A stretch of DNA of 43,427 nt. It comes from Bacteroidales bacterium (GTDB lineage: Bacteria > Bacteroidota > Bacteroidia > Bacteroidales > UBA932). Position 1 is the first letter of the stretch, and each line of letters begins with the position of its first letter. The stretch covers positions 1 through 43,427 of the forward strand of contig JAFVVN010000015.1 of assembly GCA_017502125.1 (NCBI GenBank), read 5' to 3'. The notes beneath the pieces are model-generated. The model did no database searches. It was given only the letters and a program-made list of their open reading frames with translations, and was not told the DNA's origin. The position numbers were made by a program, and so were the translations under genes. This document shows, one piece after another, positions 1 to 43,427 of this stretch.

Positions 1-1239
1 CGTCTTGAGGCCGAGCTCAGGCTGCTTCGTGGAGGGATGTATTTCGAGCTTGCGAAGAGGTATGGGGATGTGATACTTTATGATGAAGACATCACTGCCA
101 TAACCAAGGATAAGGCGCTTTCAAAAGAGGAAGACGTTTGGAATTTCATATACGCAGATCTCAATTATGCTGCAGAGACGCTTCCGGCAAAGGCAGAGGC
201 AAGAGGACGTCTTGACAAGGGAATGGCTTATGCCTATATTACCAGAACCATGCTGTATGCAAAGCGCTGGGATCTTGTGATTTCAGCTGCTGATAAAGTA
301 AAGGAGCTGGGGTACTCTCTTACAGAAAATTATGCTGATTCCTATCAGAAACCTATCAATGCCGGCAATACAGAGGCAATTCTCCAGTATACATTCAGTT
401 ATAGTGACGGCATCACCCATTCTATGGATTCAAGATTCTGTCCTGGCGGAGACCATGCTCTTCTTGGTAACAGCGGAAACGGCGGTATAGGTGTACCTAC
501 CCAGGAGTTTGTGGAGTCATTTGAGCTTGCTGAGGGTGGATTCCCTGATTGGGAACCATGGCATTCGGCAAGTGGTACCACTCAGACCCCTCCATATGCT
601 TACCTTGAACCTCGTTTCCATGCTACTGTCATTTACAACGGTGCAGACTGGAAGGGACGTAAGGTTGAGCCTTATGTAGGTGGAATGGATGGTTGGGCAG
701 CCTGGAGACTGGAGACAAGCCCTTCAGGAAAGACCGTTACAGGTTACTATCTCAGAAAGCTGCTTGATGAGAGCAATGTGGATTTGCGTGGAAGTGATTC
801 TCCTATCACCATCATCAGATATGCTGAGGTGCTTTTGAATAAGGCTGAGGCATGTTATCAGACAAAAGACCTGACTGGTGCGAATGACTGTGTAAAGGCG
901 ATTCGTACCCGAGTAGGACTCCCTTACACTGACAAGGCTGGAAGCGATCTGTGGAATGCGATACGTCAGGAACGTAAGGTGGAACTTGCAATGGAAGGAT
1001 TCTGGTATTGGGATCTTCGCAGGTGGGGAGATGCACATAAGGACTATCCTACCGGACTTTCAAATTATCAGCAGCACGGTCTCAAGATCGAGGTTGATTC
1101 AAATGGCAAGTTTGTTTATAGTTATGTTTCTGTAGACGATAAGAACAGAAATTTCCCTGAAAAGTTATATCGTTTCCCTATGCCGGAGAGTGAATATAAT
1201 ACAAATGACCTCGTCCATCAGTATGATGAGTGGAAATAA
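1..1239 (+). CDS. SusD/RagB outer-membrane glycan-binding lipoprotein, 5' truncated
   Basis: The reading frame is open from base 1, so the N-terminus with its lipoprotein signal lies outside the window; about 412 residues are present. The first residues (RLEAELRLLRGGMYFELAKRYG) fit the SusD TPR-type helix, and the C-terminal half carries IIRYAEVLLNKAEACYQTKD, a hallmark of the family, followed by ERKVELAMEGFWYWDLRRWG. SusD proteins sit on the cell surface as lids over a SusC TonB-dependent channel and bind the glycan. The partner SusC should therefore lie immediately upstream. It is followed at short distance by a DUF5018-type lipoprotein, a NAGPA enzyme and a GHL10-like enzyme, so it is the 5' visible member of an operon running to about 7109. 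The protein is a paralogue of the SusD at 21583, not a copy of it. Confidence 0.95.
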   Translation, partial: RLEAELRLLRGGMYFELAKRYGDVILYDEDITAITKDKALSKEEDVWNFIYADLNYAAETLPAKAEARGRLDKGMAYAYITRTMLYAKRWDLVISAADKVKELGYSLTENYADSYQKPINAGNTEAILQYTFSYSDGITHSMDSRFCPGGDHALLGNSGNGGIGVPTQEFVESFELAEGGFPDWEPWHSASGTTQTPPYAYLEPRFHATVIYNGADWKGRKVEPYVGGMDGWAAWRLETSPSGKTVTGYYLRKLLDESNVDLRGSDSPITIIRYAEVLLNKAEACYQTKDLTGANDCVKAIRTRVGLPYTDKAGSDLWNAIRQERKVELAMEGFWYWDLRRWGDAHKDYPTGLSNYQQHGLKIEVDSNGKFVYSYVSVDDKNRNFPEKLYRFPMPESEYNTNDLVHQYDEWK

Positions 1240-1257
1240 TAATAAATGAGAACTACG

Positions 1258-2943
1258 ATGAAAAGAATATCTATTGTATTTTTATTTGTTCTGGCTGCAT
1301 TTGTCGGATGTCAGAAGCCTCAGTATGTGGAGCCGACTCTCGAAAGACAGGGCATCACCTCTCTGACAGCTTTTTTCACAATGGGCGATTATGAGGGACT
1401 GGAACTGGCTAAGCTTGTGGTGGAAGATCCAGAAGCAGATCGTTTTGTGATAGAGATACCATACTACTATCCAATCACTTCCGACAGCTCTACCAAAAAG
1501 TATATGAGCAGTCTGAGAATCAAGGCACAGCTTGCAAATAACTGCAAGATTGAGCCGCCTCTTACCATCCTCGATCTCAATCTTGAGAATGAATTCACTT
1601 TCACTGATGCACAGGGAAACAGCAGACCTATTATCATCACTGGTAAGAGAGTCAAGTCCTCAGAGTGTAAGGTGATGACATTCAAGTTGACGGAACCATT
1701 CCCGATCGAAGGTTTTGTCAATGAGGATAATAAAGAGATATATCTGTTCACAACTGATGACCTGTCAGGCTATAAGGCAGATGCTACAGTAAGTGCTCAT
1801 GCGACGTTGAAGGATGATCTTACCCAACCAAGGAACTATAATGAGCCTCAGAAGGTGACCGTAATTGCTGATGACGGAACAGAAGGTGTCTATACAGTCT
1901 CGAAAGAGTATCCGACCAAGATTCCTTATGGCTTCAGGGAAAAGTCAGTGACTCCGTTGTTCAATATTGACCCTGTCAAATTGCTGTCGTTCCCGGCTTA
2001 TACTACCACTGTTTACCCTTCTCTTGCGTGCATCGAAGGAAAGCTGATAGTCTCATTTGGTAATGGAATGGCACCGGTGTATGTGGATGCTCTGACAGGT
2101 AGCGGCAAGAAGGAAATGAATGTCGGTGGTGTTAATGTTGCCTGCATAACTAATGATGAGGGAGGTAATTTAATCCTTACTAATCATGCAGAGGCGACTC
2201 AGACAATTGAAATCTATAAGACCAAGTCGGTCAATCAGGCACCTGTGCTCTTCCACTCATTCACTAATGATACTGACCTTGCGACAGGTTATCATGTGAA
2301 GGTGCATGGCAATATTGATACTGATGCTGTCATCGTCTTCACACATGAAGGTGTTGCCGGTGTTACCGAGGCAAGCAAATACACCAAAGTGGTGATTTCC
2401 GGTGGTGCAGTTGTTTCGACTGAAGTGGTGGATCTGCTGAATCTCGGTCTTACATGGGGTACCGCTCCTACAAATACAGCAAAGGTTGTGGCAACTTCCG
2501 CAAAGGCTGATCATGGTGTGATGTTGTGCTACTATTCTGCCAATACCATCAACTATGTGAACGAGTCGGGAACTATTGCAGCATCATTCCCTCTTGCAGA
2601 CCTCGGTGTGGGCATCAATACCAACTATAACACTAACTGTATGGATGCCAAGACCTACAACAATGCAACATATGCTGTTCATCTTACGACGAGTCACTTC
2701 CCTATGTGGGGTGTCGGTCCTATGCTCACGGTGTTTGATATCACTACTCCGACATCCATCTCCAAGGGAATTCCTGTTTTGGCAAACAGTGAAATCGAGT
2801 GGTTCCAGACAGCGGCTCAGGGATGTGCAGCAGCAGATGTCGTCATGGCTCCTTCTGCAGATGGGTTCAAGGTGTTCATCTTCTATTTTGACCACAACTG
2901 CTCAGTTATAGGAGGTTATTCGGCTGACTGTATCAATATCTAA
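1258..2943 (+). CDS. DUF5018-type surface lipoprotein in SusE/F position
   Basis: A 561-residue lipoprotein: MKRISIVFLFVLAAFVGC gives a Cys18 lipobox. I chose the ATG at 1258 rather than 1246 because the signal peptide starts cleanly there. The first ~220 residues look like two Ig-like DUF5018-type units, each ending in the pattern ITVTA-DG-x-YTV (here VTVIADDGTEGVYTV). Residues ~240-561 form a repetitive beta-rich region with short lines such as GKLIVSFGNGMAPVYVDALT and ITNDEGGNLILTN, suggestive of a propeller. The same C-terminal architecture recurs in the lipoproteins at 5478 and 23701. The position just after SusD is where SusE/SusF-type surface glycan-binding proteins sit, so glycan binding is inferred. 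No catalytic motif was seen. Confidence 0.8.
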   Translation: MKRISIVFLFVLAAFVGCQKPQYVEPTLERQGITSLTAFFTMGDYEGLELAKLVVEDPEADRFVIEIPYYYPITSDSSTKKYMSSLRIKAQLANNCKIEPPLTILDLNLENEFTFTDAQGNSRPIIITGKRVKSSECKVMTFKLTEPFPIEGFVNEDNKEIYLFTTDDLSGYKADATVSAHATLKDDLTQPRNYNEPQKVTVIADDGTEGVYTVSKEYPTKIPYGFREKSVTPLFNIDPVKLLSFPAYTTTVYPSLACIEGKLIVSFGNGMAPVYVDALTGSGKKEMNVGGVNVACITNDEGGNLILTNHAEATQTIEIYKTKSVNQAPVLFHSFTNDTDLATGYHVKVHGNIDTDAVIVFTHEGVAGVTEASKYTKVVISGGAVVSTEVVDLLNLGLTWGTAPTNTAKVVATSAKADHGVMLCYYSANTINYVNESGTIAASFPLADLGVGINTNYNTNCMDAKTYNNATYAVHLTTSHFPMWGVGPMLTVFDITTPTSISKGIPVLANSEIEWFQTAAQGCAAADVVMAPSADGFKVFIFYFDHNCSVIGGYSADCINI

Positions 2944-2946
2944 AGA

Positions 2947-3993
2947 ATGAAAAGAATATTCTATATAATAATGACGCTCACCCTTCTTCTGGCTTGTCAG
3001 AAGAAGGGGATGGATGTCCTTGCCGAATGGCCGTGGGAAGAAGAGGAGGAAACACCTGCTACTGATGAGAATGCTCCTTCTGATGCCACGTTGGACAAGT
3101 GGACGGATGTCTCGACTGATTTCGGAGCGCTGCCGGAATATATCAAGGTGTACAGGTCACCTGAGAATCTGGAGGGAAAGAAGGCTGTTGCCTACATAGC
3201 AATAGCTGACATGGTTTCAGCTCAGTGGGATGTATGGAGTATCTCTGACCCTGAGATGGATGGAACTGATGATAAGTTCAAGACCCCACAGGAGGTCTAC
3301 AAAGGAGAAACCTGGCCGATAATAATAAATGCCGGATTCTTTTATGCTTCCGGCGGTAAGAACTATTCTTCAAGTCTTGCAGTAAGAGACTCAGAGGTTC
3401 TTACATATAACATCACCTATGCATCCGAGACTTGGAACGTAGGAGAAATTTATTATCCCACACGTGCAGCCCTGCTTCAGACAGAGTCTGGAGAGTTTGA
3501 TGCATGCTGGACATACGGGAATTGGGATAGCCACTATATGTATCCTTCTCCTGCTGCGAATACATGGGAGGCAAAACCGGTTGAGCAGCCTTCAAAAGAC
3601 TATCCTGAAGGAGCTGAAGAATTTGCTGCCAGGACTGCGATAGGAGGAGGCCCTCTTCTCATCGATGGCGGAAAGTTCAAGGATACTTTTGTGGAGGAAC
3701 TTTTCAACGGTACCTCGGGTATCGGTCCGGACAGCAATCAGCCTCGAACTGCCATTGGTGTGACCTCTGACAAGAAGATGATTCTGTTTGTATGTGAAGG
3801 TCGAGAAATGACTGAAGGAGTCCTCGGCCTGACAACTGCTGATGTGGCGAATGTCCTTCTCGATTTAGGATGCGTTGAGGCCATCAATCTTGATGGTGGT
3901 GGATCGAGCTGCATGTTGGTGTGTGGCAAGGAGACCATAAAAGTTTCAGACGGCACCCAACGTGCTGTGGGCAGTACAATAATGATAAAATAA
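2947..3993 (+). CDS. Phosphodiester glycosidase lipoprotein (NAGPA / DUF2233 domain)
   Basis: A 348-residue lipoprotein (Cys17 in LTLLLAC) with an acidic spacer (WPWEEEEE) after the lipobox. The catalytic domain spans roughly residues 60-348. It has the family signatures INAGFFY, AIGGGPLLIDGG, RTAIGVTSDKKMILFVCEGR and the terminal INLDGGGSSCMLV block. The human member (uncovering enzyme) hydrolyses GlcNAc-alpha-1-phospho-6-mannose, releasing GlcNAc and leaving a phosphomonoester. Bacterial members share the DUF2233 fold, but their substrates are mostly unknown. The gene begins 3 bases after its upstream neighbour stops and ends 5 bases before the GHL10-like gene, so it is co-transcribed with the SusD operon. 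A second family member lies at 17271-18332. The family call is firm; the substrate is not. Confidence 0.92.
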   Translation: MKRIFYIIMTLTLLLACQKKGMDVLAEWPWEEEEETPATDENAPSDATLDKWTDVSTDFGALPEYIKVYRSPENLEGKKAVAYIAIADMVSAQWDVWSISDPEMDGTDDKFKTPQEVYKGETWPIIINAGFFYASGGKNYSSSLAVRDSEVLTYNITYASETWNVGEIYYPTRAALLQTESGEFDACWTYGNWDSHYMYPSPAANTWEAKPVEQPSKDYPEGAEEFAARTAIGGGPLLIDGGKFKDTFVEELFNGTSGIGPDSNQPRTAIGVTSDKKMILFVCEGREMTEGVLGLTTADVANVLLDLGCVEAINLDGGGSSCMLVCGKETIKVSDGTQRAVGSTIMIK

Positions 3994-3998
3994 TCCAG

Positions 3999-5450
3999 AT
4001 GAAGATACTGAGTAAAATTTTCATTGTCATTTCTCTTCTCTGCATGATTTCATGTGAGAAAGAGAGAACCTATCTGTGGAATTCGGAGTGGGATAAATAC
4101 GATAACCCGGAGGAAAAGCCGGACACTCCTGAAGAACCTGAGGAGCCTGAAAATCCAGGTGACTCCGATCCTGAAGAACCATCTGTTCCGGGAGAACCGG
4201 CAGGAGCCAAGGGACGATTTGTCTGGATCGATGCAGCAGCCAATTTCAAGGACTACGCAAACGATAAGGATAAGATTGCGGAGGATATGGCCAAGATAAA
4301 GGAGACAGGTTTCTCTGCTGTCGTTGTCGATGTGCGCCCGACAAACACAGGAGTGCTTTTCAAATCTTCTACTGAAGGGCCTCTCAAGAGAGTGGATGCA
4401 TGGTTGAAGATGGGATATGCGTGGGTCAACAGAACAGAAGACTTTGACTATCTTCAGGCCTTTATTGATGCAGGCAAGGATGTCGGTCTGGATGTCTATG
4501 CAAGCATCAATACTATGGTTGGTGGATGTCTCTGTCCGTATGGCCTTGGAACTGATGGCGTGTTTTATAACGATCCGGCAAAAAAGGGTTGGGCTACAGT
4601 TGTCAATACAAAGGATGGACTTGTCAACTCGCTTGATCTTGAAGATGCAGGAGCCAAGTTCTTCAATCCGGCAAATGATGAGGTGGTTGATTATATGCTC
4701 AATCTTCTGGCTGACCTTGCTGCTTATGACCTTAAGGGAATAATCCTCGATCGATGCCGCTATGATGATTTCGGCCTCCAGAGCGACTTCTCTGACATAT
4801 CAAGAACGAAGTTCGAGACTCATATTGGAACAAAGGTTCAGAACTGGCCTGGAGATATCTTTGCTCCGGGGCAGTCTTCGCTCAGTGATCCAGCTACGGA
4901 TATGCAGAAGAAATGGCTTGAGTTCCGAGCTAAAGTCATCCATGATTTTGTTGAAAAAGCTGCGGCTAAGGTGCATTCAGTCAATCCTAAGATCAGGTTC
5001 GGAGCCTATGTGGGTGCCTGGTATTCGTCATATTACAGCTCTGGTGTGAACTGGGCGAGTCCTAAGTACGAGACTTCTTTACATTACCCTGAATGGGCGT
5101 CGGAAGACTATAATGAATACGGTTATGCAGACCACTGTGATATCATGATCATAGGAGCATATGCTGGTGTGAAGAGTATTTATGGAAGTACCGAGTGGAC
5201 CATGAGAGGCTTCTGCACCCGAGCTGCAGACCTCTTTGCAGGAGATGTCCCTTACGTCGGCGGACCAGATATAGGAAATGCGACGGGATTCGAGAATGGT
5301 GGTCAGGGTGCATATATGCCTGCTATTGTTGATGTCTGTATTAATGCCTGCACAGAGGGAATGTTCATTTTTGATCTATGCCATATCAAGATGTACAACT
5401 ACTGGAGCGACTTGAAGAAGGGCTTTGACAAATATCTTGAAACATTATAA
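3999..5450 (+). CDS. GHL10-like TIM-barrel glycosidase lipoprotein (DUF187-type), copy 1
   Basis: The start is placed at 3999 because MKILSKIFIVISLLCMISC is a lipoprotein signal (Cys19); longer readings would overlap the previous gene and lose it. A Pro/Glu linker (residues ~35-65) leads to the barrel. Landmarks are GRFVWIDAAANF, FSAVVVDVRPTNTGVLFKSS, FDYLQAFIDAGKDVGLDVYA, FFNPANDEV and LKGIILDRCRYDDFG followed by SDFS, then VNWASP and a C-terminal GMFIFDLCHIKMYNYW. This is the GHL10 (DUF187) layout, with some resemblance to GHL13 (DUF4015). E. coli DigH, a GHL10 lipoprotein, cleaves denuded peptidoglycan glycan. The present subfamily is more distant, so the substrate is open. It has three paralogues at 25200-29175, from which it differs by LDRCRY instead of LDYCR and by a long insertion before the FNP block. 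Confidence 0.85.
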   Translation: MKILSKIFIVISLLCMISCEKERTYLWNSEWDKYDNPEEKPDTPEEPEEPENPGDSDPEEPSVPGEPAGAKGRFVWIDAAANFKDYANDKDKIAEDMAKIKETGFSAVVVDVRPTNTGVLFKSSTEGPLKRVDAWLKMGYAWVNRTEDFDYLQAFIDAGKDVGLDVYASINTMVGGCLCPYGLGTDGVFYNDPAKKGWATVVNTKDGLVNSLDLEDAGAKFFNPANDEVVDYMLNLLADLAAYDLKGIILDRCRYDDFGLQSDFSDISRTKFETHIGTKVQNWPGDIFAPGQSSLSDPATDMQKKWLEFRAKVIHDFVEKAAAKVHSVNPKIRFGAYVGAWYSSYYSSGVNWASPKYETSLHYPEWASEDYNEYGYADHCDIMIIGAYAGVKSIYGSTEWTMRGFCTRAADLFAGDVPYVGGPDIGNATGFENGGQGAYMPAIVDVCINACTEGMFIFDLCHIKMYNYWSDLKKGFDKYLETL

Positions 5451-5477
5451 ACTTTATACTAACCCAATTAATTTATT

Positions 5478-7109
5478 ATGAAAAAAATCGCTTTAATGAT
5501 GCTTGTTGCCGTAGCGGCAATAGCATGTGAAAAGACTCCGGAAATCATTCCTGAGATCAATGTCACAACAACAGAGCTCACAGTTCCTGTAGAAGGAAAT
5601 GAGAGTCTCGTCATCGAGTTCAACTCAAATGTAGATTGGACGGCTAAGGTTAAGGAAGATATCGAGTGGGTTACCATCTCTCCTGCCAAGGGTGTTGCAG
5701 GTGATGCAAAGATTACAGCTGTAGTTGATGCAACAGACCAGACAACAGAGCGTAAGGCTACCATCGAGATCACAGCTGGTGAGAAGATCAATGAAGTAGT
5801 TATTACTCAGGCGGCTCTTCCATTCTTCACAGTTGAGAAGGCCCTTGCTATCCCTACCGAGGGAGGAAATGTTGACTTCGCAGTTTCAACAAACATTCCT
5901 TTCAATGTTACTCTTGAGGAGAACGACTGGCTCACAGTTGCTAAGGGTGAGGGTAAGGTTACATTCACTGCAACAGAGAATACAGCAAATGACGCTCGTA
6001 CAGTGGTAGCTACATTCACAACTGAAGAGGAAGAACTTGGCGGTACTGTGACTGTTACCCAGGATGGTCTTTGCAAGACTCTTTGGGCAGTTAATATGGA
6101 TGAAGTTATGAACCGTCCTGCACAGGCACCTACTTTCTCTACAGATGAGAAGGCTACAGCTGTTTCAATTGCTCTCTATGACGGAAATGTTGTGGTTTGC
6201 GCAGGTGATGGCTCTGCTCCTACTATCCTTGACAAGGCAACAGGAGAGAAGAAGGGTACTATCGCAACAGGTGACTTCAAACCATACACTGTACGTCAGG
6301 ATGATGCAGGAAACCTCGTGATGACCAACCGAGTATGGGCTAAGTGGACTAACATTGCAAACTCATTTGCAATTGCTTACATGGCTCCAGGCGCATCAGC
6401 ACCTGTTACTTTGATTAACACTGGTGATAACGATCCAGATGGTTCGCTTAGAGAGGAGTATCTTGGAGTTTCAATGAATGTAAGAGGTGATGTTACTAAG
6501 GATGCTCTCATCGGTATGCCTCATCAGAATGGTGACTATGCGCACAATGTAATGTCATTCTTCAGTGTTGCTTCAGGCGCTGTTGTTAAGAACAATGTAA
6601 CAATGTCTGGCTTCAAGGGCGTTGGCTGGGCTGGTGGATGCTTCGGTACATGGCCTCATAACATCCCTGGTATCGGTCTTACTGGAGTTACAATGAACGA
6701 TCCTGCTATTGTCTGCGGCTATGAGAGCAATATCCCTCAGGCTCTTGTTCCTGCTACTGGTGTTTGTACAGACCTTTCTACAACTCCGCTTCCAAATGCA
6801 GATTATGCCGGTAACTTTGCGCCTACATCGATTGATGTCCGCAATATCAACAACAAACCATATCTTGCAATCGCGATGACTTCATTCTGGGGCGGTAACG
6901 TATTGGTACTTATCCTTGATGCTACTACTCAGGAACTTCTCTACACTTGGGAGGATGCTCAGATATTCGATGCTAAGGTTGCATCTGATACTAACTATGA
7001 CTATATGTCATGTTCAGTTACTCTCGAAGCTGCTGAAGGTGGAATGGTTGCTTATGTGGCTGACAAAACGACAGGTTCTATTGCAGCTAAGTATTTCAAG
7101 CTTAAATAG
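5478..7109 (+). CDS. BACON-domain surface lipoprotein with propeller-like C-terminus
   Basis: A 543-residue lipoprotein (MKKIALMMLVAVAAIAC, Cys17). Residues ~25-115 and ~116-200 are two BACON-like beta-sandwich units. Typical phrases are VDWTAKVKEDIEWVTISPAKG, ERKATIEITAG and DWLTVAKGEGKVTFTATENT, each ending in VTQ. BACON modules are common in Bacteroidota carbohydrate-active and mucin-related surface proteins and act as spacers or binders. Residues ~210-543 match the architecture of the C-terminal regions at 1258 and 23701 (for example ILDKATGEKKGT and DDAGNLVMTN). It is the last gene of the first operon: a 10-bp stem-loop follows 18 bases after the stop. It contains many frequent-type codons (GCT, ACA, CTT), which could reflect high expression. 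No catalytic signature was found. Confidence 0.85.
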   Translation: MKKIALMMLVAVAAIACEKTPEIIPEINVTTTELTVPVEGNESLVIEFNSNVDWTAKVKEDIEWVTISPAKGVAGDAKITAVVDATDQTTERKATIEITAGEKINEVVITQAALPFFTVEKALAIPTEGGNVDFAVSTNIPFNVTLEENDWLTVAKGEGKVTFTATENTANDARTVVATFTTEEEELGGTVTVTQDGLCKTLWAVNMDEVMNRPAQAPTFSTDEKATAVSIALYDGNVVVCAGDGSAPTILDKATGEKKGTIATGDFKPYTVRQDDAGNLVMTNRVWAKWTNIANSFAIAYMAPGASAPVTLINTGDNDPDGSLREEYLGVSMNVRGDVTKDALIGMPHQNGDYAHNVMSFFSVASGAVVKNNVTMSGFKGVGWAGGCFGTWPHNIPGIGLTGVTMNDPAIVCGYESNIPQALVPATGVCTDLSTTPLPNADYAGNFAPTSIDVRNINNKPYLAIAMTSFWGGNVLVLILDATTQELLYTWEDAQIFDAKVASDTNYDYMSCSVTLEAAEGGMVAYVADKTTGSIAAKYFKLK

Positions 7110-7126
7110 TGGATGTTTTATATGAT

Positions 7127-7153
7127 TGCAGGAGGCTATCAGGGCCTCCTGCA
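7127..7153 (+). terminator. Stem-loop after the first operon
   Basis: A 10-bp perfect stem (TGCAGGAGGC pairing with GCCTCCTGCA) with a 7-base loop, placed 18 bases downstream of the BACON lipoprotein stop. The following bases are AT-rich but contain no clear T-run, so it may be a terminator or a 3' stabilising structure. Confidence 0.55.
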
Positions 7154-7244
7154 TATATTATCTGTAAAGTAAATTGTTTAAAAACGACGAGGGGTTTGAA
7201 AAAATCTTTAAATTCGCGTCGATAAACTAAAACCGATCATTACA

Positions 7245-8408
7245 ATGGATTTCAAGAAACTTGCAGCGCAATATAAAAGCGAACTCTTGGACAGCGTCCT
7301 TCCTTTCTGGCTTGAGAAGTCACAGGATCTGGAGTATGGCGGATACTTTTCTTGCCTGGACCGTGACGGAAGTGTGTTTGACACCGATAAGTTCATATGG
7401 CTCCAGGGCCGTGAGGTCTGGATGTTTGCCATGCTGTATAACAAGGTGGAGAAGAAACAGGAGTGGCTTGATTGTGCAATTCAGGGAGCGGAGTTCCTGA
7501 AGAAGTATGCGCACGACGGCAATTATGACTTCTATTTCTCGGTGACCCGTGAGGGAAAGCCTATCATCCAGCCGTATAACATCTTCTCGAACACATTCGC
7601 ATGCATGGCTTTCGCCCAGCTTGCAGAGGCAATAGGCAGCGAGGAGTACAAGGAGATTGCGCTTAAGACTTTCCAGAGGATTCTTGACCGTCGTAATGAT
7701 CCGAAGGGACGTTGGGAGAAGTCATATCCCGGTACACGTCCGATGAAGGGTTTCGCACTCCCTATGATCATCTGCAACATGGCTCTTGAGGTGGAGAACA
7801 TCCTCCCTGACAAGTCATTGCTTGACCAGACCATCGACGAGTGCCTCAGCGAGATTCTCAATGTGTTCTACTATCCTGAACTGGGCGTGATGCTTGAGAA
7901 TGTGGCTCCAGACGGAACCCCTATAGACTGCTTCGAAGGCCGTGAAATCAACCCTGGCCACGACCTTGAGGCTTTATGGTTTATGATGAATCTCGGCATC
8001 CGCAGAAACGACAAGGCCCTTATCGACAAGTGCGTCGAGATCGCTCTCAGCGTGGTCGAGTTCGGTTGGGACAAGGAGTACGGCGGAATCTTCTACTTCC
8101 AGGATCTCAAGGGAGCTCCTATGCAGAAGCTCGAGTGGGATCAGAAACTCTGGTGGGTACACCTTGAGTCGGCAATCTGCTTCATCAAGGCATATCAGCT
8201 GACCGGAAACCAGCAGTGTCTGGAGTGGTTCGAGAAGATTCACAATTATATGTGGACTCATTTCAAGGATCAGGAATATCCTGAGTGGTACGGCTACCTC
8301 AACCGCCGCGGAGAAGTCCTCCTGACCCTCAAGGGCGGAAAGTGGAAAGGCTGTTTCCATGTTCCGAGAGGTCTTTACCAGATCTGGCAGATCCTTGAAA
8401 CTCTATAA
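7245..8408 (+). CDS. N-acylglucosamine 2-epimerase family protein (AGE)
   Basis: A 387-residue cytoplasmic (alpha/alpha)6-barrel protein without signal peptide. Motifs are LQGREVW (Arg56), NPGHDLEALWF (His239), WWVHLES (His306) and GCFHVPRGLYQ (His372). The His239/His372 pair agrees in position with the catalytic histidines I recall for cyanobacterial AGE. The NPGH-x-x-EA-x-WF pattern favours AGE over cellobiose 2-epimerase, though the latter shares the fold. AGE interconverts GlcNAc and ManNAc. In sialic-acid catabolism this feeds ManNAc to GlcNAc kinase, but no sialidase, lyase or nan gene is present in the window. It stands alone between the stem-loop at 7127 and a strong terminator at 8414. 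It is the only clearly cytoplasmic sugar enzyme here and suggests that N-acetylmannosamine or a related sugar is an end product of the locus. Confidence 0.85.
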   Translation: MDFKKLAAQYKSELLDSVLPFWLEKSQDLEYGGYFSCLDRDGSVFDTDKFIWLQGREVWMFAMLYNKVEKKQEWLDCAIQGAEFLKKYAHDGNYDFYFSVTREGKPIIQPYNIFSNTFACMAFAQLAEAIGSEEYKEIALKTFQRILDRRNDPKGRWEKSYPGTRPMKGFALPMIICNMALEVENILPDKSLLDQTIDECLSEILNVFYYPELGVMLENVAPDGTPIDCFEGREINPGHDLEALWFMMNLGIRRNDKALIDKCVEIALSVVEFGWDKEYGGIFYFQDLKGAPMQKLEWDQKLWWVHLESAICFIKAYQLTGNQQCLEWFEKIHNYMWTHFKDQEYPEWYGYLNRRGEVLLTLKGGKWKGCFHVPRGLYQIWQILETL

Positions 8409-8413
8409 ACCAT

Positions 8414-8450
8414 AAAAAAGGAGAATTGCTCGCAGCGATTCTCCTTTTTT
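8414..8450 (+). terminator. Intrinsic terminator of the epimerase gene
   Basis: An inverted repeat with A-run and T-run flanks: AAAAAAGGAGAATTGCT, loop CGC, AGCGATTCTCCTTTTTT. The stem has a single G-T wobble. It starts 6 bases after the epimerase stop and ends in six T, a classic rho-independent design that would also work in reverse. Confidence 0.9.
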
Positions 8451-8482
8451 AGTATTGAAATCCCAGAGTGATGTTAAAAGTA

Positions 8483-8508
8483 TTTAACTTAATTGCATTT
8501 AAGTTAAA
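8483..8508. promoter_or_regulatory. Near-perfect palindrome overlapping a -33 element (possible operator)
   Basis: Arms of 10 bp (TTTAACTTAA and TTAAGTTAAA) flank TTGCAT, and the central TGCA is itself palindromic, so only one symmetric position fails to pair. The TTG inside the spacer lies 19 bases before the -7-type box TACTTTTG at 8515. The palindrome is therefore centred on the putative -33 element of the promoter for the ATPase remnant, as expected for an operator. No T-run follows, so it is not a terminator. Confidence 0.5.
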
Positions 8509-8514
8509 ACATTC

Positions 8515-8522
8515 TACTTTTG
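8515..8522 (+). promoter_or_regulatory. Bacteroidota-type -7 box (TACTTTTG) upstream of ATPase remnant
   Basis: Fits the TAnnTTTG consensus and lies 21 bases before the ATG at 8544. A TTG at 8493, inside the palindrome, has the usual ~19-base spacing for a -33 element. Confidence 0.5.
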
Positions 8523-8543
8523 TTGTTGGAAAAAGATATTATT

Positions 8544-8869
8544 ATGAACGGACAGACCTTTATATTTGGAAAACCAGTTGAAGGAGAATATTTTACGGAT
8601 CGCGAGGCAGATGCCAGGAGACTGGCTGCTAATTTCAGAGGCGGCGTTTCCACTTTTCTTCTGTCACCCAGGCGATGGGGCAAGACGTCGCTGATTAAGA
8701 AAGTCATGAGGGGCTGTCATCAGCGGAAATCATCAGCCGCTATCGTCTTGTGTCTTCTGCTAATGTTGTGGCAGTGAAGAAGAGCCTTCTTGAAAAAAAT
8801 CTCATTTATGCAGAAGGACGGAAACTATATCTTACAGATCCTGTGATGGGGATGTGGCTGAGGCGTTAG
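8544..8869 (+). pseudogene. AAA-family ATPase, internally deleted and frameshifted
   Basis: The N-terminus (MNGQTFIFGKPVEGEYFTDR) and a Walker A motif SPRRWGKTSLIKKVM belong to the ATP-binding protein family (archaeal-type ATPase, PF01637-like) common in Bacteroidota. Right after KKVM the frame changes. From about 8712 another frame reads LSSAEIISRYRLVSSANVVA, then VKKSLLEKNLIYAEGRKLYL and TDPVMGMWLRR, stop at 8867-8869. That is the usual C-terminal winged-helix end of the same family. About 250-300 residues (Walker B, sensor regions) are missing, so the protein cannot be functional. A short product of 77 residues could still be made from 8544 to 8777. The intact promoter and palindrome upstream suggest a relatively recent deletion. 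Confidence 0.85.
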
Positions 8870-8924
8870 GCTTTTGATAAATGTAGTGGGATATATCTTA
8901 TAATGAACAAATGAAAATAATATC

Positions 8925-11081
8925 ATGAAAAAGTGTTTGATATTGACTCTGCTGGTTCTCTGCTCGTGTCAGCAGAATGGTCTGATATTGAAGAATTCTT
9001 CCTATCAGTGGTATCATGACAGGATAGTTCAGGGAGAGTTTGTCGGGATTGCCGAGGGACCTCATAGGATTGTTTCTGACCTGTATGGAGATACTCTGGT
9101 GTGGGAGTGCAGGAATGATTTGTCTTCAATGCCTTCTTTGGCTACTCCTTTTCTTCTTGAGGAGGCTGTATATAACATGGCTTTGGATGAGAGCATAAAT
9201 GCTGTCGAACCGGACGGCACTTTACGCACTGGACTTTCATGGGGAGGAGTGTGGACCAGAGATGTGAGCTATAGTACTATTCTCAGTATGGCCTATATCC
9301 AGCCTGAAGCGGCAATGACAAGCCTATTGTGTAAGATCGGCAGGAATGGACAGATAATTCAGGATACGGGCACAGGAGGAGCCTGGCCGTGCAGTTCTGA
9401 CAGGCAGGTATGGACAGTTGCTGCGTGGGAGCTATATAAGGTGACTGGTGATAAGAAGTGGCTGGACAAGGTCTACCCTGTGGCGAAGAAATCGCTTGAG
9501 GTGGATATGAAGACTTTGTATGATTCGGAGTCAGGACTGGTCAGAGGAGAGTCTTCCTTCATTGACTGGAGGGAACAGAGTTATCCCCGATGGATGGAAC
9601 CTGCAGATATCTACGATTCAAAGTGTCTGGGAACCAATATGGTTCATTATGCTGCCCTGATGTCAGCTGCGGAAATGGCAGAGATGAGCTATGACGCAGA
9701 TTTTGCGGTGATATGCAGAGGAAGGGCTGAAGAATTGAAGGCTGCAATAAACGCTCGGTTATGGATGGAGGGATCCGGTTATTATGCTCAGTTTCTGGCT
9801 GGAAGGAATGATGATGTTCTATATACTAAAAGCGAGACTCTCGGACAGTCGCTTGCCATCCTATATGGAGTTGCAGAGGGACAGAGAGCGCAGCGCCTGT
9901 CAGAATCCATGCCTGTTCTGGATTATGGCGCTCCCGTGTTCTGGCCGTGGATTCCAGACATTCCGCCTTATCATAACAAGGCTGTATGGCCGTTTGTCCA
10001 GTCATTCTGGATGATAGCCAGTGCCAGAACCGGAAATGAAGCAGGAGTACTGCATGCTGTCGGAGCTATGTTCAGAGCTTCAGCCATGTATGCGACCAAC
10101 AAGGAGAATTTTGTGGCAGACAGTGGTGACTGGAGAGGAACTCAGATAAATTCGAGCAATATGCTCTGGAGCCTTTCAGGAACTTTGAGCATGACATTCC
10201 GTGTGTTTGCAGGCATGGACTTCGGGACCGATGCGCTTTATTTCTCTCCAGTTGTTCCTGAAGCTTTGGCTGCAGACCGTAAGATAAGCAACTTCAGATA
10301 TAGAAATGCCATTCTGGATATAGAACTGATCGGATACGGTGATAAGATAAGTAGTTTTGAACTTGATGGTGTGCCGCAACAAGAGAACTGTGTCTCAGGT
10401 GAACTGGAAGGACATCATAGTGTCAGGATAGTGCTTTCTGATTCTTTTACGAAGAGGATGAAGGTCAACCATCAGCTGGCCCTATGCACTCCGATGACTC
10501 CTGAAACTGTTCTGGAGGATGGTACCCTGAGATGGAATGTTGTGGACGGAGCCTCAGAATATGAGGTGTATGTTTCTGGTGAAAAGGTCGCGCAGACTAA
10601 AGAACCGTGTGTACCTGTCTCACCATCATGGCAAGGAGATATGTATGTGGTCGCAAAGACTGTTGATGGTGTGCCGTCATTCCCATCGGAGCCGGTTTGT
10701 CTGTCGGAGACTGTTGTGCATGAGTGCTTTGATCCACAGTTGGTCAAAAGAGAAAGCAAGGACTTTGTGCTTGAAGGTGTGTATGTGCCGGAAGACGGCA
10801 GGTGGTATCTGGAATGGATATATGCAAATGGGAACGGGGATATAACCACCGATCGCAAATGTGCCATCCGTACGTTATACGTTGATGGTGAGCGTGTTGA
10901 TATATGTGTATTCCCTCAGAGGGGAGTGGATAACTGGGAAGAATGGGGCTCAACCTCTCCTGTTTCTCTCCATCTCACAGAAGGGAAACATACTTTCATT
11001 CTTCGCTTTGAACCTGAGAATGATAATATGCAGATTGATATCAATGAGTTCAAGATCAGAGAGATGCTTCTGACCAAGTAA
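8925..11081 (+). CDS. Six-hairpin (MGH1/GH63-like) glycoside hydrolase lipoprotein with C-terminal beta domains
   Basis: A 718-residue lipoprotein (VLCSC; Cys13 or Cys15). Residues ~70-450 are an (alpha/alpha)6 barrel resembling the MGH1/GH63/glycogen-debranching clan. Landmarks are LSWGGVWTRDVSYS (104-117), IIQDTGTGGAWPCSSDRQVW, GESSFIDWREQSYPRWM (from residue 208) and DSGDWRGTQINSSNMLWSLS. The Asp in TRD and the acids in FIDWRE are the best catalytic candidates by analogy. Residues ~500-580 look like a fibronectin-type unit (LRWNVVDGASEYEVYVSG), and the last ~120 residues form a jelly-roll-like domain with DNMQIDINEFKIREM at the end, possibly carbohydrate-binding. I do not recognise the exact GH family. 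It has its own transcription unit between the ATPase remnant and a bidirectional terminator. Confidence 0.75.
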   Translation: MKKCLILTLLVLCSCQQNGLILKNSSYQWYHDRIVQGEFVGIAEGPHRIVSDLYGDTLVWECRNDLSSMPSLATPFLLEEAVYNMALDESINAVEPDGTLRTGLSWGGVWTRDVSYSTILSMAYIQPEAAMTSLLCKIGRNGQIIQDTGTGGAWPCSSDRQVWTVAAWELYKVTGDKKWLDKVYPVAKKSLEVDMKTLYDSESGLVRGESSFIDWREQSYPRWMEPADIYDSKCLGTNMVHYAALMSAAEMAEMSYDADFAVICRGRAEELKAAINARLWMEGSGYYAQFLAGRNDDVLYTKSETLGQSLAILYGVAEGQRAQRLSESMPVLDYGAPVFWPWIPDIPPYHNKAVWPFVQSFWMIASARTGNEAGVLHAVGAMFRASAMYATNKENFVADSGDWRGTQINSSNMLWSLSGTLSMTFRVFAGMDFGTDALYFSPVVPEALAADRKISNFRYRNAILDIELIGYGDKISSFELDGVPQQENCVSGELEGHHSVRIVLSDSFTKRMKVNHQLALCTPMTPETVLEDGTLRWNVVDGASEYEVYVSGEKVAQTKEPCVPVSPSWQGDMYVVAKTVDGVPSFPSEPVCLSETVVHECFDPQLVKRESKDFVLEGVYVPEDGRWYLEWIYANGNGDITTDRKCAIRTLYVDGERVDICVFPQRGVDNWEEWGSTSPVSLHLTEGKHTFILRFEPENDNMQIDINEFKIREMLLTK

Positions 11082-11083
11082 TG

Positions 11084-11117
11084 AAAATGGCATTGCCGAC
11101 CGGCAATGCCATTTTTT
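11084..11117. terminator. Bidirectional terminator between convergent genes
   Basis: Perfect stem AAAATGGCATTGCC / GGCAATGCCATTTT with a 4-base loop (GACC) and a T-run on the plus strand. It starts 3 bases after the stop of the six-hairpin glycosidase. Its T-run overlaps the stop codon of the minus-strand GDPD gene, so one element serves both directions. Confidence 0.9.
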
Positions 11118-12999
11118 AGTCACAGAATGTTTCGATCATTATCTTGAGCCTGTCAGGATTGTCGGTTGTTATGTAATCGACACCCTTACCCATCCATATC
11201 ATGAGGTCATTGTCGTTGTTTATTGTCCACACATTGACTTTCATTCCAAGTTCATGGGCCTCCTGTATCCAGTTCGGATGCGAATTCAGATTACCATAGC
11301 TGTAGTCTATGCACATGATGCCGTCAGCGTGGAGATCAGCCGGTGTCTTGTCACCGTTGAGATATCCCACTTCGGCCTCTGGAAGGGCTGCGACTATCCT
11401 TTTACATATGTTGTAGTCGAATGCTATATAGTCAATCATGTGGGTAATATTCATTTCGGATATCATGGCAAGTGCGGCATCGACGGCTGCATTGTTCCTG
11501 TCGGTGGTACTATGAGATTTAAACTCCAGCACCAGCCTCGTCCTATCCGAGGCGGCCAACTGTTCAAGCATTGACTTGAATGTCGGTAGCTTTTCTCCAT
11601 TGCTTAGTTTGAGGTCCTTCACATCATCATATGTGCAGTCCTGTAGCTTCTTACCTGAAAGAGTGCCGTCATGATTGCACACAAGTACCCCGTCTGTTGT
11701 TATCCATACATCAACCTCACTACCATCGTATCCATATTCCTGAGCCTTGGCAAGTGCTTCGATGGAGTTTTCCGGAATATTGTTCTTGTGGAATCCTCTA
11801 TGAGCGATGATTTTAGGAGCGCTAAGCGCATTTGTCTCATCAGTGACCGTGAATCTTGCAACTCCAACCGGGTAGATTTCGCTACCTCTCCTCATGAACA
11901 GTTTATATTTGCCGTCGCTTATGTCCTTTGGCAAATCTGCTGTCGTGCGTGATTCTTCAGCAGTGCAACAGCATCCTGCATTGTAACTGCCGTCAAGGGA
12001 CTCGATCAGGAGATTGTCACTGCTCTCGAACCCTTTGCCCGCGATGATATACTTACCTCCTGCCTGAATGTTGCAGGTTGTCATGTACATGACATTTTCC
12101 GGAAGATATGTGGCCTTTGGGATATTCAAATTAAGTTTGTTCCAATGTTCTGCCACCCATTCAGTCGTAAGTGCTTCATCATAGACTCTGGCCATAGCTA
12201 CGTCACCTCTCCATGCTGTACGTACGGATGATGGAGCAGGATCTGCGCCGATGCAGAACCAGTGGCAGGCTGCTGATTTAGGAAAATTGAATGAACCGTT
12301 TGTCGGGACAGTATTCTTCAACTCGCCGTCTACATATACTCGTGCCTGGTTGTTCTCCTTGTCCCACACGCCGATTATATGGTAGTAACGTCCTCTTTCC
12401 GGAACTATACCTGTCTTGCCCCATACCCATTTGCTGCTGCCGTCAGCGCTCACGTTAGTCAGAAACGTCAGTTCCTTGCCTTGAGATGATGATGCCACCA
12501 TTATGCCTGTGCCTCCTTGCTCTGTAGAACAGAATGCCTTGATTTCAGCTGCACCATCAGGAACAGCATCCAGCATTACAATCGCCTCAATGGAATATCC
12601 GTCCGACATCTTCTGCTTGAACTTTGTCTCGTTCTGATAATAGAACTTGTAGTAGCTGTCGGGAATGTCTGAACCTGGATTATGGCAGAACCTGGCCATT
12701 GAACCCTCAAATGCCGGATTTTCCCATGTCAACAGTGACAGACCGTCGTAGGTGTTCATCCTGTATCCGTTTTCTGATGCATCCCGCGCACTGCCATCAG
12801 CATTGAATACTATGTCCAGCATCGGCTTGATTTCTGGTTCAGGCTGCTCAGGCTCAGGTTGTTCCGGTTCTGGTTCAGGTTCAGGAGACGGGGTCTGCTC
12901 AATGTCAGGTTTTACATCTGTCTCGATCTGCTTATCTGTACAGGAGAAGACCAGAACTGCGGCCATGAGACCACAGATTATGGTTGATGTTCGTTTCAT
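11116..12999 (-). CDS. LamG-like plus glycerophosphodiester phosphodiesterase (GDPD) lipoprotein
   Basis: A 627-residue lipoprotein (Cys20 in LVFSC). Residues 35-57 are a Pro/Glu repeat linker. Residues ~60-292 form a LamG/concanavalin-like sandwich (YSIEAIVML, RGRYYHIIGVWD, ARVYVDGEL, MARVYDEALT). Residues ~298-385 are a small beta domain (GKYIIAGKGFESSDNLLI). Residues ~395-627 are a GDPD barrel with the metal and catalytic residues visible: AHRGFHKNNIPENS (His400, Arg401), SEVDVW (Glu428, Asp430), NHDGTL (His443) and a late VNVWTINNDNDL. GDPDs cleave glycerophosphodiesters, and secreted relatives such as GlpQ can degrade glycerol-phosphate teichoic acid. The start lies 2 bases after the GH97 stop, so the two genes are one operon. 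The LamG fusion suggests that the phosphodiester sits on a glycan. Confidence 0.9.
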   Translation of the reverse strand: MKRTSTIICGLMAAVLVFSCTDKQIETDVKPDIEQTPSPEPEPEPEQPEPEQPEPEIKPMLDIVFNADGSARDASENGYRMNTYDGLSLLTWENPAFEGSMARFCHNPGSDIPDSYYKFYYQNETKFKQKMSDGYSIEAIVMLDAVPDGAAEIKAFCSTEQGGTGIMVASSSQGKELTFLTNVSADGSSKWVWGKTGIVPERGRYYHIIGVWDKENNQARVYVDGELKNTVPTNGSFNFPKSAACHWFCIGADPAPSSVRTAWRGDVAMARVYDEALTTEWVAEHWNKLNLNIPKATYLPENVMYMTTCNIQAGGKYIIAGKGFESSDNLLIESLDGSYNAGCCCTAEESRTTADLPKDISDGKYKLFMRRGSEIYPVGVARFTVTDETNALSAPKIIAHRGFHKNNIPENSIEALAKAQEYGYDGSEVDVWITTDGVLVCNHDGTLSGKKLQDCTYDDVKDLKLSNGEKLPTFKSMLEQLAASDRTRLVLEFKSHSTTDRNNAAVDAALAMISEMNITHMIDYIAFDYNICKRIVAALPEAEVGYLNGDKTPADLHADGIMCIDYSYGNLNSHPNWIQEAHELGMKVNVWTINNDNDLMIWMGKGVDYITTDNPDRLKIMIETFCD

Positions 13000-13001
13000 T
13001 G

Positions 13002-14999
13002 CTATTTCTTTACGAATCTTACTGCACAGCCGCCGCTCGTTGCGAGCTTCATCGGAATTACGTCGGACGAAGTGACTGTCAGCTCTGAATACGTGTAACT
13101 TTCGGGATTATTCTCATAATTGGCATCAGGGCCGTCAGCATAGATCTGTGCTGTATACTCAGTGTCAGGCTCAAGGAAGGAGAGAGGAATGCTCATCTCT
13201 CTCGCGTTCTCATCAGTTATCGCACCGAGATACCAGTCTTCAGAGTGTCTGTCACGGCGTGCTGTGACAACGTAGTCACCTATCACGGCATCGAGGACAT
13301 GGCTTTCATGCCAGTCACAAGGTACATCCTTTATGAAGTCAAATGCTTTCTTACCCTCATATGCAAATGGGTCATCCGATGCCATCTGGAGCGGGCTGTA
13401 TATGACGACATATTGAGCCAACTGTTTTGCAAGTGTGGTCATGACTCGGCAGAAAGGATAATTCGGATTGCTGAAGTCAAATGTGCCGAAGGTATAGTCC
13501 ATCGGGCCGGCAAGTCCTCTGATGAAAGGACATACTGTCTGGTGCTCAGGTTTGTTACCGCCCTCTGGCTCCCATGCATCATGTTCCTGACCTCTGACAC
13601 CCTCGTATGTCATAAGGTTCGGATAGGTTCTGTGTATTCCTGTGGGCATTGCTGGTTCGTGCTCGTCTACACAGATGCGGGATTGTGCGGCGGTTTCCAC
13701 GATCTGTCTGCGGCGGTTCACAGCATACTGGCCATCATGCTCTTCCTTACCGTCCATCAGCAGATTGACATTTCCTGTCTTGATGTAGTGCATGTCGTAG
13801 CTGCTGTACAGCTTATAGGCATCGTGAATCTGTGATAGGTAATGTTCGGTGTTTGCCGCATATTCGTTGTGGATCACCATCTGGACTCCCTTTGAGGCGG
13901 CATATTTCATGATTCTGTCGAAATCGTAGTCCGGGTATGCCTGTGTGAAGTCAAAACCGGTGCTGTTTTTCATCCAATTACCGTCCCATCCCTTGTTCCA
14001 ACCTTCTACGAGAACACCACTGATTCCGTTGTCTGCGGCGAAATCGATGTATCTCATTGTCTGCTTTGTGGTGGCTCCGTGTCTTGGACCATAGTACCAT
14101 GTGTAGAAATCCTTGTGAAGGGTCCACCATATGCCTATATATTTCCCCGGGCGGATCCATGAAACATCTTCCAGAACACAAGGCTCGTTGAGGTTGAGCA
14201 TGATCTTCGATGCCGCAAGTTTTCCGATGTCGTCGGCTATGATCATCGTTCTCCATGGGGTTACGCAAGGGGCCTCAGCATATACCTTGGTTCCGTCCGA
14301 CCAAGGAGTCAGGACTGCTCGGAGACATCCGTTGTTCTCAGGAGTCAGGCTCATTTTCGCGTAGTCCGTGAGATTTGCCTCATGAATTGCATAATATCTG
14401 CCTTCTCCGGCTTCGATTGTTAAAGGTGTATGAGCTGTATCCACCTGACTCATGGGGGTGTGGTGCCCGTAGTCTTCATAATAAGGGACACTTCTGCGAA
14501 GCCACCATGCCTTGAGGTCTTTCCCGAAGTCGAATGAAGTGTTTTCTTCTGCAATGGCGAATTTCTTCAGATTCTCCTGCTCAGGGAAGGAATAACGAAA
14601 TCCGAATCCGTCGTCGAATACCCTGACAATGATATCGACAATTCTTGCGGACCCGCCGTTTTCACTCAGGCGTACAGTCATCTCATTGTAGTTGTTACGG
14701 ACGAATCTGTCCTCACCCCATACCTGCTCCCAAGTTTCATCTTTGGAGTCTCTTCCAATGAGTTCAACGCAAGACAGAGCGAGGGGATTTTCTTCGCCCT
14801 TCAATGTGAATCCCAATGTAGAATTGCTCAGAATCTTCTTTCCCTCCTGCAATACACTATATACGGGAGTCCCGTCGTTAAGACTGATTTCAAAGGTAAT
14901 GGAACCATCAGGAGATGAAACGGAAGTGCGGTTGTCGGTGCACCCGCAGATAATTATGGTTGCGGCAGAAAGTGCCGCTGTAAGGAGTCGTATGTTCAT
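13002..14999 (-). CDS. GH97 glycosidase, SusB-like inverting alpha-glucosidase type
   Basis: A 665-residue protein with a lipobox-like signal (Cys18/Cys20 in IIICGC). Domains are the N-terminal beta super-sandwich (~25-275), the catalytic TIM barrel (~280-560) and a C-terminal beta domain. Key residues are Glu379 (VIHNEY), Glu448 (VDEHEPAMPTG), Glu466 (MTYEG) and Glu472 (GQEHD). Their spacings (69 and 24 residues) equal those I recall for SusB Glu439, Glu508 and Glu532. The retaining nucleophile motif KIDF is absent, so an inverting alpha-glucoside hydrolase is predicted. The lipobox suggests a membrane-anchored enzyme. It is first in a two-gene operon with the GDPD. A second GH97 of the other mechanistic class is at 29181. 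Confidence 0.9.
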   Translation of the reverse strand: MNIRLLTAALSAATIIICGCTDNRTSVSSPDGSITFEISLNDGTPVYSVLQEGKKILSNSTLGFTLKGEENPLALSCVELIGRDSKDETWEQVWGEDRFVRNNYNEMTVRLSENGGSARIVDIIVRVFDDGFGFRYSFPEQENLKKFAIAEENTSFDFGKDLKAWWLRRSVPYYEDYGHHTPMSQVDTAHTPLTIEAGEGRYYAIHEANLTDYAKMSLTPENNGCLRAVLTPWSDGTKVYAEAPCVTPWRTMIIADDIGKLAASKIMLNLNEPCVLEDVSWIRPGKYIGIWWTLHKDFYTWYYGPRHGATTKQTMRYIDFAADNGISGVLVEGWNKGWDGNWMKNSTGFDFTQAYPDYDFDRIMKYAASKGVQMVIHNEYAANTEHYLSQIHDAYKLYSSYDMHYIKTGNVNLLMDGKEEHDGQYAVNRRRQIVETAAQSRICVDEHEPAMPTGIHRTYPNLMTYEGVRGQEHDAWEPEGGNKPEHQTVCPFIRGLAGPMDYTFGTFDFSNPNYPFCRVMTTLAKQLAQYVVIYSPLQMASDDPFAYEGKKAFDFIKDVPCDWHESHVLDAVIGDYVVTARRDRHSEDWYLGAITDENAREMSIPLSFLEPDTEYTAQIYADGPDANYENNPESYTYSELTVTSSDVIPMKLATSGGCAVRFVKK

Positions 15000-15020
15000 T
15001 GTGTGTACTGTTGTTTATCT

Positions 15021-15028
15021 ACAAAGTT
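15021..15028 (-). promoter_or_regulatory. -7 box (TAACTTTG) for the GH97-GDPD operon
   Basis: Read on the minus strand, TAACTTTG matches TAnnTTTG and ends 21 bases before the GH97 start codon. The -33 element is weak. The 73-base gap to the divergent GH89 gene is very AT-rich; no clear plus-strand -7 box was found in it. Confidence 0.45.
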
Positions 15029-15072
15029 AAAATATTTTATTATTATTGCACGATAAAATAAAATCTTAAATT

Positions 15073-17235
15073 ATGAGGTTACCTAAAATAGTTGCTTTAC
15101 TTCTCGTTGTCATGGCTGTGTCTTCATGTGCAAGCGAGGATTTTCCACAAGTGAGGGAACTTGCTATGAGGATCATTCCGGACCATCACGGAGCGATTGT
15201 CTTTGAAGCTCTTGAGGATTCTGTGGACTGCTTTGAGCTGTCCATGAGGGGGGAAAAGGTTCTGGTGCGTGCAAATAATGCAAATTCTGCTGCGGTCGGA
15301 CTGAATCACTATCTTAAGAATCACTGCATGACGACCGTGTCATGGGATCTGCGCAATCCTGTACAGTTGCCGGATACACTTCCTGCAATTGAGGGAAATG
15401 TGAGGGTGAACGCCCATTGTTCCGACAGATTCTTTCTTAATTATTGCACATTCGGTTACACTATGCCGTGGTGGGGGTGGCCCGAGTGGGAGCGCTTCAT
15501 AGACTGGATGGCATTGAATGGAGTTACCATGCCCCTTGCCATAACAGGTCAGGAAGCTGTCTGGCAGAAGGTCTGGATGAAGCATGGCCTTACAGATGAA
15601 CAGGTCCGCTCATATTTTTCAGGTCCGGCCCATCTGCCATGGCACAGGATGTCGAATATAGACTATTGGCAGGGACCTCTTCCTCAAGATTGGATCGATG
15701 GACAGGCAGAGCTTCAGAAGAAGATTCTCAGAAGGGAAAGAGAACTGGGCATGACACCGGTTCTGCCGGCATTTGCCGGCCATGTACCAAAGGAACTGGC
15801 AGATATATATCCTTCCATCGACACATCCCGTGTCAGTTATTGGGGAGGATTTGCAAATGAGTACCGCTGTACTTTTCTGGCTCCGATGGACTCCCTTTAC
15901 TCGGAAATACAGAAGGATTTCCTGACAGTGCAGACAGAGATGTTCGGTACTGATCATATATATGGTGTGGATCCCTTTAATGAAATTGATGCTCCAAGCT
16001 GGGACCCGCAGACCTTGGCTGCCATGTCTGCACATATATATGAGTCAATGGCGACGGTTGATCCTGAGGCTGTGTGGCTTCAGATGGGCTGGCTCTTCTA
16101 TGCGGATCCCACACATTGGACTCAGGAGAACATTGAGTCCTTCCTCAGAGCAGTTCCTCAGGACAGGATGATACTTCTTGATTATTACTGTGAGTTTATT
16201 GAGATATGGAAACAGACGCGGAGTTTTTATGGACAGCCATACATCTGGTGTTATCTTGGAAATTTCGGAGGGAATACAATGATGTCCGGTAACTTCAGCA
16301 CTGTAAGCAGCCGTATTGACGATGCGCTTGCCAATGGTGGTGATAATCTTGTGGGAATGGGCTCTACCCTTGAAGGCTTCGGAGTCAATATGTTCATGTA
16401 TGAGTATATTCTCGAGAGAGCATGGGATACGGGCATTTCAGATAGGGATTGGATCAATGCTCTGGCAGACAGGAGATTAGGCTATGTGGATGCAGGTGTG
16501 CGGAAGGCTTGGCAGACTCTTTGTGACGAGGTCTATACTGAACATTCCAAGACCGGACATTCCACTTTGACCTGTGCCCATCCGGCTCTGGAGGGTAACT
16601 GGCACTGGACTACAAAGCCTTCGAACCATTATTCGGTGGAGACCCTTCGCTCGGTGTGGGATGCACTTCTTGCCGCTCCATCAGAGAGGGATACTTATGA
16701 ATATGATGTGGTAAATGTGGGGCGTCAGCTGCTCGGTGATATGTTCCTGCAGGTCAGAAATGAATTCACCTCAGCCTACAAGGCCGGGAATCTTGCCTTG
16801 ATGCAGGAAAAGGCTGAGCTGATGCTTGGTATAATTGAAGATATGGACCGCCTTGTGGCCTGCCATCCCGAGTTCTCGCTCAAGGATTGGGTGCAAATGG
16901 CCAGAGCCCTGGGAAAGACTCCTCAGGAAAAGGACTACTATGAGACAAACGCACGTACCCTTGTGTCTGTATGGGGAGACAGCTATCACCTGAGTGATTA
17001 CGCCAGTCGTGCATGGGCGGGAATGCTGACTTCCTTCTATAAGGTGAGGTGGGAGATGTTTGTGGATGATGTGATGGAATCATGCAAGTCCGGAGTCCCT
17101 TTTGATGCAAAGGCCTTTGATGCAAAGATATGGGATTTTGAAAACAGATGGGCTCAGTCATCGCATAAGATAGAATATCCGCAGCCGGGCGATCCGATTG
17201 CCACTGCCAGGGAGTTGGCAGAGAAATACAGATAA
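15073..17235 (+). CDS. GH89 alpha-N-acetylglucosaminidase lipoprotein (NAGLU family)
   Basis: A 720-residue lipoprotein (Cys19 in MAVSSC). The N-terminal small domain (~25-115) carries VRANNANSAAVGLNHYLK. The barrel begins at FFLNYCTFGYTMPWWGWPEW. Catalytic candidates are Glu304 (YGVDPFNEIDAPSW) and Glu434 (MGSTLEGFG). Their spacing of 130 residues equals that of human NAGLU Glu316/Glu446. Also typical is PYIWCYLGNFGG. The C-terminal ~260 residues are the all-alpha domain. GH89 enzymes remove terminal alpha-GlcNAc: heparan sulfate in lysosomes, and GlcNAc-alpha-1,4-Gal of gastric-type mucin for the clostridial enzyme. It is a single-gene unit, divergent from GH97-GDPD and convergent with the second NAGPA gene across a shared terminator. 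Confidence 0.96.
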   Translation: MRLPKIVALLLVVMAVSSCASEDFPQVRELAMRIIPDHHGAIVFEALEDSVDCFELSMRGEKVLVRANNANSAAVGLNHYLKNHCMTTVSWDLRNPVQLPDTLPAIEGNVRVNAHCSDRFFLNYCTFGYTMPWWGWPEWERFIDWMALNGVTMPLAITGQEAVWQKVWMKHGLTDEQVRSYFSGPAHLPWHRMSNIDYWQGPLPQDWIDGQAELQKKILRRERELGMTPVLPAFAGHVPKELADIYPSIDTSRVSYWGGFANEYRCTFLAPMDSLYSEIQKDFLTVQTEMFGTDHIYGVDPFNEIDAPSWDPQTLAAMSAHIYESMATVDPEAVWLQMGWLFYADPTHWTQENIESFLRAVPQDRMILLDYYCEFIEIWKQTRSFYGQPYIWCYLGNFGGNTMMSGNFSTVSSRIDDALANGGDNLVGMGSTLEGFGVNMFMYEYILERAWDTGISDRDWINALADRRLGYVDAGVRKAWQTLCDEVYTEHSKTGHSTLTCAHPALEGNWHWTTKPSNHYSVETLRSVWDALLAAPSERDTYEYDVVNVGRQLLGDMFLQVRNEFTSAYKAGNLALMQEKAELMLGIIEDMDRLVACHPEFSLKDWVQMARALGKTPQEKDYYETNARTLVSVWGDSYHLSDYASRAWAGMLTSFYKVRWEMFVDDVMESCKSGVPFDAKAFDAKIWDFENRWAQSSHKIEYPQPGDPIATARELAEKYR

Positions 17236-17269
17236 AATTAAAGTCTGGCAAGCGCCAGACTTTAATTTT
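17234..17269. terminator. Bidirectional terminator, 16-bp perfect stem
   Basis: AAAATTAAAGTCTGGC, loop AAGC, GCCAGACTTTAATTTT. The stem begins inside the GH89 stop codon and ends 1 base before the stop of the convergent NAGPA gene. T-rich tails are present in both directions. Confidence 0.92.
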
Positions 17270-17270
17270 A

Positions 17271-18332
17271 TTATATTCCGAACGAGATGCAGCTCACGAC
17301 CTTTCGTTCAACAGGAGTTTCAGATGTGCCGGAATCGCTAGGCCAGTTAAGGAGTGCCCCGTCGAGACCGACTATTGCTGAAGATCCTCCTCCGTCCAGG
17401 TTCATAGCTTTTGCGGCACCATGTCTGATGAATGTCTCGGACAGTTCCTTTAGAGTCATTCCAGGTGAGCCGAGCATGCCTCTGCCATCGCATATGATCA
17501 GAAGGACTTTTCCATCATCCGTAATGCCGATACCCGTTCTTGGAACCCTGCTGAATGCTGCTGTTCCTCCGCTGTCAAAACACTCTCCCCAATAACTTTC
17601 GGTGGAAACGTCCTTGCCTTCTGACACTAGCATAGGCCCTCCTCCGATTGCGTGTTGCGGCTCCCAGAGTTCTGCACCAGGAGTTTCTGTGGTAGGAGGT
17701 TCTGCCATGAATTCCTGAGTCTTCTCATTATTATCCAAAGGGGAAGGAAAGGCATAGTGTCTCCTGGATGTAGGGTCACAGCAGAATGTCCATTCTATCT
17801 CAAAACTTCCATCTTTCATCTGTCCGAATGCTGCACGGACCGGGTATATTGTCTGCTTATAGTTTTCGTCATTTGGCCAGTTGATTCCACGTGGGGCGGT
17901 GACATCGCAGAAGCCATTGGAAATAATCAGGCTCATCGAAGTTGAGCCGGCAAAATAACCGGCATTGCTTATAATATATGGTGTGCCAAGATTAGTATTG
18001 AAATTTCTGTATACCTCAGATGGAGTCCTCTTGGGGGTGTTCTTGATGGTGTTGAATCTGAGACCGGGATTGGCTTTGAAATCCATTGTAGCGAGAATAT
18101 ATCTGGTGGATTTACCATCAGTATGCAGATAGGAATTTTCTGTGACGGTTATTCCTTTCGGATAACCTTCCGGTTCTGGTTCGGGCTCCGGCTCTTGGTC
18201 AGGTGTGGTATCTGGGGACGGAATCTGCCCCTCAGTATCCGGGATACTTTCTTCCGGTAATCTGTTGTCATCGCAGGAACATGTGAAAAGAGTAGAAATG
18301 AGAATAAGGCATAATAAAATCTGGAATCTCAT
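17271..18332 (-). CDS. Phosphodiester glycosidase lipoprotein (NAGPA / DUF2233 domain), copy 2
   Basis: I place the start at 18332 (MRFQILLCLILISTLFTCSC, lipobox Cys18 or Cys20). A longer TTG reading from 18377 would run through a likely -7 box, and a GGAG lies 9 bases before the chosen ATG. Mature N-terminus CDDNRLPEE is acidic, as in surface-export signals of Bacteroidota lipoproteins. A Glu/Pro linker (DQEPEPEPEPE) precedes the NAGPA domain. Signatures are ISNAGYFAGSTSM, AIGGGPMLVSEGKD, SRVPRTGIGITDDGKVLLII and AMNLDGGGSSAIVG. It shares family and layout with 2947-3993 but is well diverged. It is transcribed away from SusC 18442 from the shared AT-rich region. Likely reaction: hydrolysis of a sugar-1-phosphodiester; substrate unknown. 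Confidence 0.92.
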   Translation of the reverse strand: MRFQILLCLILISTLFTCSCDDNRLPEESIPDTEGQIPSPDTTPDQEPEPEPEPEGYPKGITVTENSYLHTDGKSTRYILATMDFKANPGLRFNTIKNTPKRTPSEVYRNFNTNLGTPYIISNAGYFAGSTSMSLIISNGFCDVTAPRGINWPNDENYKQTIYPVRAAFGQMKDGSFEIEWTFCCDPTSRRHYAFPSPLDNNEKTQEFMAEPPTTETPGAELWEPQHAIGGGPMLVSEGKDVSTESYWGECFDSGGTAAFSRVPRTGIGITDDGKVLLIICDGRGMLGSPGMTLKELSETFIRHGAAKAMNLDGGGSSAIVGLDGALLNWPSDSGTSETPVERKVVSCISFGI

Positions 18333-18374
18333 GCGTGGCATCTCCATAATATATTTATTTATTAAAACTTTGTG

Positions 18375-18382
18375 CAAAATTA
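18375..18382 (-). promoter_or_regulatory. -7 box (TAATTTTG) for the second NAGPA gene
   Basis: Minus-strand TAATTTTG fits TAnnTTTG and ends 42 bases before the chosen start at 18332. It overlaps the only upstream alternative start, which argues against that start. Confidence 0.45.
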
Positions 18383-18403
18383 TAAATATTTAAAAACTCT
18401 TGC

Positions 18404-18411
18404 TATATTTG
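18404..18411 (+). promoter_or_regulatory. -7 box (TATATTTG) for the second SusC operon
   Basis: Fits TAnnTTTG, 30 bases before the SusC ATG at 18442. A good TTTG at the -33 position is not apparent, which would be compatible with activator dependence. It is back-to-back with the minus-strand box at 18375. Confidence 0.5.
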
Positions 18412-18441
18412 AATGGAAAATGAAAACTAACTTATGACAAT

Positions 18442-21400
18442 ATGAAGAGTGTTCTAAGAAAAACCGTTTTGGTTATAGGCTTTTTCTTCACCCTTGTATC
18501 CTTTGCCGGGGCTCAGTCTTTCCGCGTTACCGGTACTGTGAAGAACAATCAAGGGGGGGCCGAAACCGGTGTGGTGGTCTTCACCAAGTCTGACAATTCT
18601 CAAGGTACGATGACTGATTCTGAAGGTAGGTTTTCCATTACCGTGCCTTCAAAAGAAGAAGTTATCGTTTTTTCACTGCTGGGTTTCAAGAATGCCGAGA
18701 TTCCTGTGAACGGACGTGCAGTCATAAATGTGATTCTCGAACCGGATGCTACAGCTCTTGAAGAGGTTGTAGTGGTAGGATATGGAGTCCAGAGGAAACA
18801 GTTTGTTGTCGGCTCAGTCAGTCAGGCATCAAGCAAGGATCTCATGAAGGCGCCGACCAGTGATGTGCAGAGCATGTTGACAGGACGTCTGGCTGGTATG
18901 ACCAACATTCAGAAGACCGGTACTCCTGGAGAAGGCAACAACACAATGCTTGTGCGTGGTCTGTCCACATTCAATAACTCCGGTCCTCTTGTCATTGTCG
19001 ATGGAGTTCCGCGTACGATGAACAATATCAACCCGAATGATATCGCGACTGTGTCTGTACTTAAGGATGCTGCTACAGCTGCCATATATGGCGTCCAGGC
19101 TGCCAATGGAGTTATCCTCATTACCACCAAGACAGGAGCTCAGGGCAAGGCCAATATCTCCTATGATGGTTCTGTTACATTTTCCACAAATACGGCGGTT
19201 CCGGACCTGATGAATGCAGAAGAGTATATCTACTGGCATAACAAAGCTAAGCAGATGGATGGTCAGGAGCCATATTGGACAGAAGAGAAGATTGCCAGAA
19301 TGAAGGAGATGGGAGTCTATGGCGAGACTGATTGGTTTGCCCAGATATTTGATAAGTATGGACTGACTCATCAGCATAATATCTCTGCTTCTGGTGGAAC
19401 AGATAAGGTTAAGTATTATGCCAGTCTGGGACTCATGAACGAAGACGGTATTCTTCGCAACACAGATTATAGCCGCTATAATGTGAGGGCGTCGATTGAT
19501 GCGGATCTGGCCCAGAATCTCAAGCTGACCATGAATATTGCCGGCAATTACTCCGACAGGCATTGGCCAGGCCTGAATTTCAAATCCCAGTCTGAATTTT
19601 CTCCGATCACTCAGGCCTACTATGCTGTTCCTTGTGTAGCTGCTGAATATACGAATCCGGATACAGGAGAAACATACCCTCTTGGCTATACGAATGGTAC
19701 ATATACCTATAATTCTGGAGCGGCCCTGGATACGGGGTATCAGAATCAGGTGTCCTATAGAGCGGAAGTGTCTTCCAAGGTGGAATATGATTTCCAGGCA
19801 ATCAAGCCATTGCAGGGACTCAAGGCATCCGTGTTCCTTGGATACAACTATCTCCACACCACAGACAGGAACTTCCTGGAAGCATATCAGATATATAAGT
19901 ACGATCCTAAGTCCATGTCTGTAATACAGCAGACTTCTTTAGGTATTTCTGAGACCAACTTCAATCGTTCGTCATCTCTGGGCTGGAATCTCATGATTCG
20001 TCCTCAGCTCACATACGACAGGGAGTTCGGTAACCATAATGTATCAGGACTTTTCCTGTTCGAGCGTTATAATACCTATGGCGAGACCATGACAGGCTTC
20101 AAGAAGGGCTATTTCTCGGATTACCCTGTTGACATCTCAACTGGTATGACGGATTCGTCACCTTATACCTCCGGCTCTTTCAGCCATTCGGGAATGGCCA
20201 GCTTCGCAGGACGATTAAGTTATGCTTATGCGAAGAAGTATCTTGCTGAATTGACTTTCCGAGCAGACGGATCATATAAGTTTGCACCTGAAGACAGATG
20301 GGGATATTTCCCTTCACTTGCTTTGGGATGGGTCGTTTCCGAAGAAGGATTCATGGATGGAGCGGATTTTCTTGACCATCTGAAATTGCGCGCATCTGTC
20401 GGTGTACTTGGAAGTGACGACACAGGTGAATATCTGTATATGCAGACCTATTCTTCGACAGGCTCCTCATATTCCTATGTCTGGGACGGTGTCGCCAGAC
20501 CGGCTTTCTATACTACCGGTTATGTGCATGAGGGACTCACCTGGTCGCGTACCAATACCTACAATGTAGGTCTGGAAATGAAAGCCTTCAATAACAGATT
20601 GAGTTTTGAGTTCGACTGGTTCTACAAATACACGAAGAATATTCTTGAATATGGTTCTTCCACTTATGCTCCTTCCCTTGGTGGAAACAACCCATATTGG
20701 GATAACTCCGGTGAGGTGGATAACAGAGGATTCGATATGACTATCAATTGGGGAGATGCCTTTGCCAGCGGTTGGTCATATAATCTGACAGGAATTCTAG
20801 GCTGGTCGAGAAACAAGGTGCTCAAAAAGAAGATTGCAGACGATCATCCTTCATATAGAGCTATTCTTGGCGAGCCGATGGGAAGCATATATGGTTTCAA
20901 TGCTCTTGGACTTTTCCAGACGCAGGAACAGGTTGACAACTATCCTACCGCCCCTTCCGGTTGGCTGGAACTCGGAGCGATCATGTACGAGGATGTGAAT
21001 GGTGATGGTAAGATCGACTCTACCCATGACTATGTGAAGATCGGTCGCTCATCAATTCCTGAAATGATATTCTCTTTCAATGCAGAGGTTGCATGGAAGG
21101 ACCTCTCTCTGAGCGTTCTCCTTCAGGGAGCAACTCTCTGCAACTATCAGTTGAACGGTTGCTATAACAACGGAAACACTGACGGAACCATGTTTACACG
21201 TCAGTTCTACGGAGGAGGTAATTCACTCCTGCATCTTGTGTCTGACTCATGGACTCCAGAGAATACTGATGCCAGATATCCAAGATTGGCTGCCTCTACG
21301 AATGCCAATAATGCCTGGGCATCATCATGGTGGGTAATTGACGGATCCTATCTTCGTGTAAAGAATGTCCAGCTCAGTTACTCTCTTCCAAAGAGTCTTC

Positions 21401-21570
21401 TCCATAGAGGAAAGAACGGCGGTATCGACCGTATCAGAGTTTATGTTGCCGGCACAAACCTCTTTACTTTCAGTGCATATAAATATCTTGACCCTGAGAA
21501 CCCTGGTATCAACAACGGATACTATCCTCAGCAGAGGACTTTCAGCCTCGGTCTTAATTTAACATTCTAA
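18442..21570 (+). CDS. SusC/RagA TonB-dependent outer-membrane transporter
   Basis: 1042 residues. A type I signal peptide (FFFTLVSFAGAQ) is followed by a carboxypeptidase-regulatory-like beta domain (~28-105: RVTGTVKNNQGGAETGVVVF, GRFSITVPSKEEVIVFSLLG), then the linker LEEVVVVGYG and the plug. Plug landmarks are SMLTGRLAGMTNIQKTG, PLVIVDGVPR and NDIATVSVLKDAATAAIYG. The rest is a 22-strand-type barrel ending in RTFSLGLNLTF with a terminal Phe. No N-terminal signalling (STN) domain is present, so regulation by an anti-sigma factor is unlikely. It pairs with SusD at 21583 (12-base gap) to import oligosaccharides across the outer membrane. It is the first gene of the long second operon. The coding region contains a G7 run at 18553. 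Confidence 0.97.
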   Translation: MKSVLRKTVLVIGFFFTLVSFAGAQSFRVTGTVKNNQGGAETGVVVFTKSDNSQGTMTDSEGRFSITVPSKEEVIVFSLLGFKNAEIPVNGRAVINVILEPDATALEEVVVVGYGVQRKQFVVGSVSQASSKDLMKAPTSDVQSMLTGRLAGMTNIQKTGTPGEGNNTMLVRGLSTFNNSGPLVIVDGVPRTMNNINPNDIATVSVLKDAATAAIYGVQAANGVILITTKTGAQGKANISYDGSVTFSTNTAVPDLMNAEEYIYWHNKAKQMDGQEPYWTEEKIARMKEMGVYGETDWFAQIFDKYGLTHQHNISASGGTDKVKYYASLGLMNEDGILRNTDYSRYNVRASIDADLAQNLKLTMNIAGNYSDRHWPGLNFKSQSEFSPITQAYYAVPCVAAEYTNPDTGETYPLGYTNGTYTYNSGAALDTGYQNQVSYRAEVSSKVEYDFQAIKPLQGLKASVFLGYNYLHTTDRNFLEAYQIYKYDPKSMSVIQQTSLGISETNFNRSSSLGWNLMIRPQLTYDREFGNHNVSGLFLFERYNTYGETMTGFKKGYFSDYPVDISTGMTDSSPYTSGSFSHSGMASFAGRLSYAYAKKYLAELTFRADGSYKFAPEDRWGYFPSLALGWVVSEEGFMDGADFLDHLKLRASVGVLGSDDTGEYLYMQTYSSTGSSYSYVWDGVARPAFYTTGYVHEGLTWSRTNTYNVGLEMKAFNNRLSFEFDWFYKYTKNILEYGSSTYAPSLGGNNPYWDNSGEVDNRGFDMTINWGDAFASGWSYNLTGILGWSRNKVLKKKIADDHPSYRAILGEPMGSIYGFNALGLFQTQEQVDNYPTAPSGWLELGAIMYEDVNGDGKIDSTHDYVKIGRSSIPEMIFSFNAEVAWKDLSLSVLLQGATLCNYQLNGCYNNGNTDGTMFTRQFYGGGNSLLHLVSDSWTPENTDARYPRLAASTNANNAWASSWWVIDGSYLRVKNVQLSYSLPKSLLHRGKNGGIDRIRVYVAGTNLFTFSAYKYLDPENPGINNGYYPQQRTFSLGLNLTF

Positions 21571-21582
21571 ACGATAGCGGAT

Positions 21583-23277
21583 ATGAAAAGATTTATAAAC
21601 AATATAGTGTTGATTCTATTCTTCGCTACGGCATTCAATGCTTGTGATGTTCTGGACCTGAAGCCTACGGACAAGTATTCCGAAGAAATCGTCTGGGGAT
21701 CCAAGGATGCTATTGACAGCTATGTGGTCGGCTTCTATGCGTTTATGAAGGACGCAACGGAAATTGCTCACAGCAATATGACTAATTTTACTGATGCCTA
21801 CACTGATATAATGAAGAGCAGCTCATGGGACCAGCATAATCACACATACAATAGGGTCCTCCTTCAGGAGACAATGTTCGATGAGACCAGTGCCGGTTCT
21901 TTTGAGTGCTGGAGCGATTGCTATAACGAGATCAAGCAGGATAATGAATTCCTTCGCGATGCACCTAAATATATTTCGAAATACGGCGAAGAGTTCATCA
22001 ATGTCCGGATGGCGGAGATCAGAGTGGTAAGGGCATATGCATATTTCAAACTGATGAGAGTGTATGGCTACAACGACACCAAGTATAATGCTATTCAGAA
22101 TGGTGGTGTTGTTCTCAGATCCTCTTTGGACGGCCCTCAGGAAAATGATAAGCCTCGTTCCAATTGGACCGACAGCTGGCAGTTTATAATTGATGACCTT
22201 ACTTATGCTGCAGAAACTCTTCCAGAAACATGGGGAGGGACCAAAAGATTTACAAAGGCCGTAGCTTACGCACTGCTCACCCGTGTCGGACTTTATGCGG
22301 AAAGATGGGATGTGGTCATTGACGCTGCTAAAAAATGTGAGGAACTTGGATGTACACTTGCCCAAGATTATGCCAAGCTTTTCAGCGACAGTTCAAATCC
22401 GGAACATATATTCGCAGTGGATTTCCTGACAAACAAGATGACTCATAGGGCTGATATGTTTTTCCGTCCTATAGGCGACTCGAAGTACCATAGCAATAAC
22501 ACTATTTTTGGAGCTATATGCCCTACAAGCGAGCTGGTGGATAGCTATGAGATGGCTGATGGTTCAGAATTCAGCTGGGAGAAGCACGGAACTGTTCCAT
22601 ATGTTAACCGTGAGCCGAGATTCTATGCCTCTATCCTCTATGATGGAGCGAGATGGGAAGGACGTACTATTGAGACACATGAGGGAGGTGAGGATGGAAT
22701 CGGCAAATTCCAGACAAATGGTACTGCCGGTACTACCACGACCGGATACTACTTCAGGAAATTCATTACTGAGGGAGACTACACATGGGAAACAAATGGC
22801 AGCGCCCATTTTGCCACTTTCATCAGATATGCTGAGGTGCTGCTTAACTATGCAGAGGCTCTGGCAGAGCAGGATTGGAGCGCGAACAGCGCATTGGCTC
22901 TTGAGGCACTTAATAAGGTGAGAACCAGAGTTGACCTTCCGGAGAAGTCGGCATCATCCATTGATGAATTCCGAGCTATACTTCGTAAGGAACGCATGAT
23001 AGAGCTTGCAGGAGAAGGATTCCGCTATTGGGATATCAGAAGGTGGAGGATAGGAGAGGAAGTCATCCATGGCAAGCAGGCTCATGGATGCAAGATCACG
23101 GTAGAAGATCCTGCTCCAACTGACCCTCCGACGGGTATCATAAATATAAAGTATGAACAGATTCCGGTAGATGCAGGATTGGAAAGAATATTCCTCGACC
23201 GCTACTATTCGTTCTCGATTCCTATTGTAGAACGTTCAAACAATACTGCTTTCGGAGAAAATAACCCAGGTTGGTAA
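21583..23277 (+). CDS. SusD/RagB glycan-binding lipoprotein
   Basis: 564 residues with a lipobox at Cys21 (ATAFNACDVLDLKP, the classic SusD mature start). The helical core includes MAEIRVVRAYAYFKLMRVYG and IDDLTYAAETLPETWGG, then FIRYAEVLLNYAEALAEQ and ERMIELAGEGFRYWDIRRW. It forms the surface lid of the SusC channel upstream. The partial SusD at the left edge is a related but distinct paralogue: both share DLTYAAETLP-like and GA-x-W-x-GR-type segments. The two pairs probably import different parts of a related glycan. Confidence 0.97.
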   Translation: MKRFINNIVLILFFATAFNACDVLDLKPTDKYSEEIVWGSKDAIDSYVVGFYAFMKDATEIAHSNMTNFTDAYTDIMKSSSWDQHNHTYNRVLLQETMFDETSAGSFECWSDCYNEIKQDNEFLRDAPKYISKYGEEFINVRMAEIRVVRAYAYFKLMRVYGYNDTKYNAIQNGGVVLRSSLDGPQENDKPRSNWTDSWQFIIDDLTYAAETLPETWGGTKRFTKAVAYALLTRVGLYAERWDVVIDAAKKCEELGCTLAQDYAKLFSDSSNPEHIFAVDFLTNKMTHRADMFFRPIGDSKYHSNNTIFGAICPTSELVDSYEMADGSEFSWEKHGTVPYVNREPRFYASILYDGARWEGRTIETHEGGEDGIGKFQTNGTAGTTTTGYYFRKFITEGDYTWETNGSAHFATFIRYAEVLLNYAEALAEQDWSANSALALEALNKVRTRVDLPEKSASSIDEFRAILRKERMIELAGEGFRYWDIRRWRIGEEVIHGKQAHGCKITVEDPAPTDPPTGIINIKYEQIPVDAGLERIFLDRYYSFSIPIVERSNNTAFGENNPGW

Positions 23278-23286
23278 GTATAAGAT

Positions 23287-23673
23287 ATGAAAAAGATATT
23301 TGCAATATTAGTTATCGCAGCTGCGTCCATGGTGACCTTCAGCTGCCAGAAACCGGATTCCGAGTTTCTCCATTCAGACAACACTATCAGTTCTGTTCTG
23401 TTGCTTCCTGCTGTCAGCACGGTGTCAACAACCATCAGCGGTGAAATCAATCAGGAGACCGGTGAGATCCTGTTTGCCATTCCAAAGAATTTAAGAAGTT
23501 CGATCGATATTACAAAGGTAAAGGTCAGAGCGACAGTCTCATATGATGTTGTCATCACCCCATCTCTGTCGGGAATCAAGGACCTTTCTGAGGAATATCC
23601 GATCACTGTGACTGCCACCCAGACCGGAGAATCAAAGAACTATACACTCCGTGCATATTACTCAAGGAACTAA
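23287..23673 (+). CDS. Small DUF5018-type lipoprotein, single domain
   Basis: A 128-residue lipoprotein (Cys20 in VTFSC). After a short spacer comes one Ig-like unit of the kind seen at the N-terminus of the lipoproteins at 1258 and 23701: ILFAIPKNLRSSIDITKVKV, then YPITVTATQTGESKNYTL. It has no propeller-like C-terminal region. It lies 9 bases after SusD and 27 bases before the next, larger relative, in the SusE position. It could be a stand-alone surface binder or a split-off N-terminal module. A similar unit in the next gene argues for duplication rather than simple truncation. Confidence 0.75.
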   Translation: MKKIFAILVIAAASMVTFSCQKPDSEFLHSDNTISSVLLLPAVSTVSTTISGEINQETGEILFAIPKNLRSSIDITKVKVRATVSYDVVITPSLSGIKDLSEEYPITVTATQTGESKNYTLRAYYSRN

Positions 23674-23700
23674 TTATTAAACCACTAATCACAAAACATT

Positions 23701-25119
23701 ATGAAATTTAACAGATTTTTTGCATTTCTTGCAGCGGCTTCGATGATAGCATTGGCTGCATCTTGTAACAAGGAACCTCAGCCTGAACCTGAGCCAGAGC
23801 CAGAACCAGTAGTAAAGAGCGATGCATGCAAGCTTACGGCACTTTCTCTTGAGGCTGCAGGCCAGAGCATTGAAGGCTTCGTTTACGAAGAGGATAAGGT
23901 TGTTGAGGTTGCTTACATGCCTGACCAGTATGCTGGTCTTGCTAACGCAACAGCAAAACTGACAGTTTCTGATAAGGCAACTGTATCTCCAGATCCTACA
24001 GTGGCAGCAGACTATACAGTAGAAGGTGGCGTGAAGTTCACAGTTACTGCTGAGGATGGTGAGCACAAGGCTGTATATACAGTCGTTCTCAAGGAGGCTG
24101 AATTCAATGTCAAGTGTCAGCTCGTCTGGCAGAAGACCTACGGAGACCTTGGTGTTGGAACAGCTTCATTCAGCCAGAGTAATGTAGGTTTCTCAGGAAC
24201 CAACTTTGTGACCCGCAACCTTGAAGTTCTTGACCTTACAGGTGCAAAGGTCGGCACTCTTAATGTAGAGGGTGTTGCAGCAGCTGGTGAAGAAGGTTTC
24301 GGACTTGCTTGCGTGACTAATGATCATGCAGGACATCTTGTAGCTTCAGTAGGTGTCACAGCTGATGACAAACCTGCTCCAAACTCTGACAGTGTTGTCA
24401 AGAGCTATATCTATGTATGGAAGAATGGTTGGGATAAGGCTCCTGAGCAGTTCTACTATACTGATGAAGGAAATGTTACACTTTATATGTCTGCCGGTGG
24501 TGATCTCACAGCTGATGGTATCATCAATGTGATTTCTCCAGGTCGTGGAGCAACCACAATGTTCCATACATTCTACACCACTGCAGGTGCAGAAGGATAC
24601 CAGTGGGCTGCATTCAACACTCAGTATGTTTCCAACGACGGTAACTGGGGCCAGATGGTTTCTCCTGCCACAGGCAAGATCTCTGGTGACTTTGTTGTCT
24701 GCGACTCCCAGGGTAATAATAATGGTATGATGTATTATGTACGTCATGGTTATGAGGATCTTGGCGCAGACGTTGCCCTTAACGGAACAGTTCTTGACGA
24801 TGCCCTTGCTGAAGGTGGCGGATCTAACCAGTATGGTAATTACTCAATCGGTCATGCTCGTGCTTTCACTCTTAATGGTACTGCATATGTAGTTGCTTGT
24901 TCATCTGGCTGGCCTTGCACATATGTGACCATCCAGACCCTCAATCCGGAGGATGAGAATCACTACCTTCTCCGTACTCAGGTTCTTGCTACTCCTGCAC
25001 CTGTTCCTTGTTCAGCTTACTGCTTTGACGAGTCAACAGGCAAGGCATATGTACTTGTATCAGCTCAGTCAGAGTCTCCAATGATGGCTCTCTATGAAAT
25101 CATCACTGAGATTCTCTAA
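23701..25119 (+). CDS. DUF5018-type surface lipoprotein with EP linker and propeller-like C-terminus
   Basis: 472 residues; lipobox Cys22 (IALAASCNKEP) followed at once by EPQPEPEPEPEP. Residues ~42-130 are one DUF5018-type unit (VEVAYMPDQYAGLANATAKL, VKFTVTAEDGEHKAVYTVVL). Residues ~135-472 are the repetitive beta region shared with 1258 and 5478 (LEVLDLTGAKVGTLNV, CVTNDHAGHLVASVG, FDESTGKAYVLVSA). Likely a surface glycan-binding protein of the SusC/D complex. A strong hairpin at 25141 follows, so the SusC-SusD-lipoprotein part may be expressed above the enzymes downstream. Codon choice is regular and may suit high expression. No catalytic residues were recognised. Confidence 0.8.
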   Translation: MKFNRFFAFLAAASMIALAASCNKEPQPEPEPEPEPVVKSDACKLTALSLEAAGQSIEGFVYEEDKVVEVAYMPDQYAGLANATAKLTVSDKATVSPDPTVAADYTVEGGVKFTVTAEDGEHKAVYTVVLKEAEFNVKCQLVWQKTYGDLGVGTASFSQSNVGFSGTNFVTRNLEVLDLTGAKVGTLNVEGVAAAGEEGFGLACVTNDHAGHLVASVGVTADDKPAPNSDSVVKSYIYVWKNGWDKAPEQFYYTDEGNVTLYMSAGGDLTADGIINVISPGRGATTMFHTFYTTAGAEGYQWAAFNTQYVSNDGNWGQMVSPATGKISGDFVVCDSQGNNNGMMYYVRHGYEDLGADVALNGTVLDDALAEGGGSNQYGNYSIGHARAFTLNGTAYVVACSSGWPCTYVTIQTLNPEDENHYLLRTQVLATPAPVPCSAYCFDESTGKAYVLVSAQSESPMMALYEIITEIL

Positions 25120-25140
25120 TATTTATTTCATTGCAAAATC

Positions 25141-25180
25141 AGGTCTTCTCGGTTCAGCTTCCGGCTGGACCGGAAGACCT
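25141..25180 (+). terminator. Long hairpin inside the second operon (attenuator or processing site)
   Basis: AGGTCTTC-T-CGGT pairs with ACCGGAAGACCT (12 bp with one bulged T). The interior CAGC/GCTG adds further pairs around the loop TTCCG. It lies 21 bases after the lipoprotein stop and 19 bases before the first tandem GHL10-like gene. The downstream bases are TTAAAATTCT rather than a pure T-run, so partial termination or mRNA protection is more likely than full stop. Confidence 0.7.
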
Positions 25181-25199
25181 TTAAAATTCTAAAATTTAA

Positions 25200-26453
25200 A
25201 TGAAAAGGACCATTCATCTTCTGGCGGTCACGCTTCTGAGTGTCATCTCCCTCATGTCCTGCTCAAAAAATAGCGTGGAGAAGCCTAAATATCTGTGGAT
25301 GTGCATAGATGCCAATTTTGAGCGTTTTTCACATAAGGACTCCATCTGTTGGTATCTGGATAAGGCGAAGGAGACGGGTTTCAATCAAGTTGTCGTGGAT
25401 GTAAGAGGAGTGGACGGACGTGTCCTTTATAACAGTGACCATCTTCCAATGCTTACTGAAGTGGATGGCTACAAATGCGAAAGAGACTGGGACTATCTTC
25501 AGTATTTTCTAGATCAGGCAAAAGAAAGGGGACTTCGGGTTACCGTGTCGGCGACTGTCTTTCCGGCGGGGAGTCAATACCACGACAGAGGACTGGTTTT
25601 CGATGATCCTTCCATTGCTGAAATGACCTGTCTTGAATATACTCCAAATGGAATGATGAAGATTGAGGATGATGAGTCAAAAGTTGCCGCTTTTCTCAAT
25701 CCGGTTCTTCCAGCTGCCCGTGAGTATGCAATGCAGGTAATACGTGAATTGCTTGTAAAATATGATTTCGATGGCTATTGCCTCGATTATTGCCGTTTCC
25801 CAGATGGCCAGAGCGACTTTTCGCAGGACACAAGGGAAGCATTTGAGAAATATATAGGTGAAAAGGTTGAGAATTTCCCACAGGACATCTATTCATACGC
25901 GGAGGACGGCTCGCGTATTCCTGGAAAATTCTATAAGAAGTGGTGGGAGTTCCGTTCTATGGTGATCAGAGATTTCATAGCGGAAGTGAGAAAGACTGTC
26001 GATGAGCTTCAGCCTGATGTCAAGCTTGAATATTGGGCTGCATCCTGGCTGCATGCCATTTATCAGAATGGACAGAACTGGGCAAGTCCTGAATCCCGTT
26101 TCTACGAGGACTATCTTGACGATTGGGCAACTCCTGACTATCACAAGACTGCTTTTGCTGACCAGTTGGATGTGTTCATTACTGGAACTTATCTTGAGAA
26201 AGTCTGGGGAATGGATGATCTGGAGTCTGTGGAATATGGCCTTTACAGATCTAATCGCGATGTGCAGGGTGCCTGCGCTGTCTATGGTTCCCTCTATGCT
26301 CAGAATCATCTTGAAGAATTTGATGATGCTGTCTATCTCTGCCTGCGTGATACCGAAGGACTCATGGTCTTTGATCTTGTGCAGGTGATCAGATATAACT
26401 TGTGGGATAAAATTAAAGCCGGTATTGACCGGGCAGAGTCTGAAATAAAATAA
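25200..26453 (+). CDS. GHL10-like TIM-barrel glycosidase lipoprotein, copy 2
   Basis: 417 residues, lipobox Cys21 (VISLMSCSKNS), with almost no linker, unlike the following two copies. Landmarks are LWMCIDANFERF, FNQVVVDVRGVDGRVLYNS, WDYLQYFLDQAKERGLRV, AFLNPVLPAAREYAMQVI, FDGYCLDYCRFPDGQSDFS, EYWAASWLHAIYQNGQNWAS and a terminal GLMVFDLVQVIRYNLWDKI. The acids in LDYCR and in WDYLQ are candidates for catalytic residues by position in the barrel. First of three tandem paralogues in one operon. By analogy to GHL10 (DigH) it should be an endo- or exo-glycosidase on an amino-sugar polymer; the actual substrate is unknown. Confidence 0.85.
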   Translation: MKRTIHLLAVTLLSVISLMSCSKNSVEKPKYLWMCIDANFERFSHKDSICWYLDKAKETGFNQVVVDVRGVDGRVLYNSDHLPMLTEVDGYKCERDWDYLQYFLDQAKERGLRVTVSATVFPAGSQYHDRGLVFDDPSIAEMTCLEYTPNGMMKIEDDESKVAAFLNPVLPAAREYAMQVIRELLVKYDFDGYCLDYCRFPDGQSDFSQDTREAFEKYIGEKVENFPQDIYSYAEDGSRIPGKFYKKWWEFRSMVIRDFIAEVRKTVDELQPDVKLEYWAASWLHAIYQNGQNWASPESRFYEDYLDDWATPDYHKTAFADQLDVFITGTYLEKVWGMDDLESVEYGLYRSNRDVQGACAVYGSLYAQNHLEEFDDAVYLCLRDTEGLMVFDLVQVIRYNLWDKIKAGIDRAESEIK

Positions 26454-26465
26454 TAAAACCGACAT

Positions 26466-27842
26466 ATGAAAAAGATTGCATTTATTGCGTTGATATCTAT
26501 CCTGACTTTTGGTGTGGTCTCCTGCGATCAGGACCCGCTTCCGTCAGATGATACAGAAAATATAACTCCTGAACCAGAACCTGAACCCGAACCAGAGCCC
26601 GAACCTGAACCGGAACCTGAACCGACGCCTTCGGTTGAGGCAAAACCAGTGGTGCTTTGGATTGATGCTGAGGCAAATTTCTACCGTCTCAGGACCAAGG
26701 CAAATATTAAGGGTTTTCTTGATATGGCTCAGAAAAACGGATTCAATGCTTTCGTAGTGGATGTCAAACCAGTTCAGGGCGACGTTCTTTACAACAGCAG
26801 CTTCCTGCCTAAATGCACTTATCTTGCAGGCCATACAGTTGAAAGAGACTGGGACTATCTTCAGTTCTTCCTGGATGAGGCACACGAGCGTGGAATGCGT
26901 GTGACTGTATCAACCACCATCATGACAATGGGCTTGCCTCAATCTGATACTGGCCCGGGATATAAGGACTATCCTGATTCAGACTATGACCTCGCTTATT
27001 GGGATGATAAATTCTGCATTGAGCATCTTCCCGAGGGCCTTGTCGATATACGTGAGAGCGATGCATGGGACGTGTTTGCCTTCCTTAATCCTATCCTTCC
27101 GGAGGTGCGTGAGTATGTTATGAAGATGGTCACTGAACTGGTCACAAATTATGATTTTGATGGCTATATCCTCGACTACTGCCGTTATATGAACATGAAC
27201 AGTGATTTCTCGGAGGCCTCCAAGAAAGCATTTGAGGAGTATGCAGGCGTTACATGTGATAATTTCCCTTATGACATTTATTATTATGAGGACGGAGTGA
27301 CAGATAAGAGCCAGTATACTCCTTCCACCTACTATAACAAGTGGATAGAATGGAGGGCTAGTGTAATTCAGGGCTATGTGAAGGAAATACGTGAGACTAT
27401 CAAGTCGATAAAGCCTGATGTGGATATTGAATATTGGGCAGCTGCTTGGTGGCCTCTTCCGCACACCGGTCAGAATTGGGCAAGTTCCTTCAATGGGGCT
27501 GGTGCAAACTACTGGTGGTCTACCCAGACATACCCGAAGACTGGATTTGCTGATTATCTTGATATATTCCAGCTTGGTGCATATTATGACACGGTTCTGG
27601 ATGTCGCAAGTGCCATATCCCGTGCCCAGTCGCTTACTATGGGAAAGTGTGAAGTGTTCGGAACCATTTCGGCGGCCTCTGTAAAACTTGATATAGAAAA
27701 AGCATGTTATACCTGTCTGAAGAGTTCGGATGGTCTTATGGTCTTTGAACTTAGCCATATCATCAATAACAAGGCCTGGGAGAAGATCAGAGCAGGCGTC
27801 AAGAAAGCCGAAGAGGAACTGGGAATAATAAGGGAATATTGA
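26466..27842 (+). CDS. GHL10-like TIM-barrel glycosidase lipoprotein, copy 3
   Basis: 458 residues, lipobox Cys20 (LTFGVVSCDQDP). An acidic stretch SDDTEN is followed by about nine consecutive Glu-Pro dipeptides (residues ~35-55), the longest such linker in the window. Barrel landmarks are VVLWIDAEANFYRL, FNAFVVDVKPVQGDVLYNS, WDYLQFFLDEAHERGMRV, FDGYILDYCRYMNMNSDFS and EYWAAAWWPLPHTGQNWAS, with terminal GLMVFELSHIINNKAWEKI. It begins 12 bases after copy 2. It is closest to copy 4: both have KAFE-x-YAGVTC-x-NFPYDIYYY. The linker probably lifts the catalytic domain off the cell surface. Confidence 0.85.
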   Translation: MKKIAFIALISILTFGVVSCDQDPLPSDDTENITPEPEPEPEPEPEPEPEPEPTPSVEAKPVVLWIDAEANFYRLRTKANIKGFLDMAQKNGFNAFVVDVKPVQGDVLYNSSFLPKCTYLAGHTVERDWDYLQFFLDEAHERGMRVTVSTTIMTMGLPQSDTGPGYKDYPDSDYDLAYWDDKFCIEHLPEGLVDIRESDAWDVFAFLNPILPEVREYVMKMVTELVTNYDFDGYILDYCRYMNMNSDFSEASKKAFEEYAGVTCDNFPYDIYYYEDGVTDKSQYTPSTYYNKWIEWRASVIQGYVKEIRETIKSIKPDVDIEYWAAAWWPLPHTGQNWASSFNGAGANYWWSTQTYPKTGFADYLDIFQLGAYYDTVLDVASAISRAQSLTMGKCEVFGTISAASVKLDIEKACYTCLKSSDGLMVFELSHIINNKAWEKIRAGVKKAEEELGIIREY

Positions 27843-27843
27843 T

Positions 27844-29175
27844 ATGATTTCGAGATTCAGACATTGTCTGATGGTAGTCTTGGGATTGGCTCTCATTGCT
27901 GCATCGTGTGACAGACCGATTGAACCGGAAGACATTCCGGTAGAGGAACCTTCTGATACCCTCGGTTCCGGCGATGTTCAACAACCGGATGATAGTGAGC
28001 CGGGAGTAAAGGTGCAGCCCAAGAAGGTCTCTCTGTGGATCAGTACCAGCGTCAACTTTTCACGCCTTAAGAGCAAGTCCAATATAAAGCATTTCATGGA
28101 CCTGATAGAGGAAGCTGGTTTCAATGAAATCATTGTGGAGGTTAAGACCATGCAAGGACAGGCACTGTATTTCAGTGATATTCTTGAGTACCAGAAAACA
28201 GCAGGAGGAGTGACAGTGGACCGAGACTGGGACTATCTCCAATATTTCATCGACCAGGCTCATGACAGGGGAATGACAGTTCTTGCCGCTTCTACCGTAT
28301 TTCCGGACTATAGGGAGGAATGGGAACAATATTGTTGTGTCGAACATCTTCCTGAGGGACTGAAGAGCATAAAGGACAGTAAGGATAGCGGAATCTTTCC
28401 CTTTCTGAATCCTGTCTATCCGGAAGTCAGAGAACTTGTGATGAGTGTCTGTGAGGAGATCGTTACAAAATATGATGTTGATGGTCTGGTGCTGGACTAC
28501 TGCCGTTATCAGAATGCAAACAGTGATTTCTCAGAAGCGTCAAGAAAGGCGTTTGAGAAGTATGCGGGAGTTACCTGTTCCAATTTTCCTTATGATATCT
28601 ATTATTATCCTGATGGGGAGACGGATAAGGGAGAGTATAAGCCGTCAACTTATTATAACCAATGGATGGAATGGCGCTCCTCTGTCATTCAGGGTTATGT
28701 CAAGGAGATAGGCGAGAGGGTGAAGGCAATAAAACCGGATATCTCGTTTCAGTATTGGGCAGCGGCCTGGTGGCCTCTTCCTGGCACCGGACAGAACTGG
28801 GCGAGTCAGAAGCATACGAACTATCCTTACTGGTGGGCAACCCCGGATTATCATAAGACTGGTTTCGCGGAATATCTGGATGTGTTTCAGAACGGAGCAT
28901 ATTACAATAAGGTGACTCCCGTATGGGACAATGGTACTATAGCCCATGCACTGTATCAGGGGGATGCCATCATCAAGGATGCCTGTCAGCATTATTCGAG
29001 TTTCTCTGTTGCGGATAAGGACTTTGATGCAAAGGAAGCAATGAAATACAGCTACCTGAATTCTGATGGAGTGATGGTCTTTGAACTTTGCTACATGGTG
29101 AAACATGATTGGTGGGATGAGATAAAGGCGGGAATAGTCGAAGCTGAAACTGAGCTTGGAATAGTTAGAGAATAG
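27844..29175 (+). CDS. GHL10-like TIM-barrel glycosidase lipoprotein, copy 4
   Basis: 443 residues, lipobox Cys22 (LALIAASCDRP), acidic spacer IEPEDIPVEEPSD. Landmarks are VSLWISTSVNFSRL, FNEIIVEVKTMQGQALYFS, WDYLQYFIDQAHDRGMTV, VDGLVLDYCRYQNANSDFS and QYWAAAWWPLPGTGQNWAS, with terminal GVMVFELCYMVKHDWWDEI. The first motif has VEVK where copies 2 and 3 have VDVR/VDVK, a possible shift in a functional residue. The start lies one base after the copy 3 stop, and a GH97 follows 5 bases after its end. Recent tandem duplication with copy 3 is likely, followed by divergence of the substrate loops (the segment after NWAS is different in each copy). Confidence 0.85.
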   Translation: MISRFRHCLMVVLGLALIAASCDRPIEPEDIPVEEPSDTLGSGDVQQPDDSEPGVKVQPKKVSLWISTSVNFSRLKSKSNIKHFMDLIEEAGFNEIIVEVKTMQGQALYFSDILEYQKTAGGVTVDRDWDYLQYFIDQAHDRGMTVLAASTVFPDYREEWEQYCCVEHLPEGLKSIKDSKDSGIFPFLNPVYPEVRELVMSVCEEIVTKYDVDGLVLDYCRYQNANSDFSEASRKAFEKYAGVTCSNFPYDIYYYPDGETDKGEYKPSTYYNQWMEWRSSVIQGYVKEIGERVKAIKPDISFQYWAAAWWPLPGTGQNWASQKHTNYPYWWATPDYHKTGFAEYLDVFQNGAYYNKVTPVWDNGTIAHALYQGDAIIKDACQHYSSFSVADKDFDAKEAMKYSYLNSDGVMVFELCYMVKHDWWDEIKAGIVEAETELGIVRE

Positions 29176-29180
29176 ACTAT

Positions 29181-31124
29181 ATGAAGAAAATATTGATTTT
29201 TATGTTGATGCTGGCTTCATTTGCAGCATCTGCAAAGACTTATGACCTTTCCTCGCCTGATGGTAGGGTCAAGGTGTGTATTGAGACGGGGACCCAGCTT
29301 GCCTATTCTGTGTCATACGCAGGTGAGCGGATTCTTGACATGAGCAGGATAGGGCTGGACTTCAAGGACAAGGTTCTGTCGCAGTCTGTCCGCAAGGTCT
29401 CGCATAGGACACTGAATCAGATGCATTATGCTGTGGTTCCTGTGAAGTCTCGTGAAGTCAGAGAACATTGTAATGAGCTCAGACTTGACTTCAAGGGAGG
29501 CTGGGCTGTGGTCTTCAGAGCCTATGATGACGGCGTCGCCTATCGTTTCGAGACAGCCTTCAAGGAGCCGGAGGTTTTGGTGACCGATGAAACTGCTGAT
29601 TATGCATTTGCTGAGGATAATGAGGTGTATTGGGCTAATGAGAAGAGCCCAGAATTTATCACCCATTGCGAGGCCTTCTTCAAGGAGATGAAGATTTCGG
29701 ACATTGTACGCGAGCAGTATGCCTACCTTCCTGTCAGCATGAAGACTCCATCGGGGACCCGCGTGGTAATCACTGAGGCTGATATGTTCGACTACCCTAA
29801 TATGTTTCTTTTCGGTGGTCAGGGACAGACACTTGTGTCCGAATATCCTCAGGTCATCCTTGACTATGATATGAGGACTGACCGTGATGTAACCGTAACC
29901 GAAAAAGCTGATTATATTGCAAGGACAAAGGGAACCCGCAGCTATCCATGGAGAGTGATGACTCTCGGTGACGACAGGTCTCTTCTTGAGAATAATCTTT
30001 CATGGCTGCTTTCCTCAAAGGAATATAGCGACGACCTGCAATGGCTGCGTCCTGGAAAGATATCCTGGGAATGGTGGGCGATGCTCAATGTCTATGGAGT
30101 CGACTTTGAAGCTGGAGTCAATACTGAGACTTATAAATATTATGTGGATTTTGCTGCCGACTACGGCCTTGAATATATCCTGATGGATGAAGGATGGTCG
30201 GCAAGCACTCTGAATGTCGTTGAACCGAATCCGGAACTCGACCTGGCTGAGATCATCCGTTATGCCGACAGTAAGGGAGTCGGGGTGGTACTCTGGACAC
30301 TATGGACTCCGATGATGGAGGATATGGAGCACATACTTGACACATACCGTGACTGGGGTGTGAAGGGCATCAAGATTGACTTCATGCAGATGTGTGACCA
30401 GAATATGGTCAATTTCTATGAGGATGTTGCCCGTGAATGCTTCGAGCGTCACCTTCTTGTCGACTACCACGGAGCTTTCAAACCAGCCGGTCTTCAGCGT
30501 AAATATCCTAATGCGATGACCTACGAGGGTGTCTATGGAATGGAGCATGATAAGTGTTCTTACGACATATCTCCGGAGCACGACCTTGTGCTGCCGTTCA
30601 CCAGAATGGTTGCAGGCCCTATGGATTATACCCCTGGAGCCACAATCAATGCAAGCAGGACTGACTTCCGCGAGCGTTGGGAGCATCCTATGAGTCAGGG
30701 AACTAGAGCACATCAGGCTGCTATTTTTGTGGCCTTTGAAAGCCCGCTGATGATGATGTGCGATTCGCCGTCTAATTACAGACGGAACGATGAGTATGCC
30801 CGTTTCCTCGCATCCATCCCGACAGTCTGGGATGAGACGGTCGCAATAGATGCCAAGGCTGGTGACTACCTTGTTATGGCGCGACGTAATGGAGATGTGT
30901 GGTATGTGGCAGGTCTCAACGATTGGAATGGACGTGAACTGCTGGTCGCTCTTGATTTTTTAGGCGAGGGGGAATATTCCGCTCAGATTTTCAAGGATGG
31001 TGTGAATGCCAACCGTTGGGGCGAAGACTATAAACTTGAGACAACCACTGTCCGCAAAGGTGACCTCCTTCCTGTCAAAATGGCCGACGGAGGCGGCTGG
31101 GTTGCCATCCTTCGTCCAATGTAA
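29181..31124 (+). CDS. GH97 glycosidase, retaining alpha-galactosidase type
   Basis: 647 residues with a type I signal peptide (MLASFAASAKT), so periplasmic rather than anchored. N-terminal super-sandwich (~20-270), TIM barrel (~280-550), C-terminal beta domain. The nucleophile is Asp400 in GIKIDFMQMCDQ, and the acid/base is Glu455 in YGMEHD. Their spacing of 55 residues equals that I recall for the retaining Bacteroides enzyme (Asp415/Glu470). The SusB base motif HE is replaced by LVDYHGAF (Gly where SusB has Glu), which supports the retaining class. Predicted to remove alpha-galactose or a related alpha-hexose. It is the last secure member of the 18442 operon; C10 protease debris follows its stop. 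Confidence 0.92.
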   Translation: MKKILIFMLMLASFAASAKTYDLSSPDGRVKVCIETGTQLAYSVSYAGERILDMSRIGLDFKDKVLSQSVRKVSHRTLNQMHYAVVPVKSREVREHCNELRLDFKGGWAVVFRAYDDGVAYRFETAFKEPEVLVTDETADYAFAEDNEVYWANEKSPEFITHCEAFFKEMKISDIVREQYAYLPVSMKTPSGTRVVITEADMFDYPNMFLFGGQGQTLVSEYPQVILDYDMRTDRDVTVTEKADYIARTKGTRSYPWRVMTLGDDRSLLENNLSWLLSSKEYSDDLQWLRPGKISWEWWAMLNVYGVDFEAGVNTETYKYYVDFAADYGLEYILMDEGWSASTLNVVEPNPELDLAEIIRYADSKGVGVVLWTLWTPMMEDMEHILDTYRDWGVKGIKIDFMQMCDQNMVNFYEDVARECFERHLLVDYHGAFKPAGLQRKYPNAMTYEGVYGMEHDKCSYDISPEHDLVLPFTRMVAGPMDYTPGATINASRTDFRERWEHPMSQGTRAHQAAIFVAFESPLMMMCDSPSNYRRNDEYARFLASIPTVWDETVAIDAKAGDYLVMARRNGDVWYVAGLNDWNGRELLVALDFLGEGEYSAQIFKDGVNANRWGEDYKLETTTVRKGDLLPVKMADGGGWVAILRPM

Positions 31125-31157
31125 CTCTTGCCTGCTTTGGCTACTTTCATCACTTTA

Positions 31158-31256
31158 GTTACCGGACATCTTGTACATTGCAATTGGGGATGGTCAGGTT
31201 ACCTATATGACCGCTATTGTGAGCACTTCGGCATACAGAACAAATGGAAACAATGA
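31158..31256 (+). pseudogene. Remnant of a C10 (streptopain-type) cysteine protease, left copy
   Basis: In the frame continuing after the GH97 stop, the sequence reads VTGHLVHCNWGWSG and then YLYDRYCEHFGIQNKWKQ before a TGA. HCNWGWSG is the conserved block near the C-terminus of C10 peptidases in Bacteroidota. Nothing else of the gene (catalytic Cys, pro-domain) is recognisable, and the residues after the motif do not resemble the family, so a frameshift or deletion ended it. A second, longer remnant lies at 32401-32631. Confidence 0.65.
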
Positions 31257-31282
31257 TATCAATCTTATATTAAATTTACGAA

Positions 31283-32374
31283 ATGAAGAATATTATAGTG
31301 TTTCTGACAGTGGCATTTGCCTTAGCAGTTTCCAGCGGATCTGTATCAGCACAGACGGCTGTCTATACGGATGCTTCTGCATTTCCGGTATATGGCAAGG
31401 TCTCGGACCAGACAAATTCGCGTTATGAGCGTCTGCCTTCCGAACTTCAGGGGGTGAGCCGTGACCCGGTGTGGTATCTGGGGCGTAATTCGGCCGGTCT
31501 GTTCATCCGTTTCCGCTCGAACTCCACATCCATATATGCCAGATGGGAGTCCACCTTCAACAACTCAATGACCCACATGACGGACACAGGCACAAAAGGC
31601 CTTGACCTCTATACCCTTGTGGACGGCAAATGGAGACATGTCTGCAGCGCACAGCCTCAGGGCAAGAAGTCAGAGAGGAAGATCATCGGCAATATGGATC
31701 CGGTGGAGCGTGAATATATGCTCTACCTGTCATTGTATGACGGGGTGTCTTCTCTGGAAATCGGCGTGGATGAAGGGGCGACCCTGGATCAGCCTGCGGT
31801 TAACAGCCCATCACGGGAAAAACCTGTCGTGATGTATGGAACCAGCATCCTTCAGGGAGGATGTGCAAACCGTCCCGGCATGGCTCACACAAATATAATC
31901 AGCCGCCGTCTGGACAGGGAAGTCATCAATCTCGGGTTCAGCGGGAGCGCTCTCCTGGATATGGAAATCGCTCATCTGATGGCTGGCGTAGAAGACCCCG
32001 GCCTGTATGTTCTGGACTATGCTCCCAATGCTTATGCAGACATGATCGATGAGAACGGAGAGAAGTTCTTCCGGGTAATCAGGGATGCCCATCCGGATGT
32101 CCCGGTCATCTTCATAGAGGACGTGATATTCCCTCACACCATGTTCGACAATGCGATCCGTGCAGAGGTCCAGGAGAAGAATGCAGCCCAGAAGCGTCTC
32201 TTTGACAGACTGAAGCGGGCTGGTGAGAAGGATATATATTATATTTCAGCCGAAGGCATGATCGGTGACGATGGTGAGGCCACAGTTGACGGAATCCACT
32301 TCACCGACCTTGGCGCCATGCGCTACGTCGACCACGTCCTCCCCACCATCCGCAAAGCCCTGAAGCATAGATGA
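31283..32374 (+). CDS. Secreted SGNH/GDSL hydrolase with N-terminal GxDLY domain
   Basis: 363 residues, type I signal peptide (AVSSGSVSAQ). The N-terminal beta domain (~25-175) contains TGTKGLDLYTLVDGKW, the GxDLY motif (PF14607-like). The catalytic domain is of Lipase_GDSL_3 type. Ser188 is in VVMYGTSILQGGCANRPGMA, block II is INLGFSGSA, and Asp336/His339 are in VDGIHFTD. Such esterases are usually assumed to remove acyl groups (for example acetyl) from sugars. It sits 158 bases after GH97, flanked on both sides by C10 protease remnants, so it may have entered or been rearranged at this site. No clear -7 promoter was found. Confidence 0.88.
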   Translation: MKNIIVFLTVAFALAVSSGSVSAQTAVYTDASAFPVYGKVSDQTNSRYERLPSELQGVSRDPVWYLGRNSAGLFIRFRSNSTSIYARWESTFNNSMTHMTDTGTKGLDLYTLVDGKWRHVCSAQPQGKKSERKIIGNMDPVEREYMLYLSLYDGVSSLEIGVDEGATLDQPAVNSPSREKPVVMYGTSILQGGCANRPGMAHTNIISRRLDREVINLGFSGSALLDMEIAHLMAGVEDPGLYVLDYAPNAYADMIDENGEKFFRVIRDAHPDVPVIFIEDVIFPHTMFDNAIRAEVQEKNAAQKRLFDRLKRAGEKDIYYISAEGMIGDDGEATVDGIHFTDLGAMRYVDHVLPTIRKALKHR

Positions 32375-32400
32375 TGAACAGTAGATTTGAATACTTCTAA

Positions 32401-32631
32401 AATTTTCTTAGCTTTCACCGTTGGGTAGTAGATGGGGTTTTGAAACAGACAAGGTACTATTGTAATGCTTATGGAGAAATTTCGGAGGAGGGGGACACTA
32501 TATATTGGTTGTCGACTTTTCCTGTCCGGGGCTATCTGGTGCATTGCAATTGGGGCTGGAATGGTCTGGATGATGGATGGTATTATCATTTCAGACCCAA
32601 TAGGTTGATGATAGATTATTATAAATATTAA
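32401..32631 (+). pseudogene. Remnant of a C10 (streptopain-type) cysteine protease, right copy
   Basis: Open from the codon after the TAA at 32398 to the TAA at 32629. It reads NFLSFHRWVVDGVLKQTRYY, later YLVHCNWGWNGLDDGWYYHF, and ends at YYKY. HxWVVDG is the block containing the catalytic His in C10 peptidases and HCNWGWNG-x-x-DG-x-YY the downstream block. There is no start codon, signal peptide, pro-domain or catalytic Cys, so this is a 3' fragment. In the His block the usual Ala after His is Arg. It lies 11 bases before the unknown lipoprotein gene, as if the two had once been an operon. Confidence 0.75.
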
Positions 32632-32642
32632 AATACAGAGTT

Positions 32643-33317
32643 ATGAATAGATTAATCTTTGCATTTATGTTTTTAGTCGCGATGTCTTGTTCCGGTTATG
32701 GAGATGAGTCGGTTAAGGGAGATGACTCGTTGGGTAAAGATAATCCGTTGGTGTTGGAGAATGTCCGTATAAACCCCGGTGATGATGCTCCGATAGCTTG
32801 GGATGAGGACGGGACACCGAGGATTGAGGGGTGCGGAGCAGTTCCGGAGTTGATGGCTTATTTGCGTGGCTATGGTTGGGTTGTCGGGGATATCTATGAA
32901 ATTGCAGATTCGTCGGTTGATTTTGATAGGAATCATATCGATTGCATACCGGGGCATTTCGACAAGTACTACTTTCAGCAGGATGGGGTAAGTGTCAGAG
33001 AATACATTAACTACCGTTTGGAGCAGCCAGATGAGGCTTATTTGTATTGGGATCATATCTATGATTGGCAGGAAGACGGCACATTGAGGGATGAGGATGG
33101 CAAGTTCCTGATGAGGGTTGTGTTTGTCGGTGAGAAGGAGTTTCAGGCGATAATACACTTGGGCTCCCGCATTGTGGAGAGGGAACCGCTGGTTACAAAG
33201 GAAGTATATGGACTGGCGGACTTTGTGAGAATGACCGATGAGGAACTGGATGCCTGCCGGAAGAAATACGACAAGGAATATTTCGAATATATGTCAAAAC
33301 AGCAGGCTGTCAAGTAG
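32643..33317 (+). CDS. Lipoprotein of unknown function
   Basis: 224 residues with a short lipoprotein signal (MNRLIFAFMFLVAMSC, Cys16) and an acidic mature start (GYGDESVKGDDSLGKDN), resembling surface-exposure signals. No family was recognised. It is rich in Asp, Glu, Tyr and Trp (DEAYLYWDHIYDWQEDGTLR) and has a C-terminal helical-looking tail (DEELDACRKKYDKEYFEYM). The gene follows the C10 protease remnant by 11 bases and precedes the FAD oxidoreductase by 22 bases. Because C10 proteases in Bacteroides can be paired with small inhibitor-like proteins, it might be an orphaned partner, but no inhibitor motif is visible. Codon use looks somewhat different from the neighbouring glycosidases (more TTG, CGG/GGG). 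Confidence 0.6.
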   Translation: MNRLIFAFMFLVAMSCSGYGDESVKGDDSLGKDNPLVLENVRINPGDDAPIAWDEDGTPRIEGCGAVPELMAYLRGYGWVVGDIYEIADSSVDFDRNHIDCIPGHFDKYYFQQDGVSVREYINYRLEQPDEAYLYWDHIYDWQEDGTLRDEDGKFLMRVVFVGEKEFQAIIHLGSRIVEREPLVTKEVYGLADFVRMTDEELDACRKKYDKEYFEYMSKQQAVK

Positions 33318-33339
33318 CTGCCCGTCCAGAGAATTTGCT

Positions 33340-35190
33340 ATGAATAAGTATTTTTTGATAACTGCAACAGCTCTGCTTTGCATGACATCATGCTCAAGGC
33401 CTGAGCATGTGGATGTTCTGGTGATTGGGGGCGGGGCCAGCGGAATAACTGCCGGTGTCCAGTCTGCCAGAATGGGAGTGCCTGCCATGGTGGTTGAGGA
33501 GACCCCTTGGGTGGGCGGTATGCTCACAGCTGCCGGAGTGAGCTGTGTGGACGGTAACTACAAGCTTCAGAGCGGACTCTTCGGTGAGTTCGCGGATTCG
33601 TTGGCTGCGCGATATGGTGGCTGGGATGCCCTCAAGACAGGATGGGTGAGCAATATCAACTTCGAACCGCATGTGGGTCAGGAAATCCTGACGAATATTG
33701 CGGCCTCCTGCGGGGATCTCCTCCAGGTCAGGCGTGAGACAGTCATGGAAAGCGTGAAGAAGGTGGACCAGACATGGAAGGTGGTGCTGAAGCCGCTTCA
33801 TGGCAGAAGATATACGGTCACTGCCGATGTGCTCATTGACGGAACCGAACTCGGAGATGTGGCAAAGGCATGCGGGGTGGAATATAGGATAGGAATGGAA
33901 TCTTCTACTGATACAGGTGAGTCCATAGCACCGGCTGAGGCGAACGACATCATTCAGGACCTCACCTTCGTCACTATTCTGAAGGATTATGGCCAGGGAG
34001 CTGATATGACCATCCCGAAGCCGGAGAACTACGATCCTGCACCTTTCTATAACTGTTCCGTCAATCCTCATAATACCGAGATGGAAACCGGACAGACTCT
34101 CTGGAGCCCTGAGATGATGATAACATATGGACGGACTCCGAACGGTAAATATATGATCAACTGGCCTATCTATGGCAATGACCACTATGTGAATTCCATA
34201 GAAATGAGCCGTGAGGAGAGGATTGAGGCGTATAAGAAGGCCAGGGACTTCACCCTGTCTTTCGTCTATTTTATTCAGACTGAGCTCGGTATGAAGCACC
34301 TTGCACCTGCCGATGATGAGTTCCCGACCGAGGACGGACTCGCCTTGATTCCATATCACAGGGAGTCCAGGCGCATCGTGGGTGAGGCTTTCTTCACCCT
34401 TGATGCTGCTGCAGCGCCATATGATTTCAAGCATCCGTACTACAGGACCGGCATTGCGGTGGGGGACTATGCAGTGGACCATCACCACTTCCGTCATCCT
34501 GAGTGGAAGACCTTGCCTGACCTGCATTTCTATCCGATTCCTTCATTCAATGTGCCTCTGGGAGTCCTCCTGCCGAAACAGCAGGATGTGGAGAATCTGA
34601 TCGTGGCAGAGAAGTCGGTATCAGTGTCCAATCTCATCAACGGGGCCACTCGCCTGCAGCCGGTGGTCATGCAGCTCGGACAGGCTGCCGGAGCACTTGC
34701 CGCCCTCTCGCAGCTTGAAGGACGACCCGTGAAGAAGGTGGGTGTCCGCAAGGTTCAGAAGGCTCTTCTTGATGCAGGCTGCTATCTGATGCCATATCTG
34801 GATCTGCCAAAGGATCATCCTCATTTCAAGGCACTTCAGAAGATAGGCGCGACAGGCATCCTGCGTGGAGAAGGACGCAATGTCGGCTGGGCTAACCAGA
34901 CCTGGTTCCGTGCCGGTGATCCGCTTCTGGCAGAGGAGATATATGCGGGGGACTATTATCGTGGACCGCTTCCGTTCACTGATGGTCCTGTGAAAGTGGG
35001 ACAGTTCATCAATACTCTGCGCGGTCTGGGACTGTACATCCCGGCCGATGCCGGATCAATATGGACCGGTCTCGGCCTGACGGACTTCAATCCTGACCGT
35101 GTGATCACCCGCCTTGAGGCGGCAGTCGTTCTGGATGCCCTCATAGATCCTTTCAGCATGTTCGCTGTCGATTACGAGGGAAATGTATGA
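33340..35190 (+). CDS. FAD-dependent oxidoreductase lipoprotein with SLH-like C-terminus
   Basis: The start at 33340 gives MNKYFLITATALLCMTSC (Cys18); longer readings overlap the previous gene. The mature protein opens with VDVLVIGGGASGITAGVQSA, a Rossmann dinucleotide motif, then VVEETPWVGGMLTAAGVSCV, as in the FAD_oxidored (PF12831-like) group. Further landmarks are DVLIDGTELGDVAKACGVEY and NGATRLQPVVMQLGQAAGAL. The last ~120 residues contain two segments like S-layer-homology repeats: HFKALQKIGATGILRGEG followed by FRAGDPLLAEE, and FNPDRVITRLEAAVVLDAL. A sugar or cyclitol oxidation is possible, but the substrate is unknown. An FAD enzyme exported by the Sec route as a lipoprotein must acquire the cofactor outside the cytoplasm. 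Its stop codon abuts the stop of the minus-strand phosphoesterase. Confidence 0.85.
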   Translation: MNKYFLITATALLCMTSCSRPEHVDVLVIGGGASGITAGVQSARMGVPAMVVEETPWVGGMLTAAGVSCVDGNYKLQSGLFGEFADSLAARYGGWDALKTGWVSNINFEPHVGQEILTNIAASCGDLLQVRRETVMESVKKVDQTWKVVLKPLHGRRYTVTADVLIDGTELGDVAKACGVEYRIGMESSTDTGESIAPAEANDIIQDLTFVTILKDYGQGADMTIPKPENYDPAPFYNCSVNPHNTEMETGQTLWSPEMMITYGRTPNGKYMINWPIYGNDHYVNSIEMSREERIEAYKKARDFTLSFVYFIQTELGMKHLAPADDEFPTEDGLALIPYHRESRRIVGEAFFTLDAAAAPYDFKHPYYRTGIAVGDYAVDHHHFRHPEWKTLPDLHFYPIPSFNVPLGVLLPKQQDVENLIVAEKSVSVSNLINGATRLQPVVMQLGQAAGALAALSQLEGRPVKKVGVRKVQKALLDAGCYLMPYLDLPKDHPHFKALQKIGATGILRGEGRNVGWANQTWFRAGDPLLAEEIYAGDYYRGPLPFTDGPVKVGQFINTLRGLGLYIPADAGSIWTGLGLTDFNPDRVITRLEAAVVLDALIDPFSMFAVDYEGNV

Positions 35191-36615
35191 CTATCTTGTG
35201 ATGGTTTTGGTATAGACCCTTCCGAATCGGTCGGTCACGCGGACCTCGAGAGTCTTTGCGTCAGCTGAATGTTGTGCGCGGAACATATTCTCGGTAGGAG
35301 CGGCATAGACCCATGTCCTTTTGAGGGAAGACGGGTCTTTGTAGCACTCGCGTGCCAAAGGGTCCTGAGCCTTGAAACGCTCCATGTCGCAGACCTTCAC
35401 GCCGTCTTCGAAATATTCCACCTTCCACTGCGGGTCGTAGTCCCATACATTGGCCACGACATAGCCCTGGTGCATAGGGTCGTCCACATAGACCTTCATC
35501 TGGTAGTCCAGAGGATGGCCGCAGCCCTTGTATATCCAGCTGATCTGTTCGCCGTCCATGTCGAAATGCTTGAAGCCGGCAGGTGAACCGTCGATGCAGA
35601 CAGGACCGCACCACCATGCTCCGCACAGACCGGTGATGTTGATTTCCGCAATGTTCTCGCTGATCTGCTCGTAGTCAGCCGTGTGCATATGTCCTGAAAG
35701 GATAAGGGCCTTGTATGGCTCCAGCATCTTGTAGAATGCAGGCTTGTTGCAGAGGTTGTCTCCGATCACGCCGTACTGGAATGCGTCGCGGTCAGACTTG
35801 TCGAGGGTGGTGGGGATATGCATCGACACGACCACGTTAGTCCCCTCCGGTATATACGAAAGGTCCCTCTCAAGCCAGCGGAGCTGCCTCTCATCGATAT
35901 AGCCGATGTAGAAATAGTCGCGTCCCACATAGAAGTTGTTGTTCAGTACGATGTAATGCACCTTTCCGACGTTGAATGAATACCAGCACGGACCATACAT
36001 GTTTTCATAATCCTTCATGGATGTCTCGAACGAGCGTCCCCAGTTGGTCATGTCGTGGTTGCCGATGACATATCTGTAGTCGAAGCCACCCTTGTCCATG
36101 ATCCTGTTGTACTCGGGATATATGCTGTGGTCCCATCCGACAATGTCTCCCAGACAGAGTCCGAAGGTGTAGTCTCCGTCTGCCTGCTTCACATAGTCTG
36201 CAATATCTTCTGAGTACTTCTCAAGTTCCGGAAGCTCGTTCCTCTCGCTGATCTGTGGATCTGCAATGACAATCAGATTGTGGTTCTGATCGTTCTGGGG
36301 ATTCGCTTTCACAACGAAGTCATATTTCTTGATATCTGGGTTTATCTCTTTGTAGAACAGAGTGTTGTCACCTTTGAGCGTTGCTGATGTATATCCTGCA
36401 GGAGTGGATATGAATACGAACCGGCTGTCCTGGTCCGTGTCCATCTTGAATCTTCCTTTGGCATCGGTCACCACAGTGTTGAGTCCGTCAGAAACCACCA
36501 CTCCGGCCACTGCCTTGCCCTCGGTGGTCTTCACAGATCCCTTGATGTTCTCAGCTCTGACGCCGACCCCCGTCAGCATCATCCCAATCATTATATATAC
36601 AATTGCGTTTCTCAT
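35191..36615 (-). CDS. Secreted calcineurin-like phosphoesterase (MetallophosN-Metallophos-MetallophosC)
   Basis: I place the start at 36615 (MRNAIVYIMIGMMLTGVGVR), which restores a signal peptide and puts it 45 bases after the upstream stop. 474 residues. The N-terminal beta domain (~25-110) reads KGSVKTTEGKAVAGVVVSDG and DAKGRFKMDTDQDSRFVFIS. The metallophosphatase core shows IVIADPQIS, LGDIVGWDHS, VIGNHDMTNWG, VVSMHIPTTL and LSGHMHTADYE, which is the full set of metal ligands. The C-terminal beta domain ends with VRVTDRFGRVYTKTITR. Likely a periplasmic phosphomono- or diesterase. It is third in a minus-strand operon after the acyltransferase and the CE2-like esterase. It would suit a pathway in which phosphodiester glycosidases leave phosphomonoesters. 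Confidence 0.9.
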   Translation of the reverse strand: MRNAIVYIMIGMMLTGVGVRAENIKGSVKTTEGKAVAGVVVSDGLNTVVTDAKGRFKMDTDQDSRFVFISTPAGYTSATLKGDNTLFYKEINPDIKKYDFVVKANPQNDQNHNLIVIADPQISERNELPELEKYSEDIADYVKQADGDYTFGLCLGDIVGWDHSIYPEYNRIMDKGGFDYRYVIGNHDMTNWGRSFETSMKDYENMYGPCWYSFNVGKVHYIVLNNNFYVGRDYFYIGYIDERQLRWLERDLSYIPEGTNVVVSMHIPTTLDKSDRDAFQYGVIGDNLCNKPAFYKMLEPYKALILSGHMHTADYEQISENIAEINITGLCGAWWCGPVCIDGSPAGFKHFDMDGEQISWIYKGCGHPLDYQMKVYVDDPMHQGYVVANVWDYDPQWKVEYFEDGVKVCDMERFKAQDPLARECYKDPSSLKRTWVYAAPTENMFRAQHSADAKTLEVRVTDRFGRVYTKTITR

Positions 36616-36659
36616 ATCTTTTTGATTATTATATTGGTGCGGAGGGTTATGAATATACA

Positions 36660-37769
36660 TTATCTATAAATCCTCTCCTCCATCTTCCAGCCGGTAAGCG
36701 TGGAAATGTAAGGTATCATACAACTTGCCACCTTTATATGTCCCTGATAATTAGGATGCCAGCTTGCTCCCAGGTCGTCCTCATAATTGTGGGCGAAGTT
36801 GGACACTGTCATGAATGCAACATTATCCAGTCCGCTTGCCACCACGGCGCTGCGGATATAGTCGTAGAGGTAAGGATTCGCCGGTGAACCCATGCAAAGA
36901 ACAGGTATCTCCTTGCCGTAGTTGGCCTTGATGCTCTTGAGCAGGGTGATGTAGTTGTTCCTGAAGTTCGCCTCATTAGGCTGCTGCCCGGTGGAGAAAT
37001 CATTCGTGCCGAGATAGATTACCACGATGTCTGGAGTGTGGGCTCCCATGCCCGGCTCCCAGATAGGTTCCTTGGCCATATCGAACACCTGCGTGTAGCG
37101 GTCTGGCATATGATATCCCGGACCGAAGTTGTCATAGTTGCGGGCAATTCCCTGACCCGAGTGGCTCACGAGATTGAAATCAGCCCCGAAATAGCGGGCT
37201 GTGATTGCTGCGTATGTGAGGTTGCAGTTCTCAGTCTCGGCAAGGAAAGGGTCGTTCTTGTCGTTGCTCTCTGTGCCGTAACCGCAGGTATATGAGTCAC
37301 CGATGAATTCAATATGCCTTTCCTTTCTGCCGTTTGCCTGAAGGATATCCCCTTCGCTCAGGAAAGAGTGGACCGTGAACTTTCCCTGCTCGCCTTCGGT
37401 CCTCTTCTGGAGAATCACTTCATGTTCTCCTTTGCCGAGTCCTTCCGCCAGCACTATCACAGTGTCCTTCGCTGCCACCATGAACTTTCTGTCTGTCTCT
37501 GGAGCCATCTCCTTGTCCACCCACAGGTTGAACCAGCAGTTCTTTGTGTCTGAGCACTTCATGGCAAGATATGGTCCGTTGAAGCGTACCCTGAAGTATA
37601 CTCCGCTCCAGTCGTATGACACATCCGCTCCATCGACAGCTGTCCTGCCCGTATATTCGATACGGCTGTCTGATGCAGGAGTCTCTTTGAGTGTGACGGC
37701 CTTCCTGGCCGAAATGTCTGCAGCAGAGGCTGCAAGAAGGATTGTGATCAGAATGATGATTCTCTTCAT
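36660..37769 (-). CDS. CE2-like SGNH carbohydrate esterase
   Basis: 369 residues, signal peptide (ITILLAASAADISA). The N-terminal jelly-roll (~25-140) reads IEYTGRTAVDGADVSYDWSG and YFRVRFNGPYLAMK, as in the CE2 N-terminal domain. The SGNH core has HIEFIGDSYTCGYG (Ser158), HSGQGIARN, IYLGTNDFSTGQQ (Asn256) and GASWHPNYQGH (His338). CE2 enzymes remove acetyl groups from sugar hydroxyls. The gene follows the NagX/HGSNAT-like acyltransferase by 21 bases on the minus strand and precedes the phosphoesterase, so acylation chemistry may link the first two genes of this operon. Confidence 0.9.
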   Translation of the reverse strand: MKRIIILITILLAASAADISARKAVTLKETPASDSRIEYTGRTAVDGADVSYDWSGVYFRVRFNGPYLAMKCSDTKNCWFNLWVDKEMAPETDRKFMVAAKDTVIVLAEGLGKGEHEVILQKRTEGEQGKFTVHSFLSEGDILQANGRKERHIEFIGDSYTCGYGTESNDKNDPFLAETENCNLTYAAITARYFGADFNLVSHSGQGIARNYDNFGPGYHMPDRYTQVFDMAKEPIWEPGMGAHTPDIVVIYLGTNDFSTGQQPNEANFRNNYITLLKSIKANYGKEIPVLCMGSPANPYLYDYIRSAVVASGLDNVAFMTVSNFAHNYEDDLGASWHPNYQGHIKVASCMIPYISTLTGWKMEERIYR

Positions 37770-37790
37770 ATCAATAATATTTGTTTTTCT

Positions 37791-39191
37791 TTAACTTCTC
37801 CAGAATAGTCTGAGTCTGGTGAATGCATATGTGACACACATCATGATGAAGGTTATGATGATGCCCTGGGCTACACCCCAGAACTGCGAACCGGCTGCCA
37901 GTCCATATAGTGCCGGGAGGATTCCGAGCAGGGCGAGGACCGGACCGGTTAGGAAATTGGTCACGGTGTACGCCAGCATAGGATTCTGGCCCACACCTGC
38001 CAGGAACTTCCCTTTGACAGAGAACCTGAACTCAAGCATGAGGAGGAAGGCGGCTGTCAGGGCTGCCATTCCCGAAGTGGTGAACACATATGAGAGGTTA
38101 CAGTGGTCCTTGGTTATGCCGCCGTCCACAGGGTCGAAGGCTATTCCCACAAGCAAGAGTGTGAATCCTATGATCGCGGTCCTTGTGAAGACATTCTTCT
38201 GCTTCCATGTCAGACCGATGAATGCGGCTGCCAGTGCTGCCGATATGATGAAGTCGGCAGTCACATTGCGGGTGAAAAGTCCCCAGAGCTGCACGCAGGC
38301 GGCTGCAAATGCCAGAAATCCTGCTGTGATGCTTCTGTTGTCGAAGTTCAGTCCCTCTCCGCTGCGGGAATGTGCCAGGATTATGTCTCCGACAATGGAT
38401 CCCGGAATGGCGATGAGCAGATACTGTAGCCATTTCCATGAGAACAGCCAGCTCAGACTGCCGGTCGAGGGCACGAATGAAAGGACTTCCGGCGCATATG
38501 AATCAAGGGCCTTGATGGCTGCGACAAAGAGGAAGACCAGCCATCTGAGTCTGAGGCTGTCCTTTGTGAACATCCAGATGAGGCCACCCCAGATCGCTAT
38601 GTTTGCAAGAATCATTATTATGATGTCGCTGCTGTATCTGTTAAGCGGTATCCCGAACCACTTGACCAGCACGAAGCCCAGCATGACCATCATCGCCGCC
38701 CCGCAAAGGTTTATGGCAGTCCCCAGATGCTTCTTCCATCCCTCGGCTTCCTTGATGTTGACTCTGACGAAGGTCATGAACATTGCCGTCCACAGGGAGA
38801 TGTTGAACAGGTATATGTTCCATGATGGTCTCGAACTGCCTCCTATCGCATAGGCGTTGCCCAGAATGAGACCGAAAGCAGTGAGGATGAACCATCTCTT
38901 GATGAGGCTTCCTGCCACCTTCCACCTGCTCATTCCTCCCTCCAGCCGTTTTCTCATTGCCAGCGGAAAGGCCGCTCCCATCGAGAAGAGGAAGAAAGGA
39001 AACACAAGGTCAACCCATGTGATTCCCGGCACGTCCGGGTTGAATGCATATGTCGGAGGAGGGGTCTGGGCATGGAACATCCATGCAGGAAGATCGGAGT
39101 TGAATCCGATGTTTGCACACAGGATCATGCCTACGATGGCTATACCCCTGAGCATGTCGATTGTCGCGATGCGTTTGGTCTTGGTTGTCAT
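37791..39191 (-). CDS. HGSNAT/NagX-like membrane acyltransferase (DUF5009-type)
   Basis: 466 residues from the start at 39191 (MTTKTKRIATIDMLRGIAIV); a longer reading from 39218 would begin inside the likely -7 box. A polytopic membrane protein with about 11-12 hydrophobic segments. N-terminal signature is IDMLRGIAIVGMILCANIGF, then GITWVDLVFPFFLFSMGAAF and RKRLEGG, then a late FTTSGMAALTAAFLLMLEFR and NPMLAYTVTNFLTGP. This matches the family of human heparan-alpha-glucosaminide N-acetyltransferase and bacterial NagX, which move acetyl groups from cytoplasmic acetyl-CoA across a membrane onto glucosamine-type sugars. The family is often linked to GlcNAc use in bacteria. First gene of the minus-strand operon with CE2-like esterase and phosphoesterase. 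Confidence 0.88.
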   Translation of the reverse strand: MTTKTKRIATIDMLRGIAIVGMILCANIGFNSDLPAWMFHAQTPPPTYAFNPDVPGITWVDLVFPFFLFSMGAAFPLAMRKRLEGGMSRWKVAGSLIKRWFILTAFGLILGNAYAIGGSSRPSWNIYLFNISLWTAMFMTFVRVNIKEAEGWKKHLGTAINLCGAAMMVMLGFVLVKWFGIPLNRYSSDIIIMILANIAIWGGLIWMFTKDSLRLRWLVFLFVAAIKALDSYAPEVLSFVPSTGSLSWLFSWKWLQYLLIAIPGSIVGDIILAHSRSGEGLNFDNRSITAGFLAFAAACVQLWGLFTRNVTADFIISAALAAAFIGLTWKQKNVFTRTAIIGFTLLLVGIAFDPVDGGITKDHCNLSYVFTTSGMAALTAAFLLMLEFRFSVKGKFLAGVGQNPMLAYTVTNFLTGPVLALLGILPALYGLAAGSQFWGVAQGIIITFIMMCVTYAFTRLRLFWRS

Positions 39192-39215
39192 TTCCTTGTT
39201 TAAATGTATATCATA

Positions 39216-39223
39216 CAAATTTA
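39216..39223 (-). promoter_or_regulatory. -7 box (TAAATTTG) for the acyltransferase operon
   Basis: Minus-strand TAAATTTG fits TAnnTTTG and ends 24 bases before the start codon at 39191. It supports the shorter start. A pyrimidine-rich stretch occupies the -33 region. Confidence 0.5.
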
Positions 39224-39298
39224 CGAAAAGAAAAGAAGAAAGCCTTGCCTTGTTGCATGTTTTTTGATTTTCGGGTGTTGTGTATTAGTAGTGTAACC

Positions 39299-39334
39299 CT
39301 TTGTTCTGTCGTCCGGGAGGATTTCGGAACAAAG
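39299..39334 (+). promoter_or_regulatory. Inverted repeat in the lipocalin leader
   Basis: CTTTGTTC (39299-39306) and GAACAAAG (39327-39334) form an 8-bp perfect inverted repeat separated by 20 bases, ending 17 bases before the lipocalin ATG. It could be a leader hairpin or an operator; no other support. Confidence 0.3.
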
Positions 39335-39351
39335 ATCTTAACAGATTTATT

Positions 39352-39900
39352 ATGAATCGTCTGATTACAGTCGCGATGGCCGCCTGTCTGTTTCCGGCTC
39401 TCGCAGGGGCTCAACCTCAGCCCGACAATTCCACAATCCCGTATCTGGATCTCAATCGTTATCTCGGTACCTGGTATGAGATAGCACGTTTTGACCATAG
39501 CTTCGAAAGGGGCCTGGACAATGTCGTGGCCGAGTACCAGCTTCGTGATGACGGACTTGTGAGGGTGACGAATTCCGGATGGAAGAAAGGGAAGTACAAG
39601 ACGGCCGAAGGCAAGGCCAAACAGCCTGATCCAGTGAATGATCCTGCCAACCTCATGGTATCGTTCTTTATGTTCTTCTACAGTCCCTACAAGGTCATGA
39701 TGCTTGATGATGACTATCAGGTGGCACTGGTGGGCAGCAAGAGCCCGAAGTATCTGTGGATACTTTCACGAACTCCCGAACTTAGCCCGGATATGACGGA
39801 TATGGTGCTTATGGAAGCTGAGGCCCGAGGTTATGACATAGCAGACCTCATATGGGTGGACCAGTCTGAGAACATATCTACTTTGACTTCCGGAATGTAG
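39352..39900 (+). CDS. Lipocalin family protein (Blc-like)
   Basis: The start at 39352 gives a signal peptide MNRLITVAMAACLFPALAGA; upstream codons in frame do not. 182 residues. The lipocalin hallmark is LNRYLGTWYEIARFDHSFER (GTWYEI near the N-terminus), followed by DNVVAEYQLRDDGLVRVTNS, YQVALVGSKSPKYLWILSRT (the YLWILSR block) and a C-terminal helix region. Blc-type bacterial lipocalins bind lysophospholipids or fatty acids; here there is no lipobox, so it should be periplasmic. Its last 23 bases overlap the 3' end of the minus-strand lipoprotein gene. Probably not part of the glycan loci. Confidence 0.93.
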   Translation: MNRLITVAMAACLFPALAGAQPQPDNSTIPYLDLNRYLGTWYEIARFDHSFERGLDNVVAEYQLRDDGLVRVTNSGWKKGKYKTAEGKAKQPDPVNDPANLMVSFFMFFYSPYKVMMLDDDYQVALVGSKSPKYLWILSRTPELSPDMTDMVLMEAEARGYDIADLIWVDQSENISTLTSGM

Positions 39901-41134
39901 CGTTCAGATACAGCCCCGGTGTAGCGGCCACAGGCTTTTCTGCCGCGTACTTCATGCCGGAGACAAGTTCCGGCATGAAGCTCATGGAGGTGTGGTCCAG
40001 AACATATAATTCGAGGATGTCTTCCTCTGTTCCGTCCTCCTTGTCCAGATGGAACCCTACGAACGAGACGGCGTCTGCACTTGTCGTGTCGGCAGAGAAG
40101 AACCTGTTCGTGTTGTCGAGTGAGAGAAGCTGTATCTTCTTGTTCTGACCTTTCGGATCGGTGATGTACTTGTCGTCGCTGAATTCCAGGATGGATTCCC
40201 CTTGGAAATACAGCTTGAACTTCGATGCGAATGATGGGGTGAAGAGTGCATCTTTCAGGGATATGTCGAATGAATCGGAATATCCGAACTCCGGCACAAG
40301 GCTGTAGCCGGTGCATGTCTTGCCCCATATCTTCTCGAAATACAGCGAGTCGGTGATGAGGGTGTCCATCTTCCAGCTGCCGTCAAGCACCTTCAGGCTT
40401 CCCCTGAGAAGGTCTATCTCCAGTTCAGGAAACAGTCCGAGACCGAATTTTTCGTCTTCAGTCACATTGAGTACGATCTTGTTCCTGCCTGCCTGCGGTG
40501 ATGAGGTCTTAGGAATGATCCTGAATCCGGTGGAGGACTTCTGGGCCGGGATGGAAAGGGCGGTGTGGCCGTCAAACTCGAAGTCCACTCCTTCCACTGC
40601 AGTGGATTTTTCCGTATTGAGCTCAAATCCTATGCTGCAGTCCTTGGTGAGTGCCTTCACAGATCCGGTGGAGTCGTGCAGGACTATGTAGCATTCCGTG
40701 GTGTCTGCCGCATATCCCCTTCTTGAAGAGAAGCTCAGCAGCCCGTATTTGTCCTGAAGCCTGAACTCGGAGGTTGTGTATTTTCCGGCTGTGAATCCTT
40801 CCGGGATCTCCACGCTGAGACTCACCGTCCTCCCTGTTCCAAGCTTTTTTGTGGATATTACAATTGAGTCTCTTGGAGCGTCCTTGGTGAATATGAAACA
40901 GTCTGCGGATGCCCTGTAGTCGGTTCCTTTCTTGGCGGAACCGCCGAATGTCACCGGTATCCTGACCGTGTCCGCGGTCTCGAACGGCTGTCCTATGAGC
41001 CTGAATATGGCTGTCTCCTCGAGGATTTCAGGAGTCGGGGTCAGGAAGGATATTCCTGGAGTGAAAGGTATGTTCTTTGAGCACGCAGTGAACAGCGCCG
41101 CTGCAATTATGATGGATGATAATATTCGTTTCAT
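39878..41134 (-). CDS. Bacteroidota lipoprotein of unknown function (DUF4929-like)
   Basis: 418 residues from the start at 41134 (MKRILSSIIIAAALFTAC, Cys18); the extended reading would start only 12 bases after a likely -7 box. The first ~90 residues resemble a Calx-beta-like unit (TVRIPVTFGGSAKKGTDYRA), and a second such unit follows near VEGVDFEFDGHTALSIPAQ. The C-terminal ~170 residues are a separate beta domain (LDGSWKMDTLITDSLYFEK). The layout recalls the DUF4929 family of Bacteroides lipoproteins, but I am not certain. No catalytic motif. It is divergent from FeoAB with back-to-back -7 boxes, and its 3' end overlaps the lipocalin gene. Confidence 0.65.
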   Translation of the reverse strand: MKRILSSIIIAAALFTACSKNIPFTPGISFLTPTPEILEETAIFRLIGQPFETADTVRIPVTFGGSAKKGTDYRASADCFIFTKDAPRDSIVISTKKLGTGRTVSLSVEIPEGFTAGKYTTSEFRLQDKYGLLSFSSRRGYAADTTECYIVLHDSTGSVKALTKDCSIGFELNTEKSTAVEGVDFEFDGHTALSIPAQKSSTGFRIIPKTSSPQAGRNKIVLNVTEDEKFGLGLFPELEIDLLRGSLKVLDGSWKMDTLITDSLYFEKIWGKTCTGYSLVPEFGYSDSFDISLKDALFTPSFASKFKLYFQGESILEFSDDKYITDPKGQNKKIQLLSLDNTNRFFSADTTSADAVSFVGFHLDKEDGTEEDILELYVLDHTSMSFMPELVSGMKYAAEKPVAATPGLYLNATFRKSK

Positions 41135-41178
41135 ACTCACTGTTGGGTATTTTGACACCTTAGACAAGGTATATCATG

Positions 41179-41186
41179 CAAACTTA
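41179..41186 (-). promoter_or_regulatory. -7 box (TAAGTTTG) for the DUF4929-like gene
   Basis: Minus-strand TAAGTTTG fits TAnnTTTG, 44 bases before the chosen start at 41134. Confidence 0.45.
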
Positions 41187-41199
41187 GTCATTTTTTTGC

Positions 41200-41207
41200 T
41201 ATTTTTG
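41200..41207 (+). promoter_or_regulatory. -7 box (TATTTTTG) for FeoAB
   Basis: Fits TAnnTTTG and lies 22 bases before the FeoAB ATG at 41230. The -33 element is not obvious, and no Fur-like palindrome was recognised in the short intergenic region. Confidence 0.5.
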
Positions 41208-41229
41208 TAAACATATTTCAAAAGCATAT

Positions 41230-43427
41230 ATGAAACTTTCGGAACTCTCAACAGGCGAACGCGCGGTGGTCGTAAAGGTAAACGGCCACGGAGGCTTCCG
41301 TAAGAGGATACGTGAGATGGGTTTCGTGCGTGGCAGCAAGGTCAAGGTCATCCTCAATGCTCCTCTGCGTGACCCCATAGAATATGAAATTATCGGATAT
41401 AAGATTTCCCTCAGGCGTGAGGAGTCCGACAAGATAGAGGTGATCAGTGAATCAGAGGCGAAGGAACTCTTCCTTAAGTCAGAGGCGCTTCCGGCCCTTG
41501 ATGCGGGTCGTGAGGTGTGGCTTGAATATGCGATGGACCGTCTGGCTGAGCAAAGAAGAAAGGTCATCAAGGTGGCCCTTGTGGGAAATCCTAACTGCGG
41601 CAAGACCTCCCTCTTCAATATGGCTTCCGGAAGCCACGAGCATGTGGGAAACTACAGCGGAGTGACCGTCGATGCCAAGGAGGGCGTGTTCGAGCACGGT
41701 GGATACAAGTTTCAGCTGATAGACCTTCCCGGCACATATTCGCTCTCGGCATATAGTCCGGAGGAACTCTATGTCCGTAAAAGTCTTCTTGAAGACATGC
41801 CGGATGTCGTCATCAATGTGGTCGATGCATCCAACCTCCAGCGCAATCTCTACCTCACCACCCAGCTCATCGACATGAACCTCCGCGTGGTCATGGCTCT
41901 CAATATGTATGATGAGCTTCAGGCCAAGGGAGATAAGCTGGATGTCAAGCAGTTGGGCTATCTTCTCGGTATGCCGGTCGTACCCACGATAAGCAGGATA
42001 GGTGAGGGAATAGACTGCCTTTTCGACACTGTGATCCAGATCTACGAGAAGAGTGACCCCCACCTTGCCAGACACATCCACATCAATCATGGAACCGAAC
42101 TGGAGCAGAGCATTGATCGCCTGAAACATCTGATATGGAAGACTCCTGACATCCAGTACAAGTATTCCACCAGGTATCTTGCCATCAAATATCTTGAGAA
42201 TGACAAGGAGATCGAAAAGGTGGTGGAGTCGTTGCATAACAGGGATGAGATCATCGCAGCCAGGTATGAGGAGAACAACAGGATAAGGGAACTTCTGGGA
42301 TCCGGAATCGAATCGTCATTGGTGGATGCCAAGTATGGTTTTGTTCAGGGAGCACTTGCCGAGACATATGAACCAGGCAGGAATCAGCGGAGAAACCGGA
42401 CCGTCACTGACCGCATAGATGCCGTCGTGACCAACCGCTGGGCTGCCTTTCCTATATTCTTCTTCCTCCTGTATCTTATGTTCGAGGGGACCTTCGCCAT
42501 CGGTGACTATCCGATGCGATGGATCGAGTGGATAGTGTCCCATATCGGTTCGTTTGTGGGTTCTGCAATGTCTGACGGGTGGCTGAAGGATCTGATTGTG
42601 GACGGAGTGATAGGTGGAGTGGGAAGTGTCCTGGTCTTCCTCCCGAACATCCTTCTCCTGTATATGTTCATCTCCCTTCTTGAGGATTCGGGATATATGG
42701 CGCGTGCAGCCTTCATAATGGACAGGCTCATGCATAAGATTGGTCTTCACGGCAAGTCATTCATTCCCATGATAATGGGCTTCGGCTGCAATGTGCCGGC
42801 CGTTATGGCTACGCGTACCATTGAGAGCCCGAAGAGCCGTCTGATCACCATGCTCATCATTCCACTGATGTCCTGCGCGGGCAGAATGCCGGTGTATATA
42901 TTGCTTGCCGGTGCGTTCTTCCCACGTCATGCGGGAGCTGTCCTTCTGGGACTCTATGCCTTGGGAATCCTTCTGGCCATCCTCGCGGCACGTGTCATGA
43001 GCCACTTCTTCAGGGATGACGACCTTCCTTTCGTAATGGAACTTCCTCCATACCGCGTCCCGACTGCGAAATCAGTCTTCCGTCACACATGGGAGAAGGG
43101 TCGCCAGTATCTCCAGAAGATGAGCGGAGTCATCCTCATATGCTCTGTAGTCATCTGGTTCCTCGGATATTTCCCTAATCACAATGCCTATGAGACTGTT
43201 GAACAGCAGCAGGAACATTCGTTCATCGGCTATATAGGCAAGTCTATGGAACCTGTCCTTGAGCCACTCGGATTCGACTGGCGGATGGGAGTCGGTATTG
43301 TTGCCGGTGTCGGTGCCAAGGAATTGGTGGTCAGCACCTTGGGTGTGATGTATGCTGATGAGGAACCGCTTGAGGTCGCTGTTTCCGAGGCCGGCTCTGG
43401 TTCTGATTCTGGTTCTGGTTCTGATTC
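41230..43427 (+). CDS. feoB: FeoA-FeoB fusion ferrous iron transporter, 3' truncated by the window
   Basis: 732 residues are present and the frame is open at the right edge. Residues ~1-75 are a FeoA SH3-like domain (MKLSELSTGERAVVVKVNGH). A linker leads to the G domain (~110-280): G1 LVGNPNCGKTS, G3 DLPGTYSL, G4 NMYD. Then comes the GDI-like helical region and the membrane part with two gate regions, including FIPMIMGFGCNVPAVMATRT and a late GVGAKELVVSTLGVM. FeoB imports Fe2+ across the inner membrane, driven or gated by nucleotide hydrolysis; the FeoA fusion is usual in Bacteroidales. The last visible residues are a Gly/Ser/Asp repeat (SGSDSGSGSDS) in the loop after the gate motif. Divergent from the DUF4929-like lipoprotein. 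Not related to the glycan genes. Confidence 0.97.
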   Translation, partial: MKLSELSTGERAVVVKVNGHGGFRKRIREMGFVRGSKVKVILNAPLRDPIEYEIIGYKISLRREESDKIEVISESEAKELFLKSEALPALDAGREVWLEYAMDRLAEQRRKVIKVALVGNPNCGKTSLFNMASGSHEHVGNYSGVTVDAKEGVFEHGGYKFQLIDLPGTYSLSAYSPEELYVRKSLLEDMPDVVINVVDASNLQRNLYLTTQLIDMNLRVVMALNMYDELQAKGDKLDVKQLGYLLGMPVVPTISRIGEGIDCLFDTVIQIYEKSDPHLARHIHINHGTELEQSIDRLKHLIWKTPDIQYKYSTRYLAIKYLENDKEIEKVVESLHNRDEIIAARYEENNRIRELLGSGIESSLVDAKYGFVQGALAETYEPGRNQRRNRTVTDRIDAVVTNRWAAFPIFFFLLYLMFEGTFAIGDYPMRWIEWIVSHIGSFVGSAMSDGWLKDLIVDGVIGGVGSVLVFLPNILLLYMFISLLEDSGYMARAAFIMDRLMHKIGLHGKSFIPMIMGFGCNVPAVMATRTIESPKSRLITMLIIPLMSCAGRMPVYILLAGAFFPRHAGAVLLGLYALGILLAILAARVMSHFFRDDDLPFVMELPPYRVPTAKSVFRHTWEKGRQYLQKMSGVILICSVVIWFLGYFPNHNAYETVEQQQEHSFIGYIGKSMEPVLEPLGFDWRMGVGIVAGVGAKELVVSTLGVMYADEEPLEVAVSEAGSGSDSGSGSD

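Follow-up and report, generated by a model that had tools for sequence, protein, structure and literature searches.

A composite Sus-type locus in an uncultured gut Bacteroidales bacterium, possibly directed at an amino-sugar-rich wall polymer

An uncultured gut Bacteroidales bacterium (UBA932) carries a large gene set for the utilization of a sugar polymer, which raises the question of which polymer it serves. The genes lie in a window of 43,427 nt (assembly GCA_017502125.1, contig JAFVVN010000015.1, forward strand), by which we mean the whole stretch of DNA that was analyzed. The target seems to be a polymer with abundant N-acetylated amino sugars and with phosphate links, perhaps one from the walls of other bacteria.

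Architecture of the locus

The features of the window are as follows.

1..1239, plus strand: SusD1 (PF07980 E 6e-55), which starts on contig C8, downstream of SusC1
1246..2943, plus strand: DUF5018 lipoprotein (PF16410 E 3.3e-86), likely surface glycan-binding from its position after SusD
2947..3993, plus strand: NAGPA1, phosphodiester glycosidase-like lipoprotein (PF09992 E 1.5e-26), motifs kept
3999..5450, plus strand: GHL10a with DUF4985 (PF02638 E 2.1e-9, PF16373 E 2.5e-29), marker of the outer locus
5478..7109, plus strand: lipoprotein with two BACON domains and a weak DUF5018 match (E 1.4e-8, below cut-off)
7245..8408, plus strand: GlcNAc 2-epimerase, AGE (PF07221 E 3.8e-76), no signal peptide seen
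8925..11081, plus strand: Bac_rhamnosid6H/MGH1-like six-hairpin (6H) glycosidase (PF17389 E 3.8e-11)
11116..12999, minus strand: LamG and GDPD lipoprotein (PF03009 E 6.9e-28; 3no3 E 1.7e-59)
13002..14999, minus strand: GH97a (PF10566 E 1.8e-89), presumably of inverting alpha-glucosidase type by its motif
15073..17235, plus strand: GH89 alpha-N-acetylglucosaminidase (PF05089 E 9e-140)
17271..18377, minus strand: NAGPA2 (PF09992 E 2.4e-28)
18442..21570, plus strand: SusC2, Plug and CarbopepD_reg_2 domains
21583..23277, plus strand: SusD2 (PF07980 E 1.3e-49)
23287..23673, plus strand: small DUF5018-like lipoprotein (E 4.4e-5, below cut-off), which in relatives matches separately from the gene that follows
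23701..25119, plus strand: DUF5018 lipoprotein (PF16410 E 1.1e-20), likely glycan-binding
25200..26453, plus strand: GHL10b with DUF4985 (PF02638 E 2.2e-15)
26466..27842, plus strand: GHL10c with DUF4985 (PF02638 E 1.2e-26)
27844..29175, plus strand: GHL10d with DUF4985 (PF02638 E 2.8e-27; Cwp19 E 6.9e-11)
29181..31124, plus strand: GH97b, retaining alpha-galactosidase type (3a24 E 7e-159; GH97 model E 4.2e-100)
31283..32374, plus strand: GxDLY and SGNH esterase (PF14606 E 5.6e-61)
33340..35190, plus strand: FAD-dependent oxidoreductase (PF12831 E 1.8e-84, on the longer frame 33238-35190)
35191..36615, minus strand: calcineurin-like phosphoesterase (PF16371 and PF16370, on a longer frame to 36660)
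36660..37769, minus strand: CE2-type esterase (PF17996 E 3.1e-19)
37791..39218, minus strand: DUF5009 membrane protein, HGSNAT/NagX-like (PF16401 E 2.1e-51)

The locus extends leftwards onto C8, whose end overlaps the window start exactly over 141 bp. C8 contributes SusC1, a DUF4434 protein, a ROK regulator, a sugar porter and one more GHL10 protein, the fifth. Adjacent SusC and SusD genes, as in Sus-type polysaccharide utilization loci, are thus found twice: SusC2–SusD2 in the window, and SusC1–SusD1 at the C8 end. An earlier sequence-only reading had placed two SusC/D systems in the window, and both pairs do exist, but the first SusC lies on C8 and the first SusD is truncated by the window start. 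Pfam searches of the window bear out the enzyme families named in that reading (two NAGPA proteins, LamG-GDPD, calcineurin-like phosphoesterase, GH89, two GH97, AGE and DUF5009) as well as its four GHL10-like enzymes, all of which carry DUF4985; in agreement with it, these searches matched neither a peptidoglycan amidase nor a muramidase family. The window also holds families that it had passed over: the CE2 esterase, the GxDLY/SGNH esterase, the FAD-dependent oxidoreductase, the Bac_rhamnosid6H-like protein and four proteins resembling DUF5018, of which two score under the Pfam threshold and one has BACON domains.

Taken together, the genes form a composite: a second module (8.9–31.1 kb; GDPD, GH89, NAGPA2, the GH97s and SusC2/D2) is set into an outer locus that runs SusC1/D1–DUF5018–NAGPA1–GHL10a–AGE and resumes with FAD oxidoreductase–phosphoesterase–CE2–DUF5009, and that has relatives in other gut Bacteroidales. 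NCBIfam gave no match for either NAGPA, GHL10a, the 6H protein or the DUF5009 protein. In the PDB, the 6H protein has no solved relative at E 0.01, and the FAD oxidoreductase finds only generic flavoproteins. The possibility that the DUF5018 region at 23287-25119 is one frameshifted gene was rejected, as its two parts match separate stretches in L056 and L214–L216 (L213 matched only the first part).

Recurrence of the outer locus and its epimerase

The outer gene order is found in the relatives L058–L066, L068, L048 and L050, and also in a human faecal stretch, L152. Clustering of NAGPA, GHL10 and AGE genes exceeds chance: within about 20 kb around 24 window-type NAGPA loci outside the window, GHL10 is present in 19 and AGE in 14, as compared with 2 and 3 of 40 control SusD loci from the same family of genomes (chosen by stepping down a list, not at random, with several cut by contig ends, L192 at 3 kb). 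Two controls, L164 and L166, are themselves the outer locus without NAGPA, and are the source of two control matches each for GHL10, CE2, DUF5018, DUF4434 and the FAD oxidoreductase. SusC is rarer in the cases (17/24) than in the controls (39/40), the latter having been chosen by SusD.

The cases comprise 13 of the 20 loci in a first set and 11 of the 80 in a second. Left out of the first set were L044 and L045, which share contigs with L058 and L064, and L053–L057, whose NAGPA is partial or divergent; L056 has a GHL10 gene and L057 an AGE gene, and counting L053–L057 gives 20/29 for GHL10 and 15/29 for AGE. From the second set, 7 loci (Pedobacter, Sphingobacterium and kin) were counted apart. 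In most of the remaining 62, NAGPA is the only window gene, and a few match SusC, SusD, GHL10, DUF5009, the phosphoesterase or DUF5018. Other NAGPA genes of the family were rejected as the same system on 30 listed stretches, which at 2.3–3.6 kb are too short for more; apart from NAGPA they show fragments of SusD (in L016) and of SusC (in L029) and no other window gene.

The most constant partner of GHL10a is the epimerase. GHL10a (E 1e-100 or better) occurs in 21 of 149 genomes, and all 21 carry an AGE-family gene, compared with 31 of the 149 overall (hypergeometric 2e-18, with the kinship of the genomes ignored). In 18 of the 21 the AGE is at 62% identity or more, and in 16 it lies within 20 kb; G001, G002 and G107 have a relative at 34–38% identity only, whose sugar is uncertain. 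By sequence, the window AGE groups with GlcNAc 2-epimerases: its best solved match is 6f04 (E 1.7e-156), with 1fp3 at E 7.8e-83, and cellobiose 2-epimerase activity was rejected because the best such enzyme reaches only E 3.2e-21. Additionally, the best-scoring model for a relative's ROK gene, which is 63% identical to the C8 one, is NagC, with a score under the threshold, and GH20 is present in some relatives. These observations support the amino-sugar-rich substrate that had been proposed.

Sialic acid is another possible source of ManNAc. The sialidase family PF13088 has no match in 17 of the 21 GHL10a genomes and is present in four, one of which is the bacterium's own genome (two matches over cut-off, best E 1.3e-12). 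The NanA model TIGR00683 exceeds its cut-off in 0/21 genomes and in 1/14 controls, a strictness at which a Bacteroides-type lyase could be missed; weaker matches occur in 14/21, the best in G002 (E 4.1e-52), 5-6 kb from that genome's PF13088 match. A part for the epimerase in sialic-acid use is unlikely on the sialidase result, the NanA check being weak. Since most of these genomes are without a sialidase match, the ManNAc handled by the epimerase probably comes from the polymer that the locus itself targets, and this would suit Gram-positive wall glycopolymers better than mucin.

A host mucin locus, in which GH89 would uncap the alpha-GlcNAc of gastric-type mucin, the other enzymes would trim O-glycans and NAGPA would act on another alpha-GlcNAc link, we consider quite improbable. 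GH89 and the GH97b alpha-galactosidase in the window and GH20 in relatives would suit such a target, and four of the 11 closest named relatives are labelled with a ruminant gut site, where host glycans are at hand. However, Pfam matched no sulfatase, fucosidase or sialidase family in the window, most GHL10a genomes lack PF13088, the constant partner belongs to a GlcNAc/ManNAc-type epimerase family, and GH89 lies outside the recurring outer locus.

GHL10, phosphodiester and middle-module enzymes

The GHL10 proteins match PF02638 with E 2.1e-9 to 2.8e-27 and resemble Cwp19 and DigH in this domain, Cwp19 being the strongest of three solved proteins found (E 1.5e-14). They differ from these in carrying a C-terminal DUF4985 domain and in one key residue. 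While the equivalent of Cwp19 Asp195 is kept in 22/22 GHL10 proteins, that of Asp196, the residue proposed as catalytic in Cwp19, is replaced in every one, by R in 18 and by Y in 4. This loss weakens the earlier proposal that the GHL10 enzymes are DigH-like peptidoglycan cutters.

NAGPA1 and NAGPA2 are predicted phosphodiester glycosidases by family domain and motifs. They can be aligned to human NAGPA (the uncovering enzyme) and to the DUF2233 protein 3ohg, which we take to be from B. ovatus, and the N(G/A)G(F/Y), PR(T/S), GR, NLDGGGS and SD...R motifs are conserved in 13/13 aligned proteins, although overall identity to the two is low and the N-terminal half aligns weakly. Among phage records with a NAGPA domain, 42/57 are named for phages of Gram-positive hosts, a count with no base rate to compare. 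The phosphoesterase is of MetallophosN/C type (E 4.2e-22 and 1.8e-39) with metal-binding motifs visible by eye; the central Metallophos model of Pfam found no match in it, its SpdA match is weak (E 2.5e-6), and no solved relative was found in the PDB. It shares a calcineurin-like fold with PhoD/ShfP of Bacillus, but differs from them in its MetallophosN/C type and lack of a solved relative. In PMC11488536, the PhoD/ShfP family is reported to include fusions of calcineurin-like phosphoesterases to NAGPA, and lipoteichoic acid is discussed as a likely substrate of one family member.

Phosphodiester chemistry is not the constant feature of the locus, since NAGPA lies within 20 kb of GHL10a in only 12 of the 21 genomes (it was not found near in eight, and the ninth ends at a contig end), and the phosphoesterase gene also occurs in loci where NAGPA is absent (L217, L218, L220–L222). 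This bears on the idea that the target is not a wall polymer but some other phosphodiester-linked product of other bacteria, be it a capsule, an exopolysaccharide or a polymer of enterobacterial type, such as chains of GlcNAc-1-P or ManNAc-1-P. From family chemistry, NAGPA, AGE and the phosphoesterase would suffice for such a polymer, and 5/57 phage records with NAGPA are named for Escherichia or Erwinia. Yet the GDPD, the GHL10 set and the removal of alpha-Glc and alpha-Gal would not be needed, and NAGPA lies near GHL10a in only those 12 of 21 genomes; we regard this target as unlikely.

In the middle module, the GDPD shows HRG and NHD motifs by eye, which we take to be functional, and its closest solved relative, 3no3, is not shown to be a teichoicase. 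GH97b is closest to 3a24 and keeps the Asp that aligns to the residue changed in 5e1q, as in a retaining alpha-galactosidase; the alpha-glucosidase type of GH97a comes from a motif that we assume to be diagnostic. The module is rarely seen with NAGPA elsewhere. GDPD, GH89, GH97 and 6H genes lie near other window-type NAGPA genes in 1, 1, 0 and 0 of 24 loci, and neither NAGPA nor GDPD was found near GH89 in 21 other GH89 stretches (picked from 46 listed matches, none longer than 20 kb and some truncated where the contig stops), so that GH89 was rejected as a marker of a phosphoglycan system. Near these other GH89 genes we observed an SGNH esterase (L199), a phosphoesterase (L212) and weak matches to GHL10 (L195), GH20 (L208) and ROK (L207). 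Among the loci examined, GH89, GDPD and NAGPA occur together in one other genome, in L051, which also carries AGE and GH20.

The earlier view of GDPD, GH89, the GH97s and NAGPA as one system is weakened by these counts and by the placing of GDPD, GH89 and the GH97s in a separate middle module. It is quite possible, if short of an even chance, that two neighboring loci have different targets, one the outer GHL10/AGE/oxidoreductase locus and the other the inserted GH89/GDPD/GH97 set, in which case the combined list says nothing on one polymer. The outer genes lie together without the middle block in L058, L059 and L060, and the sparse company of the middle enzymes points the same way. Against this, SusC2/D2-type relatives also carry AGE (L214, L215), DUF4434 (L216, L056), SGNH esterase (L213, L215), DUF5009 (L213) and GHL10, L213–L216 and L223 have toolkit genes common to both modules, and L051 combines NAGPA, GH89, GDPD and AGE in one locus.

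The DUF5009 protein had been read as an HGSNAT/NagX-like acyltransferase. The DUF5009 match is clear, but the protein itself does not match HGSNAT_cat at E 0.001; only the relative L064 does. Together with GH89, it mirrors the lysosomal HGSNAT–NAGLU pair, from which it differs in the missing HGSNAT_cat match and in a window with no heparan lyase or sulfatase match. It is very improbable that the target is a eukaryotic phosphoglycan or GPI-like glycan (fungal or protozoal), on which DUF5009 and GH89 would act at alpha-glucosamine and GDPD and NAGPA at phosphodiesters. The likeness to the lysosomal pair and the protozoa and fungi that ruminant-gut relatives would meet speak for it, but Pfam matched no alpha-mannosidase family (GH92, GH76, GH38) in the window and AGE would be left unexplained.

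A candidate polymer and its significance

Our tentative best explanation, held at somewhat less than even confidence, is a composite Sus-type locus whose polymer would release ManNAc and GlcNAc and contain some sugar-1-phosphodiester links. The likeliest candidate is a wall glycopolymer of Gram-positive type, either the linkage region of teichoic acid or a secondary wall polysaccharide akin to it. The possibility of two loci may hold together with this explanation for the outer part. Of the original wall-polymer proposal, the amino-sugar substrate and the NAGPA motifs stand, whereas the patchy occurrence of NAGPA, the separate middle module and the loss of Asp196 count against it. On sequence evidence, we describe an amino-sugar locus in which phosphodiester chemistry is optional, with teichoic acid a possible target.

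Ordered as a whole by homology, DUF5018/BACON lipoproteins and SusD would bind the polymer and surface GHL10 lipoproteins would cleave its chain. NAGPA1 and NAGPA2 would hydrolyze GlcNAc-alpha-1-phosphodiesters to give a phosphomonoester for the calcineurin-like phosphoesterase, LamG-GDPD would clip glycerophosphodiesters, and the CE2 and SGNH esterases would remove acyl groups. With import through SusC1 and SusC2, GH89, GH97a and GH97b would remove alpha-GlcNAc, alpha-Glc and alpha-Gal, respectively, and the DUF5009 protein may add acetyl groups back to glucosaminyl ends. The C8 sugar porter would carry the amino sugar to the cytoplasm, where AGE would convert ManNAc to GlcNAc under the NagC-like regulator. 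The stronger version, a dedicated gut Bacteroidota system dismantling wall glycopolymers of Gram-positive neighbors, is rather unlikely; in it, NAGPA and the phosphoesterase would sever the polymer at its GlcNAc-1-P anchor, the chain would be degraded by GDPD and the glycosidases, and the epimerase would recover ManNAc from the ManNAc–GlcNAc linkage unit.

Where Gram-positive bacteria live at high density, teichoic acids and similar wall polymers offer a plentiful supply of carbon and phosphorus. The locus resembles Sus-type loci of Bacteroidota in grouping SusC/SusD pairs with lipoprotein binding proteins and secreted glycosidases, and it differs from those described in the literature matches listed by its set of NAGPA, GHL10-DUF4985, AGE, FAD oxidoreductase, DUF4434 and phosphoesterase. 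Those matches contain no description of such a locus, nor of a Bacteroidota locus that consumes teichoic acids or related wall polymers. The recurring GHL10a–epimerase pair with optional NAGPA provides a concrete gene set and purified-protein targets for a wall-polymer test, and offers a way to assign GHL10-DUF4985, DUF4434, DUF4855 and DUF5018 proteins their first function. If the wall-polymer explanation is true, one member of the gut community would feed on the walls of another.

Organization of the locus and its relatives

Pfam scans of 28 reading frames confirm every family that the sequence-only reading had named. They also detect esterases of the CE2 and GxDLY/SGNH types, an FAD-dependent oxidoreductase, a glycosidase-like protein of the six-hairpin kind, and DUF5018/BACON proteins. 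By eye, lipoprotein-type N-termini are present on both NAGPAs, the GHL10s, the GDPD protein, GH89, and the DUF5018 proteins (a simple pattern marked only part of these), and there is none on the epimerase (AGE). The window is an entire contig of a 2.34-Mb genome (78% complete, 85 contigs), and its first 141 bp are an exact copy of the end of a neighboring contig, C8, the pattern of two joined contigs in one assembly. One strand of C8 encodes a ROK regulator, a sugar porter, and a DUF4434 protein; the opposite strand has a GHL10 (the fifth of the locus), SusC1, and the start of SusD1. The join is supported because three related loci (L058, L060, and L062) keep DUF4434, GHL10, SusC, and SusD in this same order; the locus extends past the window, onto C8. 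The C8 ROK gene is 63% identical to its relative in another locus, L147, on which the regulator match was measured: the best model is NagC, under that model's cut-off.

Judged by gene order in its relatives, the locus is built of two modules. SusC1, SusD1, DUF5018, NAGPA1, GHL10a, and a BACON/DUF5018 protein stand in succession in L058 and L060, followed in L058 by AGE, DUF5009, CE2, phosphoesterase, and FAD oxidoreductase, and in L060 by SGNH esterase, FAD oxidoreductase, and AGE; L059, a stretch whose start is cut inside DUF5018, then matches the L058 order. NAGPA1 is 54–56% identical and AGE 86–93% identical in these three loci, and the block filling 8.9–31.1 kb of the window is absent from all of them. 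From this middle block, SusC2, SusD2, the small DUF5018, and GHL10 recur in five other loci (L056, L213–L216), and the second DUF5018 gene accompanies them everywhere except in L213. L213 also has GH97b, SGNH esterase, and DUF5009; AGE occurs in L214 and L215, and DUF4434 in L216 and L056. In one other genome, which belongs to the same genus (L051, L138), the GDPD and GH89 of the block are accompanied by NAGPA, AGE, GH20, and GH3.

The six-hairpin protein (8925–11081, Bac_rhamnosid6H/MGH1-like) is present in 0/24 related loci and 1/40 controls, and no solved relative of it was found. The G+C content is 0.49–0.535 across 30001–42000 (the end of GH97b, SGNH esterase, oxidoreductase, phosphoesterase, CE2, DUF5009, lipocalin, and part of FeoAB) versus 0.45–0.49 across 1–30000. 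DUF4855, which is repeatedly near NAGPA or AGE (L051 5612–7558, L067 7833–9590, and L152) and forms a fusion with GDPD in L051, is a candidate glycosidase-like family linked to this system.

Co-occurrence with GHL10 and NAGPA

Gene families in 24 window-type NAGPA loci (chosen by NAGPA) versus 40 SusD loci; raw counts, kinship ignored.
GHL10: 19/24 vs 2/40
DUF5018: 19/24 vs 2/40
AGE: 14/24 vs 3/40
Sugar porter: 12/24 vs 1/40
FAD oxidoreductase: 10/24 vs 2/40
DUF4434: 10/24 vs 2/40
Phosphoesterase: 6/24 vs 3/40
CE2: 5/24 vs 2/40
ROK: 5/24 vs 3/40
GH20: 4/24 vs 1/40
DUF5009: 3/24 vs 0/40
SGNH esterase: 2/24 vs 0/40
GH89: 1/24 vs 2/40
GDPD: 1/24 vs 0/40
GH97: 0/24 vs 3/40
Six-hairpin protein: 0/24 vs 1/40

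Seven loci of Pedobacter, Sphingobacterium, and kin, tallied separately, contain FAD oxidoreductase in 7/7, GHL10 in 3/7, and AGE in 0/7. This oxidoreductase (window 33340–35190; L145, L164, L166, L085, and L095) often accompanies GHL10/NAGPA, Sphingobacterium and Pedobacter included. In L145 it forms a fusion with GHL10-DUF4985, and L164 and L166 have reading frames of similar length. Glycan breakdown may include an oxidative step.

Of 149 genomes of the same family, 21, the own genome among them, have a relative of GHL10a (E 1e-100 or better), and 31 have one of AGE (E 1e-40 or better). The phosphodiester chemistry proposed by the sequence-only reading is supported as an optional part of the system: NAGPA lies within 20 kb of GHL10a in 12 of the 21 genomes, the available stretch around GHL10a lacks it in 8, and 1 is cut by a contig end. 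GH89 and GDPD are each found in one of the 24 NAGPA loci; elsewhere GH89 sits in other contexts, with neither NAGPA nor GDPD nearby (0/21 stretches).

The proposed amino-sugar polymer is supported: AGE is present in all 21 GHL10a genomes, and the window's copy clusters with GlcNAc 2-epimerases (E 1.7e-156), distant from cellobiose epimerases. AGE is 62–100% identical to the window's in 18 of these genomes and 34–38% in G001, G002, and G107; it lies within 20 kb of GHL10a in 16, while the other 5 carry it on a separate contig. Use of ManNAc requires this epimerase, while use of free GlcNAc does not, and the usual source of ManNAc is sialic acid. Because a sialidase-family (PF13088) match is absent from 17/21 GHL10a genomes, it is more likely that ManNAc comes from the polymer handled by this locus. 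The model for sialic-acid lyase, NanA, is strict, with its cut-off passed by 0/21 GHL10a genomes and only 1/14 controls; weaker matches occur in 14/21, the best in G002, near a sialidase. A sialic-acid role may nonetheless hold for AGE in the window's species, since its genome has two PF13088 matches above cut-off (best E 1.3e-12).

Active sites and candidate polymers

Part of the earlier argument was that DigH cuts denuded peptidoglycan (PMC12288456). The window's GHL10 profile has three solved relatives, and its strongest match among them is Cwp19, described in PMC6016235 as a peptidoglycan lytic transglycosylase. Asp196, indicated as important in the Cwp19 structure report (PMC5765458), is replaced in all 22 aligned GHL10 proteins (18 have R and 4 have Y), while an adjoining Asp and an Arg are invariant. 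The GHL10 active site thus seems to be built differently, and cutting of denuded peptidoglycan should not be assumed.

All 13 aligned NAGPA proteins retain the motifs common to the human enzyme and 3ohg; the one change is a T to S in PRT. NAGPA has been described in Bacillota proteins, some of which also bear a peptidase domain directed at peptidoglycan (PMC12419801), and in predicted depolymerases of prophages (PMC9862828). It is also reported fused to calcineurin-like phosphoesterases that belong to the ShfP family; for one member the authors consider lipoteichoic acid the likely substrate (PMC11488536). The domain is also found in 57 phage records (a raw tally with no base rate), named for Bacillus (37), Staphylococcus (4), Kurthia (1), Escherichia (3), and Erwinia (2), or as 'Bacteriophage' with no host name (10).

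A second NAGPA site in the own genome (L006, contig C83, 976–6959) has the order BACON-NAGPA, a purple-acid-phosphatase-like gene, an AP_endonuc_2-NAGPA fusion, and a GlpT/PgtP-like organophosphate transporter (assigned below model cut-offs). A transporter 64–66% identical likewise follows NAGPA in G084 (L054, L141), and this arrangement suggests that NAGPA at such sites releases an importable phosphate ester.

Candidates that contain ManNAc are the wall teichoic acid linkage unit, ManNAc-containing secondary wall polysaccharides, and some capsules; ManNAc is named in secondary wall polymers in PMC6030368 and PMC11464976. Teichoic acid fits as one among several polymers. No such locus is described among the matches listed, of a much larger set, in mainly open-access literature.

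The best NAGPA match among the phage records, MT836730.1 (L152), is a bacterial-looking human-faecal record labeled Bacteriophage sp., and its DNA is most likely bacterial rather than phage. It carries DUF5018, NAGPA, GHL10, phosphoesterase, GHL10, DUF5009, SGNH esterase, GH20, and a DUF4855-like gene, so the gene set occurs in the human gut too.
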